Of a stretch of 64,000 nucleotides of DNA, positions 1 to 64,000 are shown piece after piece. This DNA comes from Arcobacter aquimarinus. GTDB taxonomy: Bacteria; Campylobacterota; Campylobacteria; Campylobacterales; Arcobacteraceae. The notes under the pieces are model-generated. The model was given only the letters and a program-made list of their open reading frames with translations, ran no database searches and was not told the origin of the DNA. The stretch's first letter is position 1. Every line of letters begins with the position of its first letter. Location: positions 62,001 through 126,000 of the forward strand of contig NZ_CP030944.1 in NCBI RefSeq assembly GCF_013177635.1, written 5' to 3'. The position numbers were made by a program, and so were the translations under genes.

Positions 1-1019
1 TTTTACCACAAATCCCAGAAGGTGTTGAACCAGTAATTAGAATTAAAGCACCAACTACAGGAACTATTGAATTTGAAGATGGTGTAAAAGGGTTTATGAA
101 ATTTGATGCAAATCAAGTAGATGATTTTGTAATTGCAAGAAGTAATGGAATGCCAACATACAACTTCGTTGTTGCAATTGATGATGCATTGATGGAAATG
201 ACAGATGTAATTAGAGGTGATGACCACTTATCAAATACTCCAAAACAAATAGTAGTTTATAATGCTTTAGGCTTTAAAGTTCCAAAATTCTATCACGTTC
301 CAATGATTAATAATCCAGAAGGAAAAAAACTATCTAAAAGAGATGGTGCTATGGATGTTATGGATTATAAAAATCAAGGATATTTACCAGAAGCTTTACT
401 TAATTTTTTAGTAAGACTTGGTTGGTCAAATGGTGACCAAGAGATTTTCTCAATGGAAGAGATGTTAGAATTATTTGATCCTTCAAATATAAATAAATCA
501 GCATCAGCATATAATGCAGAAAAACTTTTATGGTTAAATAGTGAGTATATAAAAGCTGTTTCAAATGATAGATTAATCAAAGAGTTAAAGTTTTTTGATT
601 TAGATTTATCGCATCATCCAAAAAGAACAGAACTTTTAGATTTGGCAAAACAAAGAGCACAAACTTTAGTTGAATTAAAAAAATCAATTACAGATATTAT
701 AGATGTTCCGACTTCTTATGAAGAAGCAGGAGTTAAGAAATTTGTTAAAGAAGACACAAAAGAGTTTTTAGAGAAATATTTAGTTTTATTAGAAGAAAAT
801 AAAGATAACTTATATGATGCATTAAAGGTGGAAGAGATAACAAAACCTTTTATAAATGAAAATGGATTAAAATTCCCTCAATTATTTCAACCAATTAGAC
901 TTGCATTAACAGGTGGAACACAAGCTCCTTCTGTTTATGATATCATTGCAATTCTCGGTTTTAATGAGGTTTCTTCAAGATTAAATGAGGCTTTAAAAAG
1001 AAATTTTAAAAATACTTGA
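1..1019 (+). CDS. gltX: Glutamyl-tRNA synthetase, 5'-truncated by window edge
   Basis: Class I aminoacyl-tRNA synthetase that charges tRNA-Glu (in many Campylobacterota one of two GltX copies also charges tRNA-Gln). The reading frame is open from base 3, so the gene begins outside the window; the ATG at 96 is internal. The visible part holds the end of the catalytic domain, with a GDDHLSNTPKQ segment and a KLSKRDG motif (the KMSKS signature that positions ATP), followed by the helical anticodon-binding region up to the stop at 1017-1019. Family membership is clear. Which paralogue it is cannot be told because the N-terminal half with the HIGH motif is missing. Confidence 0.95.
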   Translation, partial: LPQIPEGVEPVIRIKAPTTGTIEFEDGVKGFMKFDANQVDDFVIARSNGMPTYNFVVAIDDALMEMTDVIRGDDHLSNTPKQIVVYNALGFKVPKFYHVPMINNPEGKKLSKRDGAMDVMDYKNQGYLPEALLNFLVRLGWSNGDQEIFSMEEMLELFDPSNINKSASAYNAEKLLWLNSEYIKAVSNDRLIKELKFFDLDLSHHPKRTELLDLAKQRAQTLVELKKSITDIIDVPTSYEEAGVKKFVKEDTKEFLEKYLVLLEENKDNLYDALKVEEITKPFINENGLKFPQLFQPIRLALTGGTQAPSVYDIIAILGFNEVSSRLNEALKRNFKNT

Positions 1020-1023
1020 TTAT

Positions 1024-1053
1024 TTGAAAATAATCAGGCATAATGTCTATACT
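1024..1053 (+). promoter_or_regulatory. Possible sigma70 promoter of the RRM gene
   Basis: TTGAAA at 1024-1029 and TATACT at 1048-1053 are separated by 18 bases, 20 bases upstream of the RRM start codon. The -35 overlaps a short inverted repeat (1017-1036) covering the gltX stop codon. This is a consensus match only. Confidence 0.35.
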
Positions 1054-1072
1054 TTTATAAAGGATAGAATAG

Positions 1073-1339
1073 ATGAACATTTACGTAGGTAATTTATCAT
1101 ACAGAATGAATGATAATGAGTTAGAAGGAATCTTCGCAAAATTTGGTGCAGTAAAAAGTGCAAAAGTAATCATGGATAGAGAAACAGGAAAATCAAAAGG
1201 ATTTGGTTTCGTTGAAATGGCAGAAGCATCAGCTGGAGCTTCAGCAATCGAAGCTTTAAATGGTAATGATTGTGAAGGTAGAACGTTAAGAGTTAACGAA
1301 GCTAAACCTAGAGAAGAAAGACCAAGAAGACAATTCTAA
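1073..1339 (+). CDS. RRM-domain RNA-binding protein
   Basis: An 88-residue protein made of a single RNA recognition motif. RNP2 is seen as IYVGNL (residues 3-8) and RNP1 as KGFGFVEM (about 42-49). The C-terminus is short and basic (REERPRRQF). Such small RRM proteins bind single-stranded RNA and are common in Campylobacterota and cyanobacteria; the RNA targets here are unknown. The ATG at 1073 follows AAAGGAT at a normal distance. The gene stands alone, with its own likely promoter and a strong downstream hairpin, which fits an abundant monocistronic mRNA. Confidence 0.9.
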   Translation: MNIYVGNLSYRMNDNELEGIFAKFGAVKSAKVIMDRETGKSKGFGFVEMAEASAGASAIEALNGNDCEGRTLRVNEAKPREERPRRQF

Positions 1340-1348
1340 TTTAAGTTT

Positions 1349-1371
1349 AAGTAGTGTTGAAAACACTACTT
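1349..1371 (+). terminator. Intrinsic terminator after the RRM gene
   Basis: A perfect 10-bp inverted repeat (AAGTAGTGTT / AACACTACTT, 3-base loop) starts nine bases after the RRM stop codon. The T-tract behind it is weak and interrupted. Confidence 0.7.
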
Positions 1372-1433
1372 TCTTAAAATGCATATTTTAACTTTTTTAA
1401 GTTAATAAAATCCCCGAAAATAAAAACAACTGC

Positions 1434-1451
1434 TCCTTAGAAAATTAAGGA
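1434..1451 (+). promoter_or_regulatory. Hairpin covering the response-regulator RBS
   Basis: TCCTTA at 1434-1439 can pair with TAAGGA at 1446-1451. The second arm contains the Shine-Dalgarno sequence of the gene starting at 1458. A 6-bp stem could modestly limit initiation, but it may be fortuitous in such AT-rich DNA. Confidence 0.25.
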
Positions 1452-1457
1452 ATTTGA

Positions 1458-2120
1458 ATGAAAATTTTGCTATTAGAAGATGATTTAATTTTAAATGAGA
1501 TTATTGAAGAGCATTTAGTTTTACAAGATAATGATGTAATTTCCACATTTAGTGGATATGAAGCTCAAAATTATCTGTATTCTGAAACCTTTGATTTATT
1601 GCTTTTAGATGTAAATGTTCCTGATATAAATGGATTTGATTTATTAAAAGAGTTAAGAACTCAAAATATAAAAACACCAGCCATATTTATAACTTCTTTA
1701 AATATGGCTGATGATATGCAAAAAGGTTTTGAAAGTGGTTGTGATGACTATATAAAAAAACCTTTTGATTTAAAAGAATTAGACCTAAGAATAAACAATA
1801 TTAAAAGATTTTTTAATATTTCTCCCAAAAATATAACAATTATTGATGAAAAAATATCTTTAGACAATGAAAATCTAATGATCATTAATGAAAATAAAAA
1901 AATTCAAATCACAAAAAAAGAGAGTGAAGTTTTATTATATTTAATAAAAAATTCTTCAAAAATAGTAAGTATAGATGAATTAACTCTTAATCTTTGGGCA
2001 TATGAAGATAGTCCTACGGCTTCAACTATAAGAACATATATAAAAAATTTAAGAAAATTTGTTGGTGAAGATAAAATAAGCAATATAAGAGGAGTTGGTT
2101 ATAGATTTAACAAGAAGTGA
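1458..2120 (+). CDS. OmpR/PhoB-family response regulator
   Basis: A 220-residue transcription regulator. The receiver domain spans about residues 1-115, with the acidic pocket (E7, D8, D9), phosphoacceptor D51 (LLLLDVNVP), T79 (ITSL) and K101 before Pro. The rest is an OmpR-type winged helix ending in the typical IRGVGYRFN strand-turn. It is the first gene of a pair with the sensor kinase, whose start lies inside its 3' end. The adjoining metal-efflux operon suggests a CusR-like role in metal-responsive activation. That role is inferred from position; the domain assignment is secure. Confidence 0.93.
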   Translation: MKILLLEDDLILNEIIEEHLVLQDNDVISTFSGYEAQNYLYSETFDLLLLDVNVPDINGFDLLKELRTQNIKTPAIFITSLNMADDMQKGFESGCDDYIKKPFDLKELDLRINNIKRFFNISPKNITIIDEKISLDNENLMIINENKKIQITKKESEVLLYLIKNSSKIVSIDELTLNLWAYEDSPTASTIRTYIKNLRKFVGEDKISNIRGVGYRFNKK

Positions 2121-3252
2121 AAAAACTACATTTTTTAGGTTTTTATTTTTATATTTAGCTTCTTCATTAATTTTAATGCTTTTTGTTGCATTTTTTTATT
2201 ATCAAAATGAAAAAACACTCTATATTGATTTAGTAAAATCAAATATGCAAAATATAATATCTAAAGCTTCAAATGAAGTTATTGTTTCACATATGATGCA
2301 ACAAAAATTTGATAAAGAAAAATATTTAAATTCAAATGAATATAAAATATCTTTTTATGATAAAAATCAAAATTTTCTTTTTGGAAATCTAAAAGAAAAT
2401 ATTGATTTTTCATCAAAATTTATTTTTAATGATAATTATCTGATTTTAATTGACACTTCAACTGTCGGGCATTTAGGAATTGAGTATATTGTTTTAAAAG
2501 ATTCAAGTTTGATGAAAAAGATTGAAGAACTAAAATTCTCAATTATTACAATATTTGTATTCTCTTATTTGTTTATTTCTATTGTAGGAATTTATTTGGC
2601 AAAACTTTTTTTAAAGCCTATAAAAGAAGAAAGAATTAAATTAAATAATTTTATAAAAGATACTACTCATGAATTAAATACCCCTATAAGCGCTATTATT
2701 ATGTCTACTCAAAATGAAAATTTAAATGCTAAACAAATAGAAAGAATAAGATTGAGTGCAAATAGAATATCAGAAATTTATAAAGATTTAACATTTATTT
2801 TTTTAGAAAACAAACAAAAAATAATACATTTAGAAGAGTTAGATTTATCCATAATAATAAAAGAACAAATTGATAGTTTTGAACCTTTATATTTGAAAAA
2901 AAAATTAGAAGTTATTTATAAACTTGAACCTACAGTTTTTGAAATAAATAAAGATGATTTTATACGATTATTTAATAATCTTTTTTCAAATGCAATAAAA
3001 TATAATAAAATGAATGGAAAGATAGAAATAGTGTTGGAAAATAGAGTTTTAAGTGTAAAAGACACAGGAATTGGTATAAATAAAGAGAAATTAAAAGATA
3101 TATACAAACGCTATTATCGTGCCACAAACCAAAGTGGTGGCTTTGGTTTGGGTTTGAATATTGTAAATATGATTTGCAAAACTTATAATATAAAAGTTGA
3201 AGTTAATTCTTTAGAAAATAAAGGAACAATTTTCAATTTAGAATTTAAATAG
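2095..3252 (+). CDS. Sensor histidine kinase, partner of the upstream regulator
   Basis: A membrane histidine kinase of 385 residues. It has a first TM segment (about 13-36), a short periplasmic sensor region (about 37-147), a second TM (about 148-172), an H-box with H192 (TTHELNTPISAI), an N-box (NNLFSNAIKYN) and G-boxes (VKDTGIGI; GGFGLGLNI). The proposed TTG start at 2095 overlaps the regulator gene by 26 bp, with AGAGGAG directly before it, so spacing is poor. An alternative start further in cannot be excluded, though the next Met (near residue 28) would remove much of TM1. The linked efflux genes suggest it senses periplasmic metal such as copper or silver; the ligand is inferred. Confidence 0.9.
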   Translation: MVIDLTRSEKTTFFRFLFLYLASSLILMLFVAFFYYQNEKTLYIDLVKSNMQNIISKASNEVIVSHMMQQKFDKEKYLNSNEYKISFYDKNQNFLFGNLKENIDFSSKFIFNDNYLILIDTSTVGHLGIEYIVLKDSSLMKKIEELKFSIITIFVFSYLFISIVGIYLAKLFLKPIKEERIKLNNFIKDTTHELNTPISAIIMSTQNENLNAKQIERIRLSANRISEIYKDLTFIFLENKQKIIHLEELDLSIIIKEQIDSFEPLYLKKKLEVIYKLEPTVFEINKDDFIRLFNNLFSNAIKYNKMNGKIEIVLENRVLSVKDTGIGINKEKLKDIYKRYYRATNQSGGFGLGLNIVNMICKTYNIKVEVNSLENKGTIFNLEFK

Positions 3253-3278
3253 CTTCAAATCATTTTTTGAATAGCTAT
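3249..3278 (+). terminator. Imperfect hairpin after the sensor kinase
   Basis: ATAGCT+TCAAA pairs with TTTGA+AGCTAT (11 bp with a two-base bulge, six-base loop), overlapping the kinase stop codon and followed by CTATTTTATATT. It may separate the two-component transcript from the efflux operon. Confidence 0.45.
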
Positions 3279-3380
3279 CTATTTTATATTATTAATTATA
3301 TAAATATTAAATTTATCATTACATACATACTCCACACAAAAGAAATAAAATACAAATAATTTTATTACATAGGAGCAAAG

Positions 3381-3764
3381 ATGAAAAATTTATTAAAAAT
3401 GATGATGGTTTTATTAATATCTGTATCTTTTTTAAAAGCAGAATTGGTAGAACAATCAGGTGAGAAAGATGGTTATGATGTTATTTTAACAACAAAAAAA
3501 TCTTTAGTTGTAGGAGATAATGAATTTTTTGTAGAGTTACAAAAAGATGAAAAAGTAGTTACAACAGCAAAAGTAAAAGCGAAGTTTTTTATGCCAGAAA
3601 TGCCAGGAATGCCTTATATGGAATATGAAGATAATGCAGTTTTAGAAAATGGAATTTATAAAATGGAAATAAACTTTTCTATGGGTGGAACTTGGCAATA
3701 TCATATAAAGTTTAAAACAGATGATGGAATTGTTCATACTATTAGAGGAAGTGTGAATTTATAA
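3381..3764 (+). CDS. Exported FixH/YtkA-like small protein, methionine-rich
   Basis: A 127-residue protein with an N-terminal signal peptide (cleavage probably after LKA, about residue 20). A beta-sandwich-like body follows, resembling the YtkA/FixH family often found beside copper-handling genes. The segment MPEMPGMPYM (about residues 73-82) is Met-rich and could bind Cu(I) in the periplasm. It has a good RBS (AGGAGC) and its stop overlaps the next start by one base (TAATG), so it is the first gene of the efflux operon. A periplasmic metal-chaperone or accessory role is inferred from motif and context. Confidence 0.7.
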   Translation: MKNLLKMMMVLLISVSFLKAELVEQSGEKDGYDVILTTKKSLVVGDNEFFVELQKDEKVVTTAKVKAKFFMPEMPGMPYMEYEDNAVLENGIYKMEINFSMGGTWQYHIKFKTDDGIVHTIRGSVNL

Positions 3765-4951
3765 TGATAAAGATATTACTAAGTTCATTTCTTGCAAGTT
3801 CACTATTAAGTGCTATAACAATAGATGAACTTGTAAGTAAAAGTATTGAAAAAAATATTGATTTAAGAGGGCTTGAAAAGTCTATTCAAGTAGCAAATGA
3901 ACAGATTAAAGTTTCAAAAAATTGGAAGAATCCAATGCTTGCACTTAAAACAAATGAAATAATGCTTGATAAACCTTTATCAAATCAAAAAATGTATGGA
4001 GTTGAACTCTCTCAGGTTATTCCTGTTGGGAGTAAACTTGATATTGAAGAGAGTATTGCAAAAAAAGATAAAAATATTCAGATATTTTCTCTTGAAGACA
4101 AAAAATTAGAGTTAGAAGCAAAAATATATGAATATAGTTATACTATTTTAATCCTGGAAAAAAGGTATGAAATATTAGAATATTATCAAAAAAACTTAGA
4201 TAAATTGGAAAGCTTATATAATTCTTTGTATAAGTATCAAAAAGCTTCATTAAATGAGATTTTAAATACACAAATTTCAAAATTAGATTTACAAATAGAA
4301 CTTGAAAATCTTAAAACTTCAATAGATAATGCATATTTAAATTTAGAACAAATAAGTTATGAAAAAATTGAGAATATAAATGAGAAATTAAGTTTAAAAC
4401 CTATTTCAAAGGAATTTATAGAAAGTGATTTGTTAACTCATCCAAAAGTAAAAGTATTAGAAGAGAATAGTTTAAAATATAAACAAATTGCAAAACTTGA
4501 AGAAGCTAATAAATTTTCTGAAGTAACTTTAAGTGTTGAATATATGCAAAATAAAGAGCAAGATTTTGCAAATATAAGTGTTGCAATTCCACTACCTATT
4601 TATAAAACAGAAAATTTAAATAAAGTAAAAGCAAACCTAAATTCAAATGAAACAAATGATAGATTACAAAGTCTTTTGCATAATCTTAGATTACAAAATA
4701 AAATATATTTAAACAGTTTAAATCAAAGTGCAAAAAATTATGAATTGATTCAAAAAGAGATTATCCCTTTAAAAGTAAAAATTCAAAAGAATTTAGAAAA
4801 TTATAATAGTTTTGATTTGATAAAACCACAAGATAACATAACAAATTTGAATGAATTACTTAATTATGAAATAAAAGCTTTAGAAGAGGCTTTGAAATAT
4901 TATGAAGCATATTCACAAATAATTTATTTTTCAAATAAGGGAATAAAATGA
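3764..4951 (+). CDS. TolC/CusC-like outer-membrane efflux protein
   Basis: A 395-residue protein with a signal peptide (about 1-17). Its two long, repeated alpha-helical coiled-coil regions are typical of outer-membrane factors, rich in Leu, Lys and Gln with pseudo-repeat halves. It would form the trimeric outer-membrane channel of a tripartite RND pump. Start and stop codons overlap those of both neighbours (TAATG upstream, ATGA downstream), which indicates translational coupling. It is slightly shorter than typical CusC/TolC proteins. Assignment rests on operon position plus helical pattern; individual OMF motifs are weak. Confidence 0.82.
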   Translation: MIKILLSSFLASSLLSAITIDELVSKSIEKNIDLRGLEKSIQVANEQIKVSKNWKNPMLALKTNEIMLDKPLSNQKMYGVELSQVIPVGSKLDIEESIAKKDKNIQIFSLEDKKLELEAKIYEYSYTILILEKRYEILEYYQKNLDKLESLYNSLYKYQKASLNEILNTQISKLDLQIELENLKTSIDNAYLNLEQISYEKIENINEKLSLKPISKEFIESDLLTHPKVKVLEENSLKYKQIAKLEEANKFSEVTLSVEYMQNKEQDFANISVAIPLPIYKTENLNKVKANLNSNETNDRLQSLLHNLRLQNKIYLNSLNQSAKNYELIQKEIIPLKVKIQKNLENYNSFDLIKPQDNITNLNELLNYEIKALEEALKYYEAYSQIIYFSNKGIK

Positions 4952-5952
4952 TAAAAATAATAACAATATGTACCCTACTTTTTACTACATTTTTGAATGC
5001 AGATACGTTAGATGCTAAACAGTTATTTAATAAAAAAATAGTAAAAGTTAAAAAAGAGAATCTATCTGTAAACAAAAGTTTTTATGGAATTACAAAAATA
5101 GATGAATCCTCATTAGTTGATATCGTGAGTAGATTTGATGGATATATTACAAAATTATATGCAAATAAAAGCTATATGAGTATCAAAAAAAATGAGCCTT
5201 TGTATTCTATTTATTCAGAAGATATTATGTCTATTCAAAATGAGTTGCAAGTTGCAAAAGATTTTAATAAAAATATATATAACTCAACTTTGTTAAGATT
5301 AGGAAATCTTGATATTTCAAAACAGAATCAGCAAAAAATAAAAGAAGGAAAATTAGATTCAAAAGGTTTAGTGGTTACCTCAAATGTTGATGGTATCTTG
5401 GTTGCAAAAAATATAAATAATAAAAGTTTTGTTCAAAAAGGAGCAAATTTATTACAACTTGCAGATTTACAGACTATTTGGTTTGTTGCATCTATTTATC
5501 AAGATGATTTAGCCTTTGTTAAAAATAATAGTAATGCAAATATAACTATAGATGGAATAGATAAAGAGATAAAAACAAAAGTTGATTTTATTTACCCTAT
5601 TTTTGATGAAAATAGTAAAACGGTTGATGTAAGATTTATACTAGATAATAAAGAGCTAAATTTACTTCCTAGTATGTTTGGAAAAGTTGATATTGAAGTA
5701 AATAAAAGTTCAAAATTAACTCTTCCAAAAACAGCCGTTTTAAAAAAAGCTTCGGATTATTTTGTATTTAAACAAATAAATGCACAAGAGTTTGAACCAA
5801 TTAAGATAAAAGCAAATAGAATCTCTTCAAATAAATATGAAATATTAGAAGGTTTACAAGAAAACGATGAAGTTATAAATAATGCCCTATTCTTACTTGA
5901 TTCTGATGCTGTAACGAATGCTTTATATGAAACTGATAATGAAGATTGGTAA
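4948..5952 (+). CDS. cusB: RND periplasmic adaptor (CusB-like membrane fusion protein)
   Basis: A 334-residue adaptor linking the inner-membrane pump to the outer-membrane channel. The signal peptide (about 1-18) is followed by a lipoyl-like half-motif (VDIVSRFDGYITKLYAN), a short helical hairpin, the second lipoyl half (SNVDGILVAKNINNKSFVQKGANLLQLADL) and beta-barrel and membrane-proximal regions ending with an ILEGLQENDEVI-type strand. The gene overlaps the OMF gene by 4 bp and the pump gene follows five bases after its stop. It has no obvious N-terminal Met-rich extension of the kind that binds Cu(I) in E. coli CusB. Confidence 0.88.
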   Translation: MIKIITICTLLFTTFLNADTLDAKQLFNKKIVKVKKENLSVNKSFYGITKIDESSLVDIVSRFDGYITKLYANKSYMSIKKNEPLYSIYSEDIMSIQNELQVAKDFNKNIYNSTLLRLGNLDISKQNQQKIKEGKLDSKGLVVTSNVDGILVAKNINNKSFVQKGANLLQLADLQTIWFVASIYQDDLAFVKNNSNANITIDGIDKEIKTKVDFIYPIFDENSKTVDVRFILDNKELNLLPSMFGKVDIEVNKSSKLTLPKTAVLKKASDYFVFKQINAQEFEPIKIKANRISSNKYEILEGLQENDEVINNALFLLDSDAVTNALYETDNEDW

Positions 5953-5957
5953 ATAAA

Positions 5958-8900
5958 ATGGTTGAAAATATAATCTCATATAGTATAAAAAATAGATTTT
6001 TAATACTGTTTTTTACATTTATTTTAACTATTGGTTCTTTCTGGGCTGTAAAGAATACAAATCTTGATGCTTTGCCTGATTTATCACCTGTTCAAGTAAT
6101 TGTACAAGTTGAATGGAATGGGCAAAGTCCAAAAACAATTGAAGAACAAATATCTTATCCTTTGATTTCAAATTTGATGAGTTTACCAAATATTGATACA
6201 GTAAGAGCAATGAGCTCTTTTTCAAATGCAATGATATATATCATTTTTAAAGATGGCACAGATATTTATGATTCAAGAAGTAGAATATTAGAGCAATTAT
6301 CAACCTTACAAGGAACTTTTCCTCAAGGTTCAACTGTAAAGTTGGGACCTGATGCTACAGGTGTTGGTTGGGCTTATCAATATGCTTTGAAATCAAATAA
6401 TAAAAGTTTAGAAGAGTTACGAACTTTACAAGATTATTATTATAAATTTGCATTATTAGGTGTTGATGGTGTAAGTGAAATAGCAACAGTTGGTGGATAT
6501 ATAAAAAATTATGAAATAACTTTAAATCAAGATAAGTTAGTTCAATATAATTTAGATATACAGAATATTAAAAATAGTATTCAATCAAATAATAAAGATG
6601 TTGGTGGAGGAATTATTTTAGAAAATGGCTTTGAGCATATAATTACAGCTCGTGGTTACCTAAAATCCGTTTATGATATAGAAAATATAACAATTCAAAC
6701 TTCTAATAATATTCCTTTAAAACTAAAAGATATTGCAACTGTAAATGTAACTTCAACTCCAAGAAGAGGAATGGCTGATTTAAATGCAGAAGGAGAAACA
6801 GTCGGTGGAATAGTGATTGTAAGATATGGAGAAAACCCATACTCTGTAATACAAGCTGTAAAAGAAAAACTAAAAACACTAAATGTTCCTGATGTTGAAG
6901 TTGTAGAGGTTTATGATAGAACTTCACTAATTGATAAGGCAATAGATACTCTAAAAAATACACTTATGGAAGAGTCAATTATAGTTATGATTGTTGCAGG
7001 ATTGTTTTTATTTCATTTTAGAAGTGCTTTAATTATAATAATTACTCTTCCACTTACTGTACTTATAAGTTTTTTATTGATGAAGTTTTTAGATATAGGC
7101 TCAAATATAATGAGTTTAGGAGGAATAGCAATTGCAATTGGTGCAATGGTTGATGCAACAATAGTAATGGTTGAAAATGCTCATAAAAATCTTCAAGGAA
7201 AAGATAATCTTACAAATCAAGAAAGAGTTGATATTATTATAAAATCTTCAAAACAAGTTGGAAGACCTATATTCTTTGCTTTGATTTTAGTTGTAGTCTC
7301 TTTTTTACCAATATTTGCTTTAAGTGGACAAGAAGGAAGGTTATTTACTCCTTTAGCATTTACTAAAACTTTTGCCATGTTAGTTGGTGCAATATTATCT
7401 ATAACTATTGTTCCAATTTTAATGATATTTTTAATAAAAGGTAAAATTTTAAGAGAAGAAAAAAACTTTATAAATAGATTTTTTATAAATATTTATTCAC
7501 CTTTTTTAAGATTGGCTTTAAAGTTAAAGTATTTAGTAATAACAATCTTTTTAGGAACTCTTATTTTTGCTTATTTTGTATATGAAAAACAAAAGTGGGA
7601 ATTTATGCCTATGATGAATGAGCAAACTTTTATGTATATGCCTGTAACTCCTTATGGAATAGGAATAGATTTAGCAAAAGAGTTAGCACAAAAAACAAAT
7701 GAAGTTATAAAATCTTTTCCTGAAGTTGAAAATTCTTTTGCAAAAGTTGGACGAGCAGATAGTGCAACTGATCCAGCTCCACTTGCTATGATTGAAACAA
7801 TAATCACTTTTAAACCACAAGAGCAGTGGAGAGAAGGAATGACTTATAAAAAATTGATGGAAGAGATGGACAAAAAACTTCAAGTCCAAGGACTTATAAA
7901 TTCATGGACTTATCCAATTAGAGGAAGAATTGATATGCTTTTAACTGGTATTAGAACTCCTCTTGGAATAAAACTATATGGAAATGATAATAAAACCCTT
8001 GAAGATGTTTCTATTAAAATAGAGCAAATCCTAAAGAAATATGAGGGAACTTTGTCTGTATCAGCAGATAAAGCAAACTCTGGTTATTACTTGAATATAA
8101 AAATAGATGAAGAGATGATTTCAAGATATAACATCACAAAAGATGATGTTCTTCAAACAATCTCTTTAGGAGTAGAAGGAACACAAGTCTCTACATTTTT
8201 GGATAAATTAGAGAGATATCCAATAACATTAAGATATGAGTCAAACCAAAGAGAAGATATAACAACATTAGAAAATCTTCTTATAAAAACAAATTTAGGT
8301 TTTCAACCTATTAGACTTTTTGCAAATTTAGAGTATGAAGAACAAGCTTCTGTTATAAAATCAGAAAAAGGGCTAAATGTAAATTTTGTTTACATAACAC
8401 CAAAAGAAGGTTTTTCAACTAAACAGTATAAAGATGAAACAAATGAATTATTAAAAGAATTAGAGTTACCATCTGGTTACTATTTTGAATGGGCAGGACA
8501 GAGTGTGTATTTAGAATCTGCAATGCAAAAATTGTTTTATATTATTCCTATTACATTTATGATTATATTTGTATTGATTTATTTAGCTCTTAAAGACATA
8601 ACATATACTTTAATCATATTTTTTACTCTTCCTTTTGCAATAACAGGAGGTATATTTTATATGGAATATTTGGATTTTAATTTTTCTATAGCTGTTATAG
8701 TTGGATTTTTAGCCCTTTTAGGAGTTGCTGCTGAAACTTCTATTGTTATGTTAATTTATTTAAATGAAGCTATACAAGAGTTAAGACAAAAAAATGAAGA
8801 GTATTCTAAAGAGATGTTTATTGAGTCGATTTATAAAGGTGCTGTTTTGAGATTAAGACCAAAATTAATGACGCTTTTTACTTTGCTTGGAGGATTAATG

Positions 8901-9083
8901 CCTATTATGTATATAGATGGTGTTGGAAGTGAAGTGATGCAAAGAATTGCAGCTCCGATGATTGGAGGAATGGTTAGTTCAACATTTTTGACTCTGATTG
9001 TAATACCCGTTATTTTCTATATTGTAATGTTTAAAAGAAATAATGTTTCTAAACATTTACTAAACAATAAAGATATAAAATAA
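5958..9083 (+). CDS. cusA: Heavy-metal efflux RND transporter (CusA/CzcA family)
   Basis: A 1041-residue proton-driven inner-membrane pump. Its N-terminus (ALPDLSPVQVIVQVEWNGQ) and TM4 signature (GAMVDATIVMVENAHK) are those of HME-RND proteins, with twelve predicted TM segments and two large periplasmic loops. The IRTPLGIKLYG segment resembles the monovalent-metal (Cu/Ag) CusA branch more than the divalent CzcA branch, though substrate cannot be settled by eye. The ATG at 5958 is preferred over a TTG at 5946 because homologues start with MVE/MI at the first helix. It completes an OMF-adaptor-pump operon beside a two-component system. Confidence 0.93.
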   Translation: MVENIISYSIKNRFLILFFTFILTIGSFWAVKNTNLDALPDLSPVQVIVQVEWNGQSPKTIEEQISYPLISNLMSLPNIDTVRAMSSFSNAMIYIIFKDGTDIYDSRSRILEQLSTLQGTFPQGSTVKLGPDATGVGWAYQYALKSNNKSLEELRTLQDYYYKFALLGVDGVSEIATVGGYIKNYEITLNQDKLVQYNLDIQNIKNSIQSNNKDVGGGIILENGFEHIITARGYLKSVYDIENITIQTSNNIPLKLKDIATVNVTSTPRRGMADLNAEGETVGGIVIVRYGENPYSVIQAVKEKLKTLNVPDVEVVEVYDRTSLIDKAIDTLKNTLMEESIIVMIVAGLFLFHFRSALIIIITLPLTVLISFLLMKFLDIGSNIMSLGGIAIAIGAMVDATIVMVENAHKNLQGKDNLTNQERVDIIIKSSKQVGRPIFFALILVVVSFLPIFALSGQEGRLFTPLAFTKTFAMLVGAILSITIVPILMIFLIKGKILREEKNFINRFFINIYSPFLRLALKLKYLVITIFLGTLIFAYFVYEKQKWEFMPMMNEQTFMYMPVTPYGIGIDLAKELAQKTNEVIKSFPEVENSFAKVGRADSATDPAPLAMIETIITFKPQEQWREGMTYKKLMEEMDKKLQVQGLINSWTYPIRGRIDMLLTGIRTPLGIKLYGNDNKTLEDVSIKIEQILKKYEGTLSVSADKANSGYYLNIKIDEEMISRYNITKDDVLQTISLGVEGTQVSTFLDKLERYPITLRYESNQREDITTLENLLIKTNLGFQPIRLFANLEYEEQASVIKSEKGLNVNFVYITPKEGFSTKQYKDETNELLKELELPSGYYFEWAGQSVYLESAMQKLFYIIPITFMIIFVLIYLALKDITYTLIIFFTLPFAITGGIFYMEYLDFNFSIAVIVGFLALLGVAAETSIVMLIYLNEAIQELRQKNEEYSKEMFIESIYKGAVLRLRPKLMTLFTLLGGLMPIMYIDGVGSEVMQRIAAPMIGGMVSSTFLTLIVIPVIFYIVMFKRNNVSKHLLNNKDIK

Positions 9084-9107
9084 ATGAATTCAATAAAAGG
9101 AGTGAAA

Positions 9108-9686
9108 ATGAAATTAGTTACAAGATTAGCAAGTGCAGTTGTATTAACTTTAGGATTAGCAAATGCAAGTGAGTTTGCTTTAGATAAGGCACACACAAAT
9201 GTAGGCTTTACTGTTAAGCACTTAATGATTACAAATGTAAACGGTAGTTTTAAAGCATACGATGCAAATATTGATTTTGATGGAGTAAAAAAAAGTTTTA
9301 ACTCTTTTAGTGCAACAGTTGAAACACAATCAATTGATACAGGAATTGAAAAAAGAGATGAACACTTAAGAAGTGAAGATTTTTTCTTTTCTGAAAAATT
9401 TCCTAAAATGACTTTTGAAATGAAATCTTATGTGGCAGATGGTGATGAGGGTAAAATGAAAGGTGATTTAACAATAAGAGGTATTACAAAACCTGTAACT
9501 CTTGAAGTTGAAGATATTGCTATGATTAAAGATTTTGATGGAAATAATAGAGTTGGTTTTACATTAAAAGGTAAAATCAATAGAATGGATTATGATTTAA
9601 AATGGAATAAAGCTCTAGAGTTTGGAGGAGTTGCTGTTTCTGATGAGGTTAAAATAGTTGTTGATGTACAAGCAAAAGAGAAATAG
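9108..9686 (+). CDS. YceI-family exported protein (copy 1)
   Basis: A 192-residue protein with a signal peptide (cleaved near LANA-SEF) and a YceI lipocalin-like barrel, a fold known to hold isoprenoid lipids. Diagnostic segments are DKAHTNVGFTVKHLMITNVNG and WNKALEFGGVAVSDEV. The ATG at 9108 has an excellent RBS (AAAGGAGTG); an in-frame ATG at 9084 lacks one. It follows the pump gene closely and probably belongs to the same transcript. A second, minus-strand copy lies at 46901-47452. The link to metal efflux is positional only. Confidence 0.88.
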   Translation: MKLVTRLASAVVLTLGLANASEFALDKAHTNVGFTVKHLMITNVNGSFKAYDANIDFDGVKKSFNSFSATVETQSIDTGIEKRDEHLRSEDFFFSEKFPKMTFEMKSYVADGDEGKMKGDLTIRGITKPVTLEVEDIAMIKDFDGNNRVGFTLKGKINRMDYDLKWNKALEFGGVAVSDEVKIVVDVQAKEK

Positions 9687-9739
9687 CATTTTAAATTATA
9701 TTAGAATATACTCATAAAAATTAAAATAAGGAATAAAAA

Positions 9740-10054
9740 ATGAATATGAAAAAAGTTTTAGCAGGGTTATTTTTAGGTGCATTACTTGCAACTACATCGG
9801 CATTTGCAAACAATGGTTCTTGTGGTGCTGGAAAATGTGGTGGAGAAATGAAAAAAGAGATGAAAGGTTCTTGCGGAGCTGGAAAGTGCGGAACTGAAAT
9901 GAAAAAAGAGATGAAGGGATCTTGTAACACTGGAAAATGTGGTGGAGAAATGAAAAAAGAGATGAAAGGTTCTTGCGGAGCTGGAAAATGTGGTGGAGAA
10001 ATGAAAAAAGAGATGAAAGGTTCTTGCGGAGCTGGAAAGTGCGGTTCTAAATAA
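9740..10054 (+). CDS. Small exported protein of Cys-containing GAGKCG repeats
   Basis: A 104-residue protein with a Sec signal peptide (about 1-23). Four tandem copies of a 17-residue unit, GSCGAGKCGGEMKKEMK with minor changes, follow, then a truncated fifth. Each unit has two Cys (SCxxGKCG) and a Met/Lys-rich linker, giving ten Cys in about 80 residues. The GKCG core resembles the EGKCG motif of HvfA/bufferin-type precursor peptides, in which Cys is converted to a thiooxazole by DUF692 enzymes for copper binding. No DUF692 gene is seen nearby. A metal-binding role fits the adjacent efflux operon but is inferred. It has a good RBS (AAGGAAT). Confidence 0.75.
   Translation: MNMKKVLAGLFLGALLATTSAFANNGSCGAGKCGGEMKKEMKGSCGAGKCGTEMKKEMKGSCNTGKCGGEMKKEMKGSCGAGKCGGEMKKEMKGSCGAGKCGSK
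9815..10051 (+). repeat. In-frame 51-bp tandem repeats (4.6 copies)
   Basis: Four 51-base units plus a partial fifth encode the Cys repeats of the preceding gene. Copies are nearly identical at DNA level, so unit number may vary between strains by slippage or recombination. Confidence 0.85.
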
Positions 10055-10057
10055 TTC

Positions 10058-10087
10058 TTTTACTATAGGTTTTTGCCTATAGTAAAA
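10058..10087. terminator. Bidirectional terminator between convergent genes
   Basis: A perfect 12-bp inverted repeat (TTTTACTATAGG / CCTATAGTAAAA, six-base loop) lies between the Cys-repeat gene and the MATE gene. Arms ending in A-runs and T-runs allow use in both directions. Confidence 0.85.
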
Positions 10088-11435
10088 TATTACAACTCTT
10101 CTTTAATAAATTTTTTGTATAAAAATATGCAAAAATTGCGGCACTATAAATCATAATTAAAATTCCAATCCATAGGTAAACAAAATCTAGTTCAAATATT
10201 TTCACTATTAAATAAGCAATTATAAGTTTTGCTACGATTTGTCTATACAAAGCTATATATAAAATCATTTTAGGTTTTTTTATAGCTTGTAGAGTTGATA
10301 CACAAATAAATAAAACTACATAAGCATAAAAAATCCAAATTTCAACTAGTAAATAAGTTATTCCAAAATCAACAACTATTTCATTTGAATCAAATAAAGC
10401 AATAAGAGTTTTACCTAAAATAGTAAGTGTGATAATTCCAATTGTTGATAAAATAAACCCATATTTCATGGCAACTTTTAATGTTTCTAAAACCCTATCA
10501 TATTTTTTTGCACCATAGTTATTTGATATGATAGTTAAAACAGCTGTACTTAATCCAAGAGTTGGTAAAAGCATTAGTTGTTCTACTCTATAGGCTATTC
10601 CATATCCAGCAACGGCCATAAGACCATATTGAGCAACAAAATATGTAAGTATAACCGAACCAATAGACATAATAAGCATATTTAAACTAGAAGGAATTCC
10701 TTGAGATAAAAAGAGTTTATAAACTCTAAAATCAGGTAAAAAATATGAAAGTTTTTCAAAGTGAATAACTTTTGTTTTATAAACTTTATAAAAAAGATAA
10801 ATCATATTTATTATTTGAATTAAAACAGTTGCTACTGCAATTCCACTGAGTCCCATAGCAGGAATAAATAAAAATCCAAACATAAATAAAGGATTTAATG
10901 CTAAGTTTGCAAAAAAACCAAAAATAAGAGTATTTCTATAAGTTTTTGTATCTCCTAAAGCAACTAAAACAGCATTTAAAGAGAAATTAAACATAAAAAA
11001 TATTGTTCCAAATAAGATAGGATTTATATATGTTATTGCATCTTGTAGATATTCTTTTTTTGCACCAAGTAAAATAAACATAGAAGGAGCAAATATATAC
11101 CCTATTATTGAAAGTATAAATCCAATGAATGGTATAAAAACTACACCTTTATGTGCATAGATTGATGCCAGTTTATCTCTTTTTTTTCCAAAAGAGTTTC
11201 CTAAAATAGCAGTTATAGCAGAACTAAAGCCATAACCTAAACCAATTATTAAAAAAAACACCATAAATGAAAGAGTTAAAGCAGAAACTGCTTGTGTAGA
11301 AATAAGTCCTGCGTAAAATGTATCAACAACATTATACATAGTATTAAAAAACATTCCTATACTTGCTGGAATTGCAAGTTGTCTTAATAAAGTAGGAATA
11401 TCTTGTGTAGTTAGTTTTATTTGATTATTTTTCAA
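10077..11435 (-). CDS. MATE-family multidrug/Na+ antiporter
   Basis: A 452-residue integral membrane protein with about twelve TM helices in two homologous halves. The N-terminal segment LRQLAIPASIGMFFNTMYNVVDTFYAGLIS and its echo in the second half (LSQGIPSSLNMLIMSIGSVILTYFVAQYG) are typical of MATE (NorM/DinF-like) exporters. These extrude cationic drugs or metabolites in exchange for Na+ or H+. It lies just downstream of hom on the same strand (16-base gap) and may be the last gene of that operon. The substrate is unknown. Confidence 0.9.
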   Translation of the reverse strand: MKNNQIKLTTQDIPTLLRQLAIPASIGMFFNTMYNVVDTFYAGLISTQAVSALTLSFMVFFLIIGLGYGFSSAITAILGNSFGKKRDKLASIYAHKGVVFIPFIGFILSIIGYIFAPSMFILLGAKKEYLQDAITYINPILFGTIFFMFNFSLNAVLVALGDTKTYRNTLIFGFFANLALNPLFMFGFLFIPAMGLSGIAVATVLIQIINMIYLFYKVYKTKVIHFEKLSYFLPDFRVYKLFLSQGIPSSLNMLIMSIGSVILTYFVAQYGLMAVAGYGIAYRVEQLMLLPTLGLSTAVLTIISNNYGAKKYDRVLETLKVAMKYGFILSTIGIITLTILGKTLIALFDSNEIVVDFGITYLLVEIWIFYAYVVLFICVSTLQAIKKPKMILYIALYRQIVAKLIIAYLIVKIFELDFVYLWIGILIMIYSAAIFAYFYTKNLLKKSCNILL

Positions 11436-11451
11436 GTTAGTAAATAGAGGA

Positions 11452-12714
11452 TTATTCCTCTATTCTTATCATTGCAGGTTTTACTAAAACTACTCCTGAG
11501 TTTTCTAATTCTTTCATAGCTTTTAAAATATCTTTTTCAATACATGTATGAGTTGTTAAAAGAAGATTAGCACTACCGTTTTTTAATGGTTTTTGCAACA
11601 TTGCTTCAATAGAAATAGAATTATCTCCTAAAATAGTAGCTATTTTTGCTAAAGTTCCAGATTTATCTGCAACTTCAAGTCTTAAGTAATATTTTGTTTG
11701 AATATTCTCTTTTGACATTAAAGTAATTTTTTCACCTGGTTGTTTCTCAAAACCAAGCATAGGTGAACCTTTTCCACGTCTAGCTATATCAATAATATTT
11801 GCAACAACAGCAGATGCAGTAGCATCACCACCCGCACCTGCTCCATAAAACATAGTTTCTCCAACTTTATCTCCAACAACAGAGATACCATTCATTACAC
11901 CATCTACTTTTGCAATCATTTTATCTTCAGGAATTAAAACAGGATGAACTCTTAGTTCTATTTCTTGCCCTACTTTTTTAGCAATTCCTAGTAATTTTAT
12001 AGAGTATTCGAACTCTTTTGCAAATTCAATATCAGCTTTAGTTATATTATCAATACCTTCAATCAAAATATCTTCAGGTTTTGCATCAATTCCATAGGCA
12101 ATAGAAGCTAAAATTAAAAGTTTATGCGAAGCGTCAAATCCACCAACATCAAAAGTAGGATCAGCTTCTGCATATCCTAAATCTTGAGCTTCTTTTAGAA
12201 TTTCATTATAACTAATACCATCATTTATCATACGAGTTAGCATATAGTTACAAGTTCCATTCATAATACCTTGAATAGATTGGATATGATTTGCACTTAA
12301 TCCATCTCTTAAAGCATTAATTATTGGAATCCCACCAGCAACTGCTGCTTCAAACTCAAATGGAATATCACCAGCTAACTCTTGAAGTTCATATCTGTGA
12401 TATGCTAATAAAGCTTTGTTTGCAGTAACTACTGCTTTACCTTTTTGTAAAGCTTTTCTTACTATTTCATTTGGTTTATCAATTCCACCCATTAACTCAA
12501 CTACAACATCTATTGAATCATCATTTAAAACATCATCAATATTATCTGTAAGTTTAATATCAATGTCTCTTTTTTTATGTAAATTTGAAACTACTCCAAT
12601 AGTTGGAATTATCTCTTTTCCAGCACGTGCGGTGATAATATTTTTGTTATCTCTTAAAATATTTGCAACACTAGCTCCTACTGTTCCAACTCCAATAATT
12701 CCAACTCTTAACAT
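11452..12714 (-). CDS. hom: Homoserine dehydrogenase
   Basis: A 420-residue NAD(P)-dependent enzyme that reduces aspartate semialdehyde to homoserine for Thr and Met synthesis. The Rossmann motif GIIGVGTVGASVANIL lies at the N-terminus, followed by the catalytic region (NGTCNYMLTRM, EAQDLGYAEADPTFDVGG). A C-terminal ACT domain (YLRLEVADKSGTLAKIATIL) probably mediates feedback control. Length is normal for the ACT-containing form. The aminotransferase-hom order is as in C. jejuni (Cj0150c-Cj0149). Confidence 0.95.
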   Translation of the reverse strand: MLRVGIIGVGTVGASVANILRDNKNIITARAGKEIIPTIGVVSNLHKKRDIDIKLTDNIDDVLNDDSIDVVVELMGGIDKPNEIVRKALQKGKAVVTANKALLAYHRYELQELAGDIPFEFEAAVAGGIPIINALRDGLSANHIQSIQGIMNGTCNYMLTRMINDGISYNEILKEAQDLGYAEADPTFDVGGFDASHKLLILASIAYGIDAKPEDILIEGIDNITKADIEFAKEFEYSIKLLGIAKKVGQEIELRVHPVLIPEDKMIAKVDGVMNGISVVGDKVGETMFYGAGAGGDATASAVVANIIDIARRGKGSPMLGFEKQPGEKITLMSKENIQTKYYLRLEVADKSGTLAKIATILGDNSISIEAMLQKPLKNGSANLLLTTHTCIEKDILKAMKELENSGVVLVKPAMIRIEE

Positions 12715-12723
12715 CTCTTTTTC

Positions 12724-13938
12724 CTATTTTTCTAATGATTTTAAATATTTTTTTATATTTTTTGCTGCTTGTCTAATTCTTTTTTCATTTTCAATTAGTG
12801 CAATTCTTACATATTGGTCACCATAGTGTCCAAATCCAATACCAGGACTAACAGCCACATGAGCTTGTGTTAATAACTGTTTTGAAAATTCCATACTTCC
12901 TAAATGAGCTGCTACTTCTGGAATTTTTGCCCAAATAAACATAGAAGCATTTGGTTTATTCATAACCCAACCAGCATCTGCAAATGTTTCAAGCATTAAA
13001 TCTCTTCTTTTTCTATATTTTTCAATATGTTCATCAACACAATCTTGTGGACCATCAAGTGCAACGGTAGCAGCAACTTGAATTGGAGTAAACATTCCAT
13101 AATCAAGCCAAGATTTAATTCTTTTTAATGCTCCAATTAATTTCTCATTTCCAACAATACACCCTACTCTCCATCCAGCCATATTGTATGATTTACTTAA
13201 AGTAAAACATTCAACAGCAACATCTAAAGCACCTTGAGCTTGGAAAATTGAAGGAGTTTTATATCCATCAAATGTAATATCAGCATAAGCAATATCAGAG
13301 ATTATATAGAATCTCTCTTTTTTAGCCATAGCTACTAATTTTGTATAAAATTCTGGTGTAACTGTTGCACAAGAAGGATTGTGAGGGAAGTTTACAACAA
13401 CAAATTTTACTTTTGGAATTGATTCATCAATAGTTTTTTGTAATCTTTCAAAAAATAGATCTTCATCAACTTTAAATGTATCATCAAATACAAGTTCAAA
13501 CTTATGAACAGCTGCTCCATTTAACATAAAAGCATAAGAGTGAATCGGATATGTAGGATCTGGAACAACAGCAACATCACCAACATTTACTATTGCTTGA
13601 ACTAAATGAACATAACCCTCTTTTGAACCCATTGTTGCACATATATGTTTATTTGGGTCTAAAAAATCAACATTATATTTTCTTTTATACCAATTTGAAA
13701 TAGCAAGTCTTAATTTATAAATTCCTGCACTTGCACTATATCCATGGTTTTTTGGTTTAGCAGATGCTTCTATTAATTTATCTGTTATATGTTGTGGTGC
13801 CGGACCATCAGGATTTCCCATTGAAAAATCAATTACATCTTCTCCTGCTCTTCTAGCTTCCATTTTGATATTGTTAACTTCAGCAAACACATAATTTGGA
13901 AGTCTTTTCATTCTTTCAAATTCAATTTCAGCAAACAT
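12724..13938 (-). CDS. PLP-dependent class I/II aminotransferase (AlaC/DapL-like)
   Basis: A 404-residue fold-type I aminotransferase. The PLP-binding lysine lies in TLSKSYNMAGWRVG, and NFPHNPSCATV and the ISDIAYADI aspartate region are intact. SKSYNMAGWR is shared with E. coli AlaC (YfdZ), a glutamate-pyruvate aminotransferase. Homologues in Campylobacterota are often annotated as LL-diaminopimelate aminotransferase. It sits nine bases upstream of hom, consistent with amino-acid biosynthesis, but the substrate cannot be fixed by sequence reading. Confidence 0.88.
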   Translation of the reverse strand: MFAEIEFERMKRLPNYVFAEVNNIKMEARRAGEDVIDFSMGNPDGPAPQHITDKLIEASAKPKNHGYSASAGIYKLRLAISNWYKRKYNVDFLDPNKHICATMGSKEGYVHLVQAIVNVGDVAVVPDPTYPIHSYAFMLNGAAVHKFELVFDDTFKVDEDLFFERLQKTIDESIPKVKFVVVNFPHNPSCATVTPEFYTKLVAMAKKERFYIISDIAYADITFDGYKTPSIFQAQGALDVAVECFTLSKSYNMAGWRVGCIVGNEKLIGALKRIKSWLDYGMFTPIQVAATVALDGPQDCVDEHIEKYRKRRDLMLETFADAGWVMNKPNASMFIWAKIPEVAAHLGSMEFSKQLLTQAHVAVSPGIGFGHYGDQYVRIALIENEKRIRQAAKNIKKYLKSLEK

Positions 13939-13941
13939 AAT

Positions 13942-14751
13942 TTACTCCTTAGTAATGTTAAGACCTTGCTTAATATTTGCAAGGCTATAAAAATCATCAA
14001 TTTTGATATATTTTGTATTATTAGGCACGCTAAGTCTTAGACTTCTATGCAAACTATCTTTTTCAACTATCTCAAGTATGTTGTAATTACTATCATAAAA
14101 AACTATATTCGGATGCCAACTATTTCCTGCAGTTGAACTAATTGTAATATTAGAAATATTATCAACTTCAATAATATAAGCTCTTTGAGGTTTTTTCAAA
14201 GATAATTGACTATTATTAACTAAATCTTCCGTTCTATAAATTTTTGAATTACTAGCATCTATTGAGTAACTCCATTTATTAGATCCCTCTCGTTTTATAT
14301 CTAAAATTCTACTGTTTACTTTTTGTAGTTCTTGAGATAAACGAAGAGGGCTTATGGCGGCTGCGGCTTTAATTTTAACCGTCCATTTAAGTTGATTATT
14401 AACAACTACTTCTTCTTGAGTTATATAGTTTTGATTACCTAAAATTCTTATTATATCAGATATGTTTTTTAAAGAGATTTTTGGATTACTATTGAAGTTA
14501 AAAGTAACAAATAAATCTTGAGTTGAACCAAGACTTAATTTTAGAAGGTTGTTTTTTGATAAAACTTCAGTGATTTTTACATAATCAATTTGTCCATTTG
14601 AATAAAAACTATTTTGATTTTTAAATAAGTGATTTATTAAATTACGATGGGTATTGTAATCTGATGTCCCCAAAATATCTCTAATATTATTATTTATATT
14701 TGCAAATAATGCTACATTTAAAGCAGTAAATAAAAATAGTTTTTTTATCAT
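13942..14751 (-). CDS. Conserved exported protein of unknown function (Cj0151c position)
   Basis: A 269-residue protein with a signal peptide (cleaved near LFA-NIN). I recognise no domain. The body is mixed alpha/beta; the last 110 residues look beta-rich (IIEVDNISNITISSTAGNSWHPNIVFYDSNYNILEIV). An alanine run (KAAAAIS) is seen near residue 133. It occupies the position of the periplasmic protein Cj0151c between the aminotransferase and the rRNA methyltransferases, so it is probably the syntenic homologue. It is co-transcribed with its neighbours (3-base gap downstream, 14-base upstream). Confidence 0.7.
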   Translation of the reverse strand: MIKKLFLFTALNVALFANINNNIRDILGTSDYNTHRNLINHLFKNQNSFYSNGQIDYVKITEVLSKNNLLKLSLGSTQDLFVTFNFNSNPKISLKNISDIIRILGNQNYITQEEVVVNNQLKWTVKIKAAAAISPLRLSQELQKVNSRILDIKREGSNKWSYSIDASNSKIYRTEDLVNNSQLSLKKPQRAYIIEVDNISNITISSTAGNSWHPNIVFYDSNYNILEIVEKDSLHRSLRLSVPNNTKYIKIDDFYSLANIKQGLNITKE

Positions 14752-14765
14752 GGTATTCTTCTTTT

Positions 14766-15455
14766 TTATCTTTTTAGATTATAAATCAAAATTCCAGCAG
14801 CAACAGATACATTTAATGAATCGAACTCATGTTCCATAGCAATTGATACTTTTAAATCAAGTTTTTTAGCAACTTTAGGAGATATTCCTGTTCCTTCACT
14901 TCCTAAAAATAAAGCAACTTTATCAGTTTTCTCAATTTTTCCATATTTTTTTAAATCTACACCATCTGTTGTTGCACCAATCAATGTAAATCCTGCATCG
15001 ATTAATTCACTAGCTAAATCAACTGATCTTGGATGAACTAAAAATGGTAAATCAAGTAAAGCACCAGAACTTGTTCTTAAAATTCCAGAATCATTCACTG
15101 TTTTAATATCAGCAGCAATTAAACCTTCTATTCCTAAAGAGTAAGCAGTTCTAGCAATTGCACCAATGTTTCCAACATCTGTAACACCATCTAAAACCAA
15201 AATAAAATTCATTTTTTTGAACTCTTTTATGTTTGTATATTCAACATGTTTTAGTTTTAAAAAGAAACCTTGATGGTTACCACCTTTTGCTAATGCTTGA
15301 GCTTTTTGATTATCCAATTTATGGATTTTTTTATCAAGTTTAGCAAATCTTGTAAAAAGTTTTTTATCTATCTCTTTTGAAAGAAAAACTTCTTCTATTA
15401 AATCAGGGTGTTTGTCAAGTACATAAAGTACGATTTGTTTTCCATATATTATCAT
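14766..15455 (-). CDS. rlmB: TrmH/RlmB-family RNA 2'-O-methyltransferase
   Basis: A 229-residue SPOUT methyltransferase. It has an N-terminal RNA-binding substrate domain (MIIYGKQIVLYVLD...) and a C-terminal knot with the SpoU motifs: motif 1 LDGVTDVGNIGAIARTA, motif 2 ALFLGSEGTGIS, motif 3 SLNVSVAAGILIYNL. RlmB methylates G2251 of 23S rRNA; exact specificity is inferred from similarity. It overlaps rsmI by 4 bp, so two ribosome-modifying enzymes are translationally coupled. Confidence 0.9.
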   Translation of the reverse strand: MIIYGKQIVLYVLDKHPDLIEEVFLSKEIDKKLFTRFAKLDKKIHKLDNQKAQALAKGGNHQGFFLKLKHVEYTNIKEFKKMNFILVLDGVTDVGNIGAIARTAYSLGIEGLIAADIKTVNDSGILRTSSGALLDLPFLVHPRSVDLASELIDAGFTLIGATTDGVDLKKYGKIEKTDKVALFLGSEGTGISPKVAKKLDLKVSIAMEHEFDSLNVSVAAGILIYNLKR

Positions 15456-16273
15456 GAGGGGATTTTATCCAAAATTTGTTGATAAACCTCTTTTACTGAT
15501 TGTCCAGTCATTTTTGCAATTAATTTAGCTTTAATTTTTGGAGCAATATCTAAAGAAATAATATCATTTAAATCAAGATTAAAACCAATTTTTTCTTTTG
15601 GTTCAACTATTACAACCCATTCACCTTTTATATTAACATCTTTAAGCTCTTCAAAGAGATTTATAGCAGAATCTTTATAAGTTTTTTGATGAAGTTTTGT
15701 TATCTCTTTTGCTAAAAATATTGTTCTATTTGGTTCTTTTTCTTTCAATTCTTCTAAAAGTTTTAGAAGTCTGTGGGGTGATTCATATAAAATTGCTAAT
15801 TTGTCATCATTTAATAAATCATCAAGTTTTGATGCTCTACTTGCACCTTTATGGTCTAGAAATCCATAAAAAGAAAAAGTTCTATGTGAAAATCCACTCA
15901 TTGCATAAGCGGTCAAAATAGCATTTGCACCAGGAAGAACATCATAAGGAATTTGATTTTTTATGCAAAAATCAACAAGTGAGGCACCAGGGTCACTAAC
16001 ACAAGGCATTCCTGCGTCACTTACATAAACAACATTTTTAGAAAAAGTCTCTTTATCTAAAGTTTTTAAAATTTGATTTTCATTGTGTGAGTGAAAAGAT
16101 TTATATTCTTTATTTGAAAAGTCTAAGTTATATTTTTCAGCTAAAAGATTTAGAAGTTTTTTTGTTACTCTTGTATCTTCACAAAAAATAAGCTCCGCCT
16201 CCATAAGAACTCTTAAAGACCTATTTGAAATATCTTCAAGATTTCCTATAGGAGTTGGAACTAAGCACAACAT
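15452..16273 (-). CDS. rsmI: 16S rRNA (cytidine1402-2'-O)-methyltransferase
   Basis: A 273-residue tetrapyrrole-methylase-fold enzyme. It starts with the family signature LVPTPIGNLEDISNRSLRVL, followed by EDTRVTKKLL, the SDAGMPCVSDPG SAM loop and GFSHRTFSFYGFL. It 2'-O-methylates C1402 in the decoding centre with RsmH. It lies between rpmE (9-base gap) and rlmB (4-bp overlap) in a ribosome-related operon conserved in Campylobacter. Confidence 0.94.
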   Translation of the reverse strand: MLCLVPTPIGNLEDISNRSLRVLMEAELIFCEDTRVTKKLLNLLAEKYNLDFSNKEYKSFHSHNENQILKTLDKETFSKNVVYVSDAGMPCVSDPGASLVDFCIKNQIPYDVLPGANAILTAYAMSGFSHRTFSFYGFLDHKGASRASKLDDLLNDDKLAILYESPHRLLKLLEELKEKEPNRTIFLAKEITKLHQKTYKDSAINLFEELKDVNIKGEWVVIVEPKEKIGFNLDLNDIISLDIAPKIKAKLIAKMTGQSVKEVYQQILDKIPS

Positions 16274-16282
16274 AGTATTGTA

Positions 16283-16486
16283 CTATTTGTCCATGTTATA
16301 TTTAGCTTTGAATTTCTCAACTCTTCCAGCAGCATCAACGATTTTTTGCTCACCAGTGAAGAATGGGTGACAAGAAGAACAAATGTCAATTTTTAATGAC
16401 TCAACATTTGATTTTGTTTCAAATGTATTACCACAAGAACAAGTAACTGTACAAACTTTATAATCTGGATGAATATCTTTTTTCAT
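16283..16486 (-). CDS. rpmE: 50S ribosomal protein L31, zinc-binding type
   Basis: A 67-residue ribosomal protein. [22 protein letters not shown] and the [12 protein letters not shown] motif give the Cys ligands of the zinc-containing (C+) L31 type. This form can be a zinc reserve when replaced by a Cys-free paralogue; none is in the window. It has a strong RBS (TAAGGAAATT) and is probably first in its transcript, as an 82-base gap separates it from miaA. Confidence 0.96.
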
Positions 16487-16568
16487 ACCAATTTCCTTAA
16501 AAATAATTATTGTTTAACAAAAGGTCAAGTCTATTGCAAGCCCTTTATTAAACTCTTTAGGGACGGGA

Positions 16569-17444
16569 TTATAACGAAAAATACTTAATAATATCTGAAT
16601 TTAAGTTTTCTATTATATTTGAAGTTTTATTTAAAAATTGACCTTTATTAAAGGTATTTTGTCTTTTTGCAAGTTTTGTTGTATTTAAACAGATTTTTTC
16701 TTCAAGCTCTTTTTTTGATATTTTTCCATCTAAATATTCCAAGGTTTCAATAATTCCAATTGATGACATACAATTTGGTGCTCTTGTATATTTTTTTTCT
16801 AAGTAAATTATTTCATCAATCAAACCAGAATTTAGCATAATGTTTGTTCTAAGTGCAATTCGTTTTTTTAACTCCTCTTTTTCCCATAAAATTTCAAATA
16901 TTTTTAAATCTTTAGCAATACCAATTTTAGGATTTTTTTCAAAATACTCACTTGGAGTTAGATTCGTTTCTTTGTAAATAGCATAAGCTTTTTCGATTCT
17001 ATATTTATCATTTTTTTCAATTCTTTGCATATATTCTTTATCTAAACTATAAAGTAAATCATAAGCTTCAAGTGAAGATATATCAAGTTTTATTTTAGAT
17101 TCTATACCTTGTGATAGTCCATCAATTAATGCTTTTAGATAAAAACCTGTTCCACCAACAATAATAAGATTTTTATTATTTTGAATAGCATACTCTTTTG
17201 ATTTTTTATAAAGTTCAATAAATTTTATAACATCAAACTCTTCATTTGGATAGACTTCATCTATTCCAAAATGTACAATATTCCCTCTTTCTTCCAATGT
17301 AGGTTTTGCAGAAACTATATCTATTTCTTTATAAACACATAAAGAATCTAAAGACAATATTATGGAATTTGTTTTATTTGCTAATTCTATTGATAAAGCA
17401 GTTTTTCCCGAGGCTGTTGAGCCAATAATTGCTATTTCTTTCAT
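16569..17444 (-). CDS. miaA: tRNA dimethylallyltransferase
   Basis: A 291-residue enzyme that adds an isopentenyl group to A37 of tRNAs reading UNN codons. The P-loop GSTASGKTALS is at the N-terminus; other family motifs are SLDSLCVYKEIDIVSAKP, VGGTGFYLKALIDGLS and KRQNTFNKGQF. The start overlaps the preceding lipoprotein gene by 4 bp. Length is close to the family norm. Confidence 0.95.
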   Translation of the reverse strand: MKEIAIIGSTASGKTALSIELANKTNSIILSLDSLCVYKEIDIVSAKPTLEERGNIVHFGIDEVYPNEEFDVIKFIELYKKSKEYAIQNNKNLIIVGGTGFYLKALIDGLSQGIESKIKLDISSLEAYDLLYSLDKEYMQRIEKNDKYRIEKAYAIYKETNLTPSEYFEKNPKIGIAKDLKIFEILWEKEELKKRIALRTNIMLNSGLIDEIIYLEKKYTRAPNCMSSIGIIETLEYLDGKISKKELEEKICLNTTKLAKRQNTFNKGQFLNKTSNIIENLNSDIIKYFSL

Positions 17445-17641
17445 AGCTCAGCTTTAGAATTTTTACAACTTTCTAATTTCTGATTTAAATCATTTATCTC
17501 TTTTTCTTTTTGAATAAGTGTTTTTAATAATTCAGAGATATCTTTTGATGCTGAATTTATAACTTCAGTTTGTGATTTTGAACTACAAGCTGTAAAAAAA
17601 AGAAAGATTATTGGTAAAGTAAGTTGAATAACTATTTTCAT
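17441..17641 (-). CDS. Small lipoprotein
   Basis: A 66-residue protein with a lipoprotein signal: hydrophobic segment followed by the lipobox FTAC-S (Cys about 19). The rest is a short alpha-helical, charged coiled-coil segment (LLKTLIQKEKEINDLNQKLESCKN). I recognise no family. It overlaps miaA by 4 bp and probably starts that transcript. Anchoring in the inner or outer membrane cannot be decided. Confidence 0.65.
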   Translation of the reverse strand: MKIVIQLTLPIIFLFFTACSSKSQTEVINSASKDISELLKTLIQKEKEINDLNQKLESCKNSKAEL

Positions 17642-17730
17642 TGGTTTCTTTCAAAATTAAAATATAAATGATTATAACTAGAAAAAGTTTAATTTTTATT
17701 TTTAATCATATCTTAGATACTATTTCATCT

Positions 17731-18594
17731 ATGAATAAACTAATTAAAAAACTCAATGATTTCAATGAACTAGTGATGTTCAAACACTCTATTTTTTCAT
17801 TACCTTTTATCTTCATAGCTATGATAGTAAGTGCTCAAGGTTGGTTTGGTTTTAAGCTTTTGGTTCTAGGAATTATGGCAGCAATAACTGCTAGAAATTT
17901 TGCAATGGGATTTAACAGATTTATGGATAGAGATATAGATGCTTTAAATCCAAGAACAATAAATAGACCAAATGTAGATGGAAGATTAAATGCTAAACAA
18001 ATATTTATATTTACATTTTTAAATGCTTTAGGATTTATAGCAGTTGCTTATTTTGTAAATGATTTGGCATTATATTTAGCTATTCCTATTTTGATAATTA
18101 TAGGTTCATACTCATACTTCAAAAGATTTTCATATTTTGCACACATTATTTTAGGTATTTCTTTAGGACTTGCTCCAATAGCTGGGGTTGTAGCAGTTAG
18201 TGAATCTATTCCTTTTTGGTCGATATTATTAAGTATTGGTGTTATGTTTTGGGTTGCGGGATTTGATTTACTTTATTCTTTGCAAGATATTGAAGTTGAT
18301 AAAAAACTAGGACTTCACTCTATTCCTTCAAAATTTGGTGTGCAAAAAACAATGCTTTTTTCAAAAATATTTCATATTTTAACTATTGCTTTTTGGCTTT
18401 TATTTGTTGTTTTTTCAGATAGTTCTTATTTTGCTTATTTAGCAGTAATTCTAAGTGCTTTGATGCTTTCTTATGAGCATTATTTGGTAAATAAAGATTT
18501 TAGAAAAATTGATAAAGCATTTTTTACAGTAAATGGATATTTAGGGATTTTATTTTTTATACTTATTGTGTTAGATAATATATTTTTTGTATAA
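17731..18594 (+). CDS. mqnP: UbiA-family prenyltransferase, probably menaquinone MqnP
   Basis: A 287-residue integral membrane prenyltransferase. Both Asp-rich motifs are visible: NRFMDRDIDALNPRT (NxxxDxxxD, binds prenyl diphosphate via Mg2+) and DLLYSLQDIEVDKKLGLHSIP. Campylobacterota make menaquinone by the futalosine route, where MqnP does the polyprenylation; the quinone role is inferred from that. The frame is open from an ATG at 17668, but the start at 17731 (MNKLIKKLNDFNELVMFKHS) fits the family better. Neither start has a strong RBS. Confidence 0.88.
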   Translation: MNKLIKKLNDFNELVMFKHSIFSLPFIFIAMIVSAQGWFGFKLLVLGIMAAITARNFAMGFNRFMDRDIDALNPRTINRPNVDGRLNAKQIFIFTFLNALGFIAVAYFVNDLALYLAIPILIIIGSYSYFKRFSYFAHIILGISLGLAPIAGVVAVSESIPFWSILLSIGVMFWVAGFDLLYSLQDIEVDKKLGLHSIPSKFGVQKTMLFSKIFHILTIAFWLLFVVFSDSSYFAYLAVILSALMLSYEHYLVNKDFRKIDKAFFTVNGYLGILFFILIVLDNIFFV

Positions 18595-18619
18595 TTTAGA
18601 AAATTAGTTAAAATCTATG

Positions 18620-18641
18620 AAAAATGGCACGCCTGGTAGGA
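18620..18641 (+). repeat. attL: 22-bp copy of the tRNA-Arg 3' end
   Basis: Five A residues followed by TGGCACGCCTGGTAGGA, identical to 22356-22377. The 17-base part is the CCA end, acceptor strand and part of the T-arm of tRNA-Arg read on the opposite strand. Confidence 0.9.
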
Positions 18642-18731
18642 AAAATTTAAATACTATATAAAAAGCTACATATACCGTTAAATAGCATTTCTAAACACTT
18701 GATATTTATTATATTGTGCTAAAATATTGAT

Positions 18732-18753
18732 GTTTTTAGCACAATTTTAGCAC
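18732..18753 (+). repeat. Integrase arm-type repeat, left copy
   Basis: A 22-bp sequence made of two TTTTAGCACA units in tandem, identical to 22288-22309 near the other end. A third, inverted unit (GTGCTAAAAT) lies at 18715-18724. Placement on both sides of the joined att core fits integrase arm-binding sites. Confidence 0.7.
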
Positions 18754-18992
18754 AGTAAAACTTGTTCAATATTTCCATAAAATAAATTTTAAATATCTTT
18801 ACAATTAAGTAATGTAAAAATATTTAAAATATCTTAAAAAACTAAAAAAATGAAATTTTTCTACTTATACAAATTGTAACTATTGGAATTTTCTTTCAAT
18901 AAATAACTATAAAATGAACGTTTTTTAACTTTTTTTTCCACTATTGATTTTAATTTTAAAAAAGCTTAATCTTTCACCGTTATAACAATAAA

Positions 18993-19008
18993 AACTAATC
19001 GATTAGTT
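18993..19008. promoter_or_regulatory. 16-bp perfect palindrome, candidate operator
   Basis: AACTAATC/GATTAGTT is exactly self-complementary, 67 bases upstream of the first gene. It could bind a dimeric regulator such as the element's HTH protein; this is unproven. Confidence 0.45.
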
Positions 19009-19026
19009 AAATCAAAAAAAAAGTTG

Positions 19027-19040
19027 CTGAAACATTTCAG
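19027..19040. promoter_or_regulatory. 6-2-6 inverted repeat upstream of the first element gene
   Basis: CTGAAA and TTTCAG flank CA, ending 35 bases before the ATG at 19075. It may be an operator or a small hairpin in the single-stranded form. Confidence 0.4.
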
Positions 19041-19074
19041 TCAATCAAATTAATAATTTAACTAAGGAAAAAAT

Positions 19075-19341
19075 ATGAATGTAATAGTTCAAGGTCAATT
19101 AATCAACATTTTTAAAACTGCTGATTTTACAAATAGAGAAACTGGTGAAGTTAAAGAGGGAAAAGTAAAACTTCAATTAATGTGTCAAACTCTTTTAAAC
19201 AACAACGAAAGAAAAAATGAGTTATTTGATATTACTATCCCAAATAACAAGTTAGCTGATTATGAGAATAAAATTGGTGAGCAAGTTGATGTTAAATGCT
19301 CTTTTTTTGCTAATGGAAATATTACCTTTTTTGGTATCTAA
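19075..19341 (+). CDS. Putative phage-type ssDNA-binding protein
   Basis: An 88-residue beta-rich protein with a good RBS (AAGGAAAAA). Size, OB-fold-like strand pattern (MNVIVQGQLINIF...GKVKLQLMCQ...EQVDVKCSFFANGNITFFGI) and position just before a rolling-circle initiator recall the gene V-type ssDNA-binding proteins of filamentous phages. Similarity is by pattern, not by a recognised motif. A role coating single-stranded replication intermediates is an inference. Confidence 0.55.
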   Translation: MNVIVQGQLINIFKTADFTNRETGEVKEGKVKLQLMCQTLLNNNERKNELFDITIPNNKLADYENKIGEQVDVKCSFFANGNITFFGI

Positions 19342-19350
19342 ATCCATTAA

Positions 19351-19389
19351 GGGCTTTGCCCGATGAAGGGGTTATTAGTAACACCCCTT
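19351..19389 (+). other. Two tandem GC-rich hairpins, candidate nick site or terminator
   Basis: GGGC-TTT-GCCC (19351-19361) is followed by AAGGGGT...ACCCCTT (19366-19372 with 19383-19389, 10-base loop). They fill the gap between the ssb-like and rep genes and are strikingly GC-rich for this genome. Options are a double-strand origin for the initiator, a packaging or complementary-strand signal, or a terminator. Confidence 0.5.
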
Positions 19390-19412
19390 TCTAAACGTAA
19401 AAAAGGAAAAAA

Positions 19413-20729
19413 ATGATTGATACTAAAATATTAAGTGGTATTGATTCACTCTATTATTTTTGTGAATCAAATACAAATTATGATGATTTATATTTAGAAA
19501 TATTAGACCAATTAGAAGAAGTAAAAGGAAAGTTTTTAAAAAAAGATATTGCATTTGAGAATAAAGACTTATATATTTTAATAAATGAAACTTCATTAAA
19601 TTTTATTGGAATTGCTGAAGGATTTCATTGGTTTAAAGATATGAATGATACTTTTAAAATTGGTTTTAAAGATAAATATAAAAACAAAGGACTAAATGAT
19701 ATTAGAGTTCAACTTCTAGCATTTGGAATATATACAATTGGAATAAAAAGTATAATTGAATTTATAAATACAAGTTTACTAAAAGATTATGTAACTGATT
19801 TTTTTCCAATTACAAGAGTAGATTTAAACTCTTTTGTTCAAAGTGATTTATCTTTTATAACTAAAGATATGTTTGTTACAAGAAAAAGAAAATATTCAAC
19901 AATTAGTGAAATTGGTAATGCAAATACAACTCAAACTATTTATATTGGAAAAGAGCCTTTTAAACTAAGAATCTATAATAAAAAAGAAGAACTAAAAAAA
20001 TCAAATAAAAAAGATTTGATGTATGAATATTTTTTAAATAATGATTTTGATATTGAACAACCTATTTTTAATGTTGAATTTGAATTACATAGAACACATT
20101 TAAAACAATTTAATATAAATACAATAGATGATTTATTTTTAAATGCAAAAAATCTTTTTCAACAAAGTATGGAAGATATTAGATTAATAGATATTTCAAA
20201 TATTACTTTTAAAGATATTGAAAATAATACAAAAAATAGAGCAGATACTTTGCCTATTTGGGATTTTATAAAAGAGAATTATAAATTAGATTCTTTCTTG
20301 CAAAATCAATTGCCACTTGAAAGAATAAAAAGAAAAATATCTGTTTATAGTGAAAATAAATTTGAATATGAATATGTTGCACTAATAAGAAAAGCATATA
20401 TAAATAATTTAACTTTAGATACAGAATATTTAAATGAATTATATTTTAAAGCAAAAGATTCTTTGAAAAAAACAACTACAAATAAAGAAATTAAAAAAGA
20501 TTATATTGAAGTTGATGTAATAGATAAATCAGGAATAAAAGAGAATTTTAGACTTTTAAAAGATGGTAATTTAATTAAATCTCTAAAAACTGAAACAGTA
20601 GCAAATTTAAGTGATTATGAATTGCTTGTTTACTTAGATAAAACAAAAGAAAGACAACATTTATCTCAAAGAGATAAAGATATTTATTATGTAGCACGTA
20701 AAGAGGCTAGTAAAAGAGGATTGTTCTAA
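19413..20729 (+). CDS. Rep_trans-type rolling-circle replication initiator
   Basis: A 438-residue protein. The middle carries features of the Rep_trans family (pT181 Rep, RstA of CTX phage): an RxD motif in ITRVDLNSF (about 133-141) and TIYIGKEPFKLRIYNKKEEL (about 175-195), where the Tyr of RIYNK is the likely nicking residue. A later strand, FNVEFELHR, also fits. The N-terminal 100 and C-terminal 150 residues have no recognised domain. RBS AAAAAGGAAAA. It should nick the origin and start rolling-circle replication of the excised circle. Confidence 0.75.
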   Translation: MIDTKILSGIDSLYYFCESNTNYDDLYLEILDQLEEVKGKFLKKDIAFENKDLYILINETSLNFIGIAEGFHWFKDMNDTFKIGFKDKYKNKGLNDIRVQLLAFGIYTIGIKSIIEFINTSLLKDYVTDFFPITRVDLNSFVQSDLSFITKDMFVTRKRKYSTISEIGNANTTQTIYIGKEPFKLRIYNKKEELKKSNKKDLMYEYFLNNDFDIEQPIFNVEFELHRTHLKQFNINTIDDLFLNAKNLFQQSMEDIRLIDISNITFKDIENNTKNRADTLPIWDFIKENYKLDSFLQNQLPLERIKRKISVYSENKFEYEYVALIRKAYINNLTLDTEYLNELYFKAKDSLKKTTTNKEIKKDYIEVDVIDKSGIKENFRLLKDGNLIKSLKTETVANLSDYELLVYLDKTKERQHLSQRDKDIYYVARKEASKRGLF

Positions 20730-20746
20730 AAGTTGAAGAATAAATT

Positions 20747-20768
20747 TCAAGGGAATAAACTCCCTTGA
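20747..20768 (+). terminator. Hairpin after the rep gene
   Basis: A perfect 8-bp stem TCAAGGGA / TCCCTTGA with a six-base loop is followed by TTTAATAATG. It ends 33 bases before the HTH gene and may terminate or attenuate rep transcripts. Confidence 0.55.
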
Positions 20769-20801
20769 TTTAATAATGAATTATAAAGGAGAATAATTAA
20801 T

Positions 20802-21107
20802 ATGAATTTAGCATTTGAAAATCTTGAAAAAATTAATAATATATTGGAAAAATTAGAACAACTAGAAAATAAAATTTTAGGAGAAAAAAGATGGCTTAAT
20901 ACAAAAGAAGCTTCATATTATTTGGGTTACTCAAAAGACCATATACATAAATTAAAAGATAGTCATTTAATAGAGGGGAAACACTATTTTAAAAAGGCTG
21001 GTAGGATTTTATTTGATAAATTAGAACTTGATAATTGGGTAACCACTTCGTTTTCAAAAAATGATATTAAATCTAGTATAGATAGTATTTTAAAAGCTAT
21101 TATCTAG
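20802..21107 (+). CDS. Excisionase-like helix-turn-helix protein
   Basis: A 101-residue protein. A short N-terminal coiled coil (LEKINNILEKLEQLENKIL) precedes an AlpA/Xis-type winged HTH (WLNTKEASYYLGYSKDHIHKLKDSHLIEGKHYFKKAGRILFDKLELDNWV, residues about 31-80). The placement just upstream of the integrase fits a recombination directionality factor, possibly also a repressor of the element. It has a clear RBS (AAAGGAGAA). Confidence 0.78.
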   Translation: MNLAFENLEKINNILEKLEQLENKILGEKRWLNTKEASYYLGYSKDHIHKLKDSHLIEGKHYFKKAGRILFDKLELDNWVTTSFSKNDIKSSIDSILKAII

Positions 21108-21174
21108 TTCTTTTTTTGTAGAATAAATATGTTAGAAATGTATTTAATGGATTTATGTGAAAGGATTAACATAA

Positions 21175-22278
21175 ATGCATAAAATTACTCAACCAAAACT
21201 ATTTTCACGAGGTTCAAAACTTTGGATTAGGTTTTCTTTTAACAATCAAAACATAAGAAAACCTCTTAATTTAGAAGATACTAAAGAGAATAGGAAATTG
21301 GCAAATTTACAAATAATTCCTCAATTACTTTTAAAAGTTTATGAGGGAACGTTCTTTGAAAATACAAATAATATACCCACTGTTGATGAATATATGATAA
21401 GGTCATTTGAATTACATAAAGGTAGCCGTTCAGATTCAACTAATTTAATGTATAAAAGAAATTACAATAAACACATCAAAAATATTTTTGGTCATATACC
21501 ACTTGATAAAATTACGAGTGAAGATATAACCCATTGGCAAAATAATTTAAAAGAAACTGAACATCTAGCAAAAGGTTCAATTTTAAGAATTAGGTCTTGT
21601 CTTAATGTTATGTTTGAAGATGCAATTGAAAATGATTTGATTCAAAAAAATCCTATATCAAAAGCAAAAAAATTAAGAGAAACAGACAATCCAAAGGTTA
21701 GAAGAATAAAACTTAAACCTTTTAATCTAATGGAAATAAAAGCAATTCTTAATATTTTAGAAGGTTCAGATAAAAATCTAATAGCAACTTTATTTTATAC
21801 AGGAATGAGGGCTGGTGAATGTATTGGTTTAAAATGGGAATATGTTGATTTTAATAAAAAAACTATTGCTATTAGAGAGCAAATGGTAAATGGTGAACAA
21901 AAACAAATATTAAAAACAACAAAAAGTCAAAGAACAATTCCTATTATTGAAACTTTGATTCCATATTTAGAAAATCAATACAAAATAACTGGTAAATATA
22001 ACTCTTATGTGTTTTTGACAGAAAGAACAAACAAACATTATCATAGTGCAGGAAAAATAAGAGAACAAATTTGGATTAAAGCTTTAGAAAAAGCAAATGT
22101 GCCATATAGAAACTTACATCAAACAAGGGGAACATTTATTTCTACTCTTATCTCAACTGGTGAAGATATAAATTTTGTAAGTAAAATTGCTGGACATGAA
22201 AATGTGAAAGTAACACTTGAAAAATATTCAGAGTATATACCAATAAAAAATTTAAATTTTGGAAATTGCTTTGGATAA
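21175..22278 (+). CDS. int: Tyrosine-type integrase of the tRNA-Arg element
   Basis: A 367-residue site-specific recombinase. An N-terminal arm-binding domain (about 1-70) is followed by a SAM-like core-binding domain (about 75-165) and the catalytic domain. Catalytic residues are seen as Arg in TGMRAGE (about 212), His/Arg in LHQTRGTF (about 314-318), His in AGHENVKVT, and Tyr in the TLEKYSEYIP segment (about 350). It ends 77 bases from the att repeat in the tRNA gene, the usual place for an integrase. It appears complete. Confidence 0.93.
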   Translation: MHKITQPKLFSRGSKLWIRFSFNNQNIRKPLNLEDTKENRKLANLQIIPQLLLKVYEGTFFENTNNIPTVDEYMIRSFELHKGSRSDSTNLMYKRNYNKHIKNIFGHIPLDKITSEDITHWQNNLKETEHLAKGSILRIRSCLNVMFEDAIENDLIQKNPISKAKKLRETDNPKVRRIKLKPFNLMEIKAILNILEGSDKNLIATLFYTGMRAGECIGLKWEYVDFNKKTIAIREQMVNGEQKQILKTTKSQRTIPIIETLIPYLENQYKITGKYNSYVFLTERTNKHYHSAGKIREQIWIKALEKANVPYRNLHQTRGTFISTLISTGEDINFVSKIAGHENVKVTLEKYSEYIPIKNLNFGNCFG

Positions 22279-22287
22279 TTTAACTCA

Positions 22288-22309
22288 TTTTTAGCACAAT
22301 TTTAGCACA
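22288..22309 (+). repeat. Integrase arm-type repeat, right copy
   Basis: Identical to 18732-18753; two tandem TTTTAGCACA units ten bases after the integrase stop. A degenerate inverted unit (TGCTAAA) follows at 22311. Confidence 0.7.
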
Positions 22310-22355
22310 ATGCTAAAGAGATAAGTTTAAGATAGCGATATTGTGGTGCTTTGAT

Positions 22356-22377
22356 AAAAATGGCACGCCTGGTAGGA
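22356..22377 (+). repeat. attR: 22-bp repeat inside the tRNA-Arg 3' end
   Basis: Right copy of the direct repeat bounding the element. Its last 17 bases belong to the tRNA gene, so integration left the tRNA intact. Confidence 0.9.
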
Positions 22378-22437
22378 GTCGAACCCACAACCCACCGGGT
22401 CGAAACCGGTTATTCTATCCAGTTGAACTACAGACGC
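22361..22437 (-). tRNA. tRNA-Arg (anticodon UCG)
   Basis: A 77-base cloverleaf on the minus strand. The acceptor is GCGTCTG with CAGGCGT (two G-U pairs) followed by discriminator G and encoded CCA. D-stem GTTC/GAAT, anticodon stem ACCGG/CCGGT with loop TTTCGAC, and T-arm GTGGG-TTCGACT-CCTAC are all present. Anticodon TCG decodes CGA and other CGN Arg codons. The 3' end is the attachment site of the adjacent element. Confidence 0.95.
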
Positions 22438-22509
22438 ACCTAAAAATAGATTGATATTTTAACTAATACAGACTTAAATTTTTATATAAAAAACTAACAA
22501 AGGAAAAAT

Positions 22510-23142
22510 ATGCCATATTTAGTATCCTCTATAATCGCTGTTGTAACAGCACTTATAATCTTAATGACAAGATATGAAGCTGATGATAGCGCCATAACAC
22601 AAGAGATTGAAAGAGCAAAATCTATGTTTATTACAATCGATGAATTTGCTAATACATATATTCAAAGTGGTGGGGATATGACTAAAATAAACTTTGAACA
22701 GTTATTTGACGATGGTATTTTACTTGGAAATATGACAAAAGATATACCAACATCAACTGCCAATGTAAAAGTAACAGCAGGTGCAATAGCTGATAAAAGT
22801 TTTACAGCTACTTTAGAATTTTCAAATAGTAAAATTAAATGGCAAATAGTTCCAATAGTTGAATATAAAATCAATGATTATAAAAATGTTGAGATAGATT
22901 TAGGTAAAAGTGTGGGAGCAGGGTATCAATTATTTATTGATTTTAGTAAAGAGGGTGCTCTTATGGGTAGAAATCCTTTTAGTGAAAACTTTTTAGGAAG
23001 AGAATTTTGTGAAAAAATATTTTTTGGAAGTTTTATAAATAATGCAACTTCTATTTCAAGTTCAACAGGAACCTTGAACCAAATAGTAACAACTAGTGGT
23101 ACTAGTAGTGATGGAAAAATTGCTTGTGTAGTTTTTAAATAA
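22510..23142 (+). CDS. Pilin-like protein with leaderless N-terminal helix (1)
   Basis: A 210-residue protein beginning MPYL and passing straight into a hydrophobic helix (residues 3-20), then a charged helix, as in a mature type IV pilin; no prepilin leader is visible. It is related to the next gene: both start MP[YQ]L and share an F[IV]DFSK motif (here about residue 142). Two Cys (about 168 and 207) could form a C-terminal disulfide loop. RBS AAAGGAAAAA. Separated by 166 bases from the next gene, so probably transcribed alone. The pilin role is inferred from shape and context. Confidence 0.6.
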   Translation: MPYLVSSIIAVVTALIILMTRYEADDSAITQEIERAKSMFITIDEFANTYIQSGGDMTKINFEQLFDDGILLGNMTKDIPTSTANVKVTAGAIADKSFTATLEFSNSKIKWQIVPIVEYKINDYKNVEIDLGKSVGAGYQLFIDFSKEGALMGRNPFSENFLGREFCEKIFFGSFINNATSISSSTGTLNQIVTTSGTSSDGKIACVVFK

Positions 23143-23308
23143 ATTATTTTTTACATTTTATTATTATTTATTTAAAAAAATATTGATAGATATCAAGATT
23201 TAAATAGAAATTTAAGAGTTATTTAATAGTAAAGAATATTGTTTTGTGTTAAAATAAATTGTAAAATAATCTAAATAAGATTATAAATCAAAAATAAAAG
23301 GGGTAAAT

Positions 23309-23986
23309 ATGCCACAGTTGATAGCGATGATTATCGTAGTTGTTGGAGCGATGATATATATGTTCCAAACATTTGGGGGAACTGGAGATAAGATTGAAGG
23401 TGTTGCACAAAAAGGTAGTATTATTACAGAGATTAATAACATTAAAGATGGTATTAAAATTGCTGCAAGATCTGAGCAAATAGCAACTACAGCTTCTGGA
23501 GATAGAGTTAATAATTTACAAGGTTTAGCTAAATTATCATATTTTGCAGAACAAATAAATAATCAATTAACTGATTCAAATAATAAGCAAGCAAATGTTT
23601 ATAACGCAATCTCTTTTGGTGGAGGAGTTATAACTGAAGCAACTTTAGCAAATACTAAAGGTAATATGGAAATTTCATTAGTTTCAAATAGGGCTGGTAT
23701 GATTCCAGGTATATTTGTTGATTTTTCAAAAGGAACTCTTGGTACTAATAAAGCATTTTTAGAATCACAAATTGCAAATGATTTATCAGCTGTTGCTTAT
23801 ATTGATAGACATGCCACAGCTGCATCATCTCCTGCAACTGGTGTACAAAATTCAAGTGGAACTGATTTAGAAAAAAGAACGCCAGCATATTCTACAGAAG
23901 TTACAACAGCAGGTAGTGAAACTATAAGTGATGGTAAATTTATAATTTATTTTAAAGATTTTGGTTCAAACGAAGTAGTTAAGTAA
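23309..23986 (+). CDS. Pilin-like protein with leaderless N-terminal helix (2), likely major subunit
   Basis: A 225-residue protein starting MPQLIAMIIVVVGAMIYMF, a TM helix at the extreme N-terminus, followed by an amphipathic helix and a Thr/Ala/Ser-rich globular body. It shares MP[YQ]L and FVDFSKG (about 137) with the previous protein but has no Cys. A strong RBS (AAAAGGGG), separate 5' region and dedicated hairpin terminator point to high expression, as for a major pilin. Start choice is firm because no earlier in-frame start is available. No prepilin peptidase site is seen. Confidence 0.62.
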   Translation: MPQLIAMIIVVVGAMIYMFQTFGGTGDKIEGVAQKGSIITEINNIKDGIKIAARSEQIATTASGDRVNNLQGLAKLSYFAEQINNQLTDSNNKQANVYNAISFGGGVITEATLANTKGNMEISLVSNRAGMIPGIFVDFSKGTLGTNKAFLESQIANDLSAVAYIDRHATAASSPATGVQNSSGTDLEKRTPAYSTEVTTAGSETISDGKFIIYFKDFGSNEVVK

Positions 23987-24011
23987 TATTTAGGCTTTTT
24001 GCCTAAATATT
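23985..24011 (+). terminator. Terminator/attenuator behind the major pilin-like gene
   Basis: A perfect 11-bp stem AATATTTAGGC / GCCTAAATATT with a T5 loop starts at the pilin stop codon and is followed by GTAATTTTATACTTTT. It could let the pilin be made in excess over the downstream machinery. Confidence 0.75.
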
Positions 24012-24095
24012 GTAATTTTATACTTTTAAACAAGACCTAAGTGCTAAATATCGCTAGCATTTATTTTTTGTTTTATAATTGATAAGGTTTTTTAA

Positions 24096-24800
24096 ATGTT
24101 AGGAAACATATGGCTATCTTCTGCTCTTATTGTTACAGCTATATTTTCTGTGGGTGCTATGTATAAATCTTATAGTGATATTCAAGAAGCCAAACAAATA
24201 CAAGAGCATTATGAAATAATCTCAGAAATCAAAACACTTTTAGCTAAGCAATACAATAAAAATCCACAAGATATAACAAGAGATGAAATCATATCTCACC
24301 TACCCAAAGGTGCAAATTGGGAAAAAGTTCTGTTACTTGATAGACAAAAAGATAGCAATCTTTCAAATAAAGCTTTAGTAAATCAAGATGGAAATATAGA
24401 GATAAGTGAAGATGAAAAACTAAAACTTTTAGCTTTAAAAGCTAAATTAAAAGATATACATAATACATCAACATTAAATTTAACAGCCAATAAATATATA
24501 ATTGAAATAGGACAAAAAGAGAAAAATAGTATCAAAGATGATTTAGAAGTTGAAAAAAGCATAAATATTATGATAAATGTTCTAGCTCAGGATATTTTAT
24601 ATTCGGGTCTTGATAAATCAACAGTTTTAAATACAGTAATTGAAGATTTGTTAATTAAACATGGAAATTACTATTTATTTGATGGATTAACTAAAGAAAA
24701 AAAAGAAGAATTTTTTAAAATAAAAATAAAAGAAAAACTATATAAAAATGAGTCTGCTATAGAAACAAGATTATATAAAGAATTAGAAAGTCTGTTATGA
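24096..24800 (+). CDS. Membrane-anchored pilin-like protein
   Basis: A 234-residue protein with an N-terminal TM helix (about residues 6-23, LSSALIVTAIFSVGAMY) followed by a long charged helix and a Lys/Glu-rich, mostly helical body. The element IISEIKTLLAKQYNKNPQDITRDEIISHLPKGANW echoes the helix-linker-helix opening of the exported proteins encoded downstream. It overlaps the next gene by 4 bp and opens the 15-kb run of machinery genes. Function is unknown; a minor pilin or anchor is possible. Confidence 0.5.
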   Translation: MLGNIWLSSALIVTAIFSVGAMYKSYSDIQEAKQIQEHYEIISEIKTLLAKQYNKNPQDITRDEIISHLPKGANWEKVLLLDRQKDSNLSNKALVNQDGNIEISEDEKLKLLALKAKLKDIHNTSTLNLTANKYIIEIGQKEKNSIKDDLEVEKSINIMINVLAQDILYSGLDKSTVLNTVIEDLLIKHGNYYLFDGLTKEKKEEFFKIKIKEKLYKNESAIETRLYKELESLL

Positions 24801-25528
24801 AAAAGTTATTTTTTATTTTTTTATTTTTGTCAAATATAGCATTTTCTTTGGATTTAAATAATTTTGAAGAGAGAAAAAGCGTTTTAGAGGATGTAAAAAG
24901 TATCGTTTTATATGAAGAGTCGATGGCAATTGCTTATGAAAATTATATCTTATCAAATTATTCTATTCCTAATTTAGCACAAATAAAAACTTTGATAGGT
25001 GATTTAACTACTCAAATCTCAGGAATTACAGCAACTTTAACACTAAATAATAGTGCTATTACAAAAATCTCTTACGCTTTAAATGATACGCTAGAAGCAG
25101 ACGATAGTATAAAAGCTTTGTATGAGAGCAATACTTTTAGAAAAAGAACTTATGTTAGAAATAATGAAGTCTATTTTATTTTAGAAGATGTTTTTGCAAA
25201 ACATTTGTATGATTTAATAAAAACAAATAATGGAGCACTTCAAACTTGTCCTAATTTAGTTTTTATAGCTCCAATCAATTGTATTGAAAATAATCATATT
25301 TATATAGGATTAACAAAAAAATTAGAGAATGGATTATTTGTACCAAATTCATATCTTATGGCGTATCATATAGATAAATTTAAAACAGGACCTATTATCA
25401 TAACAGATGATACTTCAAAACATATAACAGAAAATGCTTTTGATTCTATACCAAAAGGTGCTTTACTTTATGATACAAATGGAGTTAAATATTTAAAGAC
25501 ATTAGATGGAATAGAGGTTTTAAAATGA
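24797..25528 (+). CDS. Exported protein, shared pilus-locus N-terminal module (short form A)
   Basis: A 243-residue protein with a Sec signal peptide (cleaved near FS-LDL, about 18). The N-terminal module has the pattern I..(I/V)..EE.(I/M)A..Y..YIL....IP (EDVKSIVLYEESMAIAYENYILSNYSIP), shared with the proteins at 25525, 26282 and 34862. A later motif, SNTFRKRTYVRNNEVYFIL, matches the N-x-(F/Y)R-x-x-T element of the others. Two Cys in TCPNLVFIAPINC probably pair. Overlapping starts (4 bp both sides) indicate coupling. No known family recognised. Confidence 0.6.
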   Translation: MKKLFFIFLFLSNIAFSLDLNNFEERKSVLEDVKSIVLYEESMAIAYENYILSNYSIPNLAQIKTLIGDLTTQISGITATLTLNNSAITKISYALNDTLEADDSIKALYESNTFRKRTYVRNNEVYFILEDVFAKHLYDLIKTNNGALQTCPNLVFIAPINCIENNHIYIGLTKKLENGLFVPNSYLMAYHIDKFKTGPIIITDDTSKHITENAFDSIPKGALLYDTNGVKYLKTLDGIEVLK

Positions 25529-26280
25529 TAAAGTTTTTTTTATTTTTTATTTTATTATTTAATTTTTCATTTTCAAATGAGAATTTAAATGCTCAAAAAC
25601 AAAATACTTTGTATATTCATAATCTAATAGAAATAGAAGAAAAAATAGCTTCTAATTTTGAAAAATATCTTCTAACAGAATTTAAAATTCCTACAATAAA
25701 TGATTTGATAACTGATGAATATTTGGGAAGTAATTTTTCACTTTTAAATAGAATGGGAGATAATATTGATTTTGAAGATGCTTTAAAGCTTAAAATAAAG
25801 TATGCAATCAGAAAAAATGAGTTTATAAATCCACAAGATTATACAATTTTACTTTATAACAGAGATTTATACAGAGACTATACAACTGTTAATTATGAAA
25901 TTGATGAAGATAAAATTGATTTAACAAAATCTTATATTGAATTTAAATTAAAATCTGCAGAAGCAAATACGATTTATAATATTTTAGAAGCAGGAAATGT
26001 TATAGAAAAAACTTGTACAGGTACTTTGGTTAGTAAATATTGTAATAATGATAAAAACTCTATTAGGTGGTATAACGCAAGTTCTAATTGGATTGAATAC
26101 AGTAAAAAAGATTTTAATCAAGGAAATATAACTATAAGTAGTGAAAGTATTATAAGTAATGAAGTTAATAAATTGAGAGACTTAAAAGTTGGAAGTTATA
26201 TTTTCATAAAAGATAAAACAAAAAATGTAAAATTGACCGATGATACATCAGGAAATTTACAAATTTTAAAGGTTAATTGA
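25525..26280 (+). CDS. Exported protein, shared pilus-locus N-terminal module (short form B)
   Basis: A 251-residue protein with a signal peptide (about 1-17). The shared module reads IHNLIEIEEKIASNFEKYLLTEFKIPTINDLITDEYLGSNF, and NRDLYRDYTTV fits the following NxYRxxT element. A Cys pair lies in KTCTGTLVSKYCNN, and IRWYNASSNWIEYSK resembles the LHWYDASGDYKYS segment of the 777-residue protein encoded at 34862. It therefore looks like the front of the large RCC1 proteins without the propeller. Starts and stops overlap neighbours. Confidence 0.6.
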   Translation: MIKFFLFFILLFNFSFSNENLNAQKQNTLYIHNLIEIEEKIASNFEKYLLTEFKIPTINDLITDEYLGSNFSLLNRMGDNIDFEDALKLKIKYAIRKNEFINPQDYTILLYNRDLYRDYTTVNYEIDEDKIDLTKSYIEFKLKSAEANTIYNILEAGNVIEKTCTGTLVSKYCNNDKNSIRWYNASSNWIEYSKKDFNQGNITISSESIISNEVNKLRDLKVGSYIFIKDKTKNVKLTDDTSGNLQILKVN

Positions 26281-26281
26281 T

Positions 26282-29257
26282 ATGAAAATTTTTGTTTTAC
26301 TATTTATTTTTATGAATTTTGCTTTTTCTTCTAATCAAAATGTTGCACTGATGAATGACATAAAAAGTGTAATTCAAAAAGAAGAGTTTATATCTCTTTC
26401 AATAAATAAATATATTTTACAAAATGCAAAAATTCCAAAAAAAGATGATAATACACTGGATTGGGATGAACTTATGACTAGTGATTATCTAGGAACGAAT
26501 TTTAATAGATACAATCCTATGACAAAACAAAATATATCAGTTATTTTTGATTCAAATAATAGTGCTTTTATAAAAGGGGTTTTTGAAGCTGAAAATCAAC
26601 ATAAATCTGAATATAACTATTTATATAACTTTTATATAAATAAGATTTTTAGAGTAAATACAATTCCTCCAAAAAATAATACAAAAACAGAACTGCTAAA
26701 AGGTTCTTTAGTTTTATATAACTCAATTCAAAATGAAATAGTAAAAGTTATAAATAGAAATACAAATAAAATATTTTTACCTACTCAAACTTGTGAAGTT
26801 GGAAACTATTATTATGAATTAAAAAATGAAAAATTGATATATAAATATTGTAAAACAACTACATCTTCTATCGAAGTCTATCAAGAATCACCAATTTATT
26901 TGGATAATTTAGATGATTTAAAATATATAAAAGTTGAAATTGGTGAAAAAGCTTATGTTAAAGATGGTATTTCTTGGTATGAGTATTATTATGAAGGAAA
27001 TGGCTCTTGGATTCCTTTGGGAACAGGAAGAACAACGGGACAAGTAAATGATGAGATAAGTATAGAAGATAGGATTTTATCATATATTCCTGATGCTAAA
27101 GACTTAGTTTTAAGACGTGATGGTGGTTGTATGCTTGCAAATGGAGATATCTTTTGTTGGGGGAATAATAGTTATAAAAAAGCTGGTATTGAGAACTATG
27201 GACAACTAGATAAAACTATAAAACCTGATTATGTAAATACACCTGTGATGTTGAAAGTTCAAATAGAAGATACAGAACAAAATGAAATGAAATGGTATAA
27301 CAATCCATATAGAGTAAAATTTGAAAAAATGGCTATGAATAGTACAAATGTTTGTGGAATTTCTCCTATATTTAACTATTTTGATAATGGTCAAAAGAAA
27401 TTTGGAGGAGATTTGTACTGTAATGGTCAAATAACTCAATTATATTACGAAAATGTACCTACTTCAGTTAGTGAAACTTCAATTCTTGGAAAAAATAAAT
27501 TTTTTGGATGGGGTAAAAGTGATAAAACAGATGATGCACCTAAGTTGATAAAAATATCAGAAGATGGAGGACCTGTAGAAAAGGATTCATTAAAAGAAGA
27601 ACTAACTATTACAAGGGATGAAATTTATTTAACACAAATAGTAATGGTAGAAGATACGATAGCTGTATTATCTGATGATGGGAAAATATATACTATTGGA
27701 CGAAATTATAATGGTGCTTTAGGAGTTGGAGATAGTGATAAATTTATTATTCAATCAACACCTCAAGAAGTTAAAAGTAATGGGGTTTCTTTTAAAAAAA
27801 TATTTGCTTTAAGAGATATTGCAACTTTTGGAGCAATCGATAGTAATAACTATTTTTATATTTGGGGGGAAAGACCAAATGGAACAGTTTATTATGAACC
27901 TACAATTGTAAGTAATTCATTAAAATTTAATCCAGATGGTATTTTTACAAATAGTAAAGATTTTCTTTTAAAAGGTGTAGATAATAATTTTTATAGAACA
28001 AAAAATAGTATTGATTTAGTATCTGTTCCACAGATACCAAATACAGCAATAAGTGCTTCTATTTATGATAGTGGTATTACTCAATTATATGTTTACGCAA
28101 ATGAAAATATGGTTTTAGAAGGAAGTAGTAGATATTTAAGTTGTAAAACTACAACAGGTTCAAATTGCAATAATACAGATAATGCTATATTTGAAACAGG
28201 ATTAAATGAATTAAATGCTATTACAAATAGATTTAATGGAAAAGATTATGCAAATTTTGCAAATGTATCTATTTACCAGTTAGATACTGTCAAAACTGAA
28301 AAATTTGATGATTTTGAAAATGGAGTTAGTACTTGGGAGTTAAAAACATATAGTGATACTCAGTTTAAAAATCTTAAAAAAACAGAAACACCTTCTATTT
28401 TAACTGCAACAGAGAGTTCAGCAGATACAGTAAATTCAAGAATTACAGAAAGAGTTAACCCAACAAAAATAATAGCTGGGCAAATTCGTAATTCTAAATA
28501 TTATGGTGTTCAACTGGGATATCAAGCTTTAGAAAAAACTTTTAGTTTTGGTAGCCAGTATGCAAATGATGAAGTTGAGTTAGAGTTTGATTTTTATGAG
28601 ATTGATACTTGGGATATGGAAAGGTTTCAAGTTTTATTAAATGACCAATTAATATCAGAAGATGGTTTTATTCATGATTGTCATGACCAGTTTACTGAAA
28701 CTAACGATACTGGAATTTATACGTTAAGTTTAGGAAAACATTATAAAGATGATAAAAGAGTATGTAATGATCAGAATTCAAGTTTATATAATTTAGCATA
28801 TTCAAGATTTGATGATGAAAAATATATCTATAAGCTAAAAGGTAAATTAGATAGTAGTGGAAACTTAAAAGTTGTATTTAGAGTGAGAAATTTGACTTCG
28901 GGAGAGTATGGTTGGACAAGTTATTCTTATGGACAAACAATTGATGATGAATCTTGGGCAATTGATAATGTGCGTGTAAAGGTAAAAGAGACAAGTAAAA
29001 CTTTTGTTTGTGCAATGACTGGAATTGGAAGCTTGTCTCAAATGTATTGCTGGGGGAATGTAGGACGTAGTATACCTATTTTAAGTACATCTTTATATGA
29101 TGTTGGTAAAATATCTACTATTAATAAGTTATTTATATCTCCCAAAAGTGATAAGACAAGTCAAATGGCTTTTGATAACTTTAATGATTCAGGAAATCTA
29201 TTTTTAAAATATCCCACTTATATTGGTGGTTTTGATTATCCATTTTATTTTAAATAA
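26282..29257 (+). CDS. Large exported RCC1-repeat protein (991 aa)
   Basis: The signal peptide (about 1-16) is followed by the shared module (IKSVIQKEEFISLSINKYILQNAKIP, then DYLGTNFNRYNPM). RCC1-like repeats come next: CMLANGDIFCWGNN (about 282), DLYCNGQ (about 380), AVLSDDGKIYTIGRNYNGALGVGD (about 460) and NNYFYIWGE (about 520). A beta-sandwich-like insert spans about 675-905 (FDFYEIDTWDMERFQVLLNDQ ... ESWAIDNVRV). Another RCC1 blade, QMYCWGN, and the C-terminal motif KYPTYIGGFDYPFYFK follow. It looks like a surface adhesin or pilus-tip protein; the function is not known. Confidence 0.65.
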   Translation: MKIFVLLFIFMNFAFSSNQNVALMNDIKSVIQKEEFISLSINKYILQNAKIPKKDDNTLDWDELMTSDYLGTNFNRYNPMTKQNISVIFDSNNSAFIKGVFEAENQHKSEYNYLYNFYINKIFRVNTIPPKNNTKTELLKGSLVLYNSIQNEIVKVINRNTNKIFLPTQTCEVGNYYYELKNEKLIYKYCKTTTSSIEVYQESPIYLDNLDDLKYIKVEIGEKAYVKDGISWYEYYYEGNGSWIPLGTGRTTGQVNDEISIEDRILSYIPDAKDLVLRRDGGCMLANGDIFCWGNNSYKKAGIENYGQLDKTIKPDYVNTPVMLKVQIEDTEQNEMKWYNNPYRVKFEKMAMNSTNVCGISPIFNYFDNGQKKFGGDLYCNGQITQLYYENVPTSVSETSILGKNKFFGWGKSDKTDDAPKLIKISEDGGPVEKDSLKEELTITRDEIYLTQIVMVEDTIAVLSDDGKIYTIGRNYNGALGVGDSDKFIIQSTPQEVKSNGVSFKKIFALRDIATFGAIDSNNYFYIWGERPNGTVYYEPTIVSNSLKFNPDGIFTNSKDFLLKGVDNNFYRTKNSIDLVSVPQIPNTAISASIYDSGITQLYVYANENMVLEGSSRYLSCKTTTGSNCNNTDNAIFETGLNELNAITNRFNGKDYANFANVSIYQLDTVKTEKFDDFENGVSTWELKTYSDTQFKNLKKTETPSILTATESSADTVNSRITERVNPTKIIAGQIRNSKYYGVQLGYQALEKTFSFGSQYANDEVELEFDFYEIDTWDMERFQVLLNDQLISEDGFIHDCHDQFTETNDTGIYTLSLGKHYKDDKRVCNDQNSSLYNLAYSRFDDEKYIYKLKGKLDSSGNLKVVFRVRNLTSGEYGWTSYSYGQTIDDESWAIDNVRVKVKETSKTFVCAMTGIGSLSQMYCWGNVGRSIPILSTSLYDVGKISTINKLFISPKSDKTSQMAFDNFNDSGNLFLKYPTYIGGFDYPFYFK

Positions 29258-29265
29258 GGAATTGT

Positions 29266-30927
29266 ATGTTGCGAAATTATAAGAATATATTGTTTTTAAG
29301 TGGACTTTTTCTATTACTTAGTGGTTGTAGTTCAAAGAGTTATCATGATGAGATGATGCAAAAAGCTAAAGATTCCTTAAATAAAGAAGAGTATAAAGAT
29401 TTAAATGAATCGTATTCTAGTTCATTAGTTGATGAAAATTTTAAATCAAAAGAGTTTATCTCTATATTAGAAGATAAATCTTTAAGTGATATTTTAAAAG
29501 AGATGGAAATAATAGATGGAAATTTTTATTATCTAAAAAGTAGTGATATTTTAGTACCAAAAAGTAGAATCAAAATCCATAATATAACAGAATTAAATGA
29601 GTATCTAAATGCAGTTTTAGATAAAGAGTTATTTATTAAAAAGAATGGTTCAATTTATCTTGTAAAACTTTTAACTACAAGTGAAACAAAAAAACAATCA
29701 ATAGAACATATACCATTCCAATTAGAGGGTCAAATTTCTGTAGAAGAGCTTATCAAACTAATAACAGCTCAATCAGGATATGAAGTAAATATAGGAAGTT
29801 TCATAGAAAATAGAAATGATTTTCAAAATAGCATTGTAAGCATTAGTTCTAAAAATTTAAAAGATGCATTAAATTCATTATCTCATACAAAAGATGTATT
29901 TGTTGATGTTGATTATGATAAAGAGGTAATCAATATTACAAGGTATAAAGACTTAGTAATAGAGTTAAATATTCCTTTATTAGATATAAAATCATCAAGT
30001 CAAACATCAAATCAAGAGACAACAGGTGAAAGTAAAGTAGAAAATAATTCTCAAATAGTTTTATATGATGAATTAGACAAGATGTTAAAAAATATTATCT
30101 CAACAGATAAAATCTCAACTTATCATATAGATAAAGCAAGTGGTTTGATATTTTTAAAATCTACAAAATCAATTGAGAGTGCAGCAAGAACAATTGCAAA
30201 AGCATATGAATCAACTTTTTCGAAAGAAGCTGTAATAGAATTTGAAAGAATAGAACTTATATTAAATAAAAATAGAGCTTATGGAATAGGAAGTATCAGT
30301 GATAATAGACAGCAAAATATAGGAAATGGAGTTATTAGAGAAATAGCTACAGAAGGAGCTCTAACTTTTACAAGTGATAATGCTACTAGACTTTTACAAG
30401 TTGTAGCAACTGCAAATAATGAAATAGGAAGAGTTTTAAATTATAGTAAAAATATGATTATATTAAAAAATAATATCCCAACAGTTCAATCAATTACTGA
30501 TAACACTGATTATGTTGAGAAAATAGAAACAACAATTGATTCAGAAACAGGACTTAGAACTTCTGATGTTACAGTTAATACCTTAAAAGAAGGTACTTCA
30601 ATAACAGCAATGGCAAAAGTATCAAGAGATAAAATATTTTTAAATATAACTCCAACAATAAAAAAACTTATTGAATTTGAAAATGTTAGTATTGATGGAA
30701 CAATGATTAAATTACCTCAGTATAAAGACCAAAGTTATAATATTTCTAAAGAAGTGGCTTTAGGAGAGACTTCAATTGTGGGTTCAATTATAGTTCATGA
30801 TGATGCAAAAAATTATCAAGGAATTTTACCTCTTGAAGGTTTTGCAGTTGGTGGAAGTGACTCTAAATCTTATGTAAGAAGAGAGATAGTTTATGTTGTA
30901 ACTCTTAGAAATATTAAAGGCTTTTAA
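29266..30927 (+). CDS. Lipoprotein secretin of a type IVb pilus-like system
   Basis: A 553-residue outer-membrane lipoprotein. The lipobox is LLSGC with Cys21. An N0/STN-like domain (about 60-145) and an N1-like domain (about 150-230) precede a linker and a C-terminal secretin-like region (about 320-553) ending GSIIVHDDAKNYQGILPLEGFAVG...REIVYVVTLRNI. Lipid-modified secretins with this layout are the PilN/BfpB group. It should form the ring through which the pilus or cargo leaves. It is followed directly by platform and ATPase genes. Fine specificity is inferred. Confidence 0.8.
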   Translation: MLRNYKNILFLSGLFLLLSGCSSKSYHDEMMQKAKDSLNKEEYKDLNESYSSSLVDENFKSKEFISILEDKSLSDILKEMEIIDGNFYYLKSSDILVPKSRIKIHNITELNEYLNAVLDKELFIKKNGSIYLVKLLTTSETKKQSIEHIPFQLEGQISVEELIKLITAQSGYEVNIGSFIENRNDFQNSIVSISSKNLKDALNSLSHTKDVFVDVDYDKEVINITRYKDLVIELNIPLLDIKSSSQTSNQETTGESKVENNSQIVLYDELDKMLKNIISTDKISTYHIDKASGLIFLKSTKSIESAARTIAKAYESTFSKEAVIEFERIELILNKNRAYGIGSISDNRQQNIGNGVIREIATEGALTFTSDNATRLLQVVATANNEIGRVLNYSKNMIILKNNIPTVQSITDNTDYVEKIETTIDSETGLRTSDVTVNTLKEGTSITAMAKVSRDKIFLNITPTIKKLIEFENVSIDGTMIKLPQYKDQSYNISKEVALGETSIVGSIIVHDDAKNYQGILPLEGFAVGGSDSKSYVRREIVYVVTLRNIKGF

Positions 30928-30929
30928 CA

Positions 30930-31946
30930 ATGAGTATGTTTTCTGACCCATACGAACAGTTTTTACTTGATTATCTTGTAACAAAACTAGAAAATGGTTC
31001 AAATACAAGAAGAGCATTGTTACTTTATAGTGAACAAATCACAAGAGAAACAAATTTTAAAAAAAGATTGATGGCTGCGATTAAGGATATGGAAATAGGG
31101 AAACATAAGCTAGAAGCAATCTTACATAAGCATAAATTTTTAAATAGTTTTCAGTTTAGTTTAGTTGTAAATAGTACAAACACAATAGATGGATTGAAAC
31201 TTGTATTATCTTTCAAAAAAGCAAATTCAAATTTACTTATGAAAATGCTAAATCCTATATTTGTTCCCATGATTATTATTGTAGGAACATTTTATGGTTT
31301 GATTTTATATTTGGATATGCTTCAAAAAGAGTTAGTTCAATTAAGAAAACTAAATCCTGATGTTGAACAATTTTTAGGAATACCTAAATATTTTACCTAT
31401 GATATTGCGTATATTGGTTTAGGTGTTTCTATATTTGTAACTTTATTTATTTTATTTGGATATATCTACACTGAAAAATATAAACCTGCATGGCTTTATA
31501 AGGTTTTTAAAACACAAGCTTATTCAGATGGTAGATTTATGTTTAGAATTTTAAATGGAATGTTAAGTGCTGGAATTTCATTTCATAAGACTTCTTTAAT
31601 TTTATCAAAAGATTATTTTAAAGTAGGATTTAGACCATTTTTTAAAGATTTAGCAGATATGATAAATAAGAATAAAAAACTTTTTATTATGTTTGAAAGA
31701 TATAACTTTCCACCTATTATAACAGCTGATATAAAACTTTCAGAACTTAGTAAAACAAGTTTTTCAGAAGTTACAAAAGCTTTATATCAAACTTGCGATA
31801 CTATGTATGAAAAAAATATAAATTATATGGTTTTGCAGTGGAGATTTATGTTTTGGATGATTGCCATGTTGGTTACTGTTATTATTGGTTCAGATGTTAT
31901 AAATCTGGTAATTAGTACATTTACTTTTAAAACTTTATATCAGTAG
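30930..31946 (+). CDS. GspF/PilC-like inner-membrane platform protein
   Basis: A 338-residue membrane protein. Two cytoplasmic helical GspF-type domains (about 1-95 and 190-285; second one with LNGMLSAGISFHKTSLIL) are separated by TM helices near 108-130 and 155-180, with a last TM at about 308-330. This is the short T4bP (BfpE/TcpE/PilR) version of the platform that transmits ATPase motion to the pilin pool. It starts two bases after the secretin stop. Confidence 0.82.
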   Translation: MSMFSDPYEQFLLDYLVTKLENGSNTRRALLLYSEQITRETNFKKRLMAAIKDMEIGKHKLEAILHKHKFLNSFQFSLVVNSTNTIDGLKLVLSFKKANSNLLMKMLNPIFVPMIIIVGTFYGLILYLDMLQKELVQLRKLNPDVEQFLGIPKYFTYDIAYIGLGVSIFVTLFILFGYIYTEKYKPAWLYKVFKTQAYSDGRFMFRILNGMLSAGISFHKTSLILSKDYFKVGFRPFFKDLADMINKNKKLFIMFERYNFPPIITADIKLSELSKTSFSEVTKALYQTCDTMYEKNINYMVLQWRFMFWMIAMLVTVIIGSDVINLVISTFTFKTLYQ

Positions 31947-31954
31947 AAGAAAAA

Positions 31955-33640
31955 ATGATAAAAAAAATAGTTTCAACTCTAAAAAATGTACCGAAAATTA
32001 GCTTTTTAAATAAAGATAAAAAATTACATAAAAAAGAAAAATCTGAAAAAATAGATTTTAAAAAAATTATAGAAAAACAAAAACATTCTTTTCTTGAATT
32101 TATAGGAAAAACTGAAGATACTGATACTCATTTATCTCATATAATTGAAGATATGATTAAAGATAAATTTCAATTAAAAGGTGGTTATGGAGATTTGATT
32201 GCGAATGAAGCAAAATATGCAGAGTTTGTAAGAAGTCTAGGATATGAATATTATGCAACTTATAGTGATTTATCAAAATATTATCAGGATACTTCTTTTC
32301 AATTAGATGAAAAAAAACTTGAATTTTGTACAACTATGTATATTATCACTTTAGAAGATAAAAAGAGTAAAAATAAAGTTTTAGGTATTAGAGATGTTGT
32401 AAATCTTGATTTTGAAATATTAAGTAAGTTCTATTTTACAAAAATAGTAGTTTTAGGGGAAGGAGTTTTATCATCTGTTTTTGGAGAAGATAGGGAGATT
32501 ATTTTTAGTTCAAATAGTGATACTGAAAATGATGAAGAGATAAATAAATATTTTGACAAAATGATGGGACAAGCAATTTTGCTTGGAGCGTCTGATATAC
32601 ATATTCAAAAAACAAGTAGATATGCATCCCTTTGGTTTAGAATTGATGGTATCAAAGTTGATATGGGAACAATGCCTATTACTATTGCAAAAACTTTAAA
32701 AAGAAGACTTGTAACTATGGCTGACCAAGAAGATTCTGATTATGAGTCAATTAATGGGGTTATAAATTATGAATATGGTAAAAAAAATATCAAGTTTAGG
32801 CTTGGACTTATAAACTCAAAGTTAAATTTTTCATTAGTAATGAGGATGATTGGTGGAAGAGGAGTTGTTTCACATAATTTATCAGGACTTAATTATCCAG
32901 AAGAGACAATTAGAATTTTATCTAATTTAACAAAATATGCAAATGGGATGATATTAATTACAGGGCAAGTTGGAAGTGGTAAAACACATTTAATGTATGC
33001 CTTATTACAACAACTTGCAAAACAACAACAATATGTTATTACTATTGAAGATCCAGTTGAGTATGTGGATGAATCTTTCTTCCAAATTGATTTATCAGAG
33101 TTTGCAAGTGCAAGTGAAGAGTTTAAATATGGTTATCCTGAAGCAGTTGTTGATATTTTAAGACAAGATTCAAATATCATTCTAATTGGGGAAACAAGAG
33201 AGCCTCAAACAGCATCACAACTTGTTAATGCTTCTAACTTAGGTCAGTTAGTATTCTCAACTATGCATACAAACTCTGCTCCTGCAACAGTTTCAAGGAT
33301 GACAAGTTCACTTGGAATTAATGAAGGGGATATTATTGATAACTTAAGAGGAATAGTATCTCAAAGATTAGTTAGAAAACTTTGTACATATTGTAAAGAA
33401 CCAGATGGTGAAAGTGGATTTAAAAAAATTGGTTGTGATGAGTGTAATCACACAGGATTTAAAGATAGGGTACCAATTGCTGAGGTAGTTAGATTTAAAT
33501 TAGGACATGGAGGAGATTTTGAAAATCCAGCTGAATATATGACGGTTGAAAAAGCAGCGATGGCTCAATATCATGCAGGATTTATAACAAAAGAGGATGC
33601 AACAGCTATTATTAGAGGGGAAGAAGTATGGTACGATTAG
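31955..33640 (+). CDS. GspE/PilB-type secretion ATPase
   Basis: A 561-residue hexameric ATPase. Walker A is GQVGSGKTH (about 336-344); the Asp box is TIEDPVEYV, Walker B NIILIGETREPQTA (about 406-419; canonical GEIRDxETA is altered) and the His box STMHTNSA. Two CxxC motifs (CTYC about 477, CDEC about 493) form the zinc site of assembly ATPases. The N-terminal 190 residues are divergent, Lys-rich at first. Presence of the zinc motif argues for an assembly rather than retraction motor. No PilT-like partner is in the window. Confidence 0.9.
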   Translation: MIKKIVSTLKNVPKISFLNKDKKLHKKEKSEKIDFKKIIEKQKHSFLEFIGKTEDTDTHLSHIIEDMIKDKFQLKGGYGDLIANEAKYAEFVRSLGYEYYATYSDLSKYYQDTSFQLDEKKLEFCTTMYIITLEDKKSKNKVLGIRDVVNLDFEILSKFYFTKIVVLGEGVLSSVFGEDREIIFSSNSDTENDEEINKYFDKMMGQAILLGASDIHIQKTSRYASLWFRIDGIKVDMGTMPITIAKTLKRRLVTMADQEDSDYESINGVINYEYGKKNIKFRLGLINSKLNFSLVMRMIGGRGVVSHNLSGLNYPEETIRILSNLTKYANGMILITGQVGSGKTHLMYALLQQLAKQQQYVITIEDPVEYVDESFFQIDLSEFASASEEFKYGYPEAVVDILRQDSNIILIGETREPQTASQLVNASNLGQLVFSTMHTNSAPATVSRMTSSLGINEGDIIDNLRGIVSQRLVRKLCTYCKEPDGESGFKKIGCDECNHTGFKDRVPIAEVVRFKLGHGGDFENPAEYMTVEKAAMAQYHAGFITKEDATAIIRGEEVWYD

Positions 33641-34377
33641 TAATAACTGATTTTGCTACTAAAGAAGATAGCGAATTTTTCTATATACGAGATGAATTTG
33701 ACATTTCTCAAAATATGTTTACTTATCATTCTTTCAAAAAATATAGTGTTTATTTATCAAAATATACAAATGATGATATTTATTCTTTAAATTTACTATC
33801 GAGAAAATATCTAAAGAAAAATCAATTTTTGATTCATATTGCAGATGGTGAATATGTAATTTTATTTAATCATAAAACAGTCTATTCAGCAAAAATAAAT
33901 CAAAATTTCATCACAGATGATATGATTAAATCAATTTTAATTACAAAACATATAGCAATGCTTTCAAGTGGTGGAAGTATTGATAGTATTTATTATGTAA
34001 TTAACTCAAAATTTAAACATGCTATAGAAAATATTTTAAAACAAAATACAAAAAATGAAAAACAAGAAGTTGTTGCAAAATCTTTAGGAGAAATTGAAGA
34101 GTTAGTAAAACCTTTAAAATCTTTAGATACTTCAAAATCTCATTTTACAAAATTATTTTATATTACTTCCTTGACAACAGTTAGTTTATGGTTTGTTTTT
34201 ATGGGATTAGAAACTTTTACAAATAAAATATTTTACACAGAACCTCTTGAAAATTTAACAAAAGAGATAGAAATCGAAAAGCAATTAGCAAAACGACAAC
34301 AAATTATTTTAAATACAAATGAAAAAAAATATAAAGAATTAACAGATTGTATTTCAATAAATGAGGATTTTAGATGA
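33628..34377 (+). CDS. PilM/PilN- or GspL-like bitopic assembly protein
   Basis: A 249-residue protein with a cytoplasmic alpha/beta domain (about 1-170), one TM helix (about 183-203, LFYITSLTTVSLWFVFMGLE) and a short periplasmic coiled coil (about 212-240). Its architecture and place between ATPase and PilO-like gene match GspL or a PilM/N-equivalent (T4bP BfpC/TcpD type) that links the ATPase to the periplasmic frame. The start overlaps the ATPase gene by 13 bp and the stop overlaps the next by 4. Sequence identity to named families is too low to assert. Confidence 0.6.
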   Translation: MVRLVITDFATKEDSEFFYIRDEFDISQNMFTYHSFKKYSVYLSKYTNDDIYSLNLLSRKYLKKNQFLIHIADGEYVILFNHKTVYSAKINQNFITDDMIKSILITKHIAMLSSGGSIDSIYYVINSKFKHAIENILKQNTKNEKQEVVAKSLGEIEELVKPLKSLDTSKSHFTKLFYITSLTTVSLWFVFMGLETFTNKIFYTEPLENLTKEIEIEKQLAKRQQIILNTNEKKYKELTDCISINEDFR

Positions 34378-34865
34378 TAAGTATTCATCCAAAATTAGTT
34401 TCTAAAATAACTAAATTAGTTTTAATAGGATTAGCTATTTATACTATGTTGTTTATTTTATTTAAAGCTATTAGTTATTTTCAATCAGTAAAACAAAAAG
34501 AGAACTTAGTAAGAGATATTCAGATTCAAAAAGAACAGACCGATATCTTGAAAAATAGGGTTAATGAGGTTAAAAAAAAGATAGAAAATCTTGAAAAGGT
34601 ATATATTCAAAAAGAAGAATTAGAGGTTAAGATAAAAGATATATTTCAAAGAATGTCTTTTATTGATTTTCAGTTAAATTATATCGATGCAAGAAAAATG
34701 TGTGTTGATAGATATATTATTGTTGCAAGAGCAGATTATCAAAGTGAAAAAGGTTTAAAAGCTGTAGAGGGTATTTTATCTTATTTGGGTGAAATTAAAA
34801 AAAGTGAAAATGATGAAAACCTATATTTTGTGAATTACATAGCAAAACCAAGGCAAATACAATGA
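34374..34865 (+). CDS. PilO/GspM-like alignment protein
   Basis: A 163-residue protein with one N-terminal TM helix (about 11-32), a coiled coil (about 38-85, KQKENLVRDIQIQKEQTDILKNRVNEVKKKIENLEK) and a C-terminal alpha/beta domain that may be ferredoxin-like. This is the PilO/GspM layout. Four-base overlaps on both sides show tight coupling to the PilM/N-like gene and to the large exported protein that follows. Assignment is by architecture and position. Confidence 0.62.
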   Translation: MISIHPKLVSKITKLVLIGLAIYTMLFILFKAISYFQSVKQKENLVRDIQIQKEQTDILKNRVNEVKKKIENLEKVYIQKEELEVKIKDIFQRMSFIDFQLNYIDARKMCVDRYIIVARADYQSEKGLKAVEGILSYLGEIKKSENDENLYFVNYIAKPRQIQ

Positions 34866-37195
34866 AAAAAATTTTATTTTTTTATGTACTATTTTTTTCA
34901 ATATCTATTTTTGCAGATAATTATGTAGATTCAATTACTTTAACAAAGATAAAAAAACTTGTTCAAAAAGAAGAAGAAATAGCTCTTGCATATAAAAAAT
35001 ATATTTTAGAAAAAGGGGTAAATCCTACAACTCTAAATGATTTAAAAACAGCAAATTATTTACCAAAAGGATTTGACATAATAAATCCTTTTGCTAAGCA
35101 AATTACTATTATTCTTGATAATAACTCAACAATTACTGATAAAAAAGATGATATACATAAAATTAGAGGTTTTGAATCAACAGATCCTAAATTAAAATCA
35201 AATTTATATGATTATTATTATTCAAATAAATATAGAATTTATACAAAAGCACCTTTAAGTATAAACAATAGTAACGTTGAAATAATTTTAAGTACAAAAG
35301 AAAAATTTATATATGAAAACAGCTCAAAAATCACAATAACTGCTCCAGATAATTCTTCAAAAACTCCTAAAGATAGTTATTATTTAGATGAAAATGGAGT
35401 TTTACATTGGTATGATGCTTCTGGAGATTATAAATACTCTTTTGATAAAGAGTTAGTTCTTGATGAAAGTGTTACTTTGTTTGATGATAATGGAATTGTA
35501 ACTGAAGAGTATAAAGATTTAGTAAGAAATATAGAATTTGCAGGAATGACTATATTATACGAAAAAAATGAAGTTGCAGAAGAACATGTAAATATTGGTT
35601 CAGGTAGTGTTATAAAAGTAAATCAACAAACAAGAGATATAGGAAAAACAGTTATTCAGTTTACAAGAAGAGCAGGTGGGATGATTGTAAATGGAGATAT
35701 ATATACTTGGGGAAATAATGCTAATAAAATAACTGGAATTGATTTAGGATATTCAGGAAGCACAGATTCTTATCGTTACCCTGTTGTTACAGGTCTTGTT
35801 AGGGCAAAAGCAAAAATGTATGATGATGACTCAACAGATGAAAAAGATTTTACAAAATATTATGATCAAAATTATTTTTCTTCACCAAATAGACCTAAAT
35901 TTGTAGATTTTTTTAGTGCAGTTTTCTATGGAACTTGTGGAGTTTCTACAAAAGGTGAGTTGTATTGTGGGGGAACAACTGGATTAAATTATTCTTTTGG
36001 AAATAATTTTACACATGTGGATACAAATAGAAAAGGTGAGATGCTTTATAGAAGTACTTTTTTTGATGGTAAAACAAATAAAGCAAAAAAAGTTTTTGCA
36101 AATAATCAAATTTGGCATATTTTAGGAGATGATAATTTCATATATTCTTGGGGATATGATGGAAGTGCTTTCTCGGGAAATGGTAATTTATCTTTTAATT
36201 CAGAAATATGTGAAACAATTTGTACAAGATATGATAGATGGGGAAGATGTACTTCCTCTTATCAAGAATGTTCAAATGAACCTAGAAATGTATCTAACAT
36301 AAAGTTTTCTGATATAACATACCTTTTAACTATTGGACATAGAAAAATTGGAGGATTATCAACTACAGGAGATATTTATATTTGGGGAAGAGAATATTAT
36401 AAGGATAATTCTTCAACTTCTTTTGAAACATACGATTGTAGTAATAATTGGCAAAGCACAAATTTTAATTTATGTACACCTATAAAAGTTGAAACTTCAA
36501 ATTCTACTATGACTACAACTTTGAAATTTGAGTCAATTCAAGGTGGGTTAGATGCTTTTGTAGCAAAAAGTGAAGATGGAAAATATTTTAAAATATCTCA
36601 TCCCAAAACAAAAAAAATTCAAGTTACTTCAATAGATGATGCTATAGAATCATATTCTGAGTATGTAGCAGAAAATGATGCTGAAATATTATCTGTAGAT
36701 TTTTCAAGAAAAGTAAATGAACAAGGACTAAGTAAAAGATACATCCCAAGTTCAGGAATAGTTTGGGTAAATAGCAAAAATGAATTGAAAGGAGATTATC
36801 TTTCTTCTTCTCTTACTACTGAAGATATTACAATATTTAGAAATGCAATAAGACAGATAAAATGGAAAAAAATAAAAGTAATTGATGATGATAATGGAAT
36901 GTGTGGAATAGATATAAATAATCAGATGTATTGTTGGGGAATTCAGTCATTTTACAGAAATGGTAATTCTTATAGTGATTTTATGGGAAATACATTTATG
37001 ATACCAGTTTTTAATACAAATTTATATGATTTAGAAAAAGATTTCTTAATAGCAGAAGGTGGATATAATGGGTATCTTACAAATATGACATCAGATGAAT
37101 GGGCAACAACGAATAGTGATGGAAAAACAGGTGCATTCTTTATGAAATATCCTACATATATTGGTGGATTTAACTATGAATTTATATTTAAATAG
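34862..37195 (+). CDS. Large exported RCC1-repeat protein (777 aa)
   Basis: Second large exported protein. The signal peptide (about 1-18) is followed by the shared module (IKKLVQKEEEIALAYKKYILEKGVNP ... TANYLPKGFDIINPF, then NKYRIYTKAP). At least five RCC1-like blades follow: GGMIVNGDIYTWGNN (about 272), GVSTKGELYCGG (about 360), WHILGDDNFIYSWGYD (about 418), GGLSTTGDIYIWGRE (about 497) and CGIDINNQMYCWG (about 680). It ends in KYPTYIGGFNYEFIFK, nearly the same as the 991-residue protein but without its beta-sandwich insert. Embedded between PilO- and PilP-like genes, it is probably a structural or cargo part of the machine. Confidence 0.68.
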   Translation: MKKILFFYVLFFSISIFADNYVDSITLTKIKKLVQKEEEIALAYKKYILEKGVNPTTLNDLKTANYLPKGFDIINPFAKQITIILDNNSTITDKKDDIHKIRGFESTDPKLKSNLYDYYYSNKYRIYTKAPLSINNSNVEIILSTKEKFIYENSSKITITAPDNSSKTPKDSYYLDENGVLHWYDASGDYKYSFDKELVLDESVTLFDDNGIVTEEYKDLVRNIEFAGMTILYEKNEVAEEHVNIGSGSVIKVNQQTRDIGKTVIQFTRRAGGMIVNGDIYTWGNNANKITGIDLGYSGSTDSYRYPVVTGLVRAKAKMYDDDSTDEKDFTKYYDQNYFSSPNRPKFVDFFSAVFYGTCGVSTKGELYCGGTTGLNYSFGNNFTHVDTNRKGEMLYRSTFFDGKTNKAKKVFANNQIWHILGDDNFIYSWGYDGSAFSGNGNLSFNSEICETICTRYDRWGRCTSSYQECSNEPRNVSNIKFSDITYLLTIGHRKIGGLSTTGDIYIWGREYYKDNSSTSFETYDCSNNWQSTNFNLCTPIKVETSNSTMTTTLKFESIQGGLDAFVAKSEDGKYFKISHPKTKKIQVTSIDDAIESYSEYVAENDAEILSVDFSRKVNEQGLSKRYIPSSGIVWVNSKNELKGDYLSSSLTTEDITIFRNAIRQIKWKKIKVIDDDNGMCGIDINNQMYCWGIQSFYRNGNSYSDFMGNTFMIPVFNTNLYDLEKDFLIAEGGYNGYLTNMTSDEWATTNSDGKTGAFFMKYPTYIGGFNYEFIFK

Positions 37196-37214
37196 AATTT
37201 AAAAAAGGGAAGAG

Positions 37215-38228
37215 ATGAAAAAAATAAGTTTGATTTTATTGGGAATTTTTACAACATTTAATCTTTATGCTCAAGAGCAAGTATCTCAAGAGATGAAAAA
37301 TATGGATAAATTAGATGTTTTAGATAGACAATCCAAAGATTTTTTCAATGCAATAACTGGACTTGAAAAAGATTATTTAGAAGAACAAGTAAATGCTATA
37401 AAAAATAAAAAAATGGAGAATCCATCAAACCCAAATCAACCACAAGTGATTGTACCTCAAGAAGCAACGTTATCGCAAGAAGATTATGAAAAAAATGTTT
37501 TTACTCACCAAAATGAAATGGCAAGACTTACAACTGATTTTACAAGAACAAAAAAATTAAAAGATTTAAAAATCAAAAGTATGTACTCTTTTAATGGAAA
37601 AGATTATGCTGTTTTGGAATTAATAGATGAAACAACTACATCAAATAATAGTGGAGTTAAAACAGAATTAAGTGCAAATATAGAGGGAAGATATATTGAA
37701 GGTGATAATATTTTAGGGCATAAGATAATAGATATTAATACTAGAACAAAAAGTATAGAACTTTATAAAAAACTTGATGAAGAGTATGGATATACAATAT
37801 ATTTAAGTAATTATGGAATTTCTGTTAGTGATTTAAAAAAGATAGAAAAAGTAAATGAGAAAACAGAATCAAAAAAAGAAGAATCAAAAATAATACCTAG
37901 TTCTCAAAATAAAGTAAAAGATGTTTTTAATCAAGTATCTGAAAAAGAGGTAAAAGTAGAAAAAGTAAAAACAGATATTTCAAATTGTTTATACACAGTT
38001 AGAAAAGAAAAATTAAATGTAAGAAATAAACCTGATTTAGAAGGTAGAATTTTAAGAGTCTTAAAAATAAATGACCAATTTACAATAAATAAAAAAGAAA
38101 AAGATTGGGTTCAAATAGATACTATTTATAAAAAAATTTCTGGAGATGTAATGGTTGTTTCAAAAGAAAATAATTGGGTTCAAATAGTTGATGGAAATGT
38201 GACTTCTCCAAATAATGAGTGTAAATAG
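37215..38228 (+). CDS. PilP/GspC-like periplasmic protein with SH3-like C-terminus
   Basis: A 337-residue protein with a signal peptide (about 1-19), a helical segment, a Pro/Gln linker (NPSNPNQPQVIVPQ) and a beta domain (about 115-205). In that domain SMYSFNGKDYAVLELID...IEGRYIEGDNILGHKIIDIN...IELYK resembles the HR domain of PilP/GspC that docks to the secretin. A Lys/Glu linker leads to an SH3b-like region (about 258-337, LNVRNKPDLEGRILRVL... WVQI), where WVQI occurs twice. SH3b domains often bind peptidoglycan. Separate from the previous gene by 19 bases with RBS AAGGGAAG. Confidence 0.62.
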   Translation: MKKISLILLGIFTTFNLYAQEQVSQEMKNMDKLDVLDRQSKDFFNAITGLEKDYLEEQVNAIKNKKMENPSNPNQPQVIVPQEATLSQEDYEKNVFTHQNEMARLTTDFTRTKKLKDLKIKSMYSFNGKDYAVLELIDETTTSNNSGVKTELSANIEGRYIEGDNILGHKIIDINTRTKSIELYKKLDEEYGYTIYLSNYGISVSDLKKIEKVNEKTESKKEESKIIPSSQNKVKDVFNQVSEKEVKVEKVKTDISNCLYTVRKEKLNVRNKPDLEGRILRVLKINDQFTINKKEKDWVQIDTIYKKISGDVMVVSKENNWVQIVDGNVTSPNNECK

Positions 38229-38236
38229 GATAAAAA

Positions 38237-39310
38237 TTGGAAAATCAAAAAGATTATAAATCATCTATTTCGAATGATATAAATAAAATTATTAATGAAA
38301 CAGAGATATTAATAAACAAATATAATAAATTTTTTAATATTGAAGAGATTTTTTCTAGTGAAAATGGTGGTAAAACTAGATTAAATAGACAAATATTCAA
38401 TGAAAATCATGAAGAAATACAAGCTTCTATTTTGGAAATTGGATTATGTTTAGATGAAATTAAAGGTTATATCTCTGAAGAGATAAAGATGATATTATCA
38501 AAATATAATCTTTTTGACAAAATAGAACTTACCGATTTGATTTTTGATGATAGAAACTTTTTAGAGCTTTTATTTTTAGATTTAGAAACACATGGTATAA
38601 AAGGTGAAATAAGAGTAAGATGTTTAAATGATGTAAATGAACTATTAAGTCTAAAGAATAAAATTTTTAATTTAAAATATTTTGTAGATATGTTTAATAC
38701 TTCAATTTTTGATAAATACCTAAATAGATTAGGAGTTGAAGATTTAATTAATAGCACAATTATCTTTGAAACTATTGACTCTTATGGTTTACAATTTGAA
38801 GAGTTATTAAAATTTTCTAAAGAGATAAAAACTTTAGAACCACAAAATGAAAAAGTTACTAATTTAAATAGCTTAACTTCACTTTTAGAATTACATAAAC
38901 GAAGAGCTGATAATTATCATTATGCAAGTATTAGATATAAAATTTTTGTTGAATATAATTGTGATATTTTGTCTAAAACTATGTATATAAATAAGGCTTA
39001 TCTAGAAAATATAATCTCTTCTTTGATGGAACAATCATATATGGATTTAGTAAAAAAAGAGTTGAAAAAAGGAAAAATACAAAAACAAGTTGATGTAAAT
39101 GTATCTATAGTTAAAAACACTCTCCAAATAAGTGTGAAAAATAATGGATTTGAGTCAAGAAATATACAAAGTTTGTATAGTGCAGATATTGACAATAGAT
39201 ATATTCTAGAAGCAAAAAACTTAGCTACTGTTATAAATGCAAAATTTGATATTCAAACATTAGATAATGAAGGTATGTTATATACTTTAAGTGTAAAATT
39301 AAAAGCTTAA
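38237..39310 (+). CDS. Cytoplasmic protein with GHKL-ATPase-like C-terminus
   Basis: A 357-residue soluble, helical protein with no signal peptide. It starts with TTG (RBS AGGAT). The C-terminal 100 residues resemble a histidine-kinase ATPase fold: an N-box-like helix (AYLENIISSLMEQSYMDL), strands VDVNVSIVKNTLQISVKNNG and a terminal ATVINAKFDIQTLDNEGMLYTLSVKL. The Asn and Gly signatures of N-, G1- and G2-boxes are poor, so ATP binding is doubtful. No receiver or phospho-His motif is evident. As the last gene of the pilus-like locus it may regulate it; this is speculative. Confidence 0.5.
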   Translation: MENQKDYKSSISNDINKIINETEILINKYNKFFNIEEIFSSENGGKTRLNRQIFNENHEEIQASILEIGLCLDEIKGYISEEIKMILSKYNLFDKIELTDLIFDDRNFLELLFLDLETHGIKGEIRVRCLNDVNELLSLKNKIFNLKYFVDMFNTSIFDKYLNRLGVEDLINSTIIFETIDSYGLQFEELLKFSKEIKTLEPQNEKVTNLNSLTSLLELHKRRADNYHYASIRYKIFVEYNCDILSKTMYINKAYLENIISSLMEQSYMDLVKKELKKGKIQKQVDVNVSIVKNTLQISVKNNGFESRNIQSLYSADIDNRYILEAKNLATVINAKFDIQTLDNEGMLYTLSVKLKA

Positions 39311-39335
39311 AACTAAAGGAAGTTATCCTTTAGTT
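39311..39335. terminator. Bidirectional terminator, pilus locus / purT
   Basis: A perfect 10-bp stem AACTAAAGGA / TCCTTTAGTT (loop AGTTA) follows the last pilus-locus stop codon and overlaps the purT stop on the other strand. Confidence 0.75.
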
Positions 39336-40499
39336 ATCTTTGAAGTTTCCAATAATCTCTTTTGCTTTTTGTAAAGCTTTGTCACTGCTATCTTTGTCAA
39401 AAGTTAAAGCAACAGCCATTCTTCTTCCTACATGGCTTTGTGGTTTTCCAAATACTCTAATAATAGAATCTTTTGTAAATGAAGAATCAAAAATATTAAT
39501 TTGTGGATTAAAACTATCACCACTTGCTTTATAAGCAGCACTTGCACCTGCTCCATAAGTAATAAAATCAACTGGTAAACCTAAAACTGCTCTTACATGA
39601 AGTGCAAATTCGCTAGCACTTTGAGTAATCATAGTAACCATTCCTGTATCATGAGGTCTTGGGCTTACTTCAGAGAAATATACATCATCACCTTTTACAA
39701 AAAGTTCAACACCAAAAATCCCACGTCCTCCAAGTCCATCAGTGATTGATTTTGCAATATCTTGTGATTTTTTAACTGCAATTTCACTCATATTCATTGG
39801 TTGCCAAGAGAAGATATAATCTCCATCTTTTTGGATATGCCCAATTGGTTCACAAAATACTGTATCTTTACCATTTCTAACAGTTAACATAGTAATTTCA
39901 TAATCAAAAGTGATAAACTCTTCAACGATTAATTCACTAGCATCACCTCTAGCTTCTTTTGCCATTTCCCAAGATTTTTCTAAATCAGCTTCACTTCTTG
40001 CAACACTTTGTCCATGACCTGAAGAACTCATTACAGGTTTAATAACACAAGGAAATCCGATAACACCAGCAGCTTCTTTTAAAGCTTCAAAAGTTGTAAC
40101 AAACTTATATTTACTTGTTGGAAGTTTTAATTCAACAGCTGCAAACTCTCTAATATTTTTTCTATTCATTGTTTTATTAACAGCATCTGCATTTGGAATT
40201 ACATGAAATCCTTCTTTTTCAGCCGTAAAAAGTGCTTTTATATTAATTGCTTCAACTTCAGGTAAGATATAAGTAGGTTTTTCTCTTCTAATAACATCTA
40301 AAATTTCATTTTCATTTTTCATATTTATTGTGTATGATTTATTTGCTACAAGTTGAGCTGGAGCGTTGTTATAACTATCAACTGCAATTGTTTCTATTCC
40401 TAATCTTTGAGCTTCAATAATAACTTCTTTTCCAAGTTCTCCACTTCCAAGAAGCATTATTTTAATAGAGTCTGATTTTAGAGGTGCGGGAAATTTCAT
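39330..40499 (-). CDS. purT: Formate-dependent GAR transformylase
   Basis: A 389-residue ATP-grasp enzyme that formylates glycinamide ribonucleotide with formate and ATP in purine synthesis. Recognisable parts are the N-terminal [21 protein letters not shown], the ATP-grasp loop [26 protein letters not shown] and [16 protein letters not shown]. The ATG at 40499 (RBS AAAGGA) is preferred over an earlier in-frame start at 40541, which would extend 32 bp into the preceding gene. Length fits the family. Confidence 0.95.
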
Positions 40500-40509
40500 A
40501 TTTGTCCTT

Positions 40510-41274
40510 TTAATAATTTGATTGATAAAATCTTTTATCATAGTTTTGTAGATTATTTATTGTAATTATATCTTTTAATAAATTTAAATATTCATGGGCA
40601 ATTCCAGAATAGTTTAACATCGTTTGTGAAAGTTTAAATCCATCTGGATTTTCATTTTTAATTCTTTGTTGAAATCTTGTTTCTTGAAAGGCTTTATAAG
40701 CAAGATTTCTATTTAGGTTTAACATATAAGCACTAACTGACTCTTGCAAACTTTTGAAAACTCTAATAAAATGTTTTGCCCCAAAATCTCTTTTTTTAGG
40801 GATTATTCCAAAAGCAGGGTCATAAGTCCAATGCCCAAAGATATTATTTGCATCACTTACAAATCTACTCTTCCCCCAACCACTTTCAAGTGCAGCTTGA
40901 GCAAGAGCTAAAGAAGGTGGAATAATATCTACCTTTTTTTCATATTCTTGTAGGGTATAAATATTTTTTATTTTATATTTTTGTTTAATGTCTAGAAGTT
41001 TGTGAAAAGTAGGGGAATCAAAATCTATATTTAGAATATTTGAAGTTAAAACATCTTTTACAAATAGACGTTCTTTTTTTATTAGTCTATTTTCATAAGA
41101 AACCATTTTATACATATATTCAAAAAAATACTCTTTTGCTTTGTTTGTATCTTCAATTTCATAATACTCTTTTGGGAAACCTTTTGCAGATATTTGAGTT
41201 TGAATTGAAGTTACGAAACAAAAACTTAAAAATAGTTTTTTTGAATTCTTTATTAAAAATTTAAATAAAAGCAT
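40510..41274 (-). CDS. Bax-like glucosaminidase (GH73)
   Basis: A 254-residue exported or membrane-anchored peptidoglycan hydrolase. The hydrophobic N-terminus (about 8-28) acts as signal. The catalytic region [26 protein letters not shown] and the following [18 protein letters not shown] are typical of the Bax/FlgJ-C glucosaminidase family; the Glu of ALESGWG is the likely acid. It lies between dapF and purT on the minus strand with short gaps. It probably acts in cell-wall turnover. Confidence 0.85.
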
Positions 41275-41277
41275 ATA

Positions 41278-42018
41278 TTAAATAGTTGTAGTAAAAACTT
41301 TTTTAACAGCACCTTTAAAATAAATAGTACCATTTCTTAAAGAGAGAGTTAACTCTTCACCACTCTTTGGATAAACAAAAACACTATCTTTTACTAAGCC
41401 TAAATTATGTGCTCTTAAAAAGCATGCTGCCATTCCTGTTCCACAAGCAAGTGTTTCACTTTCAACACCTCTTTCATAAGTTCTTACTTTTATGATTCCA
41501 TTTTCAATTTTTGCAAAATTTACATTTGCATTGTGCTCATATCTCATTTTAGAACTTAATTCATGATTGTAAAGGTCTAAATCTTCCACTATCGTTACAA
41601 GATGAGGAACGCCTGTATCAACTAAATACCAATTGAAACCATCTTGTTTAAACTCTTCTTTTATAATTTTTGGTACTGTTAGTTGGGTTTCTACTATATC
41701 TTTTTCAACAGATGATTTTATAATTCCAGCACCTGTTAGAAATTTCATTTCATTTGAATTTACCAAGTCATTGTTTAACGCATAGTGAGAAACAGCTCTT
41801 GTTGCATTTCCACACATTGCAGCATAACTTCCATCACTATTATAAAAAAGCCATTTAAAATCAGCTTCATTAGATGGAACTAAAACAACTAATCCATCTG
41901 CACCAATTCCTTCAGTTCTATTACATAGTTTTAGTGCATCACTTGAATAATCTTTTTCAATAAAAGAGTGGAAAATTACAAAATCATTTCCACTTGCACT
42001 ATATTTTGTATATGTCAT
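41278..42018 (-). CDS. dapF: Diaminopimelate epimerase
   Basis: A 246-residue cofactor-free racemase converting LL- to meso-diaminopimelate for lysine and peptidoglycan. The two catalytic Cys are seen in AAMCGNATRA and ESETLACGTGMAAC. The N-terminal YSASGNDFVIF is the substrate-binding signature. It overlaps coaE by 4 bp. Confidence 0.96.
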   Translation of the reverse strand: MTYTKYSASGNDFVIFHSFIEKDYSSDALKLCNRTEGIGADGLVVLVPSNEADFKWLFYNSDGSYAAMCGNATRAVSHYALNNDLVNSNEMKFLTGAGIIKSSVEKDIVETQLTVPKIIKEEFKQDGFNWYLVDTGVPHLVTIVEDLDLYNHELSSKMRYEHNANVNFAKIENGIIKVRTYERGVESETLACGTGMAACFLRAHNLGLVKDSVFVYPKSGEELTLSLRNGTIYFKGAVKKVFTTTI

Positions 42019-42605
42019 ATAATCTCTCCGATGATTCTTTCTACTTCATTTTGTAAATGTTTTAAATCTTTTGAATTATCAATTACCATATCAGCAAGTT
42101 TTTTTTTCTCTTCAATATCCATTTGATTAGAGATTTTCAATTTTGCTTCCTCTTCATCTATATTGTCTCTTTTCATAAGTCTTTGTATTTGTAACTCTTT
42201 TGGGGTGTAAATAACTAAAGATTTAGAAATAGGGTAGTGCATTTTTTCAAAAAATAGAGGAATATCTACAAAATATGGTTTATTTTGTTCTTCAAATATT
42301 TTTGATTCTTTTATTATCTCTTCTTTGATTAAAGGATGAAGTAAGGCTTCTAGTTTTAGTTTATTTTCTTCATTTGAAAATATTATTTTACCAAGTTCTT
42401 TTCTTAGAACTTTTCCATTTTGTACATATTGCTCACCAAACATTGTGGCAATTTTATTTGAATTCTCATCAAGTAGTCGATGAGCTATTAAATCAGCATC
42501 AATTGTTAGAAAACCGTGTAGTTTGAAAAGGTTACAAACAGTGCTTTTGCCTGTTGAAATTCCGCCTGTTAAAGCGATTGCATTTTTAAATAAATCATTA
42601 CTCAT
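42015..42605 (-). CDS. coaE: Dephospho-CoA kinase
   Basis: A 196-residue P-loop kinase for the last step of CoA synthesis. Walker A is TGGISTGKST (residues about 14-23), followed by IDADLIAHRLL, ALLHPLI and VDIPLFFEK, all family hallmarks. The 3' end overlaps dapF by 4 bp. Confidence 0.95.
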   Translation of the reverse strand: MSNDLFKNAIALTGGISTGKSTVCNLFKLHGFLTIDADLIAHRLLDENSNKIATMFGEQYVQNGKVLRKELGKIIFSNEENKLKLEALLHPLIKEEIIKESKIFEEQNKPYFVDIPLFFEKMHYPISKSLVIYTPKELQIQRLMKRDNIDEEEAKLKISNQMDIEEKKKLADMVIDNSKDLKHLQNEVERIIGEII

Positions 42606-42655
42606 AGTTAATATTTTACTACAAGAATGATTTATTTATATTTAAGAGAAAAAGA

Positions 42656-43204
42656 TTATCTTTTAGCAATACCTGTTAATGCTCTGTGTTCAGCAGCAGG
42701 AAATACAAAAGATGCATTGTGTATTTCAGCAGAATAGTAATCTAAACCATCTAATAAATCAGCTCTTTGAAGATTTAAATCAGCTGTTGGATGGTATCTT
42801 TTTGAAGCAATTACAGAAGTATTATGTCCAAATTTAAATGGCATAGCAATCCAGAATTTTGAACCAACAAGTGTTAAATCAGCAAATAATTGTTCTTTAT
42901 TGCTTGAAAATGAACTTGAAGCAAATGCAATTAATCCATCATCATTTAAAATTCTTTCAATATTTGCAAGTAGTAGTTCATCAAGTTTTACATCTGTAAA
43001 AATTATTACATCAATGTTTTTTTCATTTTTAGATGTTAAAAGTGATAAATCACCAAATTCAATATTTGAAGTTTTATTATGTTTAGCAGCTTGTGCTTTC
43101 ATATCTTCATTTGATGTCCCAATAATTAGAACATTTGAAGCCTCTTTGTGTGTACATAATGGTAAATGTACCATCATTTCATTAAATGCGTTATTATCTT
43201 TCAT
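42656..43204 (-). CDS. speE: Shortened spermidine-synthase-like protein
   Basis: A 182-residue protein. The opening FNEMMVHLPLCTHKEASNVLIIG matches the start of the SpeE catalytic domain, and homologues in Campylobacterota carry this name. It lacks the N-terminal beta-domain of full-length SpeE (about 260 residues in H. pylori, from memory). The glycine-rich GGGDGG loop reads GTSNED and the catalytic Asp segment reads IDVIIFTDVKL. Decarboxy-SAM aminopropyl transfer is therefore doubtful; another methyltransferase-fold role is possible. It is not obviously a pseudogene, as the frame is intact. Confidence 0.65.
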   Translation of the reverse strand: MKDNNAFNEMMVHLPLCTHKEASNVLIIGTSNEDMKAQAAKHNKTSNIEFGDLSLLTSKNEKNIDVIIFTDVKLDELLLANIERILNDDGLIAFASSSFSSNKEQLFADLTLVGSKFWIAMPFKFGHNTSVIASKRYHPTADLNLQRADLLDGLDYYSAEIHNASFVFPAAEHRALTGIAKR

Positions 43205-43238
43205 TATATATAGTCCTTAATATTTATAAACAATTTGC

Positions 43239-43244
43239 TATAAT
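43239..43244 (+). promoter_or_regulatory. -10 element of purM promoter
   Basis: TATAAT within TTTGCTATAATACC, 59 bases upstream of purM. A T-rich, poorly conserved -35 region and a strong -10 are usual for this phylum. Confidence 0.6.
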
Positions 43245-43302
43245 ACCAAAAAATTTTTAAAGTAATCGCAAAGATTTAGAAACTAGAAGAAAAAGGTGAA
43301 TA

Positions 43303-44298
43303 ATGGCAACAGTTAGTTACAAAGATGCAGGAGTTGATATTGATGCAGGAAATCAGTTTGTAGAAAATATCAAACCTTATGTTAAAGCAACAACAATTCC
43401 AGGAGTTCTTGGAGGTATTGGTTCATTTGCAGGTGCTTTTGAATTACCAAGTGGTTATAAAAAGCCTGTAATTTTATCTGGAACAGATGGTGTTGGAACG
43501 AAATTAAAACTTGCAATTGATGCAAAAAAATTTGATACAGTAGGAATTGATTTAGTTGCTATGTGTTCAAATGATTTATTATGTAACTTTGGAGAGCCAT
43601 TATTTTTCTTAGATTATTATGCAACAGCAAAACTTGATGTAAATGAAGCAACACAAGTTGTAAAAGGAATTGCTGAGGGTTGTATTAGAAGTGAGTGTGC
43701 ATTAGTTGGTGGTGAAACTGCTGAAATGCCAGGAATGTATAAAGAGGGTGATTTCGATTTAGCTGGTTTTTGTGTTGGAATTGCTGAAAAAGATGAATTA
43801 AATAGAATTGATAAAATTGCAGTTGGAGATACTTTAATTGCATTACCAAGTTCTGGAGTTCACTCAAATGGTTTCTCACTGGTTAGAAAACTTTTATTAG
43901 AAAAGTTAGGAATGTCTTTAGAAGATGATTTCCAAGGTAAACCACTAAAAGATGTTCTATTAGAACCAACTAGAATTTATGTAAAAGAGTTCAAAGCTAA
44001 TAAAGATAAAATCAATGCTTTAGCACATATCACTGGTGGTGGAATTACTGAAAACTTACCAAGAGTTTTACCAGATAATTTTAAAGCTGTTGTTGATAGA
44101 AGTAAAATCAAAGTTTTACCAATCTTTGAATTTATGGGTAAACATGTAGAACTTGAAGAAATGTATAGAACATTTAATATGGGTGTAGGAATGGTTTTAG
44201 TTGTAAATCCTTCAAATGTTGATGCAATTTTAGCAAATACTGATGGATATGTTATTGGACATATTGCAGAAGGTGCAAAAGGTGTAGAATTTATCTAA
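43303..44298 (+). CDS. purM: Phosphoribosylformylglycinamidine cyclo-ligase
   Basis: A 331-residue AIR synthetase, fifth step of purine synthesis. Signature parts are SYKDAGVDIDAGNQFVENIKP, LSGTDGVGTKLKLA, GGETAEMPGMY and PSSGVHSNGFSLVRKLL. Monocistronic between a divergent gene and a strong terminator. RBS AAAGGTG. Confidence 0.96.
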   Translation: MATVSYKDAGVDIDAGNQFVENIKPYVKATTIPGVLGGIGSFAGAFELPSGYKKPVILSGTDGVGTKLKLAIDAKKFDTVGIDLVAMCSNDLLCNFGEPLFFLDYYATAKLDVNEATQVVKGIAEGCIRSECALVGGETAEMPGMYKEGDFDLAGFCVGIAEKDELNRIDKIAVGDTLIALPSSGVHSNGFSLVRKLLLEKLGMSLEDDFQGKPLKDVLLEPTRIYVKEFKANKDKINALAHITGGGITENLPRVLPDNFKAVVDRSKIKVLPIFEFMGKHVELEEMYRTFNMGVGMVLVVNPSNVDAILANTDGYVIGHIAEGAKGVEFI

Positions 44299-44324
44299 TA
44301 TTTTAGATAAATTCCATTTTTTAC

Positions 44325-44352
44325 AAAGGCAAGTATTTTTTTACTTGCCTTT
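44325..44352 (+). terminator. Strong intrinsic terminator of purM
   Basis: An 11-bp stem AAAGGCAAGTA / TACTTGCCTTT with a T6 loop is followed by a T-run. It overlaps the 3' end of the convergent GAPDH gene. Confidence 0.9.
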
Positions 44353-45372
44353 TTTTATTTTTTCGTAATATTTTAAAATCTCAACAACTTTTGAAGCATA
44401 TCCCCATTCGTTATCGTACCAAAGTAGAAGTTTAATCATATTATTTTTTACTTCTAAATATCTATGGTCAATTATTGTTGTAAATCTCTCTTTTTTAAAG
44501 TCACTTGAAACTAAAGGTTCAAAGTTATTTAAAACAATAGGAAATTTCTGATTTTTTTCAAAATCTAAAAAAAGTTTTGTTATTTCTTCTTTTGTTGAAG
44601 TTTGTTTTGTAAATAAAGTCACATTTATAGCTCCAACTGTATCCGTTGGAACTCTAAGAGAGTTTGAGCTAATCAACTCTTTATTGAATTTTTCTAAAAC
44701 ATAAGAGCAAGCAGTTATAGTTGTTGTTTTATTTGGAATTATATTTTGAGTAGAAGACCTTCCAAATTCAAAGTTACAATCAACTTCTCTAGTTGGGCTT
44801 CCAACAAAACTTCCATCTAAAACTCTTTGATGATTTAAAAGAGGGTGAATAGTCACAATATCCCCACATAAAATCTCTCTTTTTTCATCAACTAATTTTA
44901 AAGCTGGAAGTAGAGCAGTTGCATTACAAGAGCTTGTAGAGATGATTTTATGGCTTGTTGGATTGAGTTCTTTCTCATTTGCTCCTAAAATCACATTTAT
45001 ATCTGCATCTTTATTTGGGTGAGTTAAAAAAACAGCATTTACAGGGAGTTGTTTTAACAGATTTATATCTTCTTTTTTTCCACTTGAATCAATAATAATA
45101 TCAATATCTTTTAAATCAATTTTATTTAAAGAATCAACATTTGTAATTTTGATTTTTGATGTTGAGTTTTTTATAAAATTGTTTTCAATAATTTTAAATT
45201 TATCAGCAAGTTTTCCATAAGTTGAATCATAATTTATAGAATAAACTAAATTTTCAATATATGGATTTATGTCATTTATTATTGTTATTTCAAATTTCTT
45301 ATGTTCAAGAAGTTGTTTTAAAACAGCTTTTCCAACTCTTCCTGCACCATTTAAAAGCACTTTTATACTCAT
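44341..45372 (-). CDS. gap: GAPDH-family dehydrogenase with an altered active site
   Basis: A 343-residue NAD(P)-dependent dehydrogenase. The Rossmann start (VLLNGAGRVGKAVLKQL), an LRVPTDTVGAINVT segment and the C-terminal WYDNEWGYASKVVE belong to the type I GAPDH family. The active-site Cys149 is kept but in STSSCNATALLP rather than SCTTNCLAP, and the His region is TIHPLLNHQRVLDGS. Such changes suggest either a divergent GAPDH or a related phosphorylated-aldehyde dehydrogenase (such as erythrose-4-phosphate). Convergent with purM. Confidence 0.8.
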   Translation of the reverse strand: MSIKVLLNGAGRVGKAVLKQLLEHKKFEITIINDINPYIENLVYSINYDSTYGKLADKFKIIENNFIKNSTSKIKITNVDSLNKIDLKDIDIIIDSSGKKEDINLLKQLPVNAVFLTHPNKDADINVILGANEKELNPTSHKIISTSSCNATALLPALKLVDEKREILCGDIVTIHPLLNHQRVLDGSFVGSPTREVDCNFEFGRSSTQNIIPNKTTTITACSYVLEKFNKELISSNSLRVPTDTVGAINVTLFTKQTSTKEEITKLFLDFEKNQKFPIVLNNFEPLVSSDFKKERFTTIIDHRYLEVKNNMIKLLLWYDNEWGYASKVVEILKYYEKIKKGK

Positions 45373-45380
45373 AATCTAAC

Positions 45381-45409
45381 CTATACTAATTTTATTGATG
45401 CAAGTATAG
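45381..45409. promoter_or_regulatory. Inverted repeat upstream of the GAPDH-family gene
   Basis: CTATACT and AGTATAG are separated by 15 bases in the 56-base gap before the gene (minus strand). It may be a regulator site or chance. Confidence 0.25.
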
Positions 45410-45428
45410 TTTAATTTTATTTATATAC

Positions 45429-46127
45429 TTATTTCTTTGGCATTTCTATAAACAAAATATGACTATTTGAGATGGGTTTTATCATTAGTTTTTTTTCATC
45501 AACTATTTCCATCGCATCACCATTTGCTAAAATTTCATCATTTATTTTTGAACTTCCCTCAATTTGTACGAAATAAATTTGTCTATTCTCTTTTATTTCA
45601 AACTCTAAATCTTTATCTGATTCGCTAACATAAATATTTACATCTTGATAGATTTTTATATCAGCATTTCCATTTTGTGAAGAAACAATATTCAATAATC
45701 TGTTTTTTCTTTCATTCTCTTCAAATTTTTTTGAGCCATAAAGTCTTGGAAGTTCAGCTTTTGGAGGGAAAATCCAAATTTGTAAAAGTCTTAAATCTTT
45801 ACTTTTATGAAGATTGTGTTCACTATGATAAATACCATCTCCAGCACTAAGATATTGAACTTCACCTCTTTTTAAAGTTTCACTATTTCCCATAGAATCT
45901 TTGTGAGTTATCTCTCCATTTACAACATAAGAGATTATTTCCATATTTGCATGTGGATGAGTATCAAATCCTGACATAGGATGCACTATATCATCATTTA
46001 AAACTCGCAAAACACCAAAGTTTATATTATTTGGATTTCTATATTCAGCAAAACTAAAATGAAAACGGCTCTCTAACCAACCAAGATTTGATGTTCCCAT
46101 ATTTTCTTTTAGTAATTTTTTTAACAT
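45429..46127 (-). CDS. Pirin-family bicupin protein
   Basis: A 232-residue protein. The metal-binding first cupin has HPMSGFDTHPHANMEIISYVVNGEITHKDSMGN with the His/His/Glu ligands, preceded by SRFHFSFAEYRNP. Members such as E. coli YhhW have quercetin 2,3-dioxygenase activity; the natural substrate is unknown. It is the last gene of a minus-strand operon headed by a MarR regulator. Confidence 0.9.
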   Translation of the reverse strand: MLKKLLKENMGTSNLGWLESRFHFSFAEYRNPNNINFGVLRVLNDDIVHPMSGFDTHPHANMEIISYVVNGEITHKDSMGNSETLKRGEVQYLSAGDGIYHSEHNLHKSKDLRLLQIWIFPPKAELPRLYGSKKFEENERKNRLLNIVSSQNGNADIKIYQDVNIYVSESDKDLEFEIKENRQIYFVQIEGSSKINDEILANGDAMEIVDEKKLMIKPISNSHILFIEMPKK

Positions 46128-46130
46128 AAT

Positions 46131-46895
46131 TTATCCTTTGAATATATAACTTTCCATAGAAATAGCACGATTTAAAATTTCATTATTAAATCCGATTCCT
46201 ACATAATCAAAACTTGCACCTAATGCTACAAAAAGTGGTAAAAAATGTTCATAACTTGGATGCATTTGATAAAAGTTTTCAATTTTCTCAAACTCTAAGA
46301 TTTGTGAAATATCACCATTTTTGAGTATGGTTTTTATTTTTTCATTAAATTTTATTACTAAATTATCTGCTTCTTCAAATGGATTATAAGAGACATTTCG
46401 TAAATTGTGAGTGATAGAACCACTAGCAATTATTAAAGAATCATCTCTTATATTTCTTAGTTTTTCACCTATTTTTAAAAGTTCTTTTGCTGAATAATCA
46501 AAAGGAAGTGAAATTTGAATTACTGGAATATTAATTTCTTTAAACATCATATAAAGTGGAGTCCAAACTCCATGATCAAAACTTGTTCGATTTTTATCAA
46601 TGCTTGGATTAAACTCTTTTAGAATTTCAAGTAAATGATTTGTAATGTTAATATCACTTTTTATTGGATATTTTATTTTATAAAGTTCTTCTTCAAAACT
46701 ATAAAAATCATACATTAAATCTTTGGCTAAAGGATTAATGATTTTTAATCCTTTAGTATGCCAATGAGCAGATATAACAACTATATATTTTGGTTTCTTA
46801 AACTCTTTTGTAATATTTTTAAAATTAATTTTAGTTTTCGAGTCTACCAAAATTGTATTTGGTGCACCATGTGAAATAAATAGTGTTGGATTCAT
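46131..46895 (-). CDS. DODA-type extradiol dioxygenase (YgiD-like)
   Basis: A 254-residue class III extradiol ring-cleavage enzyme. The likely metal-ligand His residues occur in FISHGAPN, SAHWHTKG and SFDHGVWTPL; ASGSITHNLR is also conserved. E. coli YgiD cleaves L-DOPA at 4,5. It is paired with a pirin gene (3-base gap), a common combination suggesting handling of aromatic or quinone compounds. Confidence 0.9.
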   Translation of the reverse strand: MNPTLFISHGAPNTILVDSKTKINFKNITKEFKKPKYIVVISAHWHTKGLKIINPLAKDLMYDFYSFEEELYKIKYPIKSDINITNHLLEILKEFNPSIDKNRTSFDHGVWTPLYMMFKEINIPVIQISLPFDYSAKELLKIGEKLRNIRDDSLIIASGSITHNLRNVSYNPFEEADNLVIKFNEKIKTILKNGDISQILEFEKIENFYQMHPSYEHFLPLFVALGASFDYVGIGFNNEILNRAISMESYIFKG

Positions 46896-46900
46896 TTAAA

Positions 46901-47452
46901 TTATTTTGCCAATTTACCTTGAACATCAATTACAAGTTTTACTTCATCAGAAACAGCAACTCCACCTGTTTCTAAAACTTTATTCCATGTAATTCCAAAA
47001 TCACTTCTTTTGATTTTTCCACTTAAAGCAAAACCAGCTTTATCTCCCATAATCCCACCATTATCTAAATCTAACTTAATATTTTTTGTTACACCTTTCA
47101 TAGTAAAATCACCATAAATTGCATCATTTTCAATTTTTGTTGATTTAAAAGTAATTTTTGGGAATTTTTCAGCATCAAAAATATCATCAGCTTTTAAGTG
47201 AGCATCTCTTTTTTCATTTGCTGTATTTATTGAAGAAACTGCTATTTCACCATTTAAAGATTTTAATGTATTTGTTTTTTCATCATATTCAAAATTTCCA
47301 GTAAATTCATTGAAGTTACCAGATACATTTGTAATCATCATGTGTTTAACTGTAAAACCTACATTTGTATGTGAATTATCAATATTATAATTTCCTGCAA
47401 ATAATGCACTTGAAACAACAAGTGAAGCTAGTCCTAATTTAATTAATTTCAT
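46901..47452 (-). CDS. YceI-family exported protein (copy 2)
   Basis: A 183-residue protein with a signal peptide (cleaved near LFA-GNY) and the YceI barrel (IDNSHTNVGFTVKHMMITNVSG; WNKVLETGGVAVSDEV). It is clearly a paralogue of the protein encoded at 9108-9686, slightly shorter. It follows marR by 17 bases and has RBS AAGGAAAAAA. It probably binds a lipid or quinone-like ligand in the periplasm. Confidence 0.9.
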   Translation of the reverse strand: MKLIKLGLASLVVSSALFAGNYNIDNSHTNVGFTVKHMMITNVSGNFNEFTGNFEYDEKTNTLKSLNGEIAVSSINTANEKRDAHLKADDIFDAEKFPKITFKSTKIENDAIYGDFTMKGVTKNIKLDLDNGGIMGDKAGFALSGKIKRSDFGITWNKVLETGGVAVSDEVKLVIDVQGKLAK

Positions 47453-47469
47453 TTTTTTCCTTTTGTTTG

Positions 47470-47922
47470 TTAGTTTGCTTTGTAAATTTTGTCTAATAAA
47501 TCATATAAAGTATTTAGCTCTTCATCACTTAAAACCTCTAAAGCTATTTTTAAATTTTTCGCATGATTTGGAAAAACTTGTTCTATTATTTGAGTTCCTT
47601 TTTCTGTAATTGATAAAATAGAAGCTCTATTATCATTTGGATCTTTTATAGAAGTAATCCAGTTATCTCTTAATAAATTTTTAATAACAACAGTAGTATT
47701 TCCAGGTGTTCCCATAGTAAGTTTTGTGATAGAACCTATATTTAAATTACCTTTGTGATATAAAACTTCTAATACTTTAAACTGATTAAATGTAAGGTCA
47801 TGTTTTGATAAATAATTAACGGTTAAGTGATTTAATTTTAAATTTGTTCTTTCTAATTTAACAACAGTTTTCATAGCTTTATCTGTTCTTTTTCCATAAG
47901 ATTTTAACGGTTTATTATTCAT
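47470..47922 (-). CDS. MarR-family transcriptional regulator
   Basis: A 150-residue winged-helix regulator. DNA-binding region: LTFNQFKVLEVLYHKGNLNIGSITKLTMGTPGNTTVVIKNLLRDNWI, with the wing DPNDNRASILSITEKG. It heads the yceI-dioxygenase-pirin operon. A palindrome lies exactly in the spacer of its own consensus promoter, which argues for autorepression released by a small aromatic or oxidant ligand. No redox Cys is evident. Confidence 0.92.
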   Translation of the reverse strand: MNNKPLKSYGKRTDKAMKTVVKLERTNLKLNHLTVNYLSKHDLTFNQFKVLEVLYHKGNLNIGSITKLTMGTPGNTTVVIKNLLRDNWITSIKDPNDNRASILSITEKGTQIIEQVFPNHAKNLKIALEVLSDEELNTLYDLLDKIYKAN

Positions 47923-47941
47923 TTACATACTCCTTGTCGAA

Positions 47942-47970
47942 ATTATATTACTAATTAGTAGTAATGTCAA
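47942..47970 (-). promoter_or_regulatory. Consensus promoter with embedded operator, marR operon
   Basis: On the minus strand TTGACA (47970-47965) and TATAAT (47947-47942) are separated by exactly 17 bases, both perfect matches to sigma70 consensus. A 7-5-7 inverted repeat, ATTACTA-N5-TAGTAAT (47947-47965), fills the spacer and touches both elements. Predicted initiation near 47935 would leave a very short leader starting at the AAGGAG RBS (47935-47930). Confidence 0.85.
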
Positions 47971-48040
47971 GAGCTTTTATATTAATAGGGAATACTTAAC
48001 CTTTTCATAATGATTTTTTAGATAAAATGTTTCGTTTTGC

Positions 48041-48046
48041 TATAAA
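48041..48046 (+). promoter_or_regulatory. -10 element upstream of class V aminotransferase gene
   Basis: TATAAA in TTTTGCTATAAAAG, about 26 bases before the start codon, in a T-rich context usual for this phylum. Confidence 0.45.
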
Positions 48047-48071
48047 AGAATGAAAATATAAGGATAATGAA

Positions 48072-49178
48072 ATGCTATTAACACCAGGTCCAACTCCTGT
48101 ACCAGAATTTGTTAGAAAAGCAATGTCAGATGTTACTATACATCATAGAACTGAAGAGTTTGAAACTATTTTTAAAAATACTAGAGAATTATTATTAGAA
48201 TTATACGGAATGCCTGAAGTTGTAATGTTAGCTTCAAGTGGAACAGGTGCAATGGAGGCTTGTGTTACAAATTTAACACATAAAAAAGCACTTACAATTA
48301 ATTCAGGAAAATTTGGTGAGAGATTCGGAAAAATTTGTTCAGCTTTTGGTATAGATTATACTGAAATCAAAAATGAATGGAATACTCCAGTATCTGTTGA
48401 AGCAGTAGTTGAAGCTATTAAGAATGATTCTTCAATTGATGCTATTTTTATTCAAATTTGTGAAAGTGCTGGTGGATTAAGACAACCAGTTGAGCAAATT
48501 GCTGCTGAGGTTAAAAAAATCAATAAAGATATCATGATTATTGCTGATGGAATTACAGCTGTTGGTGTTGAGAAAATTGATGCTACAAATTTGGATGCTG
48601 TGGTTACTGGAAGTCAAAAAGCTTTAATGTTACCTCCAGGTCTTGCGATGATTGGTTTTTCAAATGAAGCAGTTGCAAAAATTGAGTTAAAACCAAGAGG
48701 TTACTATTTTAATCTTGCAACAGAGATTAAAAAACAAAGAACAAATACAACAGCATGGACAGCAGCAACTACACTTATTATTGGATTAGGTGCAATTTTA
48801 GAAAAATTAAAAGCTGATGGATTTGAAAGTTTATATACAAAAACAGCATTAAGAGCAAATGCTACAAGAGAAGCGTTAAAAGCTATTGGTTTTGAAATTT
48901 ATCCAAAAACTCCTGCAAACGCTATGACAACAGCTTATACTGAGCAATCAAGTGCAATTAGAAAAATATTAAAAAATAAATATAATGTTAATATTGCAGG
49001 TGGTCAAGACCATTTAGCTGGTAAAATTTTTAGAATTAATCACATGGGATTAGTTGAAGATTATGAAGCATCTTGGGCAGTTAATGCAGTTGAGTTAGCA
49101 CTTGATGATTTAGGTATTAGAACTTTTGATGGAACAGCAAATAAAGTTTTTGCATCAAATATGTTTAAAGGAAATTAA
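48072..49178 (+). CDS. Class V aminotransferase (alanine-glyoxylate/serine-pyruvate type)
   Basis: A 368-residue PLP enzyme. It starts LLTPGPTPVPEFVRKAM; the HHRTEEFE segment, the SSGTGAMEA loop and the PLP lysine in GSQKALMLPPGLAM are all present. Members use Ala, Ser or phosphoserine with glyoxylate or pyruvate; the substrate here is open. It leads an operon with hisZ, purA, a DUF507 gene and carA. Confidence 0.88.
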   Translation: MLLTPGPTPVPEFVRKAMSDVTIHHRTEEFETIFKNTRELLLELYGMPEVVMLASSGTGAMEACVTNLTHKKALTINSGKFGERFGKICSAFGIDYTEIKNEWNTPVSVEAVVEAIKNDSSIDAIFIQICESAGGLRQPVEQIAAEVKKINKDIMIIADGITAVGVEKIDATNLDAVVTGSQKALMLPPGLAMIGFSNEAVAKIELKPRGYYFNLATEIKKQRTNTTAWTAATTLIIGLGAILEKLKADGFESLYTKTALRANATREALKAIGFEIYPKTPANAMTTAYTEQSSAIRKILKNKYNVNIAGGQDHLAGKIFRINHMGLVEDYEASWAVNAVELALDDLGIRTFDGTANKVFASNMFKGN

Positions 49179-49183
49179 GAATA

Positions 49184-51282
<2,099 letters not shown>

Positions 51283-51286
51283 GAGG

Positions 51287-51838
51287 ATGAGATTAAAATT
51301 ACATCATACGCCATATGTCTCTAGAAGAATTACAAGAGATTTAGCTAGCTGTGACTTTGTTGAAGTTAGAAAAGATAAAAGTAGTATAGAAGCAGAAGTT
51401 GAAAAAATACTTGATGCTGATATAGAAAAAGAGTTTGCTTTAGATGAAAAAGTACAAGAAATTTTAGATGCCCAAGAAGAAGAGATAGAGTACTTAAATG
51501 CAGATAGAAGACAACTTTTTTGGATGACTAAAAAAAGATTAGCAAATGATTTTGGAGTTATTCTAAATAATGAAGATAGATTTTCAGATATTGCTCACAA
51601 AATATTAGATTATTTATGGGAAGAAGATTTTATACATTATACTTGTTCTGATAATCAAATTAAAAATGTAATATTTGCTTCTTTAGATGATTTTATAAAA
51701 GGTTTTGAAAAAGCAGATAGCGAAGTAATGTCTAAATTAAAAAATTATAAAAGAAAATTGATACCTGGTACTGAAGACTATGATTTGGTTTATCACAGAT
51801 TATATGAAGAAGAATTAATAAAAAGAGGATTGATATAA
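51287..51838 (+). CDS. DUF507-family protein
   Basis: A 183-residue acidic, helical cytoplasmic protein (start MRLKLHHTPYVSRRITRDLASCDFV). DUF507 proteins are found in Campylobacterota and relatives and have no established function. It lies between purA (4-base gap) and carA (no gap), so it is co-expressed with nucleotide-synthesis genes. Nothing suggests an enzyme active site. Confidence 0.8.
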   Translation: MRLKLHHTPYVSRRITRDLASCDFVEVRKDKSSIEAEVEKILDADIEKEFALDEKVQEILDAQEEEIEYLNADRRQLFWMTKKRLANDFGVILNNEDRFSDIAHKILDYLWEEDFIHYTCSDNQIKNVIFASLDDFIKGFEKADSEVMSKLKNYKRKLIPGTEDYDLVYHRLYEEELIKRGLI

Positions 51839-52957
51839 ATGCAAAAAGTATGGATATATTTAGAAAATGGGACTTTTTTAGAAGCGAAATCTTTTGGTGC
51901 AACAGGTACATCTGTTGGAGAAATAGTTTTTAATACATCATTAACTGGTTATCAAGAAATTATCTCAGATCCTTCTTATGCTGGTCAATTCGTAACTTTT
52001 ACTATGCCAGAAATTGGAAATGTTGGAGTAAATGATGACGATATGGAAAGTAGAAAGTGTCATTGTAAAGGTGTATTAGTTAGAAATTATCACCATGAAT
52101 ATTCAAATTATAGAGCTCAAAATGATTTGGATTCATTACTAAAAGAGCATGGTGTTTTAGGAATATGTGAAATTGATACAAGATATTTAACTAAAATGAT
52201 AAGAGATGAGGGAGCTATGATGATGATAGCTTCAACTGAAATCTCTTGCAAAGATGAATTAGCAAAACAATTAGCTGCAAGTCCTAGAATTGAAGATATT
52301 AATTATATTGAAATCGTATCTACAAAAGAGTCTTATGTTCACAAATCAGGTGCTTGGAATCATGAAATAAAAGCATATAACAAAGCAGTAATGAGTGATA
52401 AAAAAGTTGCTGTAATTGATTTTGGTGTAAAAAGAAATATTTTAAATGAACTTGTGAATGTTGGTTTAGAAGTTGAAGTTGTACCTTCTTCTTTTAAAGG
52501 TGAAGATTTAATTGCTAGATTTGAAGCTAAAGAAATAGGTGGAGTATTCTTATCAAATGGACCAGGAGACCCATTAACTTTAGTAAATGAAAAAAAAGAA
52601 GTTCAAAAATTAATAGAAGCGAACATTCCAATATTTGCAATTTGTTTAGGACATCAAATGCTTTCTATTGCACATGGATATGACACATATAAATTAAAAT
52701 TTGGACAACATGGTGGTAACCATCCAGTTGCTAATAATGGAGTTGTTGAGATAACAGCACAAAACCATAACTATAATGTTCCTGATAATATTACTGAAAT
52801 TGCAGATGTCACACATATAAATCTATTTGATAATACAATTGAAGGTGTAAAGTATAAAAATAAAGAGATTTTTTCAGTACAACATCACCCAGAAGCTAGT
52901 CCAGGACCACATGAATCAAAATATATCTTCAAACAATTTGCAGATATAGTGAAGTAG
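51839..52957 (+). CDS. carA: Carbamoyl-phosphate synthase small subunit
   Basis: A 372-residue glutaminase subunit supplying ammonia to CarB for pyrimidine and arginine synthesis. N-terminal domain GEIVFNTSLTGYQEIISDPSYAGQ; class I glutamine amidotransferase triad with Cys in FAICLGHQML and His/Glu in FSVQHHPEASPGP. carB is not adjacent. Confidence 0.97.
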   Translation: MQKVWIYLENGTFLEAKSFGATGTSVGEIVFNTSLTGYQEIISDPSYAGQFVTFTMPEIGNVGVNDDDMESRKCHCKGVLVRNYHHEYSNYRAQNDLDSLLKEHGVLGICEIDTRYLTKMIRDEGAMMMIASTEISCKDELAKQLAASPRIEDINYIEIVSTKESYVHKSGAWNHEIKAYNKAVMSDKKVAVIDFGVKRNILNELVNVGLEVEVVPSSFKGEDLIARFEAKEIGGVFLSNGPGDPLTLVNEKKEVQKLIEANIPIFAICLGHQMLSIAHGYDTYKLKFGQHGGNHPVANNGVVEITAQNHNYNVPDNITEIADVTHINLFDNTIEGVKYKNKEIFSVQHHPEASPGPHESKYIFKQFADIVK

Positions 52958-53039
52958 ATAATTACTTTATTGATTATTTATACATGATTAGTTCACATTT
53001 TTATTGTATTATATATCAATTTAAAATAAAGGATTAATT

Positions 53040-53348
53040 ATGAGAAATAGTATAAAATTGCTTGTTTTATTTTTTATTGTTTTTTCAAGTAATTCATTTG
53101 GAGACAATAAAAAAAATAAAGATTTGCCACCCGGCTTACAAAAAAAAGTTGAAAGGGGTGGGGAGTTACCTCATGGATGGAAAAAGAAATTAAGAAAAGG
53201 TTATACCTTAGATAATAATGTTTTTTCTCATGGGGTTATTTTAAAAGGAAGATATCCATCAGTACCTGGAACTTCTGTATATAGAATAGATGATAAAATA
53301 ATAAGATTATCAATTGCAACAAGAGAAATAATTGATATTTTAAAATAG
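53040..53348 (+). CDS. Small exported protein with LPPGL/LPHGW motifs
   Basis: A 102-residue protein with a signal peptide (cleaved near SFG-DNK). The mature part has the paired pattern DLPPGLQKKVERGGELPHGWKKKL seen in various small periplasmic proteins of unknown role. The C-terminus (VYRIDDKIIRLSIATREIIDIL) resembles a short beta-beta-alpha tail. Monocistronic between carA and a shared terminator. Function unknown. Confidence 0.65.
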   Translation: MRNSIKLLVLFFIVFSSNSFGDNKKNKDLPPGLQKKVERGGELPHGWKKKLRKGYTLDNNVFSHGVILKGRYPSVPGTSVYRIDDKIIRLSIATREIIDILK

Positions 53349-53354
53349 AAATTA

Positions 53355-53387
53355 AAAATTAACAGTAAGTTACTTACTGTTAATTTT
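53355..53387. terminator. Bidirectional terminator, 15-bp stem
   Basis: A perfect 15-bp inverted repeat around loop TTA (AAAATTAACAGTAAG and complement) lies between the small exported gene and pgpA. A/T ends on both sides permit bidirectional use. Confidence 0.88.
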
Positions 53388-53389
53388 AA

Positions 53390-53863
53390 TTAAGAGAAGT
53401 AGAAATAAATTTGATAAAGAAGTGATGCAAATATTCCTCCAGCAACACCCGCAATAAGATCATCCCCCATTACACCCCATCCACCAGATACTTTTTCATC
53501 AATTTTCCCAATGATAGAAGGTTTCCAAATATCAAAAATTCTAAATCCTATAAATGCTAAAATAGCCATAATTATGAAGTTTGATTCATTTATTCCACAA
53601 ATAGATAAAGCTATCCACATACCAGCTAATTCATCAATTACAATCTCTTTTCCATCATGAATACCTGTTTCTTTTTCATAAATATCTATTTGTTTAACTG
53701 CAATGACTGTAATTAAAATAGCTAACATAAATAAAGTTGAAACATGTAGAAATTGAAGTAAAAAAACACCTAAGATTAATGAAACAAAAGAACCAACAGT
53801 TCCAGGTGCTTTGGGACTTAAACCACTAAATCCAACTGTTAAAAAAAACTTTCTAAAATTCAT
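53390..53863 (-). CDS. pgpA: Phosphatidylglycerophosphatase A
   Basis: A 157-residue membrane enzyme that dephosphorylates phosphatidylglycerophosphate. Start FFLTVGFSGLSPKAPGTVGSF, then KEIVIDELAGMWIAL and KVSGGWGVMGDDLIAGVAGG, which carries the metal-binding acidic residues. About three to four TM helices. It lies 8 bases after the response-regulator gene. Confidence 0.93.
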   Translation of the reverse strand: MNFRKFFLTVGFSGLSPKAPGTVGSFVSLILGVFLLQFLHVSTLFMLAILITVIAVKQIDIYEKETGIHDGKEIVIDELAGMWIALSICGINESNFIIMAILAFIGFRIFDIWKPSIIGKIDEKVSGGWGVMGDDLIAGVAGGIFASLLYQIYFYFS

Positions 53864-53871
53864 AACATTAC

Positions 53872-54762
53872 CTACTTTTTCTTTTCAATATCTAGTTTTT
53901 TTCTTTTTTCCCAAAGAGATTTTCTTGAAATTCCTAGTTTTTTTGATAATTCTGTATCAGGATATTTATTTTGATAAGAGATAACCATCATTTTCACGTA
54001 ATCATTTATAGTCATGATATTTGCATTACCAAGCAGTATTTTTTCATCATTAAACTCTATTTTTCTAAAAGGAAATTCATCTTCTACTTCTAAACTAGAA
54101 ATAACACAATTTTTATCTTCAATAATTTTATGTAATTGTTCTTTCATATTTTTTTTCAAAGAGTGATAATTTGTTAGATAAATGATAACCTTACGCGATA
54201 TAGAATTTAACTCTTTTAACCAATTAGAAGAAGTTAAAGAGATAAAACAAATTGGTAAATCTATTCTTTTAGATAGTTCAAAAACCAATTTATCTGCACA
54301 TTTTTGAGAATTAGTTTCTATCAATGTTGGAAAAGATGATGGTAATAAAATATCACTTGTATCTATATCTTCCATAGTAAAATTAAAATACTCTCTTAGT
54401 GTTTGAAGTTCTCTTCGCATACTTCTACACTCTTTATAATGATAAATTTTTCTTACAAGCTCGTCCATTATAAAAGGCTTCATAATATAATCTTTTGCAC
54501 CATCTTTTATAGGGTTAGTAACTGTTTCATCCGAGATATAAGATACAAGAAGTAAAATAATAGAAGTATCGCAATATTTTTTTATAATACTTTTACATAA
54601 ACTAGATGGCAAAGAAGTAGAAAGTAGCACGGTATCATAATCTTTTGTTAGATTGTCAATGTTAGGTGATTCTATATAATCACAGCTATGCCCATCATCA
54701 AGTAATCTTGAAACTACTTTTTGAGCTAAATAGATTTCATTTTCGATAATTAATATATTCAT
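53872..54762 (-). CDS. HP1021-type orphan atypical response regulator
   Basis: A 296-residue regulator with an N-terminal receiver domain (about 1-118) and a C-terminal Fis-like HTH (about 270-290, SKKLGISRKSLWEKRKKLDI), separated by an alpha/beta region. The phosphoacceptor Asp is replaced by Ser48 (TVLLSTSLP), while the Lys of DYIMKPF is kept. Position after ispDF matches H. pylori HP1021 and C. jejuni Cj1608, regulators acting at oriC and in redox or acetone responses without phosphorylation. The ATG at 54762 is chosen because it gives an ATGA overlap with ispDF. Confidence 0.85.
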   Translation of the reverse strand: MNILIIENEIYLAQKVVSRLLDDGHSCDYIESPNIDNLTKDYDTVLLSTSLPSSLCKSIIKKYCDTSIILLLVSYISDETVTNPIKDGAKDYIMKPFIMDELVRKIYHYKECRSMRRELQTLREYFNFTMEDIDTSDILLPSSFPTLIETNSQKCADKLVFELSKRIDLPICFISLTSSNWLKELNSISRKVIIYLTNYHSLKKNMKEQLHKIIEDKNCVISSLEVEDEFPFRKIEFNDEKILLGNANIMTINDYVKMMVISYQNKYPDTELSKKLGISRKSLWEKRKKLDIEKKK

Positions 54763-55886
54763 TTTTGTTTCCAATTATAATATTTCAATGTTGCTATACT
54801 TTGAACAGCTAAACCTTCCGCACGACCTATAAATCCCATCTTTTCAGCAGTAGTAGCTTTTATATTTATAAACTGTTTTTCAATATTCAATAACGCAGAT
54901 AAAGAATTTTTTATTTCATGTTTAAAAGGATTTATTTTTGGTTTCTGAGCAATAATTGTTGTATCAATATTTACAATTTCATATCCAACATTATAAATAA
55001 ATCTAACAATATGTTCTAACAACAATTTTGAATCAATTCCTTTATACTTTAAATCAGTATCAGGGAAAAATTCACCAATATCTCCAGCTCCACAAGCTCC
55101 CAATAGTGCATCAATAATAGAGTGTATTAAAACATCACCATCACTATGTGCTTTAAATCCATAATCATAAGGAAGTTTAACTCCACCTAAAAACATCTCT
55201 TTATTATCTTCAAAAGCATGTATATCAAAGCCTATTCCTGTGAAGAAATTATTTGAAGGTTCTTTTAAGCAAGGAAGTTCTTCTAACTCATTTCCAAGAG
55301 TAAGTTTTTTACTTTCATTACTTCCTTGAATATATTTGATTGTTCCATTTATTGCTTTTATAGCTGAACTTTCATCTGTAAATTCAGTATTAGTATTTAA
55401 GGCTTTTTTTAAAGTTGAAGTTAGGGAAAGTTGAGGAGTCTGGATTAGTTTAACTTCATCGCGATTAATAGTATTTGTTTCATAAATTACTGTATCAGTA
55501 ACATTTAAAATAGGAACAATGCAATCAGCACAATTTTTTTGGTCTAAAAGATTTTTAATTACATTTTGGGGAATACAAGCACGTGCTACATCACTTATCA
55601 TTACATATTTTGTTGTTACAAATTCTAATGAGTTTAAAATAGATTTTTGTCTAGTCTCCCCACCTTTTACAAAAGTAAAATCATCAGTGAAGTTTTTCAT
55701 ATAGTTTAATTCATCTTCGTGAGAAGCTACAATAATTTTTGCAAAATTTGAAAAAGAAGCCAATCTTTGTGTAACATTTAGCCATAAAGGAATATTATCT
55801 ATTCTTATCCATTGTTTTTTTGTTTTATGTTCAAAACGTGTGGAATTACCAGCGCAAAGAACTATAAGTGTAACATCTAACAACAA
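54759..55886 (-). CDS. ispDF: Bifunctional IspD/IspF isoprenoid enzyme
   Basis: A 375-residue fusion. Residues 1-about 212 are IspD (LIVLCAGNSTRFEHKTKKQWIRI, SDVARACIPQNV), the MEP cytidylyltransferase; the N-terminal motif is slightly degenerate. Residues about 213-375 are IspF (GIGFDIHAFEDN, FKAHSDGDVLIHSIIDALLGACGAGDIGEFFPDTD, TTAEKMGFIGRAEG), the cyclodiphosphate synthase. The fused form is usual in Campylobacterota. Confidence 0.95.
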   Translation of the reverse strand: MLLDVTLIVLCAGNSTRFEHKTKKQWIRIDNIPLWLNVTQRLASFSNFAKIIVASHEDELNYMKNFTDDFTFVKGGETRQKSILNSLEFVTTKYVMISDVARACIPQNVIKNLLDQKNCADCIVPILNVTDTVIYETNTINRDEVKLIQTPQLSLTSTLKKALNTNTEFTDESSAIKAINGTIKYIQGSNESKKLTLGNELEELPCLKEPSNNFFTGIGFDIHAFEDNKEMFLGGVKLPYDYGFKAHSDGDVLIHSIIDALLGACGAGDIGEFFPDTDLKYKGIDSKLLLEHIVRFIYNVGYEIVNIDTTIIAQKPKINPFKHEIKNSLSALLNIEKQFINIKATTAEKMGFIGRAEGLAVQSIATLKYYNWKQK

Positions 55887-55940
55887 AACCCCTTTGTGTA
55901 AAAAAGTTACAAATTATACAATAATTTTACTTATCTTTGC

Positions 55941-56762
55941 TTAAGTATTCTCTTCTATTACAGCTTTTATAACATCAATAGAATTTAAAAAATTTTCGAC
56001 ATCAAAATTATAAAGTGCCACTTTTTCTAAGGCTTTTTCAATATTTTTATCACTAAGTGGATATCTAACATCACACAATATTTTAATTATTTGGAGAATT
56101 TGTGCTTTTTGTTGAAACTCTTTTGGACAATTTTCTATATCTTCAGCAAAAGCAATAGGAAATATTATATTATGGCTCAATTGCCAATTCTTGAAGATAT
56201 TAGCTGTAATTCTAGCACAGGTAAAACCAGTAAATGTTTCTTCACAATAACTAGTATCTTTTGTTTCTTCTAATTCTTTTAAGAATTCTTCAGTTTTTTT
56301 CTCGTTTTGTATGGCTTGAGAAATTACAAATTTACCAATTTCTTGTAGAAAAGCAGGAAGTAATAGTTCATTTTTTAAATCAAAATTTATTGTTGAAATC
56401 CAAGTATTTACTATATTTGTGGCTAAAGAACAACTAAATAAAAAGTCATCATTAGTAACAGCATACGCAAGAAGATTTGATTTTATTGATTCATTAATTG
56501 AAGAACCAATAGCAATAGAAATAGCAAATTTTATTCCTAAAAGATTTATCGCACGACTAAGTGTTTCTACCTTACTTCTAAATCCAAACATACTAGAATT
56601 TGCTACTTTTAATATATTTGCAACAATTAAAGGATCTTTTTTTAAAATTTCTAAAAGTTCTTCTACATTTGTACTATCTTTTTTTCTAAAATTATCAAGT
56701 TCTATTATATTATTTGGTAAAGGAGGCAAATTATTAATTTGATTAATTATATGTTTTTTCAT
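55941..56762 (-). CDS. HDOD-domain protein
   Basis: A 273-residue single HDOD domain: INNLPPLPNNIIELDNF, KKDPLIVANILKVANSSMFGFRSKVETLSRAINLLGIKFAISIAIG. HDOD proteins are catalytically inactive HD relatives linked to signalling and DNA repair or motility control. It lies 15 bases after the large helical orphan gene, so both are probably one transcript. Confidence 0.88.
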   Translation of the reverse strand: MKKHIINQINNLPPLPNNIIELDNFRKKDSTNVEELLEILKKDPLIVANILKVANSSMFGFRSKVETLSRAINLLGIKFAISIAIGSSINESIKSNLLAYAVTNDDFLFSCSLATNIVNTWISTINFDLKNELLLPAFLQEIGKFVISQAIQNEKKTEEFLKELEETKDTSYCEETFTGFTCARITANIFKNWQLSHNIIFPIAFAEDIENCPKEFQQKAQILQIIKILCDVRYPLSDKNIEKALEKVALYNFDVENFLNSIDVIKAVIEENT

Positions 56763-56777
56763 TTCAATCCTAAAATA

Positions 56778-58757
56778 TTAATAATTTAGTTCTATTTCAT
56801 CATCATCAAGATAAAAATTTAATTTTTTTTGATTAAATATTTCAATAATTGTTGAAATTTGAAGTTTAATTATTTCAGAATAATGATAAAAAATTGTATA
56901 AAAATTATTTTCATTAGATTTTGGAATTAAAAATTCTATATTAAAATTGGAATTTATATTAATAATTTCTTTTTTTAAATCATTTTCTAAAATTATTGTT
57001 TCATTATTCTGAGTTAATAAAACTTTACATAAATTATAAAAAATTTTCTCTTCAATAAAATTAGTTGAAATTTTTTCTATTTCTTTAAAATCTCTATTTT
57101 CATTGAAACTTTTATCTTTCAATAAATCAAAAAAATGTGATATATCTTTTTCTTTTTTTATTAAGAATTCTTTTATTAATTTACTTTCATTTGTTATTTC
57201 CAAATTTTTAACTATAAGTTCTTTATTTTTAGAGTAAATTTTATCATTACTATAATTCCCACTTAAAAAAAGGAAAATTACATAAAAGTTTTTTGATTTA
57301 TTAGTATAAGAAATATTTGATGAATATAATAGAGATAAATTAAGATAAATTCTTGAATATATAGATACAAGATGCGAATTAAAACTATTTTGAAGAGTAT
57401 ATGACGCAATTTTTGAAAATAGTTCGTCTAAATTATCATCAAGGGGTTTATTTAAAAATTTTTTTATAAAAAGATTAAAAATTGCTAATTTAAAAAATTC
57501 TAAATAATCATTTTTTATTATATTTGAATCAACTAAAATTTGTGCAATATGAATAAAAGTGTAAGATTTTATTTCCGAAACAAAAAACAGTATTCTATAA
57601 ATAGTCTCTAGATTTTTGTTATCAAAATTTTTATTAGATAGAATGAAATCATTTATTACTTCTTGATATGTGTATATTTTATTAGAAGAAGAAAAATTGT
57701 AATTGTATAAAAAAGATTTAATTAAAATTTTTTCAAATTGCTCAATACTATTAGGAATCTTCTCATTTTCATCTATAGAAAATTTCTTATAGTAAGTTTT
57801 TACTATTTTTTGAAAATATTCATTATTAAAATAAAAATCTATTTTTTTGTTCTTCAATTCTTTTATCATTTTCAAAAGAAGAATAGAAGCATAATTTCTA
57901 AATTTAAAAAACTCTAAATCTTTATCTATATCTTTTTCATATCCAAAATTATTATTACTTGATAAAGTAAAACCATCTTCTTGTTTTTCAAGAGATAATA
58001 AATAATTTTTGAAATAATCATCTAAATCATTGTTTTTTAAAGTGATGTTTTCCAAATGTGAAAAATAATAAAGATATTTTCCTTGTAAGTTATTTATTTT
58101 ACAAAGTTCATAATCATCAAGCTGTATAGTGAATTTTATTATATTTATAGTTTCTGTCATTAGTTCAATAATTTCAAAAATATCAGATTTTTTTATCATA
58201 TTTATTGAATAACTAGCGATTAATTGAATTAATGTTTTTAATAAAATAATGTATGAAGTAAATGTTACAAAAAAAAGCTTTTTATTTGTGAAAAACAAAT
58301 CTTTTAAATAGCTTTCATAAAACCTAAAAATTTCACTTATAGGTTGTAAATCATCTGCATTTGATATGTTCAAAATATTTTTATTTGTTCCAATAGAAGT
58401 TATAAAAATTATCAAATTTATTTCATTTGTAAAATCAATATTATCATTGTCATTTATTAGATTATGGAGTTTTTTATTTAAAAAATCATTTATTTGTTCT
58501 TTAAAAAATATATTATTTAAAAAAAGTGATTCTATATCTTTTGGTATCTCTTTTTTTTCCATAAAAAGATTGAGAGTATAATTTATAATATATAAAAAAC
58601 TTTTTTCTGTGGAACTGATAAGTTTATTTTCATTTTCTAAAATAGAGTATTTTTCAGTTAAAAAATTTATTTCTTGTATGTTTGATTGATATTGTAATTC
58701 CTCATTTGTAAATAATGAAAAATTAGAGGTATGATTATTATTTTCATTTTGAATCAT
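56778..58757 (-). CDS. Large helical protein of unknown function (659 aa)
   Basis: No recognised domain. The protein is rich in Asn, Lys, Ile and Phe, almost wholly alpha-helical by pattern, and has no signal peptide. A weakly hydrophobic stretch near residues 155-190 (FFVTFTSYIILLKTLIQLIASY) may be buried rather than membrane-spanning. The acidic tail is LDDDEIELNY. The ATG at 58757 has a proper RBS (GGAG, six bases away); an ATG at 58769 has none. Paired with an HDOD gene downstream, so a signalling partner or scaffold is possible but unproven. Confidence 0.6.
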   Translation of the reverse strand: MIQNENNNHTSNFSLFTNEELQYQSNIQEINFLTEKYSILENENKLISSTEKSFLYIINYTLNLFMEKKEIPKDIESLFLNNIFFKEQINDFLNKKLHNLINDNDNIDFTNEINLIIFITSIGTNKNILNISNADDLQPISEIFRFYESYLKDLFFTNKKLFFVTFTSYIILLKTLIQLIASYSINMIKKSDIFEIIELMTETINIIKFTIQLDDYELCKINNLQGKYLYYFSHLENITLKNNDLDDYFKNYLLSLEKQEDGFTLSSNNNFGYEKDIDKDLEFFKFRNYASILLLKMIKELKNKKIDFYFNNEYFQKIVKTYYKKFSIDENEKIPNSIEQFEKILIKSFLYNYNFSSSNKIYTYQEVINDFILSNKNFDNKNLETIYRILFFVSEIKSYTFIHIAQILVDSNIIKNDYLEFFKLAIFNLFIKKFLNKPLDDNLDELFSKIASYTLQNSFNSHLVSIYSRIYLNLSLLYSSNISYTNKSKNFYVIFLFLSGNYSNDKIYSKNKELIVKNLEITNESKLIKEFLIKKEKDISHFFDLLKDKSFNENRDFKEIEKISTNFIEEKIFYNLCKVLLTQNNETIILENDLKKEIININSNFNIEFLIPKSNENNFYTIFYHYSEIIKLQISTIIEIFNQKKLNFYLDDDEIELNY

Positions 58758-58862
58758 TGTACACTCCATATCTATTTGTTGAATATTATATAGAAAAGAA
58801 ACTTATATCAATAATAATTTCAAAATATCTAAACTACTTAAGATTATATAAATATATTTGGC

Positions 58863-58868
58863 TATAAT
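58863..58868 (+). promoter_or_regulatory. -10 element of thiC promoter
   Basis: TATAAT within TTTGGCTATAATCAC, 36 bases before thiC. No TPP riboswitch (THI box) is recognisable in the short leader. Confidence 0.6.
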
Positions 58869-58895
58869 CACTTTACAATTTAAAAAATATTATAG

Positions 58896-60257
<1,362 letters not shown>

Positions 60258-60284
60258 TTAAGATAAAAATTATCCTATTTAAAA

Positions 60285-60290
60285 TATAAT
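60285..60290 (+). promoter_or_regulatory. -10 element upstream of mrp
   Basis: TATAAT in AAAATATAATACAG, 33 bases before the mrp ATG, after a short GATAA-AAA-TTATC hairpin (60262-60274). Confidence 0.5.
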
Positions 60291-60323
60291 ACAGTGATTA
60301 AAAAAATATAAAGGAATTTTTAT

Positions 60324-61508
60324 ATGTCAAATGTAGAAAATATTAAAAAAGAGTTAGAAAATATTAAATATCCAGGTTTTGCAAAATCTATTGTTGATTT
60401 TGGCTTTGTTAAAGATATTCAAGTGAATGGAACAAATTGTTCTATTCTTCTTGATATAACTTCAACAGCTCCAGAAGTTGAAGCACAATTGAGAAAAGAA
60501 ATTACATCATGTATGAATAATCTTGGATTAAACGTAACTTTGAATTTTAATAAACCTCAGGAAATTAAACAAGCAAGTAATAGTGTAAGTGGTAAAAATA
60601 TTGCTCCACAAATCAAAAAAATTGTGATGGTTAGTTCTGGAAAAGGTGGAGTTGGAAAATCGACTACAACTGTTAATTTAGCAGTTGCTTCTGCAATGCA
60701 AGGTAAAAAAGTTGGTATTTTAGACGCTGATATTTATGGACCAAACATTCCTAGAATGATGGGTTTAAATGGAAAAGAAGTTGAAGTAGTTGGAGATAAA
60801 GCAAAACCATTAAATGCTTATGGTGTTGATGTTATGTCTATGGGAATGCTTATGGAAGAAGGTCAAGCTCTTATTTGGAGAGGTGCTATGATTATGAAAG
60901 CAATTCAACAACTTTTAAGAGATATTTTATGGGAAGAGTTAGATATTTTATTTATTGATATGCCTCCAGGAACTGGTGATGCTCAATTAACTTTAGCTCA
61001 AAGTGTACCTGTAAGTGCTGGTATCAATGTTACAACTCCTCAGCATGTTGCTTTAGATGATTCAAGAAGATCTTTAGATATGTTTAAAAAACTTCATATT
61101 CCAGTTGCTGGAATTGTTGAAAATATGAGTGGATTTATTTGTCCTTCATGTAATACTGAATCTGATATTTTTGGAATGGGTACTTGTGAAGCATTAGCAA
61201 CTCAATACAATACTCAAGTATTAGGAAATCTTCCTATTGAACCTGCTATTAGAGAAGGTGGAGATAGTGGAAAACCTATCGTTTATTTCAATCCTGAATC
61301 TGTATCTGCGAAAAGATATATGATAGCAGCTGATAAATTAATTCAATTTTTAGCAAATGTTGATGACAATATTGATAATTCAGCAATTCAACCAATTATG
61401 CCAGCAGGTGTAAGTGCTTGTTCAACAGAAGGACAAAAAATAAAAGCAGAGCATGAAAAAGCTCAAAAAAGTTCTGGAAGTTGTGGAACAGGATGTGGTT
61501 GCCACTAA
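60324..61508 (+). CDS. mrp: Mrp/ApbC iron-sulfur cluster carrier ATPase
   Basis: A 394-residue protein. An N-terminal MIP18/DUF59 domain (about 1-75) is followed by a MinD-like ATPase with deviant Walker A SSGKGGVGKSTTTVN, then DADIYGPNIPRMMG, DMPPGTGDAQLTLAQS and the CxxC motif FICPSCNTE that holds a bridging Fe-S cluster. The C-terminal tail is Cys-rich (GSCGTGCGCH). Mrp transfers clusters to apoproteins; its position after thiC (an Fe-S enzyme) is fitting. Confidence 0.95.
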   Translation: MSNVENIKKELENIKYPGFAKSIVDFGFVKDIQVNGTNCSILLDITSTAPEVEAQLRKEITSCMNNLGLNVTLNFNKPQEIKQASNSVSGKNIAPQIKKIVMVSSGKGGVGKSTTTVNLAVASAMQGKKVGILDADIYGPNIPRMMGLNGKEVEVVGDKAKPLNAYGVDVMSMGMLMEEGQALIWRGAMIMKAIQQLLRDILWEELDILFIDMPPGTGDAQLTLAQSVPVSAGINVTTPQHVALDDSRRSLDMFKKLHIPVAGIVENMSGFICPSCNTESDIFGMGTCEALATQYNTQVLGNLPIEPAIREGGDSGKPIVYFNPESVSAKRYMIAADKLIQFLANVDDNIDNSAIQPIMPAGVSACSTEGQKIKAEHEKAQKSSGSCGTGCGCH

Positions 61509-61514
61509 GAAACA

Positions 61515-61544
61515 GATAAAAAGAGATTAAAAACTCTTTTTATC
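61515..61544. terminator. Terminator between convergent mrp and zinc-finger gene
   Basis: An 11-bp stem GATAAAAAGAG / CTCTTTTTATC with an eight-base loop starts six bases after the mrp stop and overlaps the stop of the opposing gene. Confidence 0.75.
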
Positions 61545-61794
61545 CACATTTATAATATTCTTGATAAAGCTCTTCGATTTTCTCTTTTACAAGTTTTTCG
61601 TGCCAATTGTGTCTTTTTGCAAATATTTTTATTTCAAATTCTCTTTGTTCACTAGAACAGAAAAAATACAGTTTTTTAATAAAAGGTTTTGGAACAGAGA
61701 TTACAATTTTCTGAAAAAAACTCTCTTTGCATTCATTAGAACAAAAAACTTTTGATATAGGTATCTTTTTAGAGCAGTATTGACAATTCGTCAT
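61540..61794 (-). CDS. Small putative zinc-finger protein
   Basis: An 84-residue protein with CQYC (residues 4-7) and CSNEC (about 18-22) spaced like a treble-clef zinc site, followed by a basic helical part and FAKRHNWHEKLVKEKIEELYQEYY. I recognise no named family. RBS AAGGAGT is strong. It might bind nucleic acid or a partner protein; this is unknown. Confidence 0.65.
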   Translation of the reverse strand: MTNCQYCSKKIPISKVFCSNECKESFFQKIVISVPKPFIKKLYFFCSSEQREFEIKIFAKRHNWHEKLVKEKIEELYQEYYKCG

Positions 61795-61872
61795 AGTAAC
61801 TCCTTTTTTTAAAATTTACATTATAACAATGCTTGATTAAATGCAACTTAGTTGCAATGTATTTATGTATAT

Positions 61873-62556
61873 TCAAGAATCTTTTCTGCTATTTTTCTCT
61901 GCTATTCCTGAAATACCAAATCTTCTTGCTAATTCTTGTTTAATCCTATCAGGATTTATGTTTTTAGAAGCAAGAGCAACTAACATGTGGTATGTAACAT
62001 CAGCAGCTTCATAAATTATTTCTTCTTCATTATTGTCTTTAATTGCAAAAGTAAATTCTCCAGATTCTTCTACTATTTTTTTTAGCATAGAATTTTCTTT
62101 TCCTTGAAGAAGTTTTGCTGTATATGATTTCGTTGGGTCATCATTTTTTTTCTTTTGTATAGTGTGATATAAAGTATCAATAACTCCATAAGCTGCACTA
62201 GTATTAACTTCTATTTCACTTATAGTTTCATTAGTTGTTAGATTTGTAAAAAAACAAGACTTTCTTCCTGTATGACATGCAACACCCTTTTGATTTACTT
62301 TTAAAAGAATTGTGTCATTATCACAATCTAGTAGAATTTCTACAATTTCTTGAAGATGATTTGAACTTTCACCTTTTTTCCAAATTCTTTGTTTACTTCT
62401 ACTGAAGTAGTGTGCATAATTTGTATTTATACTTAACTCTAAAGCTTCTTTATTCATATATGCAAGCATTAGAACTTCATTGGTTGTTGCATCTTGTGTA
62501 ATTACTGGGATTAAATCATTCATCTTTACCCAGTCAATTTTATTTAATTGTTCCAT
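61873..62556 (-). CDS. hisIE: Bifunctional HisI/HisE enzyme
   Basis: A 227-residue fusion. The N-terminal PRA-CH domain (about 1-115) has [39 protein letters not shown] and [10 protein letters not shown] zinc ligands. The C-terminal PRA-PH domain (about 120-227) has [21 protein letters not shown] and [13 protein letters not shown]. It performs steps 2 and 3 of histidine synthesis. Confidence 0.95.
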
Positions 62557-62565
62557 TAATTACCT

Positions 62566-62814
62566 TTAAAACTTTGTTTTAATATCAATTCTAAATCCTT
62601 CTATAGTCATTAGTTCAGGATTTAAGTCAATATCTATACCAAAATCATAATTATTTTTTTCATCTTCTTTTTTTTCTTTATATTTATTGATGTTTTCGTA
62701 TTTTAAGCTTTGTTCATATTTCGTTTCGGGTTTTATTCTTAAAATCGATTCAATTTCACTTCCATTTAAATAGGAAATTAAGAAAAAATAGAAAATAAAA
62801 AAAGATTTTTTCAT
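62566..62814 (-). CDS. Small exported protein
   Basis: An 82-residue protein with a signal peptide (about 1-18, cleaved near NGS-EIE) and a charged body ending IDLNPELMTIEGFRIDIKTKF. No family recognised. It lies 9 bases upstream of hisIE on the same strand, after a hairpin that separates it from the prohibitin gene. Confidence 0.5.
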   Translation of the reverse strand: MKKSFFIFYFFLISYLNGSEIESILRIKPETKYEQSLKYENINKYKEKKEDEKNNYDFGIDIDLNPELMTIEGFRIDIKTKF

Positions 62815-62828
62815 AGATTTTCATTTTC

Positions 62829-62852
62829 AAGAAGTAGAAAATTCTACTTCTT
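62829..62852. terminator. Hairpin downstream of the SPFH gene
   Basis: AAGAAGTAGAA / TTCTACTTCTT forms an 11-bp stem just after the SPFH stop. In the minus direction no U-run follows, so termination efficiency is uncertain. Confidence 0.5.
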
Positions 62853-62854
62853 TT

Positions 62855-63928
62855 TTATTGATTTATTGCTGCATCTCTTGATTTGTCTTTTGTGTCAACC
62901 CAAATATTTGGAGTTGAACCACCAGGAGTTAAGAAAATTTTAGCATCTTTGTTTTCTCTAAGTGCTTCATTAAATTTACCTTGAACTTCAATTTGTTGCA
63001 TATGTAATAAATTAGGAGTTAAAGATTGAGCAATTTCTTTATTTGCTGCTGCTTGAGCTTTTGCTTCAATAGTTACAGCATCTGCTCTACCTTGTGCTTC
63101 AATTCTTCTAGCTTCAGCTTCTCCATTTGCAAGGGCTGCTCTTTTTTCAGCTTCTTGTTTTGCTCTTAAAACTTCGTATCTAACTCTTTCAGATTCTTGA
63201 TTTGCAATTTGAACTCTTTCAATTTGCTCTTTAATTTTTGCTGGAAGAACAATTTCTCTTAATTGAACTGATTCAATTGAAACTGGTTTCCCATCAAGTG
63301 ATTCAATTTGTGATCTAATTCCATTTTCAATCATAGTAGCAATTTCATTTCTTTTTGTTGGTAACTCTTCTGCATTAAATCCACCAACAACGTTTCTCAC
63401 AATATTTCTTACCACAGGATTTACAATTTTATCTTCCCAAGCTGATCCCCAAGTTGCAATAGTTGCAGGAGCACCAGATGCTGTTAATCTATATTGAACA
63501 GTAAGTTCAATAGAAACAGGTAATCCTCTTGCATCTAAAATATTAATTGCAGGATTACTTTTAATACTTTGGTCAAATCCAGTACTAGTTTCAATAGTAG
63601 CAAAATTCATAAGTCTAACTTTTGTATCAACTACTGTAACTTTTTGATATCCAGGAAGAATAAAGTGAAAACCTGGATTTAATGGTTGTTCATCATATTT
63701 TCCTAATGTTTGTTTGATTCCTACATTACCAGACTCAATTGTCATAAATGGTTTGAATAAAAATAAAGCTCCAATTATAATAATAACTAAATATAACATT
63801 CCTGCTTTTTTACCAAAATTTTTGAAAATTTCTGGTGTTTCAAAAGGTGGTTGGAAATTTCCACCATTTCCACCTCCTCCATTGTTTTGCTGTTGACGGT
63901 TTTTAAAATAGTCGTTGTCTATCGGCAT
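62855..63928 (-). CDS. SPFH/prohibitin-family membrane protein
   Basis: A 357-residue protein. A cytoplasmic Gly/Asn-rich N-terminus (about 8-26) leads to one TM helix (about 44-62), the SPFH/band 7 domain (about 68-250, GNVGIKQTLGKYDEQPLNPGFHFILPGYQKV) and a long Ala/Glu coiled coil (about 245-300). Homologues include Cj0268c and HflK-like proteins, which form membrane cages that scaffold proteases. Start RBS AAGGAAAAAA. Apparently monocistronic. Confidence 0.88.
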   Translation of the reverse strand: MPIDNDYFKNRQQQNNGGGGNGGNFQPPFETPEIFKNFGKKAGMLYLVIIIIGALFLFKPFMTIESGNVGIKQTLGKYDEQPLNPGFHFILPGYQKVTVVDTKVRLMNFATIETSTGFDQSIKSNPAINILDARGLPVSIELTVQYRLTASGAPATIATWGSAWEDKIVNPVVRNIVRNVVGGFNAEELPTKRNEIATMIENGIRSQIESLDGKPVSIESVQLREIVLPAKIKEQIERVQIANQESERVRYEVLRAKQEAEKRAALANGEAEARRIEAQGRADAVTIEAKAQAAANKEIAQSLTPNLLHMQQIEVQGKFNEALRENKDAKIFLTPGGSTPNIWVDTKDKSRDAAINQ

Positions 63929-64000
63929 TTTTTTCCTTATTTAAAAATATAAAATTATTCAATAATAGTTAAGTTTAGTTAACGTAAGTTAAATACTTAA

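Follow-up and report, generated by a model that had tools for sequence, protein, structure and literature searches.

What kind of machine is encoded by a cluster that combines an assembly ATPase, a platform and a secretin with pilin-like proteins that appear to lack a prepilin leader, and with two large proteins of the RCC1 type? Removal of the leader by prepilin peptidase is usually regarded as a defining step of type IV filaments. Positions 22510-39310 of the window (the whole stretch of DNA analysed, 64,000 nucleotides) hold 14 plus-strand open reading frames in the program-made list, one more than the 13 genes counted in the preliminary description. The lengths given there for the two large proteins (991 and 777 residues) were correct, while its statement that the genes mostly overlap was too strong, as overlaps of 4-13 bases occur at 5 of the 13 junctions, gaps of 1-19 bases at 6, and gaps of 109 and 166 bases at the remaining 2. 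The cluster (g1-g14) is nonetheless operon-like, and the same gene order is found again in many genomes, which rules out chance. The computed gene set is as follows:

22510..23142, plus strand: g1, apparently leaderless pilin-like protein, 210 aa, start MPYLVSSIIAVV; predicted fold type IVb-pilin-like
23309..23986, plus strand: g2, apparently leaderless pilin-like protein, 225 aa, start MPQLIAMIIVVVG; homologue of g1
24096..24800, plus strand: g3, 234 aa, possible minor pilin; hydrophobic N-terminal stretch, without leader
24797..25528, plus strand: g4, 243 aa, exported (Sec-type signal by eye); N-terminal domain common to g5, g6 and g12
25525..26280, plus strand: g5, 251 aa, exported (by eye); N-terminal domain common to g4, g6 and g12
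26282..29257, plus strand: g6, 991 aa, exported (by eye); shared N-terminal domain, RCC1 repeats, C-terminal KYPTYIGGF-type motif
29266..30927, plus strand: g7, putative lipoprotein secretin, distantly MshL-like
30930..31946, plus strand: g8, GspF-like inner-membrane platform (weak match)
31955..33640, plus strand: g9, assembly ATPase of the GspE/PilB type; CxxC..CxxC invariant
33628..34377, plus strand: g10, PilM/N position, one hydrophobic segment; label from order and topology only
34374..34865, plus strand: g11, PilO position, hydrophobic segment and coiled-coil-like stretch; label from order and topology only
34862..37195, plus strand: g12, 777 aa, exported (by eye); shared N-terminal domain, predicted RCC1-fold propeller at about 259-700, conserved C-terminus
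37215..38228, plus strand: g13, PilP position, exported (by eye), bacterial SH3 domain
38237..39310, plus strand: g14, conserved, 357 aa, TTG start in the longest reading frame; degenerate histidine-kinase-ATPase look, by eye only

Pfam gave no match over cut-off for g3, and a PDB profile search gave none of relevance for g14. Directly upstream of the cluster lies a 3.7-kb mobile element with an integrase, bounded by a perfect 22-nt direct repeat (18620-18641 and 22356-22377) that overlaps the end of a tRNA-Arg gene. The cluster was considered as part of this element and rejected, as the element stops before g1; its integrase and Rep-like protein had no match in the 26 relative loci searched. 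On the other side, purT follows the cluster, as here, in 18 of the 26 loci (some genomes are in this set twice).

We favour, with a probability of roughly 0.56, a type IVb-pilus-like machine of the Arcobacteraceae whose product is an adhesion pilus that does not retract and has propellers as its adhesins. A type IVb-like adhesion or secretion device with built-in RCC1 propellers had been proposed before, and this is supported as the most likely reading. In the mechanism that we propose, the pilin-like g1 and g2, made already in mature form without a prepilin leader, would leave through the g7 secretin, driven by the ATPase g9 and the platform g8, with the machine aligned by g10, g11 and the SH3-bearing g13. 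The related exported proteins g4, g5, g6 and g12 would make up a complex that sits at the tip or primes assembly, and within it the RCC1 proteins g6 and g12 would act as ligand-binding adhesins. Between strains, the propellers would diversify, while the parts fitting the machine, namely the N-terminal domain and the C-terminal motif, would change less.

The GspE ATPase with a zinc motif of the preliminary description is borne out by g9, which matches PF00437 (GspE) in Pfam at E 3e-65 and, in PDB profile searches, GspE 4pht (E 4.1e-45) and PilB 3jc8 (E 1.1e-43); all four zinc-motif cysteines are invariant in 16 of 16 aligned sequences. Against the NCBIfam models it scores 196.5 bits for GspE, 192.8 for PilB and 197.8 for TfpB, in each case under the equivalog cut-off (630, 676 and 850 bits, respectively). 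This equal match to GspE would also suit a machine for type II-like secretion whose pseudopilus is short and for which the RCC1 proteins would be soluble cargo, a reading that we regard as unlikely. The other labels proposed for the core held in part. A GspF platform is recognisable for g8 in Pfam, but very weakly and below the cut-off (PF00482, E 0.045), with no detection at E 0.001 in the genome scan and no PDB match. The lipoprotein character of g7 is consistent with a lipobox-like LSGC, read directly at its start, and of the NCBIfam models it matches, up to E 1, MshL alone (E 1.5e-9), but at 37.3 bits against an equivalog cut-off of 250.2, and a PDB profile search returned no secretin among its matches. 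The PilM/N, PilO and PilP labels agree with order and topology, but found no profile support in Pfam (g10, g11 and g13) or the PDB (g10 and g13) apart from the SH3 domain of g13.

As had been noted, the cluster contains no prepilin peptidase or retraction-ATPase gene. Across the genome, there is one Peptidase_A24 gene, outside the cluster, and the PilT family TIGR01420 gave 3 matches, 0 over the 319-bit cut-off; the top scores among them, 171 and 137 bits, belong to a 453-residue GspE and g9. A genome without a retraction ATPase over the cut-off, and an ATPase, platform and secretin of the same superfamily, would be compatible with a competence pilus for DNA uptake that is akin to Campylobacter cts, as suggested earlier. 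However, this link is very improbable because likely ctsE and pilG homologues are found elsewhere in the genome, and the cluster is missing from 12 of the 24 other genomes of the genus. The 453-residue GspE is adjacent to a 397-residue GspF about 1.7 Mb from the cluster, and the pair likely represents ctsE and pilG, matched by length and order to the A. butzleri homologues, which have 453 and 396 residues in the accessible part of the source (PMC8308473).

We infer that g1 and g2 form the filament. Both appear to lack the class III leader that prepilin peptidase removes, an observation that is new here and was missed previously, because a Shine-Dalgarno tetramer precedes the start codon in 19 of 19 g1 and 21 of 21 g2 genes (40/40), a signal found at 8% of random places in the window, and an in-frame ATG, GTG or TTG lies upstream of the start in 1 of the 40, with none in the other 39. 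In all 40 examined, the start codon opens the helix. The count left out the g2 of L038, whose start is lost at a contig end, and the g1 of L044 and L048 is absent from the data, as these stretches stop within 0.5 kb of g2. Wrong start annotation is rejected by the same analysis as an explanation for the missing leaders. A 'KIKG' upstream of g2 was likewise rejected as a leader; it is the translated Shine-Dalgarno region with no start codon before it, and in 8 of 21 g2 orthologues a stop occurs within 5 codons. In addition, Glu5 is missing from g1 and g2, and in none of the 13 carriers does PF07963 (N_methyl) match within the cluster.

The two proteins are homologous to each other (hhalign E 1e-6). 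The g1 model, with a middling pLDDT of 65.9, has a first helix at 3-52 and strands after it, and its best structural match is the type IVb pilin PilS (3fhu; rmsd 4.3, 125 aligned), at a Z of 6.7 that is under the tool's safe level; unrelated chains get up to Z 4.1. The next matches are a T2SS pseudopilus chain (Z 4.5) and FimA (Z 4.0, with residue 1 on FimA residue 1), and Foldseek with this model gave no match at E 0.001. Against the classical prepilins of sister machines, hhalign gave E 0.19 for g2, and E 2.4e-4 for g1 or, with another alignment, 0.045, which is no better than controls since the best of 10 control families reached 0.049. Leaderless pilins, on which nothing relevant was found in the open-access literature among the matches listed, are the most surprising part of the locus.

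The lack of Glu5 could also point to g1 and g2 being anchored inner-membrane parts, with a classical prepilin encoded elsewhere as the true major pilin. The genome has one prepilin peptidase and, outside the cluster, two N_methyl-type open frames (146 and 141 residues), and G023 and G009 each have a classical N_methyl gene 4.8 kb past g14. What makes this reading rather improbable is that N_methyl genes do not track the cluster, since all 13 genomes that carry it have them and so do 9 of 10 that lack it (a count that left out G005 and G017), and that none lies inside the cluster, nor within it in the neighbourhoods fetched for the 11 other carriers. Moreover, the prepilins of the sister machines L079 and L080 adjoin the secretin, and only g1 and g2 can fill that role here.

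The adhesion pilus that we prefer would carry its propellers at the tip. Both large proteins are of the RCC1 type, as first described, g6 by Pfam and g12 by predicted fold. RCC1 (PF00415) is matched by g6 at E 6.8e-8 (33.4 bits against a Pfam cut-off of 21.7) and nowhere else in the genome; the RCC1-like match of g12 (E 9.4e-9) is under Pfam cut-offs. The g12 model begins with a long helix (2-51), and is predicted to carry an RCC1-type propeller, with matches to UVR8 (6xzn; Z 15.8, rmsd 4.1, 290 aligned), RCC1 (1i2m; Z 15.2), HERC2 (Foldseek E 1.4e-10) and CV39L, a bacterial lectin propeller (Z 13.3). New here, and overlooked before, is an N-terminal domain in common among the 991-, 777-, 251- and 243-residue proteins (g6, g12, g5 and g4), with a best cross-family E of 6e-10 to 4e-30 over 92 sequences, obtained with HMMs that took in signal peptides, which can raise scores. 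A tip minor-pilin role for these proteins is a guess, because searches of the PDB and Pfam with the domain gave no real match, and its comparison with g1 and g2 gave nothing significant (E 0.28 and 0.48). At the other end, all 43 orthologues (21/21 g6 and 22/22 g12) retain a C-terminal motif in a loose form composed after viewing the sequences; with a stricter first version, the counts are 10 of 21 g6 and 17 of 22 g12.

For a secretion machine, this motif common to g6 and g12 could be the secretion signal, and both proteins resemble Sec-exported soluble proteins. Export of this kind is known from certain type IVb pili, with TcpF or CofJ as the cargo. However, the N-terminal domain of g6 and g12 is also present in the propeller-free g4 and g5, and so looks structural rather than like a cargo tag, and the accessible part of one report holds an adhesion precedent for RCC1 propellers on a pilus (PMC12206443). 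We thus retain adhesion as the probable function. Tentatively, the filament may consist of pilins made mature (no leader, no Glu5), its assembly needing no prepilin peptidase, with a tip of four Sec-exported proteins that share one adaptor domain, two of them bearing exchangeable RCC1 adhesins.

The cluster with both propellers is present in 12 of the 24 other genomes of the genus and absent from 12, and is also found in further Arcobacteraceae genera. The possibility that relatives would lack the RCC1 genes, raised in the preliminary description, is contradicted by their presence as a pair in 12 of 12 same-genus loci and in six further family loci (L085-L090), and by two large proteins with RCC1-like matches (E 1.3e-49 and 3.5e-37) in the divergent G368 locus; the L034 contig starts within the secretin, which places the g6 position outside the sequence. 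Among 397 genomes of the class, 13 match the secretin at full strength; precisely these 13 match g12 at full strength as well, and all of them also have g6. Weak RCC1 matches in other families (seven genomes) had no pilus gene beside them in the four stretches read. Where the cluster is lacking, UbiA and purT are spaced by 1.1 (G001), 2.4 (G006), 5.3 (G021) and 6.0 kb (G010), or lie on different contigs (G008), and the other genomes without it gave no close purT match. G019 has a split GspE and G009 a split GspF, and the machine is therefore dispensable in some strains.

In 10 close pairs, identity is 83-98% for g7-g9, 57-92% for g6 and 49-89% for g12. The propellers, like the pilins, thus appear to diverge faster than the ATPase-platform-secretin core, a contrast between conserved core and divergent exported proteins that is new here and had been overlooked. 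Judging from the same pairs, fast divergence does not seem peculiar to the propellers, as g1 (51-87%), g2 (49-72%), g4 (54-88%) and g11 (56-88%) vary equally. Between the window and L050, g7-g9 are 94-97% identical and g12 73% overall, with 70-94% in its first six 50-residue blocks, 22-75% in the propeller blocks and 93% in the last block. Orthologues were best BLAST matches, taken from the longest reading frame, with L034 and L038 cut by contig ends; alignment A1 has 17 rows and A7 has 69 of 85 sequences.

A machine with ATPase, platform and secretin but leaderless pilin-like proteins would show that the cleavage step is dispensable, and together with sister machines that keep the leader it would provide a natural experiment on the entry of pilins into the membrane and their exit from it. 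The propeller proteins are a likely surface- or host-recognition factor in the Arcobacteraceae, and g6 and g12 would be the second example of a pilus with RCC1 propellers, after that of Saccharibacteria.

Several known systems share parts of this design. The R64/Salmonella type IVb pilus contributes PilS, the best structural match of g1 (Z 6.7), and its thin pilus has a lipoprotein secretin; in contrast, the cluster here has no peptidase gene and its pilins appear to have no leader. The MSHA pilus is linked through the weak MshL match of g7, but differs in that g7 remains far under the MshL cut-off (37 versus 250 bits) and the cluster has no N_methyl prepilin. Sister machines in Campylobacterota are L079 and L080, whose secretin, GspE and GspF were matched by BLAST, and L102, found via the L080 secretin (E 6.8e-52). 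These have prepilins beside the secretin, with N_methyl above cut-off in L079, just below it in L080, and undetected in L102, where the protein is prepilin-like by eye. A 275-aa exported protein of L080 weakly matches 3 of the 4 N-domain HMMs (E 3e-4 to 5e-3), the other L079 and L080 exported proteins tried gave no match to them, and no RCC1 protein was noticed in the stretches read, nor did Pfam match the one large L079 protein searched. RCC1, type IV pili and a secretin were not found together in the open-access literature. In PilY1/PilC of T4aP a propeller also serves pilus adhesion, the type here being RCC1; PilY1 has a hepta-bladed propeller, as stated in the accessible part of PMC12206443. 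That RCC1 propellers are foreign to type IV pili, as implied earlier, is not supported, since the same source describes PilX2 of the TM7x (Saccharibacteria) T4P-2 as a minor pilin bearing an RCC1 propeller of seven blades. As far as that source was available, PilX2 has no predicted PilD signal peptide and is proposed as the adhesin, its loss lowering host binding from 10.6% to 4.6%, while TM7x pilins have PilD signal peptides and PilB and PilT are T4aP-like (PMC12206443). PilX2 resembles g6 and g12 as the RCC1 propeller protein of a pilus-like machine. The g12 model combines a propeller with an opening helix (2-51), but its N-terminal domain has no significant pilin match. By the description available for TM7x, the machine here is set apart as T4b-like, with a secretin, two Sec-signal propeller proteins and pilins that are apparently leaderless.

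The stretch 22510-39310 of the window holds 14 ORFs, all on the plus strand (g1-g14). In Pfam, the g9 ATPase matches PF00437 (E 3e-65), g6 carries RCC1 repeats over the cut-off (PF00415, E 6.8e-8) and g13 has an SH3 domain (E 1.5e-7), while the RCC1-like match of g12 is sub-threshold (E 9.4e-9) and the GspF match of g8 is marginal (E 0.045). Among NCBIfam models, the g7 secretin is a distant match to MshL (E 1.5e-9, 37 bits against a cut-off of 250), and g9 lies nearly equidistant from TfpB, GspE and PilB, far under all three cut-offs. The preliminary description reported neither a prepilin peptidase nor a retraction ATPase, and this stands: the cluster contains no prepilin peptidase, the one Peptidase_A24 gene of the genome (G000:C1:2336427-2336780) lying outside it, and a genome search gave no PilT-family match over cut-off. 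The last gene is as follows:

38237-39310, plus strand: g14, the operon's final gene in main-type loci whose stretch extends far enough.

By eye, the C-terminal part of g14 resembles a degenerate histidine-kinase ATPase, with no confirming search match.

Of the 24 other genomes of the genus that were searched with g9, 12 hold a close relative (76-98% identity); none of 16 genomes from other families does. This survey of the ATPase neighbourhood, proposed in the preliminary description, found the same gene order in the stretches from those 12 genomes and the RCC1 genes not absent but both present in 12 of 12 same-genus loci; g1 was unseen in two of these, whose stretch stops 0.5 kb or less from g2. 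The named loci (n = 8) include Aliarcobacter MAGs, Arcobacter vandammei and Poseidonibacter lekithochrous. Across the class, full-strength matches to the secretin (E below 1e-260) and to g12 (E below 1e-240) occur in the same 13 of 397 genomes, all belonging to the window's family and with g6 in each locus. In one further genome of the family, G368, the cluster is divergent and altered in order, with two large proteins bearing strong RCC1 repeats. The distance between UbiA and purT is 20.7 kb in the window's genome; in four genomes that lack the cluster it is 1.1, 2.4, 5.3 and 6.0 kb, and this short spacing indicates a preferred site, whose flanks almost meet when the cluster is missing. Of 26 loci searched, 18 have purT downstream; others, such as L045-L049, do not.

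Several further features of these loci were observed. In genome G009, the GspF gene is split by a transposase gene (IS256-like by eye) inserted inside it (L048:10666-11868), and in G019 the ATPase gene is spread over two reading frames (L050:10061-11702) and is thus either broken or mis-sequenced. Upstream of the cluster in the window is a 3.7-kb integrated element (18620-22377) flanked by a perfect direct repeat of 22 nt; one of the copies overlaps tRNA-Arg (22361-22437, minus strand) at its 3′ end. The genes of the element are replication-initiator-like (by eye), HTH (excisionase-like) and tyrosine integrase. In four loci of relatives (L033, L043, L085 and L088), tRNA-Arg instead lies on the plus strand, immediately ahead of g1.

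The pilin-like proteins g1 and g2 open M-P/A/G-x-hydrophobic straight at the helix, with TTG as start codon in g1 of L039 and L040. A Shine-Dalgarno tetramer, found at 8% of random places, lies 5-16 bases upstream in 19/19 g1 and 21/21 g2 orthologues. Excluding the g2 of L038, whose start is cut off, only one of 40 g1/g2 genes has an in-frame upstream start (L085 g1, TTG), and an upstream stop lies within five codons in 13 of 40. In the similar g3, 18 of 21 also have the tetramer. Within the cluster there is no PF07963 match; elsewhere in the genome, open frames of N_methyl type (96-183 residues) occur in 13/13 carriers and 9/10 non-carriers tested (G005 and G017 were outside this survey). In two carriers, an N_methyl-type gene (145-aa open frame) lies 4.8 kb past g14 (G023:C1:1107841-1107906; G009:C1:743027-743092), which is a point against leaderless pilins.

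Profile comparison by hhalign shows g1 and g2 to be homologous (E 1e-6). The g1 model (pLDDT 65.9) has a first helix of 50 residues, its top match is the type IVb pilin PilS at Z 6.7, where unrelated chains get up to Z 4.1, and residue 1 aligns on residue 1 of FimA. Foldseek alone gave nothing significant for this model, and profile comparison with classical prepilins gave an unstable link (E 2.4e-4, then 0.045 against controls of 0.049-0.7). Together, the start-site, structure-model and profile results yield a graded verdict: the predicted lack of a leader is well supported by sequence, the identification as pilins is moderately supported, and a role as filament subunits is what we infer.

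For g12, a model from 17 orthologues (mean pLDDT 69.7) places an RCC1 propeller at about residues 259-700, with structural matches to UVR8 (Z 15.8), RCC1 (Z 15.2) and the bacterial lectin CV39L (Z 13.3). The best Foldseek match is HERC2 (E 1.4e-10), and a profile search of PDB sequences is concordant (HERC2, E 7.8e-9). HMMs from the first 200 residues of g4, g5, g6 and g12, signal peptides included, detect each other (best E 6e-10 to 4e-30; 92 sequences), indicating that all four exported proteins, two of them small and two large, have an N-terminal domain in common, to which neither Pfam nor the PDB offers a convincing match. Both large proteins end in a KYPTYIGGF-type motif (21/21 g6, 22/22 g12), a pattern composed after inspecting these sequences.

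In comparisons of 10 close pairs, identity is 83-98% for the secretin, platform and ATPase, against 57-92% for g6 and 49-89% for g12. Between L031 and L032 the three machine proteins are 89, 95 and 96% identical, g6 60% and g12 49%. Compared with L050, its nearest relative, the window has 94% identity in the secretin, 97% in GspF, 92% in g6 and 73% in g12. By block, g12 in the latter pair is 70-94% identical in the first six, 22-75% in the propeller and 93% in the last, a sequence pattern that fits a surface module undergoing exchange. L048 and L049 retain g12 at 89%. g1 (51-87%), g2 (49-72%), g4 (54-88%) and g11 (56-88%) are as divergent as g6 and g12, so rapid change is typical of exported and filament parts generally, not of propellers alone.

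The nearest described relative in function is PilX2 of TM7x (Saccharibacteria). This minor pilin, which is not predicted to bear a PilD signal, has an RCC1 propeller of seven blades, and its deletion cuts host binding by more than half (PMC12206443). This analogy and the divergence contrast favour an adhesion pilus over the main rival, in which the propellers would be exported as cargo. We put at roughly 0.56 the probability of a type IVb-like, non-retracting adhesion pilus with leaderless g1 and g2 and a tip complex in which g6 and g12 would be propeller adhesins. The odds of this reading, and of the more far-reaching one that follows, are slightly lowered by the divergence not being propeller-specific and by the N_methyl gene that two genomes have close to the cluster. 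More tentatively, and at somewhat less than even odds, the filament may be peptidase-independent as well as leaderless, with a four-protein Sec-exported tip, two of whose members carry exchangeable RCC1 adhesins. A competence machine, raised earlier as a possible relation to the Campylobacter cts set, is unlikely, given probable ctsE and pilG homologues elsewhere in the genome, matched by length and order to those in PMC8308473.

The open-access literature searched yielded no paper joining RCC1, type IV pili and a secretin, and no description of the cluster was found in work on Arcobacter pili or RCC1 and Campylobacterota pilin propellers, including the accessible parts of PMC11870540 and PMC8308473. 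The machine is real, conserved, of the type IV filament kind and not found described in that literature; its propellers are less unique than the preliminary description held, with a precedent in PilX2. The missing leaders are more unusual than the RCC1 part. In the sister machines L079 and L080 of other Campylobacterota, leader-bearing prepilins lie beside the secretins, whereas g1 and g2 are without leaders; a prepilin-looking gene is also seen by eye beside the secretin of L102. By eye, the L079 cluster includes histidine-kinase-like and response-regulator-like genes, and a large repeat protein is encoded next to that of L080. According to PMC11870540, pilMNOPQ is the order common to all the type IV pilus clusters that its authors identified in Campylobacterota; the window's cluster departs from it, its secretin preceding the platform, the ATPase and g10-g13.
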